A stretch of DNA of 64,000 nt from Primulina eburnea (Eukaryota; Streptophyta; Magnoliopsida; Lamiales; Gesneriaceae), in NCBI RefSeq assembly GCF_022965805.1, contig NW_027331313.1, forward strand, positions 1 to 64,000. The letters run 5' to 3'. Shown one piece after another: positions 1 through 64,000 of the stretch; the stretch's first letter is position 1; every line of letters starts with the position of its first letter. The translations under genes and the position numbers were made by a program. Under the pieces are notes generated by a model, which was not told where the DNA came from, made no database searches, and saw only the letters and a program-made list of their open reading frames with translations.

Positions 1-937
1 TCTCAATACATTTAAAGCCGTCGTTCGCAATCTCATAATATCTCTTGTATTCCCTTTTTAACAATAGTGAGACATCAATGCCTCCAATAGATAATCAATG
101 AAATCAATACATAACAATGGATCAATGGAAGGGAATAACACTTTGAAACCTTTAAAACACAATACATATAATATCATGTGAGCAAAAAGGATGAAATTCC
201 ACTTACAAACCAATAGAACACCTCCAACTATACTCTTGGTACACCACCTACAACAATAATCCATAAATAACACCAATATCAAGACTAAATCCAAGAGTCC
301 ATGCTAAATAATCCATAGAACCATCAAAACATCAAATCCAAAATAACCCTTAACTCGAAACCTCATTAGAATCGCACCAAAAACTTACCTAAGCTTCCTT
401 ATACCACGGAGAACGATGATCTCAAGTCGGAAATCCAAATAACTCCAAGAAACAAAGATAGGAAGCAAAAGAAATGGATGAAAACCCTTGCCAATGGAGG
501 GAAATCTCGAATGGAAGGGAAAGAAATGGATAAGGTATGGCCAACAACTCCCAAAAAGTAGCTAAATATCTCGCCCATACTTACACCGCGGGTTCGGTGC
601 TACAAATACCGCGGGTGCGGTCTCACCGCGGGTGCGGTCCTTGCACTGCCGCGGGTGCGGTGATGCCACGGCCCTCCAAATCCAAAATCATGAATAGTAC
701 ACCGCGGGTGCACTCATCTAAGAGCGCGGGTGCACTCTACTCACGGCAATGAACAGTAACAAAACAACTAAAATCGATTCGAAACGCTGAAACGAACAAT
801 CAACACCAACTAAACACCTCAAATAAATAATAACCAATAATACTATAGCCCAAAACACAACTATAATCATCTAATCACATAACCCAATTAACACAATAAA
901 GCTTAAACCGTACCGTACACCGGGCTCGGCTATTACA
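1..937 (-). repeat. Tekay copy 1, 3' LTR (truncated by window edge)
   Basis: This is the downstream LTR of a minus-strand Ty3/gypsy element. Its outer end lies beyond base 1. The inner boundary at 937 is the complement of TGTAATAGCCGAGCCCGG, the same LTR start as the intact element at 40521. Base for base it matches the split LTR at 6140-6220 plus 15418-16280, with only a handful of substitutions and small indels, so the two LTRs are young or homogenised. It carries a block of GC-rich minirepeats at 583-738. The 71- to 92-codon open frames within it are not supported as genes. Confidence 0.9.
583..738. repeat. CCGCGG-centred minirepeats in the Tekay LTR
   Basis: About six imperfect copies of a 12-mer like CACCGCGGGTGC lie within about 155 bp of an otherwise AT-rich LTR. 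Each has the palindromic core CCGCGG. The equivalent LTR at about 15928-16081 has the same block, and the LTRs of the intact element carry it as CACCCGCGGTG (about 40722-40950 and 46922-47145). In element orientation the block lies upstream of the likely transcription start, so it may be promoter or silencing-related; that role is inference. Confidence 0.75.
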
Positions 938-972
938 ATCTCCCCTCCTTTGAGGAATTTCGTCTTCGAAAT
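938..972 (-). promoter_or_regulatory. Tekay copy 1 polypurine tract and preceding inverted repeat
   Basis: Read on the minus strand, a purine run ending GGAGGGGAGAT abuts the LTR start and is the expected primer for plus-strand DNA synthesis. Just upstream (957-972) is the inverted repeat ATTTCG-AAGA-CGAAAT, also found before the 3' LTR of the intact Tekay element and of all three gag-only elements in this window. Confidence 0.75.
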
Positions 973-977
973 TGACG

Positions 978-1243
978 TCACGGCACGAACAACTCAGGAT
1001 ACCTCTCTCTCATCTCAGTCTCTGGTTCCCACGTAGCCTCCTCAATCAAATGGTTCCTCCAAAGAACTTTAACGATGCCGATCTCTTTGTTCCTCAGAAC
1101 TCTAACTGTGTGATCCAGAATCTGAATCGGAATCTCATGGTAGTCAGACTCGGCGTCAAGTCCAATGGCTCATGGCGAAGAACATGGGAAGGATCTGCAA
1201 TATACTTCTGAGCATCGATACGTGAAACACATTATGGACTCTG
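978..1243 (-). pseudogene. Tekay copy 1 Pol C-terminus with chromodomain
   Basis: Complement reading gives a sequence matching the last about 90 residues of the intact 1476-codon polyprotein at 42251-46681, including a chromodomain block (VLWRNH, then EEATWEPE) and a TGA at 978-980 directly before the polypurine tract. It is out of frame with the upstream integrase part, so it could not be made as part of the polyprotein. In chromoviruses this domain is thought to guide integration to heterochromatin. Confidence 0.75.
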
Positions 1244-2428
1244 TCACGATCGGGCGGTAGGGGCTAATCTGTAGGCTCGGTCACCAACTCTGTCCAATAT
1301 CTCGAATGGACCAATGAATCTAGGGCTCAACTTGCCCTTCTTGCCAAATCGCATCACACCCTTGAGAGGTGCTATCTTCAGAAAAACATGATCGCCAACC
1401 TCGAACTGCAAAGGTCTACGACGAACGTCTGCATAGCTCTTCTGTCTGGACTGAGCAGTCTTCATCCTCTCTCTGATAACTGCAACAACATCGGCAGTCT
1501 GTTGGACCAACTCGGGACCCACAACATCTTCCTCTCTCCAACCTCATCCCAAAACAAGGAGATCTGCACTTCCTGCCATAAAGTGCCTCATACGGTGCCA
1601 TGCCAATCGTCGCCTGGTAGCTATTGTTGTACGTGAACTCCACAAGAGGCAACTTGGAATCCCCAGCTACCAGAATAGTCAATAGTACAAGCTCTGAGCA
1701 TATCCTCCAGAATCTGAATGACTCTCTCTGACTGACCGTCGCTCTGAGAATGATAAGCTGTACTGAAAGCTAATCGAGAACCCATAGCTCTGTGCAAACT
1801 CTTCCAGAACTCTGAGGTAAATCTAGGGTCACGATCAGACACAATCGACCACGGGCACACCATGAAGTCTAACAATCTCTGCAATGTAATCCTCGGCATA
1901 GTGAGACATCGAATACGTCGTCTTGACTGGGAGAAAGTGCGCTGACTTGGTCAATCTATCAACAATAACCCAAATGGAATTGAAACCCTTCTGCGTCCTG
2001 GTACAACCAGTCACGAAATCCAATGTGATATGCTCCCACTTCCACTGAGGAATCGGCAAAGAAAGCAATTGTCCCAGCAGGTCTCTGGTGCTCAATCTTA
2101 CATGCTGACAAGTAAGGCACTGAGAAATGAACAAAGCAATATCTCTCTTCATTCCTGGCCACCAGTAGAGTCGACGAAGATCCTGATACATCTTCGTACT
2201 GCCTGGATGAATCGAATAAGGTGCGGTATGAGCCTCTGTCAAGACATCTCTACGAATATCGTCGCCAGAAGGAACACAAATGCGGCCTCTGAAAGTTACC
2301 AAATCATCACCATTCAGACTAAACTTTGAATTCCCTCTAGCCTCGGCTCTAGCTCTCAACTCTGCCAACTGAACATCAGTCGACTGCTCTCTACGGATCC
2401 TGTCCGTCAATGTAGATCGAATGACCAA
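1244..2428 (-). pseudogene. Tekay copy 1 integrase (frameshifted)
   Basis: Four overlapping minus-strand frames (1835-2428, 1621-1899, 1416-1682, 1244-1522) together carry the parts of a Ty3/gypsy integrase. There is an HHCC-type zinc-binding region ([20 protein letters not shown], then CLTC), a catalytic core with SDRDPRF and GQSERVIQ, and a C-terminal part with GPFEI. At least three frameshifts separate them. Compared with the intact copy the segment is collinear, so the damage is small indels rather than a large deletion. Confidence 0.85.
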
Positions 2429-3690
2429 CGCTGAAATAAGCGAGCAATGGTCCCTGGAATCACCAGATCAATCTCCTCTCTCTGCAAATCCATCAACAAT
2501 GGCCTCTGAATCAAAGAACTCAATGAAGCACTCGACTTGCGGCTCAAAGCATCAGCCACAACATTCGCCTTCCCTGGGTGATAACTGATCGTCACATCGT
2601 AATCCTTGACAAGCTCTAACCACCTCCTCTGTCGCATATTGAGCTCTTTCTGCGAGAACAGATACTTCAAACTCTTGTGGTCTGTGAAGATCTCACACTT
2701 TTCGCCATACAGATAATGTCTCCAAATCTTCAGGGCGAAAACCACAGCTGCAAGCTCCAAATCGTGCGTCGGATAATTCTTCTCATAATCCTTCAACTGG
2801 CGAGACGCATAGGCAATGACCTTACCTCGCTGCATCAACACTGCACCAAGGCCTCTCTTCGACGCATCGGTATAGACCACAAAATCCTCTGAACCACTGG
2901 GCAAAGAAAGAACAGGAGCTGTCGTCAATCTGTCCTTCAACTCCTGAAATGCACTCTGGCAATCGATAGACCACTCGAACTTCACAGTCTTCCTCGTCAA
3001 TTGGACAATGGCAGGGCAATCTTGGAGAAACCTGAAATGAAACGACGATAGTAACCCGCCAAACCAAGGAAACTGCGTACCTCAGGATCAGTGGTAGGAA
3101 TAGGCCAACTCCGAATCGCCTCTATCTTCAACGGATCAACAGAAATGCCATCTCTCGAAACCACATGGCCTAGGAAAGAAATCTGATCCAACCAAAACTC
3201 ACACTTCTTCAGCTTGGCAAACAACCTCTTCTCTCGCAACAACTGAAGCACCACTCTGAGATGCTCTGCATGAAGCTCTCTGGATTTGGAATAGATCAGG
3301 ATATCGTCGATGAAAACAATGACGAAGCTATCCAGATAAGGCTTGAACACACGGTTCATCAGATCCATGAAGACTGAAGGGGCATTGGTCAAACCAAAAG
3401 ACATGACAAGAAACTCATAGTGACCGTACCTGGTCCGGAAAGCTGTCTTAGGGATATCAGACTCCCTAACCTTCAACTGATAGTAGCCAGACCGAAGATC
3501 AATCTTCGAGAACATAGTAGCACCATGGAGCTGATCAAACAAATCATCTATCCGAGGCAACGGATACTTGTTCTTGACAGTTACTTTGTTAAGCTCCCTG
3601 TAGTCGATACACAGCCGCAAGGAACCATCTTTCTTCTTGACAAATAGAACCGGAGCTCCCCAAGGCGAAGAACTCGGACGAATAAAGCCC
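2407..3690 (-). pseudogene. Tekay copy 1 reverse transcriptase and RNase H (frameshifted)
   Basis: The minus-strand frame 2997-3620 carries the reverse transcriptase palm with [10 protein letters not shown] and the catalytic FIDD (in [12 protein letters not shown]). The frame 2407-3000 carries RNase H with [17 protein letters not shown] and [10 protein letters not shown]. The two frames overlap by a few bases out of phase, showing a frameshift in the connection domain. The motifs at the catalytic sites are preserved although the reading frame is not. Sequence upstream to about 3690 contains the conserved [17 protein letters not shown] region in another frame. Confidence 0.87.
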
Positions 3691-3694
3691 TTGT

Positions 3695-4865
3695 CTAAAG
3701 ATCCTGCAACTGAGTCTTCAACTCCTTCATCTCGGTAGGGGCCATCCGGTACGGAGCCTTAGAAATAAGAACCGTACCTGGAGCTAAATCAATCACAAAC
3801 TCAACATCTCTATCCGGCGGCAAACCCGGAACATCATCCTCAAACACATCAGCAAACTCCCTCACCACATCAATATCATCTACATTCAACTTAATCAATC
3901 TATCAACATCCACAATAGAAGCAAGAAACCCATCGCAACCTCTACACAACAATCTCTCAGCCTCAAAGCAAGAAATAAAAGGAAGGACCAGCGAAAGTAC
4001 CTGTGCTGGCGAGCGCTCCTCCCTGGCCATCATCTGCAAAAGTCACCTTCTTAGCAACACAATCGATAACTGCACGGTAAGTCGAAAGCCAATCCATGCC
4101 AAGAATAACATCGAAGGCAACCATAGGGATAACAATCAAATCAGCGAATACAACTCGCTCCTCAATACGAACAGGGCACGCAAAGACAATTTATGTCGGG
4201 CACAAGACATCCCCCGAAGGTAAAACAACATTAAGCTGGAGGGGAAGAACAGAAGGAACTATACCCAAAGATCTCAAAAATAATTCAGACATAAAAGAAT
4301 GAGTAGCACCAGTATCAATCAAAGTAGTAGCTACTCTGCCTGAAATCAAAATAGTACTAGAGATCAATGAAGAATCACGATTAATACCTTCCTTGGTCAT
4401 CGCAAAGATACGACCCTGCACCTTCCCTTGGCTATCTCCCCTCGGGCAATTCCTAGCAACGTGGCCCGCCGCGCCACAACGAAAACAAGTCTGAGTGCCC
4501 AATCTGCACTCTCCTCGATGATGCTTACCACACTTTGGACACAGTGGCTTCTCGGGATCAAATGGAACTGGCGGTGGTCTAGAACTCGGCTCCATCTTGC
4601 CCTTGCCCTTGAAACGATCCCTGCCCCTTTGATTCGAACCCTGGCCTCTTTGAGCAATGGCCTGGTGTCTCTCCTGCCTCTCCCTGGCGATGTCCTTCTC
4701 GTTCTTGCTCGGCCAACAATGCTTTGGACACAATCTCCTTGAAAGTAACAGCTTTAGACATGTTGATATCACGACGAATCTCCGCTCTAAGGCCTCGAAT
4801 GAAATGAGCGCCCTTGTCCTTGTCGTTCGAAGCAATATACGGAACAAATAGGCAACCCTCCTCAA
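3695..4865 (-). pseudogene. Tekay copy 1 zinc knuckles, protease and linker (broken)
   Basis: The minus-strand frame 4191-4865 contains two zinc knuckles (CPKCGKHHRGEC and CFRCGAAGHVARNC) and the retropepsin active site [10 protein letters not shown]. The following frame 3695-4039 contains the linker into reverse transcriptase ([19 protein letters not shown]). A stop or frameshift lies between about 4191 and 4039, and another precedes reverse transcriptase at about 3695. Relative to the intact copy this is the Gag-protease-RT junction, collinear but not translatable. Confidence 0.82.
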
Positions 4866-5400
4866 ACTTCAGGATATACTGGCCAACATCCAAGCTCCCC
4901 TGTCGAAGTTCCAAGAACTCCGTAACCTTCCTCGCTCGAAGTGCGTCGGGGAAATACTTGTCGTAGAACAAGTCAGTGAACTCTGACCACTTCAGTGTCG
5001 CAACATCAACTCCAACTTTCGTAGCATTCCACCAGATACGTGCAGCTTTAACCAGCAAGAACACTGCACAGCTAATCCTGTCTTTGTCCTCATACTAGAG
5101 ATGATCGAAGATAGCTTCAAGCGCCTTGACCCACTCGACAGCAACTAGAGGATCGGAACTTCCTGCGAATTCCGGTGGATCCATTCTCTTAAAAGCAGAA
5201 AAGACGGCATCAGTGCCAACAGCCTGAGCAACTGGACCTCTCACTTGGCCTCGACCCTGTCCTGCTCCTTGCAATCGGAGCAACTGTTGAATCTGATCGC
5301 TATGCACCTTAGCCTGCTCCTTAAGCAACTTGCCGAACTCGTCGACAACTCTCGAGGAAGAACTATCCTCACCCTCTGCCGCCTTACGCTTAGGAGGCAT
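4579..5400 (-). pseudogene. Tekay copy 1 Gag (broken)
   Basis: Gag starts at an ATG at 5400 (MPPKRKAAEGED) and stays open to about 5095, where a small indel relative to the intact copy creates a TAG. Gag homology resumes in 4579-5064 ([19 protein letters not shown]) and shifts again into the zinc-knuckle frame. The first 100 residues match the Gag of the intact element closely, so both copies belong to one family or two sister families. Confidence 0.85.
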
Positions 5401-5517
5401 ACTCTACAATTGCTCACAAGACACCAATCAATATATATAACAATGGATAGATGCAAGAAAACATACCCGGACAGTTGAAAGTAGACGAAGTCATATGCAT
5501 TGGTACGAAGAACCGGT

Positions 5518-5529
5518 GCTCTGATACCA
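5518..5529 (-). other. Primer-binding site (initiator tRNA-Met), Tekay copy 1
   Basis: The complement reads TGGTATCAGAGC, matching the 3' end of plant initiator tRNA-Met, and lies five bases inside the LTR boundary at 5535. It sets the orientation of the element as minus strand and marks the start of minus-strand DNA synthesis. Confidence 0.9.
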
Positions 5530-5534
5530 CTAAA

Positions 5535-6220
5535 TGTGACACCCCTGACCTCTTTAAATAAAATACGCAGCGGAATTTAAAATTTTCTTTCAAACGGAAG
5601 GAGTTTCAAAATACATTTTATAAAAGTGTTTACAAAATAACAACATGATCATTCCAATGACATAACAAAATACAAAATATCATTAGTGTGATCATGTTAC
5701 AAAATGGTACAAAATAATCATCCTTCCAATCTTCGTATGCATATGACCCCCATCCACAGTCAACGTCCCGGTCCGTCGCTCTTATCTGCATCACATGAAA
5801 ATAACTGAAATGAGAATAAATCTCAGCAAGTGGAACTCTTACATAGCAATGATACATAGTATACTCTGTAAAACATGGCTTTTAAATCATAAATACCATC
5901 GACTCTGAAACATGAATAACGTAGCAATAACTGTAGCAATAGCAATAGCAATAGATAGCAAAACGATGGTATTTCTCTTTTCTATGGTTGGATTGATATC
6001 AATAGTATCTGTGACTGTGGTTGCCAATATCCCATCGATATAAATCGATTCCTGTGAGGGGATAAAAGCCTATGGTCGATGATCATCTAATTGCATGCAA
6101 TGCTATGGCTATGATTAATCAATCCAATAAAACATTTGAATTCTCAATAACATTTAAAGCGTCGTTTCGCAATCTCATAATATCTCTTGTATTCCCTTTT
6201 TAACAATAGTGAGACATCCT
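5535..6220 (-). repeat. Tekay copy 1, 5' LTR, inner part
   Basis: It starts at the complement of the LTR end (GGGTGTCACA) and continues until the copia element inserts at 6221. It continues at 15418, where the sequence again follows the uninterrupted LTR at bases about 76 onward. The two parts total about 1549 bp, in line with the 1584- to 1592-bp LTRs of the intact element. Confidence 0.9.
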
Positions 6221-8287
6221 TGAAAGCGGACCGGTTACGGTGGCCGGAAGCGCAACGGAAGTCAAAAATTTTAATTTCATAGCAAGAAATTCAGCCACCA
6301 TGATTTATGTGCAATATTTACAAACAAACACCATACATAGGATGTTTTAGAAAATTACCTATCAACCTCTTGAGGTTGATGTATGGCACCAACTTTGTTG
6401 TAAACAACAAAGCTCTTCAAGGTTGAAGATCTACAAGCCTCCAACTTCCTTTCCTTCAAAATCAAGCCCACCACAAGCTATGTAAAACCTCTCTTGATTT
6501 GCATTAGAAAAATCAATAGGATTTTTCAATGAGAAATCTTTTATTCTCCAACACTTGAAGAACAAAAGAGAGAAGAATTTTGGGAGAGAAAGACTAGAAA
6601 ATTTCGGCCAAGACAAGGTTGGAATGAGGGAGTGAAGTCTAGACTTGGGTGTGGGAAAAGTGAAAAAGTTGATCCCCATGCCATGCATTATTTTATTAAA
6701 AAGTATTCAAAGTCTCTTCACCTCCCAAGCATACAAACCCTAGCATGTCATGCATATATAATATGGTTTTTAACACATTAAAAACCATGGACTAAATTTT
6801 AATTATCTCAAACACATTTGAGATTAATTAATACTACTTGAATTTATTCAAGTCCCACTAGTTAAATAATTATTTTAATTGAGCTCTACAAGACTCAATA
6901 TTATTAATTCAACACTTGAATTATTTTTAATTATTTGGACTCTACTAGGTCCACTAGTGTTTAATTAATTCAACACTGAATTAATTTAATTTAGTCCCCA
7001 ATAATGTTTATGAAAATCACAATTTTTCAACTACATTATTTACTTGGCCAAATTTTAATCTTAGGAACACTTCCATAAATTAAAATTTATATTTCTCTCT
7101 TAGAAGTCATACTTCTATTTTTCTTAACGCTTATAAACACATTTATAAGCCGTTCAACACATTGAACTATTTTACTTCTCATCGGGATTTACAAAGCCAG
7201 TACTTGTGTGGCCCTCAATGGTTCATTGATACAACTAGCCGTGGGTTCACATCTACATGTGATTCGGACTAAACATGTCCTTATACGAGCATACCCCAAT
7301 TGCTCCATTCTTACTTATCAACTCCTTGATAGTAAGAACGTCAGAACTCAAGTCTGATAGTACCCAACCAATCACGTTAAACGCCTAGCAGCATCGCTTA
7401 CGTGATTCCCTAGGTATGACATGATAGTGCCTGCAAGAACCATTCAATTATGGTTAGCGTACAGTACGGTCCCTTCAACTCATATATCCCGACCGATTCG
7501 ACAACTATTGGTTTATCGAGAGTTGTCAATGAATCGATACTATGTGTCATGTTGTGGTTGCATCGATGGTGTAATCTATGAAACCCCTTTCATAATTACC
7601 ACCATACTCTGATCAGAGATTTCAACCCACATATACATGAAAAACACATAGGATATCCATACCCGAAGGTAAGCGGTGAATCCCCGACTACAATGCATCG
7701 ACTCCTATATGTTTCGCCGTAACACCCAACCTTGCCACCTAATGACCCCATAAGAGTCGGTAAACAAGTCAAAGTGAAACGCTAGCACATAGAGTCTCAA
7801 TGTTGTCCCGGGTCATAAGGACTAATTCTGTACAACCATAAACCAGGACTTTTCCACTCGATAAGTGAGAACCACTTGGAAAGTCCTTTTATGGAGGGTT
7901 GTTCAGTGCACTCTACCAGGAGCACCTATCTGCATGCTCGGACATCACAATGTCCCCTACCAATGAAACATGGTACTCACATCGCAGATACTAGTCTCTA
8001 ACTCGAGCGGCCTTTATCCTTCTTAGTGGCGGCTGAATCGACTAGGAACGGTTTAGAATATACAGTATTCCAAATATGAGTTTCATGATACTCATCATAT
8101 GAGCATCTCATATTCTTTCTACTATTTGTATATTATAGGACTTTATCTATGCAACTAGCATGGGTATAAAGATAAAGATGCGCCAAATTAATAAATTCAA
8201 ATATTATTAAAATAAAGATTGCTTATACATAGAGTTTCATTGTGAACACTCGGCCAACACTTGGCTCGACAGGCACCTACTCTAACA
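6221..8287 (-). repeat. Copia copy 1, 3' LTR
   Basis: This 2067-bp LTR has ends TGAAAGCGGACC and CTCTAACA on the plus strand, and is almost identical to 13349-15417. On the minus strand it begins TGTTAGAGTAGGTGCC, as does the second copia element at 59687. About 6770-7165 is a chain of short inverted repeats. Open frames in it (for example 85 codons at 6431-6688) also occur in the other LTR and have no recognisable product. Confidence 0.92.
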
Positions 8288-8302
8288 ATCTCCCTCTTGC
8301 AC
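8288..8302 (-). other. Copia copy 1 polypurine tract
   Basis: On the minus strand the purine-rich run GCAAGAGGGAGAT directly precedes the 3' LTR, the expected plus-strand primer. It fixes the internal boundary of the LTR. Confidence 0.7.
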
Positions 8303-8311
8303 TAGAGCCAA

Positions 8312-8788
8312 CTACCCATATGCTTTCAGATTTATTGATTCGCGATGCTTGTCGAATATTGGTCCAGGTAAAGGCTTAGCCAGTGGATCAACAACATTGT
8401 CCGCGGAGCCGACTGTGTCAATCGACACTTCTCCTTTTCCCACAATCTCTCCGAGGATGTGGTACTTTCTCAATACATGTTTGGACTTCTGATGAGACCT
8501 TGGCTCCTTTGCTTGAGCTAAAGCTCCCGTGTTGTCACACAACACCGGGACAGGAGCAATTCCATTAGGAATGACGTCCAACTCTTAGACGAAATTCCTT
8601 ATCCAAACAGCCTCCCTTGCTGCATCTAATGCAGCAATGTATTCGGCCTCTGTGCTGGAATCCGTAGTATTGTCTCGCTTGGAACTCTTCCAAGAGACAG
8701 CAGCACCATAGAGCATGAATACAAAACTAGAGGTTGACTTCGAGTCATCGATATCGCTTTGGAAGCTAAAGTCGGTATAGCCTTCCAA
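8312..8788 (-). pseudogene. Copia copy 1 RNase H
   Basis: Two minus-strand frames separated by one in-line stop (about 8582) read as the RNase H end of a copia Pol. The first (8585-8788) has SWKSSKRDNTTDSSTEAEYIA, with the acidic residue of the EAEY motif. The second (8312-8581) has LCDNTGALAQAKEPRSHQKSKH and ends in DPLAKPLPGP, the usual copia C-terminus. Each part looks near full length, but the stop prevents a single product. Confidence 0.85.
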
Positions 8789-8838
8789 TTTCAGTTCTCC
8801 ACCCCATTGACCAAGAACAACTTATTGGTCCTTCTCAA

Positions 8839-9605
8839 CTACTTGAGAATGTCTTTCACAGCTTTCCAGTGTGGAAAACCAGGGTTCGATTGATATCTTT
8901 TCACTACACATAGTGCAAACGCCACGTCAGGACGTGTAGATATCATCACATACATGATGCTACCAATTGCCGATGCATACGGAATGCGTGTCATCGCCAC
9001 TATCTCTGCATCTGTCTCAAGAGACAGACTTGGATAGGGACACGCCATGACACATTGGTAGATGTCCTCTCATGGACTCATCCATCGAGAACCGCTTCAC
9101 GATGGTATCAATGTATGTGGACTGGGTGAGATCAAGTCATCTTTTCGATCTATCTCTATAGATCTGTATCCCAATACAAAAGATGCTTCACCCAAGTCCT
9201 GCATCGAGAACTTGCTTTCTAACCATATCTTAGTTGATTGCAACATTCCTACATTATTCCCAATGAGTAGAATGTTATCAATATATAACACCAGGAATGT
9301 CACAACACTCCCACTGACCTTCTTATACACATAGGGTCCCTCAGGATTCATAGTAAATCAAACTCTTTGATTGTACTATCGAATCTAAGGTTCCAACTCC
9401 TTGATGCCTGCTTTAGACCATAAATAGATCTCTGAAGTTTGCATACCAAATGCTCACTTCCGACAGATGTAAACCCTTCAGGTTGAGACATGTAAATCAC
9501 TTTCTTAAAATCCCCATTAAGAAAGACTGTCTTAACATCCATCTGCCATAACTCATAGTCATACCATGCAGCTATGCCAAGCAAAATCCTTATGGACTTG
9601 AACAT
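8839..9605 (-). pseudogene. Copia copy 1 reverse transcriptase (degenerate)
   Basis: Three minus-strand frames cover the copia reverse transcriptase. 9348-9605 has MDVKTVFLNGDF and SIYGLKQASRSWNLRFD. 9097-9351 has FLVLYIDNILLIGN, where the usual YVDD reads YIDN, so the second catalytic aspartate is lost. 8839-9048 has IPYASAIGSIMYVMISTRPDV. The frames are mutually out of phase or separated by stops. The protein would be inactive even if the frames were joined. Confidence 0.86.
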
Positions 9606-9749
9606 TGCGATTGGGAAAAGGTTTCCTCAAGGTCAACTCCTTGTCTTTGAGTACATCCTTTTGCCACCAATCGCGCCTTGAAGGTCAATACCTTCCCATC
9701 CGCCCCAAGTCCCTGTGGGAACAGTTCCCTCAGGTGGATCTACAAGATC

Positions 9750-10280
9750 CTACACTTGGTTCGAATGCATGGAATTCAACTCAGATTCCATTGCTTCAAG
9801 CCACTTGGATGAATCGGCATCAGATAATGCTTCCTTGAAGGTCCTTGGATCACATCCATGGTTAGGCTCATCATGGCCCTCTTCAAGAAGCTGACCATAC
9901 CTCATAAGTGGTCTCGAGACTTTCTCGTATCTGCTAGGAGCTTGTATCTCCTCTCTTGGCTCATCGGGTGTGGGTTCTATAATTGCGGGTTTCTCTCGAA
10001 CCTCTTCGAGTTCTATCATCTCCCTTTTTCTATCCAATAGAAAATCCTTTTCCAAAAAGGTTGCATTCCTAGAAACAAACACCTTTGTTTCTTGGGGATG
10101 ATAGAAATAATATCCAACTTAATTCTTTGGATATCCCACAAAGTAACATAAAATGGATCAACAGTCCAATTTTATCTCCCACTACCTGCTTTACATTAGC
10201 AGGGCTCCCCATATTCTAAAATAAGAATATTTGGGAGGCTTACCCATCCATATCTCATATGGTGTCTGCCTTTGAATGGA
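9750..10280 (-). pseudogene. Copia copy 1 integrase C-terminal remnant
   Basis: Minus-strand reading finds a broken TPYEIWMGKPP region (about 10190-10280), a GYPK region (about 10105-10135) and VFVSRNATFLEKDF in frame 9750-10082, all typical of the C-terminal half of copia integrase and the linker to reverse transcriptase. Stops interrupt it. The integrase zinc finger and catalytic core expected upstream are absent. Confidence 0.75.
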
Positions 10281-10501
10281 CATTTAATGGAATATCTTTT
10301 AATTTTAAGTTATAGAGATCGTTTTCAAGTTCTCAAGTACCAATCAAACATTCATTCATGTAAATGTTGCAAACACCTTTGCAAAATAAACAAGAATATC
10401 CATTTTTATCAGCATAGAAATGGAAACAATGTTTTTACAAAAAAATTAGGTACAAACAAAACATCTCATAAAATTAACTTAAACTATCGTTCAATAATAA
10501 G
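10281..10501. other. Unassigned AT-rich segment at the copia deletion point
   Basis: Between the integrase remnant and the protease remnant lies about 220 bp of AT-rich sequence with no recognisable domain on either strand. In intact copia elements about 1 kb encoding the integrase zinc finger and core would be here. It may be filler DNA from the deletion or badly decayed pol sequence. Confidence 0.5.
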
Positions 10502-10672
10502 TAAACATCCTTAATAGCCTTGGCAGCAACTCTTGCTCCATTGTCCATCCTAAAGAAGGTCACACCTTCCTTAAGCTTCCTACTTCTTCCCATCACCTGT
10601 AACCCATTACAGAGATGTGAGTCACAACCGGTATCTAATACCCAAGAAGTAGAGTTAATTGAAATGTTTACT
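10502..10672 (-). pseudogene. Copia copy 1 protease/pre-integrase remnant
   Basis: With several stops, minus-strand reading resembles the copia protease-to-pre-integrase stretch, with recognisable islands LGIRYRL, WVTG and DGQWSKSCCQ where typical elements read LDTGCxSHL, GLQVMGR and RMDNGARVAAKAI. It lies directly after gag, as expected from copia gene order. Identification rests on pattern and position rather than an open frame. Confidence 0.55.
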
Positions 10673-10677
10673 TAAAT

Positions 10678-11538
10678 TTAGAACATACCGTTTCCAGAAC
10701 ACTTCTGGGCCAGATATTCCTTGCAATTTCGCTTCCAATGTCCAGGCTTCTTGCAGTGATGACAAACATCACCAGTCTTGTCAGCCTTAACTGGTCTGGC
10801 TGCCTCAACGGGATTCAGAGATTGCCTCATCAAGGGCACGTTCTTCTTGGGACGTTGGAAAGAACTCTTCTTTCCATTCCCATGTGGATCAATCTTCGTA
10901 CCAGATGAAGAACCCACATAAAGAACCGACTTCTCTTTCTTGATAGTGGACTCAAAGGTAACAAGCATATTCACCAACTCCTCAAGGGTCGGTTCCATCT
11001 TGTTCATGTTGAAGTTCACCACAAAAGGATCAAATGAGCTAGGCAGCGATAACAGCAACACGTCGGTGGTCAACTCCGAAGGAAAGATCATATCCATGCC
11101 AACGAGCTTGTCCACGAGCCCGATCACCTTTAGGCCATGCTCATGGACCGAGGCCCCATCTCGCATGCGCAAAGTGATCAGCTCCTTGACGGTAGCATGC
11201 CTAAGAGGACGCGTTTGCTCTCCAAAGAGCTCCTTGAGGTGCAAATGAATGTCAGCAGCACTCTTTGCACCCTCAAAACGCCTCTGCAGCTCATCATTCA
11301 TAGAAGTCAGCATATAACACCTGGCTATCAAGTCATGGTCACACCATTCCTTGTAAGCCTGCAATTCCTCAGGATTGCATTCAGTCGGAGCCTCAACAGG
11401 GGGCGACTCAGTCAGTGTATATGCTACATTTTCCGAATTCAAGACGATTTTCAGGTTTCTTAGCCAAGTGAGGTAATTAGGTCCAGTTAATATGTGTTTG
11501 TCGAGTATTATAGATATCGGATTGCGCATCGAAGACAT
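10678..11538 (-). CDS. Copia Gag (intact, 286 residues)
   Basis: The ATG at 11538 opens an uninterrupted frame beginning MSSMRNPISIILDKH. Residues about 1-200 form a copia-type Gag domain (GPNYLTWLRNLKIVLNSE near the start, YMLTSMNDELQRRFEG in the middle). Residues about 262-275 form one zinc knuckle, CHHCKKPGHWKRNC, of CX2CX4HX4C type. Gag would form the cytoplasmic virus-like particle and bind genomic RNA. The frame ends soon after the knuckle, where pol would normally continue. The second copia element (63714 onward) starts with an almost identical protein. Whether it is expressed cannot be seen. Confidence 0.88.
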   Translation of the reverse strand: MSSMRNPISIILDKHILTGPNYLTWLRNLKIVLNSENVAYTLTESPPVEAPTECNPEELQAYKEWCDHDLIARCYMLTSMNDELQRRFEGAKSAADIHLHLKELFGEQTRPLRHATVKELITLRMRDGASVHEHGLKVIGLVDKLVGMDMIFPSELTTDVLLLSLPSSFDPFVVNFNMNKMEPTLEELVNMLVTFESTIKKEKSVLYVGSSSGTKIDPHGNGKKSSFQRPKKNVPLMRQSLNPVEAARPVKADKTGDVCHHCKKPGHWKRNCKEYLAQKCSGNGMF

Positions 11539-13334
11539 TGTCGATTTGTACTGAAAAGTAAAAACAGATAAATGTTGATGACTATTTTAAATATTTAGTA
11601 AGATATAAAGTTTGGACTTTAACTTCATAAATTATCGCTCCCACTGTTTTGACATTTTCACTACCCTCTAGTGAAAACGGGAAACACTTTCCTCAGTAGG
11701 TACGTAAGGTCCAATTAGCGAATTGTGATCCCGAATAATATCGGCCATCACAACTCCTAAAAGGTAGTTTCCAATTGCATCGCCATGCAACCCTCTACGT
11801 ATACTTTTGTCTCACGTTTGATTAGGACCCAATAATATGACGTCGTTCATCTTTACGTGTCAAGCCTAACCCATCGATATTGAACCTTAATGGACGGTCG
11901 CCATGAGTTCCCTCAATAATATGAGCCGAAATCATGGGAGTTCCACGTAGTTCACATCACCATGTCAATGGATGTCACAGCTTTCCGGCACCCAGGGCCC
12001 CCTCAATAATATGAGCCGAGCCCCGAGTACGGGTAGCGTTCATCATGCATCCATTGTCGATGGAAGACAAGGAAATTATAAACAAATTTATAATTCCCCT
12101 TTTCGGACTTGATATTAATTTTGAATCTTATTCAAAATGAGGGTTTTTAATTTTGAAAGGTCTCATCATTAATTTTATTTTAAAAGCTCGCCATGTTTGA
12201 TCGTATGTTTGCCGGATTCATGCAACTTTTGTTATTATAATAATAATAACGCACATACTCATTATTTATAACATATCATGCATATATTATAAATAGAAAA
12301 CAGTACAAGGATGATCAATCGCCCCAAAACTAATGGCCCGTGTGAGCCAAACACGGGCCTAGGTCCAATCCTAGGGTAAATGCAAGGGATGCAATGCAAC
12401 TAAATTATTACATTAGCATCCAATATTACATGTCTTCGATCTTCATAATCATCAAGGCCACCATCTTCCAATCTTGATCTTCCACTATTCTAATATTTAC
12501 AATTAAATATCCATGGCATATAGGGATACATCTCATGGGGTGGGAACGGGCCATAAACCAAGCCCACTTTAAATTGATAATTATTACAATCATACAACAC
12601 AAATATCCTAGCATACACCTAGCAAATTGGGCTTGGGCTTTTGATCATCCTTCATGCATAATATCACATATCATACACCATCAATTAATTATCACAATAA
12701 TTAATTGATCCAATATTATATATCTTGATCCAATCACTAACCGCCACAATTATAAATTAAATTAACAAAGTATACAAACACCTTTGTCTACTTTCAAATT
12801 AATTTATTTATAATCGAATTTCTTGTAAATCACAATTTACTATAAATAATTAAAGTCCTACTTCAATTATTTATTTTATGAGAAAATATGTGCAACAATT
12901 GTAAATTTAAACTTAAGGGCCCAAAAACCATTTTTCACCAAAAATATTTTGGCCCATTTAAATTTCACAAATTATGTTGGCCATCCAATGGCCCAACATC
13001 TCAAGGCCCATGACACTAAGATTATCCAAAACACTTTTGAAACCCTAGTCGTCATTGCCGTCGCCGGAGCTCCGTCGCCGGATTCCGGCAACATAAAATT
13101 TTTTTTTTTTTTTATTTTAAAAGCAGTATTTCGGGGCTGCCCCTCGGCTGCCCGAAATTTTCGGGCAGCCCCTTCGGGCAACCCTCGGGCAGCCCCGGAA
13201 AAACATTTTTTTTTTTTTTTTTTGTTTCTAAAATTTCGGTCCTTGCATTTTGTTGCACCAAAAAAATCTCAAACGGTTAGAAATTGATCTCAACATAATA
13301 TTATGCAAATATTGCACAAAAAACCGTAACCATA
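11539..13334 (-). other. Copia copy 1 untranslated leader (1.8 kb)
   Basis: This long non-coding leader between PBS and gag is collinear with 61897-63713 in the second copia element. It contains a perfect stem-loop at 12335-12359 (9-bp arms GGCCCGTGT/ACACGGGCC), a GC-rich hairpin cluster at 13130-13198 between T-runs, and a short frame at 12426-12614 whose counterpart lies at 62629-62823. I see no protein domain. Confidence 0.7.
13130..13198. repeat. GC-rich inverted repeats (GGGCAGC/GCTGCCC) in copia leader
   Basis: Alternating GGGCTGCCC, CTGCCCGAA and TTCGGGCAGCCC units can pair with each other to form strong hairpins. The block lies between homopolymer T runs (about 13099-13113 and 13206-13223). 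The second copia element has a longer version at about 62005-62106 with about eight units, so copy number varies between elements. Confidence 0.7.
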
Positions 13335-13346
13335 GCTCGGATACCA
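13335..13346 (-). other. Primer-binding site, copia copy 1 (one-base variant)
   Basis: The complement reads TGGTATCCGAGC, one base different from the initiator tRNA-Met complement TGGTATCAGAGC seen in all other elements here, including the related copia at 61885. It lies two bases (AG) inside the LTR end. Confidence 0.82.
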
Positions 13347-13348
13347 CT

Positions 13349-15417
13349 TGAAAGCGGACCGGTTACGGTGGCCGGAAGCGCAACGGAAGTCAAAAATTTT
13401 AATTTCATAGCAAGAAATTCGGCCACCATGATTTATGTGCAATATTTACAAACAAACACCATACATAAGATGTTTTAGAAAATTACCTATCAACCTCTTG
13501 AGGTTGATGTATGGCACCAACTTTGTTGTAAACAACAAAGCTCTTCAAGGTTGAAGATCTACAAGCCTCCAACTTCCTTTCCTTCAAAATCAAGCCCACC
13601 ACAAGCTATGTAAAACCCCTCTTGATTTGCACTAGAAAAATCAAGAGGATTTTTCAATGAGAAATCTTTTATTCTCCAACACTTGAAGAAAAAAAGAGAG
13701 AAGAATTTTGGGAGAGAAAGACTAGAAAATTTCGGCCAAGACAAGGTTGGAATGAGGGAGTGAAGTCTAGACTTGGGTGTGGGAAAAGTGAAAAAGTTGA
13801 TCCCCATGCCATGCATTATTTTATTAAAAAGTATTCAAAGTCTCTTCACCTCCCAAGCATGCAAACCCTAGCATGTCATGCATATATAATATGGTTTTTA
13901 ACACATTAAAAACCATGGACTAAATTTTAATTATCTCCAACACATTTGAGATTAATTAAATACTACTTGAATTTATTCAAGTCTCACTAGTTAAATAATT
14001 ATTTTAATTGAGCTCTACAAGACTCAATATTATTAATTCAACACTTGAATTATTTTTAATTATTTGGACTCTACTAGGTCCACTAGTGTTTAATTAATTC
14101 AACACTTGAATTAATTTAATTTAGTCCCCAATAATGTTTATGAAAATCACAATTTTTCAACTACATTATTTACTTGGCCAAATTTTAATCTTAGGAACAC
14201 TTCCATAAATTAAAATTTATATTTCTCTCTTAGAAGTCATACTTCTATTTTTCTTAACGCTTATAAACACATTTATAAGCCGTTCAACACATTGAACTAT
14301 TTTACTTCTCATCGGGATTTACAAAGCCAGTACTTGTGTGGCCCTCAATGGTTCATTGATACAACTAGCCGTGGGTTCACATCTCCATGTGATTCAGACT
14401 AAACATGTCCTTATACGAGCATACCCCAATTGCTCCATTCTTACTTATCAACTCCTTGATAGTAAGAACGTCAGAACTCAAGTCTGATAGTACCCAACCA
14501 ATCACGTTAAACGCCTAGCAGCATCGCTTACGTGATTCCCTAGGTATCACATGATAGTGCCTGCAAGAACCATTCAATTATGGTTAGCGTACAGTACGGT
14601 CCCTTCAACTCATATATCCCGACCGATTCGACAACTATTGGTTTATCGAGAGTTGTCAATGAATCGATACTATGTGTCATGTTGTGGTTGCATCGATGGT
14701 GTAATCTATGAAACCCCTTTCATAATTACCACCATACTCTGATCAGAGATTTCAACCCACATATACATGAAAAACACATAGGATATCCATACCCGAAGGT
14801 AAGCGGTGAATCCCCGACTACAATGCATCGACTCCTATATGTTTCGCCGTAACACCCAACCTTGCCACCTAATGACCCCATAAGAGTCGGTAAACAAGTC
14901 AAAGTGAAACGCTAGCACATAGAGTCTCAATGTTGTCCCGGGTCATAAGGACTAATTCTGTACAACCATAAACCAGGACTTTTCCACTCGATAAGTGAGA
15001 ACCACTTGGAAAGTCCTTTTATGGAGGGTTGTTCAGTGCACTCTACCAGGAACACCTATCTGCATGCTCGGACATCACAATGTCCCCTACCAATGAAACA
15101 TGGTACTCACATCGCAGATACTAGTCTCTAACTCGAGCGGCCTTTATCCTTCTTAGTGGCGGCTGAATCGACTAGGAACGGTTTAGAATATACAGTATTC
15201 CAAATATGAGTTTCATGATACTCATCATATGAGCATCTCATATTCTTTCTACTATTTGTATATTCAAGGACTTTATCTATGCAACTAGCATGGGTATAAA
15301 GATAAAGATGCGCCAAATTAATAAATTCAAATATTATTAAAATAAAGATTGCTTATACATAGAGTTTCATTGTGAACACTCGGCCAACACTTGGCTCGAC
15401 GGGCACCTACTCTAACA
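13349..15417 (-). repeat. Copia copy 1, 5' LTR
   Basis: This 2069-bp LTR is almost identical to 6221-8287. On the minus strand it would drive transcription of gag. It includes the inverted-repeat chain at about 13893-14285 and a TATA-like stretch (ATATATAATATGG on the plus strand near 13880) just beyond it. It ends at 15417, followed by the resumed Tekay LTR. Confidence 0.92.
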
Positions 15418-16280
15418 ATCAATGCCTCCAATAGATAATCAATGAAATCAATACATAACAATGGATCAATGGAAGGGAATAACACTTTGAAACCTTTAAA
15501 ACACAATACATATAATATCATGTGAGCAAAAAGGATGAAATTCCACTTACAAACCAATAGAACACCTCCAACTATACTCTTGGTACACCACCTACAACAA
15601 TAATCCATAAATAACACCAATATCAAGACTAAATCCAAGAGTCCATGCTAAATAATCCATAGAACCATCAAAACATCAAATCCAAAATAACCCTTAACTC
15701 GAAACCTCATTAGAATCGCACCAAAAACTTACCTAAGCTTCCTTATACCACGGAGAACGATGATCTCAAGTCGGAAATCCAAATAACTCCAAGAAACAAA
15801 GATAGAAAGCAAAAGAAATGGATGAAAACCCTTGCCAATGGAGGGAAATCTCGAATGGAAGGGAAAGAAATGGATAAGGTATGGCCAACAACTCCCAAAA
15901 AGTAGCTAAATATCTCGCCCATACTTACACCGCGGGTGCGGTGCTACAAATACCGCGGGTGCGGTCTCACCGCGGGTGCGGTCCTTGCACTGCCGCGGGT
16001 GCGGTGATGCCACGGCCCTCCAAATCCAAAATCATGAATAGTACACCGCGGGGGCACTCATCTAAGAGCGCGGGTGCACTCTACTCACGGCAATGAACAG
16101 TAACAAAACAACTAAAATCGATTCGAAACGCTGAAACGAACAATCAACACCAACTAACACCTCAAATAAATAATAACCAATAATACTATAGCCCAAAACA
16201 CAACTATAATCATCTAATCACATAACCCAATTAACACAATAAAGCTTAAACCGTACCGTACACCGGGCTCGGCTATTACA
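15418..16280 (-). repeat. Tekay copy 1, 5' LTR, outer part
   Basis: The sequence resumes exactly where 6220 left off when compared with the uninterrupted LTR near bases 75-937. It ends with the complement of TGTAATAGCC at 16280. The GC minirepeat block is at about 15928-16081. The following five bases ATACT are the expected right half of the Tekay target duplication; the other half is outside the window. Confidence 0.9.
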
Positions 16281-16422
16281 ATACTAGCTCAATTGGTACA
16301 AGATATGTTGCCAAGTACCTTATATCCAGGGAGGTCTTGGGTTCCATTCTTGGAAGGCACAAACTATAGCCTGGACTATAGAAGTTCTATGAGTAACCCG
16401 TACGACGCCTATGGAAAGCCCG
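16281..16422 (+). repeat. SINE-like tRNA-derived repeat, copy 1, 5' part
   Basis: A Pol III box A-like TAGCTCAATTGGTA near the start is followed by a diverged box B-like stretch (GGGTTCCATTCTTGG). Sequence then matches copy 2 at 29281-29425 (GAGTAACCC, TACGACGCCTATGGAAAGCC). The repeat is interrupted at 16423 by gag-only element A and resumes at 29167. Called SINE-like rather than tRNA because the tRNA fold is not closed and the body extends to about 250 bp. Confidence 0.55.
16418..16422. other. Target-site duplication of element A (GCCCG), left
   Basis: GCCCG before the LTR start at 16423 is repeated at 29162-29166 directly after the LTR end at 29161. Removing element A restores a continuous SINE-like repeat. 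Confidence 0.9.
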
Positions 16423-17529
16423 TGTAGTAGCCCGAATTCCAAATTGGGTAATTAACGGATTAATGGTGATTAAGAAGGTTTAATGTGTAATTTTGACCGT
16501 GGTCATGATCGGACGGACCGAAGAGGGTTCGGAAGCACCGAAGAGTTCGGACGATCCGAAGTGTAGTTCGGTGAATCCGATCATAGGTGTCAAGTGTTGA
16601 TCGACACGTCATTTTTCCATGCATGTTCGGACGGTCCGAAGTGTATGATCGGAGGATCCGATCATGAGCTGTCAAGAGCCAATGGACACGTAGCGTTCGG
16701 ACGTTCCGAAGTGTTGTTCGGAGGATCCGAACTTGGCCTATAAATAGTGCTCGGATTTCTCATTTGTGACTTGCCAATTCATGATTTTGCCTCATAGTTG
16801 AGAGGATTTGGAAGGTTTCTAGGGTTAGTTGTTGGTCGAGCGATAGCCAAGAGCTGCCAGGAGTAGTAGCGTAGCGGCGCCTGAGTTTCAAGGCAATCGA
16901 CATCAAAGGGCTGTCGACGGACGAAGGTAAACCCTAAACCTTTGGTAGTACTAGGGAGTACTGGTTTTGCTAGTCGAGCATGGTAGTATTGATTGAGTAT
17001 GCTTTTGATGCGTAGGCTTGTGCTAGACCTGATCAGCGGTGTTGCGTAAGGCTAGGCTTGCTGTGATAGAGGTACGAAAGTACTATCCGAGATATCCTGG
17101 TTGAGTATACATTCATATATGTGTTGCATGAGTATTTGCTGCATTGTTATATGTCATATGATGCATGCTATTATGTCACGAGTTATGATGCATATTGCAT
17201 ATCATGTTGAGCCGTATCTCCTTCGAGATAGCCTTTACTGTTGAGCTGTATCTCTTTCGAGATAAGCTATATCTTGGGGCCGCTCAGCCCTGTCTTGTGG
17301 ACGCATGGACACCGAGAGTACACAGTGGCCGACGGGTCGGGAGGGCTTCGGTGGTCCGGGACATTTTAGGTCCACGTCTGTCTTGTAGTGGATGCAGTGA
17401 CCCAGAGGTTGGACCGCGCGGCACTATCCACTTGGCGCCTCTAGACTGAGCATTTTGAGATCCTTTGTGATTCCTGTTTCTTGACTACCCTGGTATCATA
17501 TCATAGCATGTGCATTTCATATAGGTTTG
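16423..17529 (+). repeat. Element A 5' LTR, segment 1
   Basis: This is the first 1107 bp of the LTR from TGTAGTAGCCCG. It holds the eight-copy WTCGGA-N3-TCCGAW palindrome array (about 16507-16731), TATAAATA at 16739-16746 and a telo-box-like AAACCCTAA. It is interrupted after GTTTG (17525-17529) by element B. Confidence 0.92.
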
Positions 17530-18976
17530 TGTAGTAGCCCGAATTCCAAATTGGGTAATTAACGGAGTAATGGTGATTAAGAAGGTTAAGGTGTAATTTT
17601 GGCTATGGTCATGATCGGACGGACCGAAGAGGGTTCGGAAGCACCGAAGAGTTCGGACGATCCGAAGTGTAGTTCGGTGAATCCGATCATAGGTGTCAAG
17701 TGTTGATCGACACGTCATTTTTCCATGCATGTTCGGACGGTCCGAAGTGTATGATCGGAGGATCCGATCATGAGCTGTCAAGAGCCAATGGACACGTAGC
17801 GTTCGGACGTTCCGAAGTGTTGTTCGGAGGATCCGAACATGGCCTATAAATAGTGCTCGGATTTCTCATTTGTGACTTGCCAATTCATGATTTTGCCTCA
17901 TAGTTGAGAGGATTTGGAAGGTTTCTAGGGTTAGTTGTTGGTCGAGCGATAGCCAAGAGCTGCCAGGAGTAGTAGCGTAGCGGCGCCTGAGTTTCAAGGC
18001 AATCGACATCAAAGGGCTGTCGACGGACGAAGGTAAACCCTAAACCTTTGGTAGTACTAGGGAGTACTGGTTTTGCTAGTCGAGCATGGTAGTATTGATT
18101 GAGTATGCTTTTGATGCGTAGGCTTGTGCTAGACCTGATTAGCGGTGTTGCGTAAGGCTAGGCTTGCTGTGATAGAGGTACGAAAGTACTATCCGAGATA
18201 TCCTGGTTGAGTATACATTCTTATATGTGTTGCATGATTATGTGGTGCATTGATATATGTCATATGATGCATGCTATTATGTCACGTTTACTACTGCATG
18301 TTGCATTTCATATTGAGCCGTATCTCCTTCGAGATAGCCTTTACTGTTGAGCTGTATCTCTTTCGAGATAAGCTATATCTTGGGGCCGCTCAGCCCTGTC
18401 TTGTGGACGCATGGACACCGAGAGTACACAGTGGCCGATGGGTCGGGAGGGCTTCGGTGATCCGGGACATTTTAGGTCCACGTCTGTCTTGTAGTGGATG
18501 CAGTGACCTAGAGGTTGGACCGCGCGGCACTATCCACTTGGCGCCTTTAGACTGAGCATTTTGAGATCTTTTGTGACTCCTGTTTCTTGACTACCCTGGT
18601 ATCATATCATAGCATGTGCATTTCATATAGGTTTGTATACTCATGCTTTTGTACTGGGCGTTCTTATCGCTCACGTCCTCGGTTTTGTTTATCTTGGACA
18701 CCCCATTCCCACGGGGCAGGCCTCAGGTTGGATGGCTCAGGAGGAGCAGGAGGAGGACGTTGAGTAGCTGGTTGGTTTAGTTTTCAGTGTTTTCCATTTG
18801 ATTCGATATGGTTGTACTGGATATTTCATTTTGAGTTAGTCTAGACTTCGATTTCGATTGGGTTGTATAACTATTGTTGTTGGCCATATTTCCGCTGTTA
18901 TCTCTGATTATAATTAATTAGGTTAATTGCATGCTTAGTTTTTGATTAGTAGGTGATTCTGGAACGGGTCACTACA
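17530..18976 (+). repeat. Element B 5' LTR
   Basis: 1447 bp, from TGTAGTAGCCCG to GGGTCACTACA. The palindrome array is at about 17613-17839 and TATAAATA at 17845-17852, placing the likely transcription start about 30 bp further on. Short frames in it recur in every LTR of the family and are not genes. Confidence 0.93.
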
Positions 18977-18980
18977 TTTA

Positions 18981-18992
18981 TGGTATCAGAGC
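18981..18992 (+). other. Primer-binding site (initiator tRNA-Met), element B
   Basis: TGGTATCAGAGC lies four bases after the LTR end and is complementary to the 3' end of initiator tRNA-Met. It is identical in elements A and C. Confidence 0.92.
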
Positions 18993-19074
18993 ATGCGTAT
19001 GATTTTGGGATATAGATTCTGTTTTGGGATTTCCGTTGACCATTTTACCATTTTCCCTATTCTATCTTGTAGCG

Positions 19075-20107
19075 ATGGCTGACCATTTTTGATGACGGGA
19101 GTAGTCAGGGGAGTGTAGGTCGATGGGGTGACCAGGACGATCGTAGGCGTCATCGTGAGCATCGCCATCGTCGGGATGGTCCTAGGCGTTTTGATTTGCA
19201 TCGTTTTATTCAGATGGGGCCTAAGCCTCTAGTCGGTGGAGAGACTCCCGATGATGCTGAGGACTGGTTAGAGCGCATGGAGAGTTGTTTCCGTGCATTT
19301 CAGTGCACCGAGGAGCAGAAGATAGAGACCCTTAGCTTTCTTCTCGAGGGCCGTGCGCGCAAGTGGTGGCGATCGACTTCTGCGCCGATAGTCCAGTCCC
19401 AGGGTAGGGTGACTTGGGCCGATTTCCGTGCAGCTTTCATGCAGCTGTACTTTCCTCCAGCCCTTCGCCAGGCCAAGACGATTGAGCTCCTGAACCTTAA
19501 GCAGGGGAGTATGTCTGTTGATGAGTATCAGCAGAAATTCTTTGAGTTGTTACCCTTCGCTCCTCATATCAGTGGAAGTTCTGAGGCCAAGTATGATCAT
19601 TTCCTCCAGGGCCTTAATCAGGAGATCTTTGATCGAGTCACTGTCTGTGATAATCCTACTTCTTATGATGGGTTAGTGAACCGGTGTCGCCAGGCAGAGA
19701 TCAGTCTCCAGCGTGGTAGGGCTATTCTTTCTTCTTCTAGACCTCCGAGTACTTTGAGCCCTAGGTCTCAGTCGTTCAAGAAATCTGGTTCTTCTTCTTC
19801 TGGATCTGGATCACGGTCTAGCGGTGTTTTCCGCTTTGGTGATAAGAAGGATGCTTGTGTGCATTGTGGAAAGAACCATCTCTCGGAGCAATGCCGATCA
19901 GTCGCGGGAGCTTGTTTTCAGTGCGGAGAGATAGGGCATATTAAGAAGTATTGTCCTCAGTTGCGAGGTGGAGCAGGACCTGGTTCCGGATCACAGACGA
20001 CTGTTCAGCAGAGGAGGCAGGGTCAGGCAGTGGGTAGTTCGAATCTTCGACCTCGTGCCCAAAGTCAGGTATTTGCGCTGAACCAGGATCAGGCTGCAGA
20101 TGACTGA
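19075..20107 (+). pseudogene. Element B Gag, disrupted at its start
   Basis: The family start codon (ATGGCTGACCA, at 19075) is followed by one extra T in a T run, so the frame meets TGA six codons in. C and A have one T fewer and stay open. From 19196 the Gag frame is open for 303 codons to 20107 but has no upstream ATG in frame; the first internal ATG is in MGPKPL (19214). Domains match A: retrotransposon Gag (DAEDWLERMESCFRAF, DFRAAFMQLYFPPALRQAKT) then two zinc knuckles (CVHCGKNHLSEQC, CFQCGEIGHIKKYC). An N-terminally shortened Gag is possible. Confidence 0.85.
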
Positions 20108-20357
20108 GAGAGTCATAGCAGGTACTTTTCGTTTATGCGGTATTCCTGCTTTTGTTCTTATTGATACCGGAGCATCGCATTCATTCATTTCTGCACGATT
20201 TGTTAAGCTTCATAAGTTACTGTATGTTTCTCTTGATGTCATTCTTTCCGTTTCTACTCCGATGGGTCATTCGGTTTTAGCCAAGCGTCTAGTGATGGGT
20301 TGTCCCTTAGATTTGGAGGGTAACGATGTTGTTATTTTCGTTTTGTTCATTCTCTAA
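20100..20357 (+). pseudogene. Element B truncated retropepsin frame
   Basis: This 85-codon frame overlaps the end of gag in the +1 frame through ATGACTGA, where the ATG of this frame overlaps the gag stop. It contains the aspartic protease motif LIDTGASHSFISARFV, then STPMGHSVLAKRLVMGCPL, and stops after EGNDVVIFVLFIL, before the second half of the protease fold. It resembles Tekay-type proteases that normally follow Gag in frame. Probably inactive. Confidence 0.8.
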
Positions 20358-20362
20358 GCCTG

Positions 20363-20396
20363 ATTTCGAGGACGAAATCTTTTAAGGGGGGGAGAA
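20363..20396 (+). promoter_or_regulatory. Element B inverted repeat and polypurine tract
   Basis: ATTTCG-AGGA-CGAAAT (20363-20378) is followed by a purine run with GGGGGGGAGAA ending at the 3' LTR. The inverted repeat is shared with elements A, C and both Tekay copies although the LTRs are unrelated in sequence. Confidence 0.82.
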
Positions 20397-21843
20397 TGTA
20401 GTAGCCCGAATTCCAAATTGGGTAATTAACGGAGTAATGGTGATTAAGAAGGTTAAGGTGTAATTTTGGCTATGGTCATGATCGGACGGACCGAAGAGGG
20501 TTCGGAAGCACCGAAGAGTTCGGACGATCCGAAGTGTAGTTCGGTGAATCCGATCATAGGTGTCAAGTGTTGATCGACACGTCATTTTTCCATGCATGTT
20601 CGGACGGTCCGAAGTGTATGATCGGAGGATCCGATCATGAGCTGTCAAGAGCCAATGGACACGTAGCGTTCGGACGTTCCGAAGTGTTGTTCGGAGGATC
20701 CGAACATGGCCTATAAATAGTGCTCGGATTTCTCATTTGTGACTTGCCAATTCATGATTTTGCCTCATAGTTGAGAGGATTTGGAAGGTTTCTAGGGTTA
20801 GTTGTTGGTCGAGCGATAGCCAAGAGCTGCCAGGAGTAGTAGCGTAGCGGCGCCTGAGTTTCAAGGCAATCGACATCAAAGGGCTGTCGACGGACGAAGG
20901 TAAACCCTAAACCTTTGGTAGTACTAGGGAGTACTGGTTTTGCTAGTCGAGCATGGTAGTATTGATTGAGTATGCTTTTGATGCGTAGGCTTGTGCTAGA
21001 CCTGATTAGCGGTGTTGCGTAAGGCTAGGCTTGCTGTGATAGAGGTACGAAAGTACTATCCGAGATATCCTGGTTGAGTATACATTCTTATATGTGTTGC
21101 ATGATTATGTGGTGCATTGATATATGTCATATGATGCATGCTATTATGTCACGTTTACTACTGCATGTTGCATTTCATATTGAGCCGTATCTCCTTCGAG
21201 ATAGCCTTTACTGTTGAGCTGTATCTCTTTCGAGATAAGCTATATCTTGGGGCCGCTCAGCCCTGTCTTGTGGACGCATGGACACCGAGAGTACACAGTG
21301 GCCGACGGGTCGGGAGGGCTTCGGTGATCCGGGACATTTTAGGTCCACGTCTGTCTTGTAGTGGATGCAGTGACCCAGAGGTTGGACCGCGCGGCACTAT
21401 CCACTTGGCGCCTCTAGACTGAGCATTTTGAGATCTTTTGTGACTCCTGTTTCTTGACTACCCTGGTATCATATCATAGCATGTGCATTTCATATTGGTT
21501 TGTATACTCATGCTTTTGTACTGGGCGTTCTTATCGCTCACGTCCTCGGTTTTGTTTATCTTGGACACCCCATTCCCACGGGGCAGGCCTCAGGTTGGAT
21601 GGCTCAGGAGGAGCAGGAGGAGGACGTTGAGTAGCTGGTTGGTTTAGTTTTCAGTGTTTTCCATTTGATTCGATATGGTTGTACTGGATATTTCATTTTG
21701 AGTTAGTCTAGACTTCGATTTCGATTGGGTTGTATAACTATTGTTGTTGGCCATATTTCCGCTGTTATCTCTGATTATAATTAATTAGGTTAATTGCATG
21801 CTTAGTTTTTGATTAGTAGGTGATTCTGGAACGGGTCACTACA
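20397..21843 (+). repeat. Element B 3' LTR
   Basis: 1447 bp, differing from the 5' LTR at about four sites. The palindrome array is at about 20480-20706 and TATAAATA at 20712-20719. It ends CACTACA, directly followed by the second GTTTG. Confidence 0.93.
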
Positions 21844-21848
21844 GTTTG

Positions 21849-21994
21849 TATACTCATACTTTTGTACTGGGCGTTCTTATCGCTCATGTCCTCGGTTTTG
21901 TTTATCTTGGACACCCCATTCCCACGGGGCAGGCCTCAGGTTGGATGGCTCAGGAGGAGCAGGAGGAGGACGTTGAGTAGCTGGTTGGTTTAGT
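21849..21994 (+). repeat. Element A 5' LTR, segment 2
   Basis: 146 bp of the A LTR lie between nested elements B and C, after the GTTTG duplication at 21844-21848 and ending with TTAGT (21990-21994), the target duplication of C. It aligns with the matching region of the 3' LTR of A near 28820-28970. Confidence 0.9.
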
Positions 21995-23437
21995 TGTAGT
22001 AGCCCGAATTCCAAATTGGGTAATTAACGGAGTAATGGTGATTAAGAAGGTTTAATGTGTAATTTTGGCTATGGTCATGATCGGACGGACCGAAGAGGGT
22101 TCGGAAGCACCGAAGAGTTCGGACGATCCGAAGTGTAGTTCGTTGAATCCGATCATAGGTGTCAAGTGTTGATCGACACGTCTTTTTCCGTGCATGTTCG
22201 GACGGTCCGAAGTGTATGATCGGAGGATCCGATCATGAGCTGTCAAGAGCCAATGGACACGTAGCGTTCGGACGTTCCGAAGTGTTGTTCGGAGGATCCG
22301 AACATGGCCTATAAATAGTGCTCGGATTTCTCATTTTTGACTTGCCAATTTCTTGAGTTTTCTCTCATTTTGGAGAGTTTGGAAGGTTTCTAGGGTTAGT
22401 TGTTGGTCGAGCGATAGCCAAGAGCTGCCAGGAGTAGTAGCGTAGCGGCGCCTGAGTTACGAGGCAATCGACATCAAAGGGCTGTCGACGGACGAAGGTA
22501 AACCCTAAACCTTTGGTAGTACTAGGGAGTACTGGTTTTGCTAGTCGAGCATGGTAGTATTGATTGAGTATGCTTTTGATGCGTAGGCTTGTGCTAGACC
22601 TGATTAGCGGTGTTGCGTAAGGCTAGGCTTGCTGTGATAGAGGTACGAAAGTACTATCCGAGATATCCTGGTTGAGTATACATTCTTATATGTGTTGCAT
22701 GATTATGTGGTGCATTGATATATGTCATATGATGCATGCTATTATGTCACGTTTATTACTGCACGTTGCATTTCATGTTGAGCCGTACCTCCTTCGAGAT
22801 AGCCTTTGCTGTTGAGCTGTATCTCTTTCGAGATAAGCTATATCTTGGGGCCGCTCAGCCCTGTCTTGTGGACGCATGGACACCGAGAGTACACAGTGGC
22901 CGACGGGTCGGGAGGGCTTCGGTGGTCCGGGACATTTTAGGTCCACGTCTGTCTTGTAGTGGATGCAGTGACCCAGAGGTGTACCGCGCGGCACTATCCA
23001 CTTGGCGCCTCTAGACTGAGCATTGTTGAGATCCTTTTGTGACTCCTGTTTCTTGACTACCCCGGTATCATGATCATAGCATGTGCATTTCATATAGGTC
23101 TGTATACTCATACTTTTGTACTGGGCGTTCTTATCGCTCACGTCCTCGGTTTTGTTTATTCTTGGACACCCCATTCCCACGGGGCAGGCCTCAGGTTGGA
23201 CAGCTCAGGAGGAGCAGGAGGAGGACGTTGAGTAGCTGGTTGGTTTAGTTTATCGGTATTGTTTTGATTCGATATGGTTGTATTGGATATTTTATTTTGA
23301 GTTATTCTAGACTTCGATTGGGTTGTATAACCATTATTTTTTGTTGACTTTTCCGCTGTTATCTCTGATTATTGTTAATTAGGTTAATTGCATGCTTAGT
23401 TCTTGCCTAGTAGGTGATTCTGGATCGGGTCACTACA
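21995..23437 (+). repeat. Element C 5' LTR
   Basis: 1443 bp with TATAAATA at 22310-22317 and the palindrome array at about 22079-22303. The fourth palindrome is weakened (TTCGTTGAATCCGAT). It ends GGGTCACTACA. Confidence 0.92.
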
Positions 23438-23441
23438 TTTA

Positions 23442-23453
23442 TGGTATCAGAGC
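23442..23453 (+). other. Primer-binding site (initiator tRNA-Met), element C
   Basis: TGGTATCAGAGC lies four bases after the LTR end, as in A and B. Confidence 0.92.
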
Positions 23454-23535
23454 ATGCATACGATTTTGGGATAAAGATTCTGTTTTGGGATTTCCGTTGA
23501 CCAATTTACTAGTTCCTCATTCTATTGTTGTAGCA

Positions 23536-24561
23536 ATGGCTGACCATTTTGATGACGGGAGTAGTCAGGGGAGTGTAGGTCGATGGGGTGACCAGGACGA
23601 TCATAGACGTCATCGTGAGCATCGTCATCGTCGGGATGGTCCTAGGCGTTTCGATATGCATCGTTTCATGCAGATGGGGCCTAAGCCTTTAGTTGGCGGT
23701 GAGACTCCCGATGATGCGGAGGATTGGTTAGAGCGCATGGAGAGTTGTTTCCGCGCATTCCAGTGCACCGATGAGCAGAAGATGGAGACCCTTAGTTTTC
23801 TTCTCGAGGGCCGTGCTCGCAAGTGGTGGCGATCGACTTCTGCGCCGATAGTCCAGTCCCAAGGTAGGGTGACTTGGGTCGATTTCCGTGCAGCTTTCAT
23901 GCAGCTGTACTTTCCTCCAGCCCTTCGCCAGGCCAAGACGATTGAGCTCCTGAACCTTAAACAGGGGAGTATGTCTGTTGATGAGTATCAGCAAAAATTC
24001 TTTGAGTTGTTACCCTTTGCGCCTCATATCAGTGGCAGTTCTGAAGCCAAGTACGATCATTTCCTTCAGGGCCTTCACCAGGAGATCTTTGATCGAGTCA
24101 CTGTCTGTGATAATCCTACTTCGTACGATGGGTTGGTGAACCGGTGTCGTCAAGCAGAGATCAGTCTCCAGCGTGGTAGGGCTATTCTTTCTTCTAGACC
24201 TCCGAGTGTTTTGAGCCCTCGACCTCAGTCTTTCAAGAAATCTGGTTCTTCTTCTTCTGGATCTGGATCAAGGTCTAGCGGTGTTGTTGGCTTTGGTGAG
24301 AAGAAGGATTCTTGTGCGCATTGTGGGAAGAACCATCCATCGGAGCAATGCAGATTAGCAGCAGGAGCTTGTTTTCAGTGCGGAGAGATGGGTCATCTCA
24401 AGAAGAATTGTCCTCAGCTGCGAGGTGGAGCAGGATCTGGTTCTGGATCCCAGACGACTGTTCAGCAGAGGAGACAGGGTCAGGCAGTGGGTAGTTCGAA
24501 TCTTCGACCTCGTGCCCAAGGTCAGGTTTTTGCGCTGAACCAGGATCAGCCTGGGATGTAA
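23536..24561 (+). CDS. Element C Gag (intact, 341 residues)
   Basis: The ATG at 23536 is chosen because it matches the family start MADHF in A. The frame is open further upstream, but only into the LTR and PBS. An Arg/His-rich N-terminus (HRRHREHRHRRDGPRRFD) precedes a retrotransposon Gag domain at about residues 55-190 (DAEDWLERMESCFRAFQC, ARKWWRSTSAP, YFPPALRQAKTIELLNLKQG). A Ser/Gly-rich linker and two zinc knuckles (CAHCGKNHPSEQC, a CX2CX3HX4C variant, and CFQCGEMGHLKKNC) follow. Unlike A and B, it ends in NQDQPGM with no protease frame after it. It would package element RNA; catalysis must come in trans. Confidence 0.9.
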   Translation: MADHFDDGSSQGSVGRWGDQDDHRRHREHRHRRDGPRRFDMHRFMQMGPKPLVGGETPDDAEDWLERMESCFRAFQCTDEQKMETLSFLLEGRARKWWRSTSAPIVQSQGRVTWVDFRAAFMQLYFPPALRQAKTIELLNLKQGSMSVDEYQQKFFELLPFAPHISGSSEAKYDHFLQGLHQEIFDRVTVCDNPTSYDGLVNRCRQAEISLQRGRAILSSRPPSVLSPRPQSFKKSGSSSSGSGSRSSGVVGFGEKKDSCAHCGKNHPSEQCRLAAGACFQCGEMGHLKKNCPQLRGGAGSGSGSQTTVQQRRQGQAVGSSNLRPRAQGQVFALNQDQPGM

Positions 24562-24627
24562 TTGTTATACAGTTGTAATGAAGAATATTTGCAGTGTATT
24601 ACAATGGTGTTTTATTCTCTTGCCTAG

Positions 24628-24662
24628 ATTTCGAGGACGAAATCTTTTTAAGGGGGGGAGAA
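24628..24662 (+). promoter_or_regulatory. Element C inverted repeat and polypurine tract
   Basis: ATTTCG-AGGA-CGAAAT (24628-24643) is followed by a T/A run and GGGGGGGAGAA up to the 3' LTR. Confidence 0.82.
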
Positions 24663-26105
24663 TGTAGTAGCCCGAATTCCAAATTGGGTAATTAACGGAG
24701 TAATGGTGATTAAGAAGGTTTAATGTGTAATTTTGGCTATGGTCATGATCGGACGGACCGAAGAGGGTTCGGAAGCACCGAAGAGTTCGGACGATCCGAA
24801 GTGTAGTTCGTTGAATCCGATCATAGGTGTCAAGTGTTGATCGACACGTCTTTTTCCGTGCATGTTCGGACGGTCCGAAGTGTATGATCGGAGGATCCGA
24901 TCATGAGCTGTCAAGAGCCAATGGACACGTAGCGTTCGGACGTTCCGAAGTGTTGTTCGGAGGATCCGAACATGGCCTATAAATAGTGCTCGGATTTCTC
25001 ATTTTTGACTTGCCAATTTCTTGAGTTTTCTCTCATTTTGGAGAGTTTGGAAGGTTTCTAGGGTTAGTTGTTGGTCGAGCGATAGCCAAGAGCTGCCAGG
25101 AGTAGTAGCGTAGCGGCGCCTGAGTTACGAGGCAATCGACATCAAAGGGCTGTCGACGGACGAAGGTAAACCCTAAACCTTTGGTAGTACTAGGGAGTAC
25201 TGGTTTTGCTAGTCGAGCATGGTAGTATTGATTGAGTATGCTTTTGATGCGTAGGCTTGTGCTAGACCTGATTAGCGGTGTTGCGTAAGGCTAGGCTTGC
25301 TGTGATAGAGGTACGAAAGTACTATCCGAGATATCCTGGTTGAGTATACATTCTTATATGTGTTGCATGATTATGTGGTGCATTGATATATGTCATATGA
25401 TGCATGCTATTATGTCACGTTTATTACTGCACGTTGCATTTCATGTTGAGCCGTACCTCCTTCGAGATAGCCTTTGCTGTTGAGCTGTATCTCTTTCGAG
25501 ATAAGCTATATCTTGGGGCCGCTCAGCCCTGTCTTGTGGACGCATGGACACCGAGAGTACACAGTGGCCGACGGGTCGGGAGGGCTTCGGTGGTCCGGGA
25601 CATTTTAGGTCCACGTCTGTCTTGTAGTGGATGCAGTGACCCAGAGGTGTACCGCGCGGCACTATCCACTTGGCGCCTCTAGACTGAGCATTGTTGAGAT
25701 CCTTTTGTGACTCCTGTTTCTTGACTACCCCGGTATCATGATCATAGCATGTGCATTTCATATAGGTCTGTATACTCATACTTATGTACTGGGCGTTCTT
25801 ATCGCTCACGTCCTCGGTTTTGTTTATTCTTGGACACCCCATTCCCACGGGGCAGGCCTCAGGTTGGACAGCTCAGGAGGAGCAGGAGGAGGACGTTGAG
25901 TAGCTGGTTGGTTTAGTTTATCGGTATTGTTTTGATTCGATATGGTTGTATTGGATATTTTATTTTGAGTTATTCTAGACTTCGATTGGGTTGTATAACC
26001 ATTATTTTTTGTTGACTTTTCCGCTGTTATCTCTGATTATTGTTAATTAGGTTAATTGCATGCTTATTTCTTGCCTAGTAGGTGATTCTGGATCGGGTCA
26101 CTACA
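24663..26105 (+). repeat. Element C 3' LTR
   Basis: 1443 bp and nearly identical to the 5' LTR. The palindrome array is at about 24747-24971 and TATAAATA at 24978-24985. It ends with ACTACA followed by the TTAGT duplication. Confidence 0.92.
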
Positions 26106-26110
26106 TTAGT

Positions 26111-26304
26111 TTTCAGTGTTTTCCATTTGAGTCGATTGGTTGTACTGGATATTTCATTTTGAGTTAGTCTAGACTTCGATTTCGATTGGGTTGTATAACT
26201 ATTGTTGTTGGCCATATTTCCGCTGTTATCTCTGATTATAATTAATTAGATTAGTTGCATGCTTAGTTCTCAACTAGTAGGTGATTCTGGAACGGGTCAC
26301 TACA
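26111..26304 (+). repeat. Element A 5' LTR, segment 3
   Basis: The last 194 bp of the A 5' LTR, resuming after TTAGT at 26106-26110 and ending GGGTCACTACA, directly before the PBS. Confidence 0.92.
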
Positions 26305-26308
26305 TTTA

Positions 26309-26320
26309 TGGTATCAGAGC
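26309..26320 (+). other. Primer-binding site (initiator tRNA-Met), element A
   Basis: TGGTATCAGAGC lies four bases after the reconstructed 5' LTR. Confidence 0.92.
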
Positions 26321-26395
26321 ATGCGTATGATTTTGGGATATAGATTTCTGTTTTGGGATTTTCGTTGACCATTTTCCCTATTCTATCTTGTAGCG

Positions 26396-27424
26396 ATGGC
26401 TGACCACTTTGGTGATGAGAGTAGTCAGGGGAGTGTAGGTCGTTGGGGTAATCAGGACGATCGTAGGCGTTACCGTGAACATCGTCATCGTCGGGATGGT
26501 CCTAGGCGTTTTGATTTGCATCGTTTTATTCAGATGGGGCCTAAGCCTCTAGTCGGTGGAGAGACTCCCGATGATGCTGAGGACTGGTTAGAGCGCATGG
26601 AGAGTTGTTTCCGTGCATTTCAGTGCACCGAGGAGCAGAAGATAGAGACCCTTAGCTTTCTTCTCGAGGGCCGTGCGCGCAAGTGGTGGCGATCGACTTC
26701 TGCGCCGATAGTCCAGTCCCAGGGTAGGGTGACTTGGGCCGATTTCCGTGCAGCTTTCATGCAGCTGTATTTTCCTCCAGCCCTTCGCCAGGCAAAGACG
26801 ATTGAGCTCCTGAACCTTAAGCAGGGGAGTATGTCTGTTGATGAGTATCAGCAGAAATTCTTCGAGTTGTTACCCTTCGCTCCTCATATCAGTGGCAGTT
26901 CTGAGGCCAAGTATGACCATTTCCTCCAGGGTCTTAACCAGGAGATCTTTGATCGAGTCACTGTCTGTGATAATCCTACTTCTTACGATGGGTTGGTGAA
27001 CCGGTGTCGCCAGGCAGAGATCAGTCTCCAGCGTGGTAGGGCTATTTTTTCTTCTAGACCTCCGAGTACTTTGAGCCCTAGGTCTCAGTCGTTCAAGAAA
27101 TCTGGTTCTTCTTCTTCTGGATCTGGATCACGGTCTAGCGGTGTTTTCCGCTTTGGTGATAAGAAGGATGCTTGTGTGCATTGTGGAAAGAACCATCCCT
27201 CGGAGCAATGCCGATCAGTCGCGGGAGCTTGTTTTCAGTGCGGAGAGATGGGGCATATTAAGAAGTATTGTCCTCAGTTGCGAGGTGGAGCAGGATCTGG
27301 TTCCGGATCACAGACGACTGTTCAGCAGAGGAGGCAGGGTCAGGCAGTGGGTAGTTCGAATCTTCGACCTCGTGCCCAAAGTCAGGTATTTGCGCTGAAC
27401 CAGGATCAGGCTGCAGATGACTGA
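26396..27424 (+). CDS. Element A Gag (intact, 342 residues)
   Basis: ATG at 26396 (MADHFGDESSQGSVGRWG). An Arg/His-rich N-terminus leads to a Gag domain (about residues 55-190: PDDAEDWLERMESCFRAF, LLEGRARKWWRS, MQLYFPPALRQAKTIELL), a Ser/Gly linker, and zinc knuckles at about residues 260-272 (CVHCGKNHPSEQC) and 279-292 (CFQCGEMGHIKKYC). The sequence style matches Ty3/gypsy Tekay-type Gag rather than copia. The final stop overlaps the protease frame (ATGACTGA). No Pol follows. Confidence 0.92.
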   Translation: MADHFGDESSQGSVGRWGNQDDRRRYREHRHRRDGPRRFDLHRFIQMGPKPLVGGETPDDAEDWLERMESCFRAFQCTEEQKIETLSFLLEGRARKWWRSTSAPIVQSQGRVTWADFRAAFMQLYFPPALRQAKTIELLNLKQGSMSVDEYQQKFFELLPFAPHISGSSEAKYDHFLQGLNQEIFDRVTVCDNPTSYDGLVNRCRQAEISLQRGRAIFSSRPPSTLSPRSQSFKKSGSSSSGSGSRSSGVFRFGDKKDACVHCGKNHPSEQCRSVAGACFQCGEMGHIKKYCPQLRGGAGSGSGSQTTVQQRRQGQAVGSSNLRPRAQSQVFALNQDQAADD

Positions 27425-27674
27425 GAGAGTCATAGCAGGTACTTTTCGTTTATGCGGTATTCCTGCTTTTGTTCTTATTGATACCGGAGCATCGCATTCA
27501 TTCATTTCTGCACGATTTGTTAAGCGTCATAAGTTACTGTATGTTTCTCTTGATGTCATTCTTTCCGTTTCTACTCCGATGGGTCATTCGGTTTTAGCCA
27601 AGCGTCTAGTGATGGGTTGTCCCTTAGATTTGGAGGGTAACGATGTTGTTATTTTCGTTTTGTTCATCCTCTAA
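27417..27674 (+). CDS. Element A truncated retropepsin frame (85 codons)
   Basis: Starts at the ATG overlapping the gag stop, one frame forward. It carries LIDTGASHSFISARFV with the catalytic Asp-Thr-Gly but ends at EGNDVVIFVLFIL, lacking the ILG segment that completes the monomer. The same arrangement in B shows that the frame split and truncation were inherited. Expression would need re-initiation or a +1 shift; decay of an originally fused Gag-protease is the simpler reading. Confidence 0.7.
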   Translation: MTERVIAGTFRLCGIPAFVLIDTGASHSFISARFVKRHKLLYVSLDVILSVSTPMGHSVLAKRLVMGCPLDLEGNDVVIFVLFIL

Positions 27675-27679
27675 ACTTG

Positions 27680-27714
27680 ATTTCGAGGACGAAATCGTTT
27701 TAAGGGGGGGAGAA
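27680..27714 (+). promoter_or_regulatory. Element A inverted repeat and polypurine tract
   Basis: ATTTCG-AGGA-CGAAAT (27680-27695), then a purine run with GGGGGGGAGAA directly before the 3' LTR. Confidence 0.82.
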
Positions 27715-29161
27715 TGTAGTAGCCCGAATTCCAAATTGGGTAATTAACGGATTAATGGTGATTAAGAAGGTTTAATGTGTAATTTTGACCGTGGTCATGA
27801 TCGGACGGACCGAAGAGGGTTCGGAAGCACCGAAGAGTTCGGACGATCCGAAGTGTAGTTCGGTGAATCCGATCATAGGTGTCAAGTGTTGATCGACACG
27901 TCATTTTTCCATGCATGTTCGGACGGTCCGAAGTGTATGATCGGAGGATCCGATCATGAGCTGTCAAGAGCCAATGGACACGTAGCGTTCGGACGTTCCG
28001 AAGTGTTGTTCGGAGGATCCGAACTTGGCCTATAAATAGTGCTCGGATTTCTCATTTGTGACTTGCCAATTCATGATTTTGCCTCATAGTTGAGAGGATT
28101 TGGAAGGTTTCTAGGGTTAGTTGTTGGTCGAGCGATAGCCAAGAGCTGCCAGGAGTAGTAGCGTAGCGGCGCCTGAGTTTCAAGGCAATCGACATCAAAG
28201 GGCTGTCGACGGACGAAGGTAAACCCTAAACCTTTGGTAGTACTAGGGAGTACTGGTTTTGCTAGTCGAGTATGGTAGTATTGATTGAGTATGCTTTTGA
28301 TGCGTAGGCTTGTGCTAGACCTGATCAGCGGTGTTGCGTAAGGCTAGGCTTGCTGTGATAAAGGTACGAAAGTACTATCCGAGATATCCTGGTTGAGTAT
28401 ACATTCATATATGTGTTGCATGAGTATTTGCTGCATTGTTATATGTCATATGATGCATGCTATTATGTCACGAGTTATGATGCATATTGCATATCATGTT
28501 GAGCCGTATCTCCTTCGAGATAGCCTTTACTGTTGAGCTGTATCTCTTTCGAGATAAGCTATATCTTGGGGCCGCTCAGCCCTGTCTTGTGGACGCATGG
28601 ACACCGCGAGTACACAGTGGCCGACGGGTCGGGAGGGCTTCGGTGGTCCGGGACATTTTAGGTCCACGTCTGTCTTGTAGTGGATGCAGTGACCCAGAGG
28701 TTGGACCGCGCGGCACTATCCACTTGGCGCCTCTAGACTGAGCATTTTGAGATCCTTTGTGATTCCTGTTTCTTGACTACCCTGGTATCATATCATAGCA
28801 TGTGCATTTCATATAGGTTTGTATACTCATACTTTTGTACTGGGCGTTCTTATCGCTCACGTCCTCGGTTTTGTTTATCTTGGACACCCCATTCCCACGG
28901 GGCAGGCCTCAGGTTGGATGGCTCAGGAGGAGCAGGAGGAGGACGTTGAGTAGCTGGTTGGTTTAGTTTTCAGTGTTTTCCATTTGATTCGATTGGTTGT
29001 ACTGGATATTTCATTTTGAGTTAGTCTAGACTTCGATTTCGATTGGGTTGTATAACTATTGTTGTTGGCCATATTTCCGTTGTTATCTCTGATTATAATT
29101 AATTAGATTAGTTGCATGCTTAGTTCTCAACTAGTAGGTGATTCTGGAACGGGTCACTACA
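27715..29161 (+). repeat. Element A 3' LTR (uninterrupted reference LTR)
   Basis: 1447 bp. Eight 15-bp palindromes of form WTCGGA-N3-TCCGAW start at 27800, 27820, 27838, 27859, 27918, 27940, 27988 and 28009. TATAAATA is at 28031-28038, AAACCCTAA near 28221, and two stem-loops of the type TATCTC-YTTC-GAGATA near 28508-28558. It differs from the reconstructed 5' LTR at roughly six sites. Confidence 0.92.
27800..28023. promoter_or_regulatory. Eight-palindrome array upstream of the TATA box
   Basis: Eight 15-bp units with 6-bp arms, several perfect (TTCGGACGATCCGAA, TTCGGACGGTCCGAA, TTCGGACGTTCCGAA, TTCGGAGGATCCGAA). The last ends seven bases before TATAAATA. All six LTRs of the family carry the array. 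Position and repetition suggest binding sites for a dimeric factor or a structure-forming promoter element; no factor can be named from sequence. Confidence 0.8.
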
Positions 29162-29280
29162 GCCCGTGAGGGAAAAGGCCCCATAGAGGGAGCCCAAGAT
29201 CGGGATAGCCTTGGGTCGATTGGGGCAGTGGGCCGTATGGGCGGTCCAGTGGGCCTGTAATGGGTCGTTACAATAAAAGG
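29162..29280 (+). repeat. SINE-like repeat, copy 1, 3' part
   Basis: It begins with the second GCCCG of element A's duplication and continues the repeat interrupted at 16422. The segment from about 29191 to 29272 (from CAAGATCGGGATAGCC) recurs at 29475-29551 in copy 2. It ends GGGTCGTTACAATAAAA, a short A-rich tail. Confidence 0.55.
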
Positions 29281-29550
29281 CGCTAGCTCAATTGGTACCA
29301 AGTCTCTTTGAACAATGTACTTAAGCCAGGAGGTCATGGGTTCGAGACTTGGGGAGGTATCACTCCACCAACCTGGTGTGGAGAGTCCTATGAGTAACCC
29401 ATACGACGCCTATGGAAAGCCCGTGAGTGACACCACAGGGTGGGCAAGCCCACTGGGCCTACGGGCCAAGTCACAAGATCGGGATAGCCTTGGGTCGATT
29501 GGGGCAGTGGGCCGTATGGGCGGTCCACTGGGCCTGTAATGGGTCGTTAC
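29281..29550 (+). repeat. SINE-like tRNA-derived repeat, copy 2
   Basis: Box A-like TAGCTCAATTGGTA near 29284 and box B-like GGGTTCGAGACTT near 29338 are about 54 bp apart, a normal Pol III spacing. The body ends TGGGTCGTTACAA, the same end as copy 1. It adjoins copy 1 head to tail and is followed with no gap by the integrase satellite. A complete SINE would be about 250-270 bp. Confidence 0.55.
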
Positions 29551-29667
29551 AATTGTTGTTTTCTACTACTTGTAATCCTCAAAGGGATGGACAAACTGAA
29601 GTTGTCAATAGAACTTTGGGAACACTTTTGCGTGCTATTCTTAAAAAGAACTTGGATTGACATTTCT

Positions 29668-30024
29668 ATGGACTTTATTTTGGGGTTGCCTAGGACTAAG
29701 AAGGGGAGGGATTCTATTTTTGTTGTTGTGGATAGATTCTCTAAGATGGCACATTTTTTAGCTTGTCATAAAACCGATGATGCTTCAAACATTGCGGATA
29801 TGTTCTTTAGAGAAGTCGTTAGGTTGCATGGCGTGCCTAGGACTATTGTTTCTGATCGCGATGTTAAATTCTTTAGTTACTATTGGAAGACTTTATGGGC
29901 TAAACTTGGCACAAAATTGTTGTTTTCTACTACTTGTCATCCTCAAACGGATGGACAAACTGAAGTTGTCAATAGAACTTTGGGAACACTTTTGCGTGCT
30001 ATTTTTAAAAAGAACTTTAATTGA
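29668..30024 (+). pseudogene. Satellite monomer with all three integrase catalytic residues
   Basis: This is an open 118-codon frame from ATG. Asp is present in MDF, Asp in VSDRD and Glu in GQTEV, with 35 residues between the last two (DD35E). It ends FKKNFN and TGA at the monomer junction. It lacks the zinc-binding N-terminus and the C-terminal domain of a working integrase, so it is treated as a coding relic. Near the array edge, it may approximate the founder sequence. Confidence 0.75.
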
Positions 30025-30144
30025 CATTTCTATGGACTTTATTTTGGGGTTGCCTAGGACTAAGAAGGGGAGAGATTCTATTTTTGTTGTTGTGGATAGA
30101 TTCTCTAAGATGGCACATTTTATAGCTTTGTCATAAAACCGATG

Positions 30145-32693
30145 ATGCTTCAAACATTGCGGATTTGTTCTTTAGAGAAGTCGTTAGGTTGCATGGCATG
30201 CCTAGGACTATTGATTCTGGTCGCGATGTTAAATTTTTGAGTTACTTTTGGAAGATTTTAAGGGCTAAACTTGGCACAAAATTGTTGTTTTCTACTATTT
30301 GTCATCCTCAAACGGATGGACAAACTGAAGTTGTCAATAGAACTTTGGGAACACTTTTGCGTGCTATTCTTAAAAAGAACTTGAATTGACATTTCTATGG
30401 ACTTTATTTCGGGGTTGCCTAGGACTAAGAAGGGGAGGGATTCTATTTTTGTTGTTGTGGATAGATTCTCAAAGATGGCACATTTTATAGCTTGTCATAA
30501 AACCGATGATGCTTCATACAATGCGGATTTGTTCTTTAGAGAAGTCGTTAGGTTGCATGGCATGCCTAGGACTATTGTTTCTGGTCGCGATGTTAAATTC
30601 TTTAGTTACTTTTGGAAGACTTTATGGGCTAAACTTGGCACAAAATTGTTGTTTTCTACTACTTGTCATCCTCAAACGGATGGACAAACTGAAGTTGTCA
30701 ATAAAACTTTGGGAACACTTTTGCGTGCTATTCTTAAACAGAACTTGAATTGACATTTCTATGGACTTTATTTTGGGGTCGCCCAGGACTAAGAAGGGGA
30801 GGGATTCTATTTTTGTTGTTGTGGATAGATTCTCTAAGATGGCACATTTTATAGTTTGTCATAAAACCGATGATGCTTCAAACATTGCGGATTTGTTCTT
30901 TAGAGAAGTCGTTAGGTTGCATGGCATGCCTAGGACTATTGTTTCTGGTCGCGATGTTAAATTCTTTAGTTACTTTTGGAAGACTTTATGGGCTAAACTT
31001 GGCACAAAATTGTTGTTTTCTACTACTTGTCATCCTCAAACGGATGGACAAACTGAAGTTGTCAATAGAACTCTGGGAACACTTTTGCGAGCTTTTCTTA
31101 AAAAGAACTTGGATTGACATTTCTATGGACATTATTTTGGGGTTGCCGAGGACTAAGAAGGGGAGGGATTCTGTTTTTTTTTGCTGTGGAAAGATTCTCT
31201 AAGATGGCACATTTTATAGCTTGTCATAAAACCGATGATGCTTCAAACATTGCGGATATGTTCTTTAGAGAAGTCGTTAGGTTGCATGGCATGCCTAGGA
31301 CTATTGTTTCTGGTCGCGATGTTAAATTCTTGAGTTACTTTTGGAAGACTTTATGGGCTAAACTTGGCACAAAATTGTTGTTTTCTACTACTTGTCATCC
31401 CCAAACGGATAGACAAACTGAAGTTGTCAATAAAACTTTGGGAACACTTTTGCGTGCTATTCTTAAAAAGAACTTGGATTGACATTTCTATGGACTTTAT
31501 TTTGGGGTCGCCTTGGACTAAGAAGGGGAGGGATTCTATTTTTGTTGTTGTGGATAGATTCTCTAAGATGGCACATTTTATAGCTTGTCATAAAACCGAT
31601 GATGCTTCAAACATGGTGGATTTGTTCTTTAGAGAAGTCGTTAGGTTGCATGGAGTGCATAGGACTATTGTTTCTGGTCGCGATGTTCAATTCTTGATTT
31701 ACTTTTGGAAGACTTTATGGGCTAAACTTGGCACAAAATTGTTGTTTTCTACTACTTGTCATCCTCAAACAGATAGACAAACTGAAGTTGTCAATAAAAC
31801 TTTGGGAACAGATTTCTGTGCTATTCTTAAAAAGAACTTGGATTGACATTTCTATGGACTTTATTTTGGGGTGGCCTAGGACTAAGAAGGGGAGGGATTC
31901 TATTTTTGTTGTTGTGGATAGATTCTCTAAGATGGCACATTTTATAGCTTGTCCTAAAACCGATGATGCTTCAAACATTGCGGATTTGTTCTTTAGAGAA
32001 GTCGTTAGGTTGCATGGAGTGCCTAGGACTATTGTTTCTGGTCTCGATGTTAAATTCTTGAGTTACTTTTGGAAGACTTTATGGGCTAAACTTGGCACAA
32101 AATTGTTGTTTTCTACTACTTGACATCCTCAAACGGATGGACAAACTTAATTTGTCAATAGAACTTTGGGAACACCTTTGCGTGCTATTCTTAAAAAGAA
32201 CTTTGATTGACATTTCTATGAACTTTATTTTGGGGTCGCCTAAGACAAAGAAAGGGAGGGATTCTATTTTTGTTGTTGTGGATAGATTCTCTAAGATGGC
32301 ACATTTTATAGCTTGTCATAAAACCGATGATGTTTCAAACATTGCAGATTTGTTCTTTAGATAAGTCGTTAGGTTGCATGGCATGCCTAGTACTATTGTT
32401 TCTGCTCGCGATGTTAAATTCTTTAGTTACTATTGGAAGACTTTATGGGCTAAACTTGGCACAAAATTGTTGTTTTCTATTACTTGTCATCCTCAAACGG
32501 ATGGACAAACTTAAGTTGTCAATAGAACTTTGGGAACACTTTTGCGTGCTATTCTTAAAAAGAACTTGGATTGACATTTCTATGGACTATATTTTGGGGT
32601 TGCCTAGGACTAAGAAGGGGAGGGATTCTATTTTTGTTGTTGTGGATAGATTCTCTAAGATGGCACATTTTATAGCTTGTCATAAAACCGATG
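30145..32693 (+). repeat. Left satellite higher-order repeat, copy 1 (7 monomers)
   Basis: A block of about 2549 bp is repeated at about 32694-35243. Shared private variants in the same order include [32 protein letters not shown] with ASYNADLFF, a GSPRTKK unit with FIVCHK, a unit with a T run giving FFFAVERF, and GSPWTKK with NMVDLFF. Boundaries are approximate because the first and last units diverge gradually. Confidence 0.85.
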
Positions 32694-35243
32694 ATGCTTC
32701 AAACATTGCGGATTTGTTCTTTAGAGAAGTCGTTAGGTTGCATGGCATGCCTAGGACTATTGATTCTGGTCGCGATGTTAAATTTTTGAGTTACTTTTGG
32801 AAGATTTTAAGGGCTAAACTTGGCACAAAATTGTTGTTTTCTACTATTTGTCATCCTCAAACGGATGGACAAACTGAAGTTGTCAATAGAACTTTGGGAA
32901 CACTTTTGCGTGCTATTCTTAAAAAGAACTTGAATTGACATTTCTATGGACTTTATTTCGGGGTTGCCTAGGACTAAGAAGGGGAGGGATTCTATTTTTG
33001 TTGTTGTGGATAGATTCTCAAAGATGGCACATTTTATAGCTTGTCATAAAACCGATGATGCTTCATACAATGCGGATTTGTTCTTTAGAGAAGTCGTTAG
33101 GTTGCATGGCATGCCTAGGACTATTGTTTCTGGTCGCGATGTTAAATTCTTTAGTTACTTTTGGAAGACTTTATGGGCTAAACTTGGCACAAAATTGTTG
33201 TTTTCTACTTCTTGTCATCCTCAAACGGATGGACAAACTGAAGTTGTCAATAAAACTTTGGGAACACTTTTGCGTGCTATTCTTAAACAGAACTTGAATT
33301 GACATTTCTATGGACTTTATTTTGGGGTCGCCCAGGACTAAGAAGGGGAGGGATTCTATTTTTGTTGTTGTGGATAGATTCTCTAAGATGGCACATTTTA
33401 TAGTTTGTCATAAAACCGATGATGCTTCAAACATTGCGGATTTGTTCTTTAGAGAAGTCGTTAGGTTGCATGGCATGCCTAGGACTATTGTTTCTGGTCG
33501 CGATGTTAAATTCTTTAGTTACTTTTGGAAGACTTTATGGGCTAAACTTGGCACAAAATTGTTGTTTTCTACTACTTGTCATCCTCAAACGGATGGACAA
33601 ACTGAAGTTGTCAATAGAACTCTGGGAACACTTTTGCGAGCTTTTCTTAAAAAGAACTTGGATTGACATTTCTATGGACATTATTTTGGGGTTGCCGAGG
33701 ACTAAGAAGGGGAGGGATTCTGCTTTTTTTTGCTGTGGAAAGATTCTCTAAGATGGCACATTTTATAGCTTGTCATAAAACCGATGATGCTTCAAACATT
33801 GCGGATATGTTCTTTAGAGAAGTCGTTAGGTTGCATGGCATGCCTAGGATTATTGTTTCTGGTCGCGATGTTAAATTCTTGAGTTACTTTTGGAAGACTT
33901 TATGGGCTAAACTTGGCACAAAATTGTTGTTTTCTACTACTTGTCATCCCCAAACGGATAGACAAACTGAAGTTGTCAATAAAACTTTGGGAACACTTTT
34001 GCGTGCTATTCTTAAAAAGAACTTGGATTGACATTTCTATGGACTTTATTTTGGGGTCGCCTTGGACTAAGAAGGGGAGGGATTCTATTTTTGTTGTTGT
34101 GGATAGATTCTCTAAGATGGCACATTTTATAGCTTGTCATAAAACCGATGATGCTTCAAACATGGTGGATTTGTTCTTTAGAGAAGTCGTTAGGTTGCAT
34201 GGAGTGCATAGGACTATTGTTTCTGGTCGCGATGTTCAATTCTTGAGTTACTTTTGGAAGACTTTATGGGCTAAACTTGGCACAAAATTGTTGTTTTCTA
34301 CTACTTGTCATCCTCAAACGGATAGACAAACTGAAGTTGTCAATAAAACTTTGGGAACAGATTTCTGTGCTATTCTTAAAAAGAACTTGGATTGACATTT
34401 CTATGGACTTTATTTTGGGGTGGCCTAGGACTAAGAAGGGGAGGGATTCTATTTTTGTTGTTGTGGATAGATTCTCTAAGATGGCACATTTTATAGCTTG
34501 TCATAAAACCGATGATGCTTCAAACATTGCGGATTTGTTCTTTAGAGAAGTCGTTAGGTTGCTTGGAGTGCCTAGGACTATTGTTTCTGGTCGCGATGTT
34601 AAATTCTTGAGTTACTTTTGGAAGACTTTATGGGCTAAACTTGGCACAAAATTGTTGTTTTCTACTACTTGTCATCCTCAAACGGATGGACAAACTTAAT
34701 TTGTCAATAGAACTTTGGGAACACCTTTGCGTGCTATTCTTAAAAAGAACTTTGATTGACATTTCTATGAACTTTATTTTGGGGTCGCCTAAGACAAAGA
34801 AGGGGAGGGATTCTATTTTTGTTGTTGTGGATAGATTCTCTAAGATGGCACATTTTATAGCTTGTCATAAAACCGATGATGTTTCAAACATTGCAGATTT
34901 GTTCTTTAGATAAGTCGTTAGGTTGCATGGCATGCCTAGTACTATTGTTTCTGCTCGCGATGTTAAATTCTTTAGTTACTATTGGAAGACTTTATGGGCT
35001 AAACTTGGCACAAAATTGTTGTTTTCTACTACTTGTCATCCTCAAACGGATGGACAAACTGAAGTTGTCAATAGAACTTTGGGAACACTTTTGCGTGCTA
35101 TTCTTAAAAAGAACTTGGATTGACATTTCTATGGACTATATTTTGGGGTTGCCTAGGACTAAGAAGGGGAGGGATTCTATTTTTGTTGTTGTGGATAGAT
35201 TCTCTAAGATGGCACATTTTATAGCTTGTCATAAAACCGATGA
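32694..35243 (+). repeat. Left satellite higher-order repeat, copy 2 (7 monomers)
   Basis: Nearly identical to the preceding 2549 bp, with few substitutions (for example ACTACTTGT to ACTTCTTGT in one unit). After about 35243 the similarity stops: the next unit has IADMFF and SDRD where copy 1 is followed by IADLFF and DSGRD. Confidence 0.85.
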
Positions 35244-35959
35244 TGCTTCAAACATTGCGGATATGTTCTTTAGAGAAGTCGTTAGGTTGCATGGCGTGCC
35301 TAGGACTATTGTTTCTGATCGCGATGTTAAATTCTTGAGTTACTTTTGGAAGACTTTATGGGCTAAACTTGGCGCAAAATTGTTGCTTTCTACTACTTGT
35401 CATCCTCAAACGGATGGACAAACTTAAGTTGTCAATAGAACGTTTGGGAACACCTTTGCGTGCTATTCTTAAAAAGAACTTCGATTGACATTTCTATGAA
35501 CTTTATTTTGGGTTCGCCTAGGACAAAGAAGTGGAGGGATTCTATTTTTGTTGTTGTGGATAGATTCTCTAAGATGGCACATTTTATAGCTTGTCATAAA
35601 ACCGATGATGCTTCAAACATTGCAGATTTGTTCTTTAGAGAAGTCGTTAGGTTGCATGGCATTGCCTAGGACTATTGTTTCTGATCGCGATGTTAAATTC
35701 TTGAGTTACTTTTGGAAGACTTTATGGGCTAAACTTGGCACAAAATTGTTGTTTTCTACTACTTGTCATCCTCAAACGGATGGACAAACTGAAGTTGTCA
35801 ATAGAACTTTGGGAACACCTTTGCGTGCTATTCTTAAAAAGAACTTCGATTGACATTTCTATGACTTTATTTTGGGGTTGCCTAGACTAAGAAGGGGAGG
35901 GATTCTATTTTTGTTGTTGTGGATAGATTCTCTAAGATGGCACATTTTATAGCTTGTCA

Positions 35960-38020
35960 TAAAACCGATGATGCTTCAAACATTGCGGATTTGTTCTTTA
36001 GAGAAGTCGTTAGGTTGCATGGCATGCCTAGGACTATTGATTCTGGTCGCGATGTTAAATATTTGAGTTACTTTTGGAAGACTTTATGGGCTAAACTTGG
36101 CACAAAATTGTTGTTTTCTACTATTTGTCATCCTCAAACGGATGGACAAACTGAAGTTGTCAATAGAACTTTGGGAACACTTTTGCGTGCTATTCTTAAA
36201 AAGAACTTGAATTGACATTTCTATGGACTTTATTTCGGGGTTGCCTAGGACTAAGAAGGGGAGGGATTCTATTTTTGTTGTTGTGGATAGATTCTCAAAG
36301 ATGGCACATTTTATAGCTTGTCATAAAACCGATGATGCTTCATACAATGCGGATTTGTTCTTTAAAGAAGTCGTTAGGTTGCATGGCATGCCTAGGACTA
36401 TTGTTTCTGGTCGCGATGTTAAATTCTTTAGTTACTTTTGGAAGACTTTATGGGCTAAACTTGGCACAAAATTGTTGTTTTCTACTACTTGTCATCCTCA
36501 AACGGATGGACAAACTGAAGTTGTCAATAAAACTTTGGGAACACTTTTGCGTGCTATTCTTAAACAGAACTTGAATTGACATTTCTATGGACTTTATTTT
36601 GGGGTCGCCTAGGACTAAGAAGGGGAGGGATTCTATTTTTGTTGTTGTGGATAGATTCTCTAAGATGGCACATTTTATAGCTTGTCATAAAACCGATGAT
36701 GCTTCAAACATTGCGGATTTGTTCTTTAGAGAAGTCGTTAGGTTGCATGGCATGCCTAGGACTATTGTTTCTGGTCGCGATGTTAAATTCTTTAGTTACT
36801 TTTGGAAGACTTTATGGGCTAAACTTGGCACAAAATTGTTGTTTTCTACTACTTGTCATCCTTAAACGGATGGACAAACTGAAGTTGTCAATAGAACTCT
36901 GGGAACACTTTTGCGTAGCTATTCTTAAAAAGAACTTGGATTGACATTTCTATGGACATTATTTTGGGGTTGCCTAGGACTAAGAAGGGGAGGGATTCTG
37001 TTTTTTTTTGCTGTGGAAAGATTCTCTAAGATGGCACATTTTATAGCTTGTCATAAAACCGATGATGCTTCAAACATTGCGGATATGTTCTTTAGAGAAG
37101 TCGTTAGGTTGTATGGCATGCCTAGGACTATTGTTTCTGGTCGCGATGTTAAATTCTTGAGTTACTTTTGGAAGACTTTATGGGCTAAACTTGGCACAAA
37201 ATTGTTGTTTTCTACTACTTTTCATCCTCAAACGGATAGACAAACTGAAGTTGTCAATAAAACTTTGGGAACACTTTTGCGTGCTATTCTTAAAAAGAAC
37301 TTGGATTGACATTTCTATGGACTAAGAAGGGGAGGGATTCTATTTTTGTTGTTTTGGATAGATTCTCTAAGATGGCACATTTTATAGCTTGTCATAAAAC
37401 CGATGATGCTTCAAACATGGCGGATTTGTTCTTTAGAGAAGTCGTTAGGTTGCATGGAGTGCCTAGGACTATTGTTTCTGGTCGCGATGTTAAATTCTTG
37501 AGTTACTTTTGGAAGACTTTATGGGCTAAACTTGGCACAAAATTGTTGTTTTCTACTACTTGTCATCCTCAAACGGATAGACAAACTGAAGTTGTCAATA
37601 AAACTTTGGGAACACATTTCTGTGCTATTCTTAAAAAGAACTTGGATTGACATTTCTAGGGACTTTATTTTGGGGTGGCCTAGGACTAAGAAGGGGAGGG
37701 ATTCTATTTTTGTTGTTGTGGATAGATTCTCTAAGATGACACATTTTATAGCTTGTCATAAAACCGATGATGCTTCAAACATTGCGGATTTGTTCTTTAG
37801 AGAAGTCGTTAGGTTGCATGGAGTGCCTAGGACTATTGTTTCTGGTCGCGATGTTAAATTCTTGAGTTACTTTTGGAAGACTTTATGGGCTAAACTTGGC
37901 ACAAAATTGTTGTTTTCTACTACTTGTCATCCTCAAACGGATGGACAAACTTAAGTTGTCAATAGAACTTTGGGAACACCTTTGCGTGCTATTCTTAAAA
38001 AGAACTTCGATTGACATTTC
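35960..38020 (+). repeat. Left satellite higher-order repeat, partial copy 3
   Basis: The same ordered variants reappear ([27 protein letters not shown] at 36223, GSPRTKK at 36587, the T-run unit at about 37000, the GWPRTKK unit at about 37670). One unit near 37310 has a short deletion joining TFLW directly to TKKGRDS. About two unrelated monomers separate it from copy 2. End points are approximate. Confidence 0.72.
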
Positions 38021-39477
38021 TATGACTTTATTTTGGGGTCGCCTAGACTAAGAAGGGGAGGGATTCTATTTTTGTTGTTGTGGATAGATTCTCTAAGATG
38101 GCACATTTTATAGCTTGTCATAAAACCGATGATGCTTCAAACATTGCAGATTTGTTCTTTAGATAAGTCGTTAGGTTGCATGGCATGCCTAGTACTATTG
38201 TTTCTGCTCGCGATGTTAAATTCTTTAGTTACTATTGGAAGACTTTATGGGCTAAACTTGGCACAAAATTGTTGTTTTCTACTACTTGTCATCCTCAAAC
38301 GGATGGACAAACTGAAGTTGTCAATAGAACTTTGGGAACACTTTTGCGTGCTATTCTTAAAAAGAACTTGGATTGACATTTCTATGGACTTTATTTTGGG
38401 GTTGCCTAGGACTAAGAAGGGGAGGGATTCTATTTTTGTTGTTGTGGATAGATTCTCTAAGATGGCACATTTTATAGCTTGTCATAAAACCGATGATGCT
38501 TCAAACATGGTGGATTTGTTCTTTAGAGAAGTCGTTAGGTTGCATGGAGTGCCTAGGACTATTGTTTCTGGTCGCGATGTTAAATTCTTGAGTTACTTTT
38601 GGAAGACTTTATGGGCTAAACTTGGCACAAAATTGTTGTTTTCTACTACTTGTCATCCTCAAACGGATAGACAAACTGAAGTTGTCAATAAAACTTTGGG
38701 AACACATTTGCTGTGCTATTCTTAAAAAGAACTTGGATTGACATTTCTATGGACTTTATTTTGGGGTGGCCTAGGACTAAGAAGGGGAGGGATTCTATTT
38801 TTGTTGTTGTGGATAGATTCTCTAAGATGGCACATTTTATAGCTTGTCATAAAACCGATGATGCTTCAAACATTGCGGATTTGTTCTTTAGAGAAGTCGT
38901 TAGGTTGCATGGCAGTGCCTAGGACTATTGTTTCTGGTCGCGATGTTAAATTCTTGAGTTACTTTTGGAAGACTTTATGGGCTAAACTTGGCACAAAATT
39001 GTTGTTTTCTACTACTTGTCATCCTCAAACGGATGGACAAACTTAAGTTGTCAATAGAACTTTGGGAACACCTTTGCGTGCTATTCTTAAAAAGAACTTC
39101 GATTGACATTTCTATGAACTTTATTTTGGGGTCGCCTAAGACTAAGAAGGGGAGGGATTCTATTTTTGTTGTTGTGGATAGATTCTCTAAGATGGCACAT
39201 TTTATAGCTTGTCATAAAACCGATGATGCTTCAAACATTGCAGATTTGTTCTTTAGAGAAGTCGTTAGGTTGCATGGCATGCCTAGTACTATTGTTTCTG
39301 CTCGCGATGTTAAATTCTTTAGTTACTTTTGGAAGACTTTATGGGCTAAACTTGGCACAAAATTGTTGTTTTCTACTACTTGTCATCCTCAAACGGATGG
39401 ACAAACTGAAGTTGTCAATAGAACTTTGGGAACACTTTTGCGTGCTATTCTTAAAAAGAACTTGGATTGACATTTCT

Positions 39478-39834
39478 ATGGACTTTATTTTGGGGTTGCC
39501 TAGGACTAAGAAGGGGAGGGATTCTATTTTTGTTGTTGTGGATAGATTCTCTAAGATGGCACATTTTATAGCTTGTCATAAAACCGATGATGCTTCAAAC
39601 ATTGCGGATATGTTCTTTAGAGAAGTCGTTAGGTTGCATGGCATGCCTAGGACTATTGTTTCTGATCGCGATGTTAAATTCTTGAGTTACTTTTGGAAGA
39701 CTTTATGGGCTAAACTTGGCACAAAATTGTTGTTTTCTACTACTTGTCATCCTCAAACGGATGGACAAACTGAAGTTGTCAATAGAACTTTGGGAACACC
39801 TTTGCGTGCTATTCTTAAAAAGAACTTCGATTGA
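39478..39834 (+). pseudogene. Second left-block monomer with complete catalytic triad
   Basis: A 118-codon frame with [26 protein letters not shown] and [17 protein letters not shown], ending KKNFD and TGA. It is flanked by monomers whose catalytic Glu codon is a stop, so the intact triad is scattered rather than regional. Confidence 0.7.
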
Positions 39835-40515
39835 CATTTCTATGAAATTTATTTTGGGGTTGCCTAGGACTAAGAAGGGGAGGGATTCTATTTTTGTTGT
39901 TGTGGATAGATTCTCTAAGATGGCACATTTTATAGCTTGTCATAAAACCGATGATGCTTCAAACATTGCAGATTTGTTCTTTAGAGAAGTCGTTAGGTTG
40001 CATGGACTTGCCTAGGACTATTGTTTCTGATCGCGATGTTAAATTCTTGAGTTACTTTTGGAAGACTTTATGGGCTAAACTTGGCACAAAATTGTTGTTT
40101 TCTACTACTTGTCATTCTCAAACGGATGGACAAACTTAAGTTGTCAATAGAACTTTGGGAACACCTTTGCGTGCTATTCTTAAAAAGAACTTCGATTGAC
40201 ATTTCTATGAACTTTATTTTGGGGTCGCCTAAGACAAAGAAGGGGAGGGATTCTATTTTTGTTGTTGTGGATAGATTCTCTAAGATGGCACATTTTATAG
40301 CTTGTCATAAAGCCGATGATGCTTCAAACATTGCAGATTTGTTCTTTAGAGAAGTCGTTAGGTTGCATGGCATGCCTAGGACTATTGTTTCTGGTCGCGA
40401 TGTTAAATTCTTTAGTTACTATTGGAAGAATTTATGGGCTAAACTTTGCACAAAATTGTTGTTTTCTACTACTTGTCATCCTCAAACGGATGGACAAACT
40501 GAAGTTGTCAATAGA

Positions 40516-40520
40516 ACTTT
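40516..40520. other. Target-site duplication of Tekay copy 2 (ACTTT), left
   Basis: ACTTT before the LTR at 40521 is repeated at 48306-48310. Joining the flanks gives a continuous monomer reading ACTTTAGGAACAC, the form found at the same higher-order position at 53406 and 58503. Confidence 0.92.
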
Positions 40521-42112
40521 TGTAATAGCCGAGCCCGGTGTACGGTACGATTTAAGTTTCGTTTGTTATTTGAGTTATTTGATTAGAGGTTTAGAGTTGT
40601 GTTTATGGGCTATAGTATGTTTAGTATATTGTTCTTGAGGTGTTAGTTGTTGTTGGTTGTTCGTTTCAGAGTTCCGGATCGATTTTAGTTGCATGGGAAT
40701 AGTGCTTGGCCGTGGCTTGAGTGCACCCACGCTCTTAACTGGAGTGCCCCCGCGGTGTACTGTGCAGTTTTTGTGTTGGAGGGCCGTAGCATCACCGCAC
40801 CCGCGGTGATGCAGTGACCGCGCCCGCGGTGTGTAGCGCACCCGCGGTGCTTGCAGTGCCGCACCCGCGGTGTCTGTGGTTCAGGAATTTTGTGGACTGC
40901 CGAAAGCTCAGCGCACCCGCGGCCTTTGTGTTGGCGCACCCGCGGTGATGAACAGTAGAGGTATGGTCGAGATTTATAGTACCTTTTTGATGGATTTGAC
41001 TTCATTCTTTCCTCTTTTCATTTCGAAATCCTCTCATTTCTAGGGTTTTTAGTCATTTCTTTCCTTTCCTATCTTCGATTCAGGCGTTTGTTTGGAATTT
41101 CGACTTGAGATCGACGTTCTCCTTGGTGCTAGGAAGCTTGGGTAAGCTTTTGATGCGATTCTGTTAAGGTTGTAAATTAAGAGTTGTTTAGGTTGGTTGT
41201 TTATGTGGATTTATGGATTATTTAGCTTGTAATCTTGGATATTTAGTTGATATTGGTGTTATTTGTGGATTATTTGTTGTAGGTGGTGATCAAGAGCTAA
41301 GTTGAGGTGTTTGTTGTGGTTTGTAAGTGGAAATTCATTCCTTTTGCTCACATGATTATATATGTATGTGTTTCAAAGAGTTTATTGTGTTATTCCCTTT
41401 CATTTGATCCATAGTATGTATTGTTATATGTATTGGAGGCATTGTATGTCTCATTATTGATTAAAGGGAATACAAAGAGATATATAGAGTTCAAAGTGAT
41501 TGTTAAAACCAGAGAAGAGTTTAAATGTTTTCGGATTGATAAATACATAGTCAGAGATTGCATGCAATATTAGATGATCATCGCCTATAGGCTTATATCC
41601 CTCAGAGTTATCGGTATTATATCGATTTGGGATACGAGCACCCCAGAGCAGAGATACTATTGATATCAATCCCCAGAGCAAAAGAGAAATACCATCGTAT
41701 TGCTATCTATTGCTATTGCTATTGCTACAGTTATTGCTACAGTATTCATGTTCAGAGTTGATGGTATTTATGATTTCAAAGATATGTTTTACAGAGTTAT
41801 TGTTCATTGTTATATAAGAGTTCCACTTGCTGAGATTTATTCTCATTCCAGTTATTTTCATGTGATGCAGATCAGAGTTGTGCCCCGGGACGTTGACTGT
41901 GGATTGGGGGTCATATGCATACACCGTTGGAAGGATGATTTTGGCATGATCATAGGAATGATGTTTTGTTTTTGTTATGTCATTTAAATGATCATGTATT
42001 TATTTTGTAAAGATATTTGATGAAATGTATTTTGAAACTCCTTCCGTATATTTTAAAGAGAAAATTTTATTTCCGCTGCGTATTTATTTTAAAAGAGGAT
42101 CGGGGTGTCACA
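40521..42112 (+). repeat. Tekay copy 2, 5' LTR
   Basis: 1592 bp, from TGTAATAGCCGAGCCCGG to GGGGTGTCACA. GC minirepeats with core CCGCGG (form GCACCCGCGGTG) lie at about 40722-40950, followed by an ATTTATAG TATA-like site near 40971. It retains GACCGCGCCCGCGGTGTG near 40816, shortened by seven bases in the 3' LTR. Confidence 0.95.
40722..40950. repeat. CCGCGG minirepeat cluster in Tekay copy 2 LTR
   Basis: About eight imperfect GCACCCGCGGTG units lie within 230 bp. The one seven-base LTR-to-LTR length difference of the element falls in this block, consistent with replication slippage. It lies just upstream of the likely TATA site. Confidence 0.75.
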
Positions 42113-42117
42113 TTTAG

Positions 42118-42129
42118 TGGTATCAGAGC
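42118..42129 (+). other. Primer-binding site (initiator tRNA-Met), Tekay copy 2
   Basis: TGGTATCAGAGC, five bases after the LTR end, complementary to the initiator tRNA-Met 3' end. Confidence 0.94.
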
Positions 42130-42250
42130 GGTGTTTTCTTCGGACCAATGCATATGACTTCGTCTACTTTCAACTGTCCGGGTATGTTTTCTTTGCATCT
42201 ATCTATTGTTTTGTATTGATTGGTGTCTTGTGAGCATTGTAGAGTAGAGG

Positions 42251-45200
42251 ATGCCTCCTAAGCGTAAGGCGTCAGAGGGGGAGGATAGTTCGTCCTCGAG
42301 AGTTGTCGACGAGTTCGGCAAGTTACTGAAGGAGCAGGCTAAGGTTCACAGTGAGCAGATCCAGCAGTTGCTTAGACTGCAAGGAGCAGGCCAGGGCAGA
42401 GGCCAAGGTAGGGGGCAGGTTGCTCCAGTAGCAGTTGGTTCTGATGCTATCTTTTCTGCGTTTAAGAGGATGGATCCACCCGAGTTTCCAGGCAGCTCCG
42501 ATCCTTTAGCTGCAGTAGAGTGGGTCAAGGCTTTGGAGGCGATTTTTGATCATCTCCACTATGAGGACAGAGACCGTATCAGTTGTGCTGTTTTCATGCT
42601 GGTTAAAGCTGCACGTTTGTGGTGGAATGCGACCAAGGTTGGCATTGATGTTCTCGCATTGAAGTGGTCTGAGTTTACTGAGCTTTTCTACGACAAGTAC
42701 TTTCCTGATGCACTGCGAGCGAGGAAGGTTACAGAGTTCTTGGAGCTTCGTCAGGGGAGCTTGAATGTGGACGAGTATATTCTCAGGTTCGAGGAGGGTT
42801 GCCTATTTGCTCCGTACATTGCTACTAGTGATAAAGATAAAGGCGCTCACTTCATTCGAGGCCTTAGAGCGGAGATCAGGCGTGATATCAATATGTCCAA
42901 GGCTGTGACTTTCAAGGAGATTGTGTCCAAGGCGTTGCTAGCAGAGCAGGACGAGAAGGATATCGCCAGGGAGAGACAGGCGAGGCACCAGGCTAGTGTT
43001 CAAAGAGGCCAGAGTTCAGGTCAGCGTGGCAGAGATCGATTCAAGGGGAAGGGCAAGGTGGATCAGAGTCCTAGGCCACCGTCAGTGCCAGTTGCTCCGT
43101 CTGATTCTGAGAGATCTTTGTGTCCCAAGTGTGGCAGACCTCATCGTGGAGAGTGTAGATTTGGCACTCGTTCTTGCTATCGTTGTGGCATGCCAGGCCA
43201 TATTTCCAGAGATTGTCCTAAGGGAGCTAGCCAGGAGAAGGTGCAGGGTCGTATCTTTTCGATGACTAAGGAAGGTATTAATCGTAATTCTTCTGTAATC
43301 TCTAGTTCCATTTTAATTTCAGGCAGAGTAGCTACTACTTTGATTGATACTGGTGCTACTCATTCTTTTATGTCTGAATTGTTTTTGAGATCTTTGGGTA
43401 TAGTTCCTTCTGTTATTCCCCTTCAGCTTAGTGTTGTTTTGCCTTCGGGAGATGTTTTGTGCCCGACTTCCATAGTGTATGCGTGCCCCGTTCGTTTTGT
43501 TGATCGAGAGGTCTTTGCTGATTTGATTGTGATCCCGATGGTTGCCTTTGATGTTATTCTTGGCATGGATTGGCTGTCGACCTATCGTGCTGTTATTGAT
43601 TGCGTTGCTAAGACGGTGACTTTTGCAGATGATGGCCAGGGAGGAGTTCTCGCCAGCTCAGGTACTTCGCTGGTCCTTCCTTTTATTTCGTGTCTTGATG
43701 CTGAGAGGCTATTGTGTAGAGGTTGTGATGTTTTTCTAGCATCTGTTGTGGATATGGATAGACTGATTAAGTTGAATATTGATGATATTGATGTGGTGAG
43801 GGAGTTTGCGGATGTGTTTGAGGATGATGTTCCGGGTTTGCCGCCGGATAGAGATGTAGAGTTTGTTATTGATCTTGCTCCAGGTACGGTTCCTATTTCT
43901 AAGGCTCCGTATAGGATGGCTCCTACTGAGATGAAAGAGTTGAAGACGCAGTTGCAGGATCTTCTAGATAAGGGTTTTATTCGTCCGAGTTCTTCGCCTT
44001 GGGGAGCTCCGGTTCTATTTGTTAAGAAGAAGGACGGGTCTTTGCGTCTGTGTATCGATTACAGAGAGCTCAACAAAGTGACGATCAAGAACAAGTATCC
44101 GTTGCCACGGATTGATGATCTATTTGACCAACTCCAGGGTGCCACTGTTTTCTCGAAGATTGATCTTCGGTCTGGCTACTATCAGTTGAAGGTTAGGGAG
44201 TCTGATATCCCTAAGACGGCTTTCAGGACCAGGTATGGTCACTATGAGTTTCTCGTGATGTCTTTTGGTTTGACCAATGCCCCTTCTGTTTTCATGGACC
44301 TGATGAACCGTGTGTTCAAGCCGTATTTGGATAGCTTCGTCATTGTCTTTATCGACGATATCTTGATCTATTCCAAGACCAGAGAGCTTCATTCAGAGCA
44401 TCTCAGAGTTGTTCTCCAGTTGCTGAGAGAGCGGAGGTTGTTTGCTAAGTTGAAGAAGTGTGAGTTTTGGCTGGATCAGATTTCTTTTCTAGGCCATGTC
44501 GTTTCGAGGGATGGCATTGCTGTTGATCCGATGAAGATAGAGGCGATTCAGAAGTGGCCTATTCCTACGACTGTTTCAGAGGTACGCAGTTTCCTTGGTT
44601 TGGCGGGTTATTATCGTCGTTTCATTTCGGATTTTTCCAAGATTGCCCTGCCATTGTCCAATCTGACAAGGAAGACTGTGAAGTTCGAGTGGTCTATAGA
44701 TTGCCAGAGCGCATTTCAGGAGTTGAAGGATAGATTGACGTCAGCTCCTATTCTCGCATTGCCCAGTGGTTCAGAGGATTTTGTGGTCTATACCGATGCG
44801 TCGAAGAAGGGTCTCGGTGCAGTGTTGATGCAGAGAGGTAAGGTCATTGCCTATGCTTCTCGCCAGTTGAAGGATTATGAGAAGAATTATCCGACGCACG
44901 ATTTGGAGCTAGCAGCTGTGGTTTTCGCCCTTAAGATTTGGAGACATTATCTGTATGGCGAAAAGTGTGAGATCTTCACAGACCACAAGAGTTTGAAGTA
45001 TCTGTTCTCGCAGAAAGAGCTCAATATGCGACAGAGGAGGTGGTTAGAGCTTGTCAAGGATTACGATGTGACTATCAGTTATCACCCAGGGAAGGCGAAT
45101 GTTGTGGCTGATGCTTTAAGCCGCAAGTCGAGTGTTTCATTGAGTTCTTTGATTCAGAGACCGTTGCTGATGGATTTGCAGAGAGAGGAGATTGATCTGG

Positions 45201-46681
45201 TGATTCCAGGCACCATTGCTCGTCTTTCAGCGTTAGTTATTCGATCTTCATTGACGGACAGGATCCGTAGAGAGCAGTCGACTGATGTTCAGTTGACAGA
45301 GTTGAGAGATAGAGCAGAGATTAGAGGTAATTCAGAGTTCGCCTTGAATGGTGATGGTTTGGTGACTTTCAGAGGTCGTATTTGTGTTCCTGTTGGCGAT
45401 GATATTCGTAGAGATATTCTGACAGAGGCTCATACCGCGCCGTATTCGATTCATCCAGGCAGTACGAAGATGTATCAGGATCTTCGTCGACTCTACTGGT
45501 GGCCAGGTATGAAGAAGGATGTTGCCGTGTTCATTTCTCAGTGCCTTACTTGTCAGCAGGTGAAGATTGAGCACCAGAGACCTGCTGGGACATTGTTGTC
45601 GTTGCCGATTCCTCAGTGGAAGTGGGAGCATATTACGATGGATTTCGTGACTGGTCTTCCCAGAGTGCGGAGAGGTTTCAATTCTATTTGGGTTATCGTT
45701 GATAGATTGACTAAGTCAGCGCACTTTCTTCCAGTCAAGACGACGTATTCGATGAACCAGTATGCCGAGGACTACATAGCAGAGATTGTCAGACTTCATG
45801 GTGTCCCTGTGTCGATCGTGTCTGATCGTGACCCCAGATTTACTTCAGAGTTTTGGAAGAGTTTGCACAGAGCTATGGGTTCGCGATTAGCGTTCAGTAC
45901 AGCCTATCATCCTCAGAGTGATGGTCAGTCAGAGAGAGTCATTCAGATTCTTGAGGATATGCTCAGAGCTTGTACTATAGACTTTCCAAGTAGCTGGGAT
46001 TCTTTGTTGCCTTTGGCTGAGTTCACTTATAATAATAGCTACCAGGCGACGATTGGCATGGCACCGTATGAGGCACTTTATGGCAGGAAGTGCAGGTCTC
46101 CCTTGTATTGGGACGAGGTTGGTGAGAGGAAGATGTTGGGACCAGAGTTGGTCCAGCAGACTACTGATGTTGTTGCTGTTATCAGAGAAAGGATGAAGAC
46201 TGCCCAGTCCAGACAGAAGAGCTATGCAGATGTTCGTCGCAGACCTTTGCAGTTCGAGGTTGGCGACCACGTGTTTCTGAAGATAGCACCTCTCAAGGGT
46301 GTGATGCGATTTGGCAAGAAGGGCAAGTTGAGTCCTAGATTTATTGGTCCATTCGAGATATTGGACAGAGTTGGCGATCGAGCCTACAGATTAGCCCTAC
46401 CTCCAGATCTTGACAGAGTTCATAATGTGTTTCACGTTTCGATGCTCAGGAAGTATGTTGCAGATCCTTCCCATGTTCTTCGCCATGAGCCATTGGACTT
46501 GACGCCGAATTTGACATATCAAGAGATTCCGATTCAGATTTTGGATCGCACAGTTAGAGTTCTGAGGAACAAAGAGATCGGCATTGTCAAAGTTCTTTGG
46601 AGGAACCATTTGATAGAGGAGGCTACGTGGGAACCAGAGGATGAGATGAGAGAGAAGTATCCTGAGTTGTTCGTGCCGTGA
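42251..46681 (+). CDS. Gag-Pol polyprotein of Tekay-like chromovirus (1476 residues)
   Basis: The ATG at 42251 opens one frame to TGA at 46679-46681. Domain order: Gag (about 60-250; [20 protein letters not shown]), zinc knuckles (291-302 [12 protein letters not shown], 309-322 [14 protein letters not shown]), retropepsin with catalytic Asp366 in LIDTGATHS, and reverse transcriptase (about 560-760) with Asp638 and Asp702/Asp703 in FIDD. RNase H follows with Asp849, Asp911 and Asp954. Integrase has His1061, His1068, Cys1098, Cys1101 and DD35E residues Asp1131, Asp1192, Glu1228, then a GPF motif at 1366-1368. The chromodomain is at about 1425-1476 ([17 protein letters not shown]). Gag and Pol share one frame, so no frameshift signal is needed. 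The chromodomain lacks the first aromatic cage residue, as in group II chromodomains. All catalytic residues I can check are present. Confidence 0.96.
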
Positions 46682-46686
46682 CGTCA

Positions 46687-46721
46687 ATTTCGCGGACGAA
46701 ATTCCCTTAAGGGGGGGAGAT
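46687..46721 (+). promoter_or_regulatory. Tekay copy 2 inverted repeat and polypurine tract
   Basis: ATTTCG-CGGA-CGAAAT (46687-46702), six bases after the Gag-Pol stop, then TTAAGGGGGGGAGAT abutting the 3' LTR at 46722. Confidence 0.88.
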
Positions 46722-48305
46722 TGTAATAGCCGAGCCCGGTGTACGGTACGATTTAAGTTTCGTTTGTTATTTGAGTTATTTGATTAGAGGTTTAGAGTTG
46801 TGTTTATGGGCTATAGTATGTTTAGTATATTGTTCTTGAGGTGTTAGTTGTTGTTGGTTGTTCGTTTCAGAGTTCCGGATCGATTTTAGTTGCATGGGAA
46901 TAGTGCTTGGCCGTGGCTTGAGTGCACCCGCGCTCTTAACTGGAGTGCCCCCGCGGTGTACTGTGCAGTTTTTGTGTTGGAGGGCCGTAGCATCACCGCA
47001 CCCGCGGTGATGCAGTGACGCGGGGTGTAGCGCACCCGCGGTGCTTGCAGTGCCGCACCCGCGGTGTCTGTGGTTCAGGAATTTTGTGGACTGCCGAAAG
47101 CTCAGCGCACCCGCGGCCTTTGTGTTGGCGCACCCGCGGTGATGAACAGTAGAGGTATGGTCGAGATTTATAGTACCTTTTTGATGGATTTGACTTCATT
47201 CTTTCCTCTTTTCATTTCGAAATCCTCTCATTTCTAGGGTTTTTAGTCATTTCTTTCCTTTCCTATCTTCGATTCAGGCGTTTGTTTGGAATTTCGACTT
47301 GAGATCGACGTTCTCCTTGGTGCTAGGAAGCTTGGGTAAGCTTTTGATGCGATTCTGTTAAGGTTGTAAATTAAGAGTTGTTTAGGTTGGTTGTTTATGT
47401 GGATTTATGGATTATTTAGCTTGTAATCTTGGATATTTAGTTGATATTGGTGTTATTTGTGGATTATTTGTTGTAGGTGGTGATCAAGAGCTAAGTTGAG
47501 GTGTTTGTTGTGGTTTGTAAGTGGAAATTCATTCCTTTTGCTCACATGATTATATATGTATGTGTTTCAAAGAGTTTATTGTGTTATTCCCTTTCATTTG
47601 ATCCATAGTATGTATTGTTATATGTATTGGAGGCATTGTATGTCTCATTATTGATTAAAGGGAATACAAAGAGATATATAGAGTTCAAAGTGATTGTTAA
47701 AACCAGAGAAGAGTTTAAATGTTTTCGGATTGATAAATACATAGTCAGAGATTGCATGCAATATTAGATGATCATCGCCTATAGGCTTATATCCCTCAGA
47801 GTTATCGGTTTATATCGATTTGGGATACGAGCACCCCAGAGCAGAGATACTATTGATATCAATCCCCAGAGCAAAAGAGAAATACCATCGTATTGCTATC
47901 TATTGCTATTGCTATTGCTACAGTTATTGCTACAGTATTCATGTTCAGAGTTGATGGTATTTATGATTTCAAAGATATGTTTTACAGAGTTATTGTTCAT
48001 TGTTATATAAGAGTTCCACTTGCTGAGATTTATTCTCATTCCAGTTATTTTCATGTGATGCAGATCAGAGTTGTGCCCCGGGACGTTGACTGTGGATTGG
48101 GGGTCATATGCATACACCGTTGGAAGGATGATTTTGGCATGATCATAGGAATGATGTTTTGTTTTTGTTATGTCATTTAAATGATCATGTATTTATTTTG
48201 TAAAGATATTTGATGAAATGTATTTTGAAACTCCTTCCGTATATTTTAAAGAGAAAATTTTATTTCCGCTGCGTATTTATTTTAAAAGAGGATCGGGGTG
48301 TCACA
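46722..48305 (+). repeat. Tekay copy 2, 3' LTR
   Basis: 1584 bp. Compared with the 5' LTR it has G for A in ACCC(A/G)CGC, seven bases fewer in the CCGCGG minirepeats near 47018, and one base fewer near 47808. It ends GGGGTGTCACA and is followed by ACTTT. Confidence 0.95.
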
Positions 48306-51300
48306 ACTTTAGGAACACTTTTGCGTGCTATTCTTAAAAAGAACTTGGATTGACATTTCTATTGACTTTATTTTGGGGTTGCCTAGGACTAAGAAGGGGA
48401 GGGATTCTATTTTTGTTGTTGTGGATAGATTCTCTAAGATGGCACATTTTATAGCTTGTCATAAAACCGATGATGCTTCAAACATTGCGGATATGTTCTT
48501 TAGAGAAGTCGTTAGGTTGCATGGCGTGCCCAGGACTATTGTTTCTGATCGCGATGTTAAATTCTTGAGTTACTTTTGGAAGACTTTATGGGCTAAACTT
48601 GGCACAAAATTGTTGTTTTCTACTACTTGTCATCCTCAAACGGATGGACAAACTGAAGTTGTCAATAAAACTTTGGGAAGACTTTTGCGTGCTATTCTTA
48701 AAAAGAACTTGGATTGACATTTCTATGGACTTTATTTTGGGGTGAGTGCCTAGGACTAAGAAGAGGAGGGATTCTATTTTTATTGTTGTGGATAGATTCT
48801 CTAAGATGGCACATTTTATAGCTTGTCATAAAACCGATGATGCTTCAAACATTGCAGGATTTGTTCTTTAGAGAAGTCGTTAGGTTGCATGGCATGCCTA
48901 GGACTATTGTTTCTGGTCGCGATGTTAAATTCTTGAGTTACTATTGGAAGACTTTATGGGCTAAACTTGGCACAAAATTGTTGTTTTCTACTACTTGTCA
49001 TCCTCAAACGGATGGACAAACTGAAGTTGTCAATAGAACTTTGGGAACACTTTTGCGTGCTATTCTTAAAAAGAACTTGGATTGACATTTCTATGGACTT
49101 TATTTCGGGGTTGCCTAGGACTAAGAAGGGGAGGGATTCTATTTTTGTTGTTGTGGATAGATTCTCAAAGATGGCACATTTTATAGCTTGTCATAAAACC
49201 GATGATGCTTCATACAATGCGGATTTGTTCATTAGAGAAGTCGTTAGGTTGCATGGCATGCCTAGGACTATTGTTTCTGGTCGCGATGTTAAATTCTTTA
49301 GTTACTTTTGGAAGACTTTATGGGCTAAACTTGGCACAAAATTGTTGTTTTCTACTACTTGTCATCCTCAAACGGATGGACAAACTGAAGTTGTCAATAA
49401 AACTTTGGGAACACTTTTGCGTGCTATTCTTAAAAAGAACTTGGATTGACATTTCTATGGACTTTATTTTGGGGTCGCCTAGGACTAAGAAGGGGAGGGA
49501 TTCTATTTTTGTTGTTGTGGATAGATTCTCTAAGATGGCACATTTTATAGTTGTCATAAAACCGATGATGCTTCAAACATGGCGGATTTGTTCTTTAGAG
49601 AAGTCGTTAGGTTGCATGGCAGTGCCTAGGACTATTGTTTCTGGTCGCGATGTTAAATTCTTGAGTTACTTTTGGAAGACTTTATGGGCTAAACTTGGCA
49701 CAAAATTGTTGTTTTCTACTACTTGTCATCCTCAAACGGATAGACAAACTGAAGTTGTCAATAAAACTTTGGGAACACATTTCTGTGCTATTCTTAAAAA
49801 GAACTTGGATTGACATTTCTATGGACTTTATTTTGGGGTGGCCTAGGACTAAGAAGGGGAGGGATTCTATTTTTCTTGTTGTGGATAGATTCTCTAAGAT
49901 GGCACATTTTATAGCTTGTCATAAAACCGATGATGCTTCAAACATGCGGATTTGTTCTTTAGAGAAGTCGTTAGGTTGCATGGAGTGCCTAGGACTATTG
50001 TTTCTGGTCGCGATGTTAAATTCTTGAGTTACTTTTGGAAGACTTTATGGGCTAAACTTGGCACAAAATTGTTGTTTTCTACTACTTGTCATCCTCAAAC
50101 CGATGGACAAACTTAATTTGTCAATAGAACTTTGGGAACACCTTTGCGTGCTATTCTTAAAAAGAACTTCGATTGAGATTTCTATGAACTTTATTTTGGG
50201 GTCGCGTAAGAATAAGAAGGGGAGGGATTCTATTTTTGTTGTTGTGGATAGATTCTCTAAGATGGCACATTTTATAGCTTGTCATAAAACCGATGATGCT
50301 TCAAACATTGCGGATTTGTTCTTTAGAGAAGTCGTTAGGTTGCATGGCAGTGCCTAGGACTATTGTTTCTGGTCGCGATGTTAAGTTCTTGAGTTACTTT
50401 TGGAAGACTTTATGGGCTAAACTTGGCACAAAATTGTTGTTTTCTACTACTTGTCATCCTCAAACGGATAGGACAAACTGAAGTTGTCAATAGAACTTTG
50501 GGAACACATTTGCTGTGCTATTCTTAAAAAGAACTTGGATTGACATTTCTATGGACTTTATTTTGGGGTGGCCTAGGACTAAGAAGGGGAGGGATTCTAT
50601 TTTTGTTGTTGTGGATAGATTCTCTAAGATGGCACATTTTATAGCTTGTCATAAAACCGATGATGCTTCAAACATTGCAGATTTGTTCTTTAGAGAAGTC
50701 GTTAGGTTGCATGGAGTGCCTAGGACTATTGTTTCTGGTCGCGATGTTAAATTCTTGAGTTACTTTTGGAAGACTTTATGGGCTAAACTTGGCACAAAAT
50801 TGTTGTTTTCTACTACTTGTCATCCTCAAACGGATGGACAAACTTAATTTGTCAATAGAACTTTGGGAACACCTTTGCGTGCTATTCTTAAAAAGAACTT
50901 CGATTGACATTTCTATGAACTTTATTTTGGGGTCGCCTAAGACAAAGAAGGGGAGGGATTCTATTTTTGTTGTTGTGGATAGATTCTCTAAGATGGCACA
51001 TTTTATAGCTTGTCATAAAACCGATGATGTTTCAAACATTGCAGATTTGTTCTTTAGATAAGTCGTTATGTTGCATGGCATGCCTAGTACTATTGTTTCT
51101 GCTCGCGATGTTAAATTCTTTAGTTACTATTGGAAGACTTTATGGGCTAAACTTGGCACAAAATTGTTGTTTTTTACTACTTGTCATCCTCAAACGGATG
51201 GACAAACTGAAGTTGTCAATAGAACTTTGGGAACACTTTTGCGTGCTATTCTTAAAAAGAACTTGGATTGACATTTCTATGGACTTTATTTTGGGGTTGC

Positions 51301-53405
51301 CTAGGACTAAGAAGCGGAGGGATTCTATTTTTGTTGTTGTGGATAGATTCTCTAAGATGGCACATTTTATAGCTTTTCATAAAACCGATGATGCTTCAAA
51401 CATTGCGGATATGTTCTTTAGAGAAGTCGTTAGGTTGCATGGCGTGCCTAGGACTATTGTTTCTGATCGCGATGTTAAATTCTTGAGTTACTTTTGGAAG
51501 ACTTTATGGGCTAAACTTGGCACAAAATTGTAGTTTTCTACTACTTGTCATCCTCAAACGGATGGACAAACTTAAGTTGTCAATAGAAGTTTGGGAACAC
51601 CTTTGCGTGCTATTCTTAAAAAGAACTTCGATTGACATTTCAATGAACTTTATTTTGGGGTCGCCTAAGACAAAGAAGGGGAGGGATTCTATTTTTGTTG
51701 TTGTGGATTGATTCTCTAAGATGGCACATTTTATAGCTTGTCATAAAACCGATGATGCTTCAAACATTGCGGATTTGTTCTTTAGAGAAGTCGTTAGGTT
51801 GCATGGCTTGCCTAGGACTATTGTTTCTGATCGCGATATTAAATTCTTGAGTTACTTTTGGAAGACTTTATGGGCTAAACTTGGCACAAAATTGTTGTTT
51901 TCTACTACTTGTCATTCTCAAACGGATGGACAAACTTAAGTTGTCAATAGAACTTTGGGAACACCTTTGCGTGCTATTCTTAAAAAGAACTTCGATTGAC
52001 ATTTCTATGAACTTTATTTTGGGGTCGCCTAAGACAAAGAAGGGGAGGGATTCTATTTTTGTTGTTGTGGATAGATTCTCTAAGATGGCACATTTTATAG
52101 CTTGTCATAAAACCGATGATGCTTCAAACATTGCGGATTTGTTCTTTAGAGAAGTCGTTAGGTTGCATGGCTTGCCTAGGACTATTGTTTCTGATCGCGA
52201 TGTTAAATTCTTGAGTTACTTTTGGAAGACTTTATGGGCTAAACTTAGCACAAAATTGTAGTTTTCTACTACTTGTCATCCTCAAACGGATGGACAAACT
52301 TAAGTTGTCAATAGAACTTTAGGAACACTTTTGCGTGCTATTCTTAAAAAGAACTTGGATTGACATTTCTATGGACTTTATTTTGGGGTTGCCTAGGACT
52401 AAGAAGGGGAGGGATTCTATTTTTGTTGTTGTGGATAGATTCTCTAAGATGCACATTTTATAGCTTGTCATAAAACCGATGATGCTTCAAACATTGCGGA
52501 TATGTTCTTTAGAGAAGTCGTTAGGTTGCATGGCGTGCCTAGGACTATTGTTTCTGATCGCGATGTTAAATTCTTGAGTTACTTTTGGAAGACTTTATGG
52601 GCTAAACTTGGCACAAAATTGTAGTTTTCTACTACTTGTCATCCTCAAACGGATGGACAAACTTAAGTTGTCAATAGAAGTTTGGGAACACCTTTGCGTG
52701 CTATTCTTAAAAAGAACTTCGATTGACATTTCTATGAACTTTATTTTGGGGTCGCCTAAGACAAGAAGGGGAGGGATTCTATTTTTGTTGTTGTGGATAG
52801 ATTCTCTAAGATGGCACATTTTATAGCTTGTCATAAAACCGATGATGCTTCAAACATTGCGGATTTGTTCTTTAGAGAAGTCGTTAGGTTGCATGGCTTG
52901 CCTAGGACTATTGTTTCTAATCGCGATGTTAAATTCTTGAGTTACTTTTGGAAAACTTTATGGGCTAAACTTGGCACAAAATTGTTGTTTTCTACTACTT
53001 GTCATTCTCAAACGGATGGACAAACTTAAGTTGTCAATAGAACTTTGGGAACACCTTTGCGTGCTATTCTTAAAAAGAACTTCGATAGACATTTCTATGA
53101 ACTTTATTTTGGGGTCGCCTAAGACAAAGAAGGGGAGGGATTCTATTTTTATTGTTGTGGATAGATTCTCTAAGATTGCACATTTTATAGCTTGTCATAA
53201 AGCCGATGATGCTTCAAACATTGCAGATTTGTTCTTTAGAGAAGTCGTTAGGTTGCATGGCATGCCTAGGACTATTGTTTCTGGTCGCGATGTTAAATTC
53301 TTTAGTTACTATTGGAAGACTTTATGGGCTAAACTTGGCACAAAATTGTTGTTTTCTACTACTTGTCATCCTCAAACGGATGGACAAACTGAAGTTGTCA
53401 ATAGA
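48306..53405 (+). repeat. Right satellite higher-order repeat, copy 1 (14 monomers)
   Basis: A 5100-bp block starting at ACTTTAGGAACAC, with the same start at 53406. The fixed order of private variants includes IDFILG, LFIREVV, NMADLFF with a one-base shift, [16 protein letters not shown] with NMRICS, an IEISMNF unit (GATTGAGATTTC at about 50172), [10 protein letters not shown] followed by stop, and two TTGTAG units. Confidence 0.87.
48325..48717 (+). pseudogene. Right-block monomer with complete catalytic triad
   Basis: This frame holds [26 protein letters not shown] and [17 protein letters not shown], then KKNLD and TGA. The MDF methionine is replaced by Ile (ATTGAC), so the frame has no ATG at the usual place, but the three acidic residues remain. 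It is the first monomer after the Tekay insertion. Confidence 0.65.
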
Positions 53406-56400
53406 ACTTTAGGAACACTTTTGCGTGCTATTCTTAAAAAGAACTTGGATTGACATTTCTATTGACTTTATTTTGGGGTTTCCTAGGACTAAGAAGGGGA
53501 GGGATTCTATTTTTGTTGTTGTGGATAGATTCTCTAAGATGGCACATTTTATAGCTTGTCATAAAACCGATGATGCTTCAAACATTGCGGATTTGTTCTT
53601 TAGAGAAGTCGTTAGGTTGCATGGCAGTGCCTAGGACTATTGTTTCTGATCGCGATGTTAAATTCTTGAGTTACTTTTGGAAGACTTTATGGGCTAAACT
53701 TGGCACAAAATTGTTGTTTTCTACTACTTGTCATCCTCAAACGGATGGACAAACTGAAGTTGTCAATAGAACTTTGGGAACACTTTTGCGTGCTATTCTT
53801 AAAAAGAACTTGGATTGACATTTCTATGGACTTTATTTTGGGGTTGCCTAGGACTAAGAAGGGGAGGGATTCTATTTTTGTTGTTGTGGATAGATTCTCT
53901 AAGATGGCACATTTTATAGCTTGTCATAAAACCGATGATGCTTCAAACATTGCGGATTTGTTCTTTAGAGAAGTCGTTAGGTTGCATGGCATGCCTAGGA
54001 CTATTGTTTCTGGTCGCGATGTTAAATTCTTGAGTTACTATTGGAAGACTTTATGGGCTAAACTTGGCACAAAATTGTTGTTTTCTACTACTTGTCATCC
54101 TCAAACGGATGGACAAACTGAAGTTGTCAATAGAACTTTGGGAACACTTTTGCGTGCTATTCTTAAAAAGAACTTGGATTGACATTTCTATGGACTTTAT
54201 TTTGGGGTTGCCTAGGACTAAGAAGGGGAGGGATTCTATTTTTGTTGTTGTGGATAGATTCTCTAAGATGGCACATTTTATAGCTTGTCATAAAACCGAT
54301 GATGCTTCAAACATTGCGGATTTGTTCATTAGAGAAGTCGTTAGGTTGCATGGCATGCCTAGGACTATTGTTTCTGGTCGCGATGTTAAATTCTTTAGTT
54401 ACTTTTGGAAGACTTTATGGGCTAAACTTGGCAAAAAATTGTTGTTTTCTACTACTTGTCATCCTCAAACGGATGGACAAACTGAAGTTGTCAATAGAAC
54501 TTTGGGAACACTTTTGCGTGCTATTCTTAAAAAGAACTTGGATTGACATTTCTATGGACTTTATTTTGGGGTCGCCTAGGACTAAGAAGGGGAGGGATTC
54601 TATTTTTGTTGTTGTGGATAGATTCTCTAAGATGGCACATTTTATAGCTTGTCATAAAACCGATGATGCTTCAAACATGGCGGATTTGTTCTTTAGAGAA
54701 GTCGTTAGGTTGCATGGCAGTGCCTAGGACTGTTGTTTCTGGTCGCGATGTTAAATTCTTGAGTTACTTTTGGAAGACTTTATGGGCTAAACTTGGCACA
54801 AAATTGTTGTTTTCTACTACTTGTCATCCTCAAACGGATAGACAAACTGAAGTTGTCAATAGAACTTTGGGAACACATTTCTGTGCTATTCTTAAAAAGA
54901 ACTTGGATTGACATTTCTATGGACTTTATTTTGGGGTGGCCTAGGACTAAGAAGGGGAGGGATTCTATTTTTCTTGTTGTGGATAGATTCTCTAAGATGG
55001 CACATTTTATAGCTTGTCATAAAACCGATGATGCTTCAAACATGCGGATTTGTTCTTTAGAGAAGTCGTTAGGTTGCATGGAGTGCCTAGGACTATTGTT
55101 TCTGGTCGCGATGTTAAATTCTTGAGTTACTTTTGGAAGACTTTATGGGCTAAACTTGGCACAAAATTGTTGTTTTCTACTACTTGTCATCCTCAAACCG
55201 ATGGACAAACTTAATTTGTCAATAGAACTTTGGGAACACCTTTGCGTGCTATTCTTAAAAAGAACTTCGATTGAGATTTCTATGAACTTTATTTTGGGGT
55301 CGCGTAAGAAAAGAAGGGGAGGGATTCTATTTTTGTTGTTGTGGATAGATTCTCTAAGATGGCACATTTTATAGCTTGTCATAAAACCGATGATGCTTCA
55401 AACATGGCGGATTTGTTCTTTAGAGAAGTCGTTAGGTTGCATGGCAGTGCCTAGGACTATTGTTTTGGTCGCGATGTTAAGTTCTTGAGTTACTTTTGGA
55501 AGACTTTATGGGCTAAACTTGGCACAAAATTGTTGTTTTCTACTACTTGTCATCCTCAAACGGATAGACAAACTGAAGTTGTCAATAAAACTTTGGGAAC
55601 ACATTTCTGTGCTATTCTTAAAAAGAACTTGGATTGACATTTCTATGGACTTTATTTTGGGGTGGCCTAGGACTAAGAAGGGGAGGGATTCTATTTTTGT
55701 TGTTGTGGATAGATTCTCTAAGTTGGCACATTTTATAGCTTGTCATAAAACCGATGATGCTTCAAACATTGCAGATTTGTTCTTTAGAGAAGTCGTTAGG
55801 TTGCATGGAGTGCCTAGGACTATTGTTTCTGGTCGCGATGTTAAATTCTTGAGTTACTTTTGGAAGACTTTATGGGCTAAACTTGGCACAAAATTGTTGT
55901 TTTCTACTACTTGTCATCCTCAAACGGATGGACAAACTTAATTTGTCAATAGAACTTTGGGAACACCTTTGCGTGCTATTCTTAAAAAGAACTTCGATTG
56001 ACATTTCTATGAACTTTATTTTGGGGTCGCCTAAGACAAAGAAGGGGAGGGATTCTATTTTTGTTGTTGTGGATAGATTCTCTAAGATGGCACATTTTAT
56101 AGCTTGTCATAAAACCGATGATGTTTCAAACATTGCAGATTTGTTCTTTAGATAAGTCGTTATGTTGCATGGCATGCCTAGTACTATTGTTTCTGCTCGC
56201 GATGTTAAATTCTTTAGTTACTATTGGAAGACTTTATGGGCTAAACTTGGCACAAAATTGTTGTTTTTACTACTTGTCATCCTCAAACGGATGGACAAAC
56301 TGAAGTTGTCAATAGAACTTTGGGAACACTTTTGCGTGCTATTCTTAAAAAGAACTTGGATTGACATTTCTATGGACTTTATTTTGGGGTTGCCTAGGAC

Positions 56401-58502
56401 TAAGAAGCGGAGGGATTCTATTTTTGTTGTTGTGGATAGATTCTCTAAGATGGCACATTTTATAGCTTTTCATAAAACCGATGATGCTTCAAACATTGCG
56501 GATATGTTCTTTAGAGAAGTCGTTAGGTTGCATGGCGTGCCTAGGACTATTGTTTCTGATCGCGATGTTAAATTCTTGAGTTACTTTTGGAAGACTTTAT
56601 GGGCTAAACTTGGCACAAAATTGTAGTTTTCTACTACTTGTCATCCTCAAACGGATGGACAAACTTAAGTTGTCAATAGAAGTTTGGGAACACCTTTGCG
56701 TGCTATTCTTAAAAAGAACTTCGATTGACATTTCAATGAACTTTATTTTTGGGGTCGCCTAAGACAAAGAAGGGGAGGGATTCTATTTTTGTTGTTGTGG
56801 ATTGATTCTCTAAGATGGCACATTTTATAGCTTGTCATAAAACCGATGATGCTTCAAACATTGCGGATTTGTTCTTTAGAGAAGTCGTTAGGTTGCATGG
56901 CTTGCCTAGGACTATTGTTTCTGATCGCGATATTAAATTCTTGAGTTACTTTTGGAAGACTTTATGGGCTAAACTTGGCACAAAATTGTTGTTTTCTACT
57001 ACTTGTCATTCTCAAACGGATGGACAAACTTAAGTTGTCAATAGAACTTTGGGAACACCTTTGCGTGCTATTCTTAAAAAGAACTTCGATTGACATTTCT
57101 ATGAACTTTATTTTGGGGTCGCCTAAGACAAAGAAGGGGAGGGATTCTATTTTTGTTGTTGTGGATAGATTCTCTAAGATGGCACATTTTATAGCTTGTC
57201 ATAAAACCGATGATGCTTCAAACATTGCGGATTTGTTCTTTAGAGAAGTCGTTAGGTTGCATGGCTTGCCTAGGACTATTGTTTCTGATCGCGATGTTAA
57301 ATTCTTGAGTTACTTTTGGAAGACTTTATGGGCTAAACTTAGCACAAAATTGTAGTTTTCTACTACTTGTCATCCTCAAACGGATGGACAAACTTAAGTT
57401 GTCAATAGAACTTTAGGAACACTTTTGCGTGCTATTCTTAAAAAGAACTTGGATTGACATTTCTATGGACTTTATTTTGGGGTTGCCTAGGATTAAGAAG
57501 GGGAGGGATTCTATTTTTGTTGTTGTGGATAGATTCTCTAAGATGCCACATTTTATAGCTTGTCATAAAACCGATGATGCTTCAAACATTGCGGATATGT
57601 TCTTTAGAGAAGTCGTTAGGTTGCATGGCGTGCCTAGGACTATTGTTTCTGATCGCGATGTTAAATTCTTGAGTTACTTTTGGAAGACTTTATGGGCTAA
57701 ACTTGGCACAAAATTGTAGTTTTCTACTACTTGTCATCCTCAAACGGATGGACAAACTTAAGTTGTCAATAGAAGTTTGGGAACACCTTTGCGTGCTATT
57801 CTTAAAAAGAACTTCGATTGACATTTCTATGAACTTTATTTTTGGGGTCGCCTAAGACAAAGAAGGGGAGGGATTCTATTTTTGTTGTTGTGGATAGATT
57901 CTCTAAGATGGCACATTTTATAGCTTGTCATAAAACCGATGATGCTTCAAACATTGCGGATTTGTTCTTTAGAGAAGTCGTTTGGTTGCATGGCTTGCCT
58001 AGGACTATTGTTTCTAATCGCGATGTTAAATTCTTGAGTTACTTTTGGAAAACTTTATGGGCTAAACTTGGCACAAAAATGTTGTTTTCTACTACTTGTC
58101 ATTCTCAAACGGATGGACAAACTTAAGTTGTCAATAGAACTTTGGGAACACCTTTGCGTGCTATTCTTAAAAAGAACTTCGATAGACATTTCTATGAACT
58201 TTATTTTGGGGTCGCCTAAGACAAAGAAGGGGAGGGATTCTATTTTTATTGTTGTGGATAGATTCTCTAAGATTTGACATTTTATAGCTTGTCATAAAGC
58301 CGATGATGCTTCAAACATTGCAGATTTGTTCTTTAGAGAAGTCGTTAGGTTGCATGGCATGCCTAGGACTATTGTTTCTGGTCGCGATGTTAAATTCTTT
58401 AGTTACTATTGGAAGAATTTATGGGCTAAACTTGGCACAAAATTGTTGTTTTCTACTACTTGTCATCCTCAAACGGATGGACAAACTGAAGTTGTTAATA
58501 GA
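53406..58502 (+). repeat. Right satellite higher-order repeat, copy 2 (14 monomers)
   Basis: A 5097-bp block with the same ordered variants as copy 1, for example the NMRICS unit (55020 versus 49930), the GATTGAG unit (about 55270), the ATTTTTGGGG unit and repeated TTGTAG units. It differs from copy 1 by scattered substitutions and one-base indels, including single-base losses at about 55312 and 56266. A new higher-order copy starts at 58503. Confidence 0.87.
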
Positions 58503-59686
58503 ACTTTAGGAACACTTTTGCGTGCTATTCTTAAAAAGAACTTGGATTGACATTTCTATTGACTTTATTTTGGGGTTTCCTAGGACTAAGAAGGGGAGGG
58601 ATTCTATTTTTGTTGTTGTGGATAGATTCTCTAAGATGGCACATTTTATAGCTTGTCATAAAACCGATGATGCTTCAAACATTGCGGATATGTTCTTTAG
58701 AGAAGTCGTTAGGTTGCATGACGTGCCCAGGACTATTGTTTCTGATCGCGATGTTAAATTCTTGAGTTACTTTTGGAAGACTTTATGGGCTAAACTTGGC
58801 ACAAAATTGTTGTTTTCTACTACTTGTCATCCTCAAACGGATGGACAAACTGAAGTTGTCAATAAAACTTTGGGAACACTTTTGCGTGCTATTCTTAAAA
58901 AGAACTTGGATTGACATTTCTATGGACTTTATTTTGGGTGGAGTGGCCTAGGACTAAGAAGGGGAGGGATTCTATTTTTGTTGTTGTGGATAGATTCTCT
59001 AAGATGGCACATTTTATAGCCTGTCATAAAACCGATGATGCTTCAAACATTGCAGATTTGTTCTTTAGAGAAGTCGTTAGGTTGCATGGCATGCCTAGGA
59101 CTATTGTTTCTGGTCGCGATGTTAAATTCTTTAGTTACTATTGGAAGACTTTATGGGCTAAACTTGGCAAAAAATTGTTGTTTTCTACTACTTGTCATCC
59201 TCAAACGGATGGACAAACTGAAGTTGTCAATAAAACTTTGGGAACACTTTTGCGTGCTATTCTTAAAAAGAACTTGGATTGACATTTCTACGGACTTTAT
59301 TTCGGGGTTGCCTAGGACTAAGAAGGGGAGGGATTCTATTTTTGTTGTTGTGGATAGATTCTCAAAGATGGCACATTTTATAGCTTGTCGTAAAACCGAT
59401 GATGCTTCATACAATGCGGATTTGTTCATTAGAGAAGTCGTTAGGTTGCATGGCATGCCTAGGACTATTGTTTCTGATCGCGATGTTAAATTCTTTAGTT
59501 ACTTTTGGAAGACTTTATGGGCTAAACTTGGCAAAAAATTGTTGTTTTCTACTACTTGTCATCCACAAACGGATGGACAAACTGAAGTTGTCAATAAAAC
59601 TTTGGGAACACTTTTGCGTGCTATTCTTAAAAAGAACTAGGATTGACATTTCTATGGACTTTATTTTGGGGTCGCCTAGGACTAAG
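58503..59686 (+). repeat. Right satellite higher-order repeat, partial copy 3
   Basis: It starts again at ACTTTAGGAACAC with the IDFILGF unit (triad intact: SDRD at about 58742, GAA at about 58851), a variant unit with an inserted GTGGAGTGG at about 58938 and the [13 protein letters not shown] unit at about 59408, matching the start of copy 1. It is cut by the copia insertion at 59687. Confidence 0.82.
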
Positions 59687-60800
59687 TGTTAGAGTAGGTG
59701 CCCGTCGAGCCAAGTGTTGGCCGAGTGTTCACAATGAAACTCTATGTATAAGCAGTCTTTATTTTAATAATATTTGAAATTATTATTTTGGCAAATCTTT
59801 ATCTGTATACCCATGCTAGCTGCATAGATAAAGCCCTTGAATATACAAATAGTAGAAAGAATATGAGATGCTCATATGATGAGTATCATGAAACTCATAT
59901 TTGTAATACTGTATATTCTAAACGGTTCCTAGTCGATTCAGCCGCCACTAAGAAGGATATAGGCCGCTCGAGTTAGAGACTAGTATCTGCGATGTGAGTA
60001 CCATGTTTCATTGGTAGGGGACATTGTGATGTCCGAACATGCAGATAGGTGCTCCTTGTAGAGTGCACTGAACAACCCTCCATAAAAGGACTTTCCAAGT
60101 GGTTCTCACTTATCGAGTGGAAAAGTCCTGGTTTATGGTTGTACAGAATTAGTCCTTATGACCCGGGACAACATTGAGACTCTATGTGCTAGAATTACAC
60201 TTTGACTTGTTTACCGACTCTCATGGGGTCATCAGGTGGCAAGGTTGGGTGTTCTGTCGAAACACATAGGAGTCGATGCATTGTAGTCGGGGATTCACCG
60301 CTTACCTTCGGGTATGGATATCCTATGTGTTATCATGTGTATGTAGATCGAAATCTCTGGCCAGAGTATGGTTGTAATTATGAAAGGTGTTTCATAGATT
60401 ACACCATCGATGCAACTACGACATGACACATAGTATCGATTCATTGACAACTCTCGATAAACCAATGGTTGTCGAATCGATCGGGATATATGAGTTGAAG
60501 GGACCGTACTGTACGCTAACCATAATTGAATGGTTCTTGCAGGCACTATCATGTGATACCTAGGGAATCACGTAAGCGATGCTGCTAGGCGTTTAACGTG
60601 ATTGGTTGGGTACTATCAGACTTGAGTTCTGACGTTCTTACTATCAAGGAGTTGATAAGTAAGAATGGAGCAATTGGGGTATGCTCGAATAAGGACATGT
60701 TTAGTCCGAATCACATGGAGATGTGAACCCACGGCTAGTTGTATCAATGAACCATTGAGGGCCACACAAGTACTAGCTTTGTAAATCCCGATGAGAAGTG

Positions 60801-60960
60801 AAAATAGTTCAATGTGTTGAACGGCTTATAAAGGAGTTTATAAGCGTAAGTAAAATTAGAAGTTTGACTTCTATAAAGGAGAAAATGGTTCAATGTGTTG
60901 AACGGCTTATAAATGTGTTTATAAGCGTAAAGAAAAATAGAAGTATGACTTCTATGAGAG
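60801..60960 (+). repeat. 80-bp tandem duplication in copia copy 2 LTR
   Basis: Two diverged 80-bp copies (60801-60881, 60882-60960) each contain the same three hairpins: GTTCAA-tgtg-TTGAAC, CTTATAAA-N4-TTTATAAG and AGAAGT-N3-ACTTCT. Copia copy 1 LTRs have a single copy. Confidence 0.82.
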
Positions 60961-61297
60961 AAATATAAATTTTAATTTATGAAAGTGTTCCTAGATTAAA
61001 ATTTGGCCAAGTAAATAATGTAGTTGAAAATTGTGATTTTCATAAACATTATTGGGGACTAAATTAGATTAATTCAAGTGTTGAATTAATTAAACACTAG
61101 TAGACCTAGTAGAGTCTAAATAATTAAAATTAATTCAAGTGTTGAATTAATTAAATAATATTGAGTCTTGTAGAGCTCAATTAAAATAATTATTTAACTA
61201 GTGGGACTTGAATAAATTCAAGTAGTATTTAATTAATCTCAAATATGTTTGAGATAATTAAAATTTAGTCCATGGTTTTTAATGTGTTAAAAACCAT
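60807..61297. repeat. Chain of short perfect inverted repeats in copia U3
   Basis: At least eleven perfect hairpins with 6- to 11-bp arms and 3- to 4-base loops start at 60807, 60825, 60858, 60888, 60906, 60939, 61026, 61069, 61130, 61206 and 61236. The last, at 61272-61297, has 11-bp arms and the loop TGTG. Most loops are TGTG, GTG or TATG. The chain ends exactly at the TATA-like site. The same chain is in both LTRs of copia copy 1 (about 6770-7165 and 13893-14285). Confidence 0.8.
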
Positions 61298-61884
61298 ATA
61301 ATATATGTGAGACATGCTAGGGTTTGCATGCTTGGGAGGTGAAGAGTCTTGAATACTTTTGATTAAAAAAATTGCAAAGGCATACAACTTTTGTATCTAA
61401 CTTTTTGCAACCCCAAGACTCAACTCTCCTCCTCATTCCACACACCTTGGCCGAAATTGTGTGTCTCTTTTTCTCTCAATTTTCTTCTCTCTTTTGTTCT
61501 TCAAGTGTTGGAGAATAAAAGTCTTCTCTTTGAAAAATCTTCTTAATTTTCTAGTGCAAATTAAGAGGGGATTTACCTAGTTGGTGGTGGGCCTAATTTG
61601 AAGGAAAGTTTCAAGGATTTGGAGGAGGAGCTTGTAGATTGTCTACCTTCAAGAGCTAAGGTGTTTACACCTTAGTTGGAGCCATAAAATCAATCCTTGT
61701 GATTGATAGGTAATTTTCTCAACACCCTATGCTTGAAAGTTGAGATTTTTGTATATGTTTGCACAACTAGTACATGGTGTTCAATTTTGAAAAATTTTTA
61801 TACCAAAATTTCGGTTTTCATGTTTTGAAAACATTTTTGTGCTTCCGTTGCGATTTTGAACACCGTATATCGATCCCTTTCAAG

Positions 61885-61896
61885 TGGTATCAGAGC
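61885..61896 (+). other. Primer-binding site (initiator tRNA-Met), copia copy 2
   Basis: TGGTATCAGAGC, two bases (AG) after the LTR end. Confidence 0.9.
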
Positions 61897-62004
61897 TAAG
61901 GTTACTAGTTTTTGTGCAACATATACAAGATATTATATTGAGGGCGATTTCTAACCGTTTGAGATGAAAATTTGCAACAAAACCGAGGCCTTCTTGTGGG
62001 GAAT

Positions 62005-62106
62005 TTCGGGCAGCATGTTGCTGCCCGTTTCGGGCAGCTCGGGCTGCCGGAGGGCTGCCCATTTCGGGCAGCAAGGGCAGCCCGAGGGGCTGCCCGAACA
62101 GCCCCT
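62005..62106. repeat. GC-rich GGGCAGC/GCTGCCC repeats in copia leader
   Basis: About eight alternating TTCGGGCAGC and GCTGCCCGAA units, able to form one long or several nested hairpins, in an AT-rich leader. It corresponds to the shorter block at 13130-13198. Confidence 0.72.
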
Positions 62107-62889
62107 AAAGTTTAATAATAATAAAAAAAATTTTTTTGCATGTTGGCCGGAATGTTGGCCGGAATCCGGCGACGGAACTCCGGCGACGGCGATGACGACT
62201 AGGGTTTCCAAAAGTGTTTTGGAATATCAAAGTGTCATGGGCCTTGAGTTGTTGGGCCATTAGATGGTCAACATATTTGTGAATTTTAAATGGGCCAAAA
62301 TGTTTTTGGTGAAAAATAAGTTTTTGGGCCCTTAAGTTTAAAATTACAAAAGTTGCAAATCTTTCTCATAAAATAAATAATTGAAGTTGGACTTTAATTA
62401 TTTATAGTAAATTGTGATTTATAAGAAATTCGGTTATAAATAAATTAATTGGAAAGTAGACAAAGGTGTTTGTATACTTTGTTAATTTAGTTTATAATCG
62501 TGGCGGTTAGTGATTGGATCAAGATATATAATATTGGATCAATTAATTATAGTGATAATTAATTGATGGTGTATGATATGTGATATTATGCATGAAGGAT
62601 GATCAAAAGCCCAAGCCCAATTTGCTAGGTGTATGCTAGGATATTTGTGTTGTATGATTGTAATAATTATCAATTTTTAAAGTGTGCTTGGTTTATGGCC
62701 CGTTCCCACCCCATGAGATGTATCCCTATGTGCCATGGATATTTATTTGTAAATATTAGAATAGGGGAAGATCAAGATTGGAAGATGGTGGCCTTGGTGA
62801 TTATGAAGATCGAAGACATGTAATATTGGATGCTAATGTAATAATTTAGTTGCATTGCATCCCGTGCATTTACCCTAGGATTGGACCTA

Positions 62890-62914
62890 GGCCCGTGTTT
62901 GGCTCACACGGGCC
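62890..62914 (+). other. Conserved stem-loop in copia leader
   Basis: A 25-base perfect hairpin: 9-bp arms GGCCCGTGT/ACACGGGCC around a 7-base loop. The copy at 12335-12359 is identical in arms and loop (on the other strand). It is a candidate dimerisation or packaging structure by position only. Confidence 0.65.
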
Positions 62915-63713
62915 ATTAGTTTTGGGGCGATTGATCATCCTTGTATTGTTTTCTATTTATGATATATGCATGATATGTTATAAATAATGAGTATGTGCGT
63001 TATTATTATTATAATAACAAAGTTGCATGAATCCGGCAAACATACGATCAAACATGGCGAGCTTTTAAAATAAAATTAATGATGAGACCTTTCAAAATTA
63101 AAAACCCTCATTTTGAATAAGATTCAAAATTAATATCAAGCCCGAAAAGGGGAATTATAAATTTGTTTATAATTTCCTTGTCTTCCATCGACAATGGGTG
63201 CATGATGAACGCTACCCGTACTCGGGGCTCGGCTCATATTATTGGGGGGGCCCTGGGTGCCGGAAAGCTGTGACATCCATTGACATGGTGATGTGAACTA
63301 CGTGGAACTCCCATGATTTCGGCTCATATTATTGAGGGAACTCATGGCGACCGTCCATTAAGGTTCAACATCGATGGGTAAGGCTTGACACGTGAAGATG
63401 AACGACGTCATATTATTGGGTCCTAATCAAACGTGAGACAAAAGTTTACGTTAAGGGTTGCATTGTGATGCAATTGGAAACTACCTTTTAGGAATTGTGA
63501 TTGGCTGATATTATTCGGGATCATAATTCGCTAATTGGACCTTACGTACCTACTGAGGAAAGGAGTTTCCCGTTTTCACTAGAGGGTAGTGAAAAATGTC
63601 AAAACAGTGGGAGTAAATATTTATAAAGTTAAAGTCCATACTTTATATCTTACCAAATATTTTAAATAGTCATCAACATTTATCTGTTTTACTTTTCAGT
63701 ACAAATTTTGACA

Positions 63714-64000
63714 ATGTCTTCGATTCGCAATCCGATATCTGCAATACTCGACAAACACATGTTAACCGGACCTAATTACCTCACTTGGCTAAGAAACCTA
63801 AAAATCGTCTTGAATTCGGAAAGGGTAACATATACACTAACTCAGTCGCCCCCTGTTGAGGCTCCGACTGACTGCAATCCTGAGGAATTGCAGGCTTACA
63901 AGGAATGGTGTGACCATGACTTGATAGCCAGGTGTTATATGCTGACTTCTATGAACGATGAGCTTCAGAGGCGTTTTGAGGGTGCAAAGAGTGCTGCTGA
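63714..64000 (+). CDS. Copia Gag, N-terminal 95 codons (continues beyond window)
   Basis: The ATG at 63714 opens a frame MSSIRNPISAILDKHMLTGP that stays open to the window edge, through YLTWLRNLKIVLNSER and YMLTSMNDELQRRFEG. It is nearly the same protein as the Gag of copia copy 1 (10678-11538). Mostly isolated substitutions separate them (M4I, I10A, I16M, E37R, N38V). The 3' end, including the zinc knuckle, is outside the window. Confidence 0.9.
   Translation, partial: MSSIRNPISAILDKHMLTGPNYLTWLRNLKIVLNSERVTYTLTQSPPVEAPTDCNPEELQAYKEWCDHDLIARCYMLTSMNDELQRRFEGAKSAA

What the first reader, a model, noticed from the sequence alone, without database searches (positions are those of the whole stretch)
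29551..59686. A satellite built from the catalytic core of a retrotransposon integrase
About 61 head-to-tail monomers of 364 bp, interrupted only by one Tekay element, each encode just the integrase core (first Asp through just past the catalytic Glu) and nothing else of pol. The parent looks like a CRM/Galadriel-type chromovirus, a type often centromeric. Satellites arising from LTRs or leaders are known; one cut this neatly around a protein domain is unusual and may mark a centromeric or pericentromeric array.
Basis: partly seen in the sequence, partly recalled or inferred. Interest (0 to 1): 0.88.

Follow-up and report, generated by a model that had tools for sequence, protein, structure and literature searches.

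The report
Satellite made from retrotransposon integrase fragment
An abundant tandem-repeat DNA in what appears to be the plant Primulina eburnea is a 364-base piece of a retrotransposon's integrase gene copied tens of thousands of times into large blocks inside the chromosomes, so the birth of a possible centromere repeat can be read to the base.

Summary
Two runs of a 364-bp head-to-tail repeat (29551-40519 and 48306-59686; 60 complete monomers, mean pairwise identity 95.9%) encode the integrase catalytic core and nothing else of pol. Contig lengths point to Primulina eburnea (Gesneriaceae). The 30-base monomer junction occurs 33,292 times exactly in the 812-Mb assembly (reversed control 0), roughly 12 Mb at 364 bp each. 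It was seen on 12 of 18 chromosomes: in one region on seven, in a main region plus distant arrays on three, and in several regions of unclear rank on C5 and C8. The parent family is in the same genome. The monomer is the 364 bp between two CTT trinucleotides of its integrase gene (25 of 26 parent copies have both), and 74 sampled monomers form one clade beside two parent copies. One short-homology joining followed by amplification is the best explanation. The fit to the protein domain looks accidental: the unit shifts frame, variation shows no coding constraint (pN/pS 1.16), and most monomers have lost a catalytic residue. The parent has CRM-type LTR features. A centromeric role is plausible but untested. 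Retrotransposon-derived satellites are known; an integrase-core one did not appear in the searches made.

The parts
29551..40519 (+). Satellite array, left part, 364-bp monomers, integrase sense on + strand
48306..59686 (+). Satellite array, right part, same orientation; contains a 14-monomer segmental duplication (several monomers starting at 49807-51993 are identical or nearly so to those starting at 54905-57087)
53812..54175 (+). One representative 364-bp monomer starting just after the CTT junction (GGATTGAC...AAGAACTT)
53820..54179 (+). Stop-free 120-aa integrase-core frame of one monomer (rve PF00665); the second catalytic Asp is Gly here
40520..48305 (+). Tekay-type element inserted in the array; 1,476-aa gag-pol ORF 42251-46681; LTRs 40520-42112 and 46721-48305, 99.4% identical; TSD ACTTT
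59687..64000 (+). First part of a copia-type element inserted in the array (continues to C783:69153; LTRs 99.86% over 2,195 bp; TSD CTAAG); the array resumes beyond it
29162..29550 (+). Short element whose end forms the left array edge; the same junction is found in contig C300

Best explanation
This is a non-coding satellite DNA, probably born once, from the integrase gene of a CRM-type Ty3/gypsy chromovirus of Primulina. A 364-bp piece bounded by two copies of CTT in one element copy was joined to itself by short-homology repair, most simply as a small extrachromosomal circle or a tandem duplication (inferred). It was then multiplied and homogenised by unequal exchange, rolling-circle reinsertion or gene conversion (inferred), and came to lie on many chromosomes as large internal, probably pericentromeric or centromeric, blocks into which many LTR elements, some of them relatives of its own parent, have inserted (insertions shown). 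It works as DNA, not protein. Its likely role, if any, is that of a (peri)centromeric repeat (inferred). Shown here: exact breakpoints, parent family, abundance, one clade in the sample, lack of coding constraint, differing array homogeneity, later TE insertions. Inferred: circle or duplication intermediate, mode of spread, centromere role.
For: Tandem array and monomer statistics. 33,292 exact junction 30-mers in the assembly, reversed control 0. Parent family found by a downstream-flank search (150 of 21,074 candidates scored). Of 28 parent loci taken, 26 gave the core; all 26 have ...GAACCTT at the 5' border and 25 of 26 end ...ACTT before the 3' flank AAA(G/A)A, while the satellite junction reads AAGAACTTGGATTGAC: CTT shared. 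74 monomers sampled from 19 sources form one clade (FastTree support 0.72, midpoint root) with no parent inside; nearest are L070 (mean 91.4%) and L063 (89.6%); the other 24 parents are 81-86%. No coding constraint: pN/pS 1.16 against the observed spectrum. Catalytic codons degraded: Asp2 is GAT in 54 of 278, Glu is a stop in 68 of 278. Homogeneity differs between arrays: L014 on unplaced contig C720 99.6% (20 monomers), L019 on C1 99.3% (3 monomers), window 95.9%. Parent-family LTR ends abut satellite at L004 and in 2 of the 8 parent loci L059-L066 (L061, L062), and a similar LTR end at L088. On 12 chromosomes 41 of 82 parent hits lie within 5 Mb of a satellite block, 19.1 expected if uniform.
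Against: Clade support is modest (0.72) and the tree is of short DNA. A 3-bp microhomology can occur by chance; the breakpoints are shown, not the joining mechanism. Arrays or junction hits also lie away from the main region (C1 14.04; C2 25.2; C3 40.6, 42.4, 43.8; C5 23.4 and 40.2 of 41.8 Mb; C8 25.4), so localisation is not one site per chromosome, or the scaffolding is imperfect. Six of 18 chromosomes were not seen in the listed hits. At the 32 array edges of the loci not chosen for parent elements only one (L004) is of the parent family by eye; the rest are other LTR elements, one N gap, one contig-end artefact. The parent family is also dispersed along arms, and LTR elements in general may crowd pericentromeres, so one search is weak.
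Confidence: 0.87

Rival explanations
1. The arrays are the functional, CENH3-bound centromere repeat of P. eburnea, having replaced an older repeat; the parental CRM-type element supplied centromere DNA.
For: Interrupted blocks of 0.8-2.4 Mb (C2 17.2-19.7, C3 33.7-34.6, C4 13.5-14.3, C12 22.2-23.6 Mb) at internal positions; a very homogeneous sample on C1 (L019, three monomers) and on C12 at 22.8 Mb; some CRM-type relatives inserted in arrays; no other tandem family above 1 kb in loci L001-L058 (samples biased to the satellite).
Against: No CENH3, FISH or Hi-C data; arrays elsewhere, one about 1.6 Mb from a chromosome end; on C5 and C8 no single main block; C16 rests on one hit; 6 of 18 chromosomes not seen; satellites can be pericentromeric without kinetochore function.
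Confidence: 0.4
2. The array is a multi-copy integrase gene or a domesticated integrase-domain protein kept for function.
For: The rve core is readable in one frame; 24 of 60 window monomers have a stop-free frame over the unit.
Against: The unit shifts frame by one base per copy, pN/pS is 1.16, and catalytic codons are changed in many copies.
Confidence: 0.02
3. Assembly artefact: a few monomers expanded by the assembler.
For: The contig ends in an inverted, indel-rich copy at C783:71454-72475; much of the satellite lies on unplaced contigs.
Against: Distinct monomers (mean identity 95.9%); insertions with target duplications; the same locus on contig C300 with its own array; 33,292 junctions across the assembly.
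Confidence: 0.03
4. The satellite arose by several independent excisions from different parent copies because the CTT-CTT pair is recombination-prone.
For: 25 of 26 parents carry both CTT borders.
Against: The 74 sampled monomers fall in one clade next to only two parents, with support 0.72.
Confidence: 0.08

Closest known systems
CRM1TR and CRM4TR of maize (PMC3648361; abstract and Discussion seen)
   Same: Tandem repeats wholly derived from CRM-clade chromoviruses, in or near centromeres, with later retroelement insertions; illegitimate recombination at short repeats proposed.
   Different: Those monomers come from the LTR-UTR region at few loci; here it is an internal coding fragment of pol, present on at least 12 chromosomes in tens of thousands of copies.
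Grass pea FabTR satellites from Ogre 3'UTR tandem repeats (PMC7004042; passages seen)
   Same: Retrotransposon-born satellites that expand mainly in primary constrictions.
   Different: They began as tandem repeats already inside the element downstream of gag-pol; here the parent copies examined carry the segment once and the source is integrase coding DNA.
CficCl-61-40 satellite of Chenopodium from the tnp2 domain of a CACTA element (PMC7320549; abstract seen)
   Same: Most abundant satellite of its genus, born from a conserved transposition-protein domain.
   Different: DNA transposon, about 40-bp source fragment; here 364 bp of an LTR-element integrase core.
gag-derived repeats of rye and wheat (E3900; 250-bp Cereba gag-like repeat) as told in PMC9659126 and PMC3648361 (passages and Discussion seen)
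   Same: Coding part of an LTR element turned into a tandem repeat.
   Different: gag, not the integrase catalytic core.

Membership tests
Satellite DNA derived from a transposable element | Long head-to-tail arrays of similar monomers | tested here: met
Satellite DNA derived from a transposable element | High copy number beyond the element's own copies | tested here: met
   33,292 exact junction 30-mers; the 26 parent cores aligned run on into integrase sequence instead of the junction
Satellite DNA derived from a transposable element | Identifiable parent element in the same genome with monomer-flanking sequence | tested here: met
   26 of 28 loci L059-L086 (not L064, L081) with flanking integrase sequence on both sides
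CRM clade of chromoviruses (parent) | LTR ends TGATG ... T/CATCA (stated for most elements in PMC3059260) | tested here: met
   L004 LTR 2954-3846 TGATG...CATCA; element ends at or within two bases of CATCA or TATCA in 7 of the 8 loci L059-L066 (L063 has no end there)
[quoted passage not shown]
   The ORF runs past a TGATG that matches the LTR start in L059; no CR-motif sequence was on hand to compare
CRM clade of chromoviruses (parent) | No type II chromodomain (groups A and B) | tested here: inconclusive
   Pfam lists no chromodomain in 240 aa of the parent's integrase C-terminus, but it lists none in the window's Tekay-type polyprotein either (E up to 0.001), so the test has no power
CRM clade of chromoviruses (parent) | Falls in the CRM clade by RT or integrase phylogeny | not tested
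   No named reference elements were available
CRM1TR/CRM4TR type | Monomer from LTR and UTR | tested here: not met
   Monomer lies wholly in the integrase coding region
Centromeric satellite | One block at the same structural place on every chromosome | tested here: inconclusive
   Seen on 12 of 18 chromosomes; one region on 7 (C4, C6, C10, C12, C13, C15, C16), main region plus distant hits on C1, C2, C3, unclear on C5 and C8 (capped lists)
Centromeric satellite | Bound by CENH3 nucleosomes | not testable with these tools
   Needs ChIP-seq or CUT&Tag
Working integrase gene array | Purifying selection and intact DD35E residues | tested here: not met
   pN/pS 1.16; Asp2 GAT in 54 of 278, Glu stop in 68 of 278

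The most novel reading that the evidence does not exclude
A centromere-invading retrotransposon gave its host a new functional centromere satellite: one 364-bp piece of its integrase gene was amplified to more than 30,000 copies, took over the kinetochore sites of most Primulina eburnea chromosomes, and is now diverging into chromosome-specific forms (201-bp on C2 and C13, about 330-bp on C4) while members of the parent family still insert into it.
Probability: 0.35. Interest if true: 0.78.

Novelty: new member of a known kind. Interest (0 to 1): 0.62.

Why it matters
Where centromere satellites come from is an old question, because most are too diverged for their source to be recognised. Here likely parent elements still exist in the same genome, the breakpoints are known to the base, arrays can be ranked by homogeneity, and derived shorter forms have appeared. 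That makes the steps from coding element to abundant satellite directly testable across Primulina and Gesneriaceae. It also adds the integrase catalytic core to the retrotransposon parts known to seed an abundant satellite (LTR, UTR and gag in the papers seen), and shows that readability as a protein domain need not mean protein function.

Tried and rejected
A protein role was rejected (frame shift per copy, pN/pS 1.16, lost catalytic codons). A longer pol unit was rejected: modal length 364 in 185 of 278 monomers. The 82% identity inverted copy at the end of contig C783 was first taken for a divergent subfamily; it is indel-rich and lies inverted to the array, and looks like an unpolished read end. 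A search for predicted proteins elsewhere that carry the frame-shifted junction peptide found none, which says little because satellites are rarely annotated. The integrase homologue search found ordinary integrases up to 90% identical (120 of 7,320 listed; 14 aligned, 18 printed), mostly from unnamed sources. Chromosome samples outside the blocks: 0 of 16 single 1.5-kb samples at 20 Mb of C2-C11 and C13-C18, and 1 of 4 samples on C1, were satellite. Literature: seven topical searches showed no integrase-core satellite in the titles and abstract openings listed; three searches naming Primulina or Gesneriaceae listed no satellite or centromere-DNA paper for them. The library is open-licence papers only. 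A 2025 review (PMC12628747, passages) already says satellites can arise from gag or pol domains. L064 and L081 gave no core alignment and were dropped before the 26-copy count.

A first distance test (34 of 68 parent hits within 5 Mb on nine chromosomes, 15.1 expected) was redone on twelve chromosomes (41 of 82, 19.1 expected; counting every array seen, 49 of 82, 26.4 expected). The other 68 of the 150 hits lie on chromosomes without a seen block or on unplaced contigs and were left out; positions were typed by hand from the listings and the null is uniform.

Full report
What is there. The window holds two runs of a 364-bp tandem repeat, 29551-40519 and 48306-59686, all in one orientation. I found 62 junction motifs and 60 complete monomers, 341-368 bp long, with mean pairwise identity 95.9% (range 91.5-100%) and peaks of similarity at lags 7 and 14; several monomers at 49.8-52.3 kb are identical or nearly so to those 14 units further on. 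Translated in the right frame a monomer is the integrase core and nothing else (Pfam rve, E 2.5e-8, profile 9-102 of 102). Its edges are not array ends: the Tekay-type element in the middle (name recalled) has TSD ACTTT and 99.4% identical LTRs; at 59687 a copia-type element begins (TSD CTAAG, LTRs 99.86% over 2,195 bp), and the array resumes beyond it at C783:69154; the left edge is another element end.

Whose genome. The window is contig C783 of an 812-Mb assembly with 1,224 contigs. I infer Primulina eburnea (Gesneriaceae) and take C1-C18 as the chromosomes.

How much and where. The 30-base sequence across the monomer junction occurs 15,738 + 17,554 = 33,292 times exactly; the reversed control occurs 0 times. 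At 364 bp each that is about 12.1 Mb, 1.5% of the assembly. Diverged copies are missed and some variants are shorter, so this is an order of size. Listings stop at 100 places, so I used rare variants of the junction to see the spread: 36 hits, all listed; 91 hits, all listed; 352 hits, 100 listed. With they show satellite on 12 of 18 chromosomes: near C1 31.6, C2 17.2-19.7, C3 33.7-34.6, C4 13.5-14.3, C5 29.4-30.4, C6 7.0-7.6, C8 13.0-13.1, C10 25.4, C12 22.2-23.6, C13 12.3-12.7, C15 8.1-8.4 and C16 24.5 Mb (C16 rests on one hit, C10 and C13 on two or three). Against a single site per chromosome, further hits lie at C1 14.04, C2 25.2, C3 40.6, 42.4 and 43.8, C5 23.4 and 40.2, and C8 25.4 Mb; those at C1 14.04 and C3 40.6 were fetched and are tandem, and for C5 and C8 the listed hits do not single out a main block. 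C7, C9, C11, C14, C17 and C18 did not appear among the listed hits, which is not evidence of absence. Of 20 short samples (19 on C12 from 20.0 to 25.0 Mb, one on C1) 3 were satellite (C12 22.7, 22.8 and 23.4 Mb; the first only 78-83% identical, with indels). Of 20 samples only C1 31.62 Mb was satellite.

The parent. Searching the own genome with an 81-aa stretch that follows the core in a homologous integrase gave 150 scored matches of 21,074 candidates, on all 18 chromosomes, with open frames up to 1,663 aa. I compared 28 of these loci; 26 gave an alignable core. In all 26 the sequence before the core reads ...GAACCTT|GGGT, in 25 of 26 the core ends ...ACTT|AAA(G/A)A (L063 ends ACTA), and the stretch between is 363-365 bp. 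The satellite junction is AAGAACTT|GGATTGAC. So the monomer is the parent's DNA from just after one CTT to the end of the next, a 3-bp microhomology. In a tree of 74 monomers from 19 sources and the 26 parents, the monomers form one clade (support 0.72, midpoint root) containing no parent; the closest parents are L070 on C10 (mean 91.4%) and L063 on C12 (89.6%), the rest 81-86%. This is best read as a single birth.

What the parent is. The element at L004 has an 893-bp LTR TGATG...CATCA, and 7 of the 8 loci L059-L066 show element ends at or within two bases of CATCA or TATCA. Neumann et al. (PMC3059260, passages) give TGATG and T/CATCA as LTR ends of most CRM-clade elements and say that group A coding regions run into the 3' LTR, as seen here. 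I could not test the CR motif or a phylogeny, and a Pfam test for a chromodomain had no power because it also listed none in the Tekay-type element. CRM-type is therefore likely, not proven. Members of the family lie directly against satellite at L004, L061 and L062, and a similar LTR end at L088. But of the 32 array edges in loci not chosen for parent elements only L004 is of this family by eye; most others are ends of other LTR elements. On 12 chromosomes 41 of 82 parent hits fall within 5 Mb of a satellite block against 19.1 expected under uniform spread; LTR elements in general may do the same.

Why it is DNA, not a gene. 364 is not a multiple of three, so each copy shifts frame. Across 60 window monomers 24 synonymous and 102 non-synonymous variant alleles were seen, 27.6 and 100.8 expected from the mutation spectrum (pN/pS 1.16). 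In 278 monomers from the window and 18 loci the second catalytic Asp is GAT in 54 and GGT in 210; the catalytic Glu is GAA in 205 and a stop in 68; the first Asp is GAC in 240 (which residues are catalytic is by DD35E spacing and recall).

History. Arrays differ in homogeneity: L014 on unplaced C720 99.6% (20 monomers) and L019 on C1 99.3% (three monomers) against 95.9% in the window, so the window is an older or less homogenised part. A four-monomer period of 1,457 bp is seen in L011 and L015. The samples on C2 and C13 carry a 201-bp form lacking about 160 bp of the unit, and that on C4 a roughly 330-bp form. With a rate of 1.3e-8 per site per year (recalled, from grasses) the Tekay-type insertion would be about 0.2 million years old. 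Contig C300 carries the same locus at 98-99% identity but without the window's 16425-29161 stretch, so C783 and C300 are two haplotypes or a recent duplicate; this also shows the array in a second contig.

Mechanism. Shown: origin from integrase DNA, exact breakpoints, one clade in the sample, abundance, differing homogeneity, later insertions. Inferred: that a double-strand break or replication error was healed through CTT, giving a tandem duplication or small circle, and that unequal exchange, gene conversion or circle reinsertion did the rest. A (peri)centromeric place is likely; a kinetochore role is open.

What is known. Maize CRM1TR and CRM4TR come from LTR and UTR of CRM elements (PMC3648361, abstract and Discussion); grass pea satellites from 3'UTR repeats of Ogre (PMC7004042, passages); Chenopodium's main satellite from a transposase domain (PMC7320549, abstract); rye and wheat repeats from gag (PMC9659126, passages; PMC3648361); and a 2025 review says gag or pol domains can be sources (PMC12628747, passages). 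Seven searches listed no satellite said to be made of the integrase core, and three none for Primulina or Gesneriaceae, in open-licence papers, judged from titles and abstract openings. I therefore call it a new member of a known kind, an unusually clean and abundant one.

Noticed in passing
16425-29161: A 12.7-kb chain with three gag ORFs and several LTR copies of one gag-only LTR element, with one 5-bp target duplication (GCCCG) around the whole chain, absent from the matching locus on contig C300: one compound insertion, differing between the two contigs.
   Followed up: partly
L089 (C2:18601550-18602350) and L092 (C13:12328250-12329050): A 201-bp second-generation satellite made by losing about 160 bp of the 364-bp unit, in the samples from C2 and C13; the C4 sample (L090) has a roughly 330-bp form.
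   Followed up: partly
L001:7454-8475 (C783:71454-72475): The contig ends in an inverted, indel-rich copy of the array, probably an unpolished read end.
   Followed up: partly
L004:1-3846 (C12:23.49 Mb): A CRM-type element whose integrase core is missing by deletion sits right beside satellite made of that core.
   Followed up: no
74-16282: A second Tekay-type element on the minus strand (outer LTR copies 99.5% identical), with a copia-type element (LTRs 6219-8290 and 13347-15420, 99.1%) nested in it.
   Followed up: no
C1:14037050-14037850, C5:40.18 Mb, C8:25.42 Mb: Satellite far from the other blocks of these chromosomes; old centromere sites, transfers or scaffolding errors.
   Followed up: partly
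29162-29550 and 16283-16424: A short element with a tRNA-like internal sequence (by eye) split by the compound LTR insertion, possibly a SINE.
   Followed up: no
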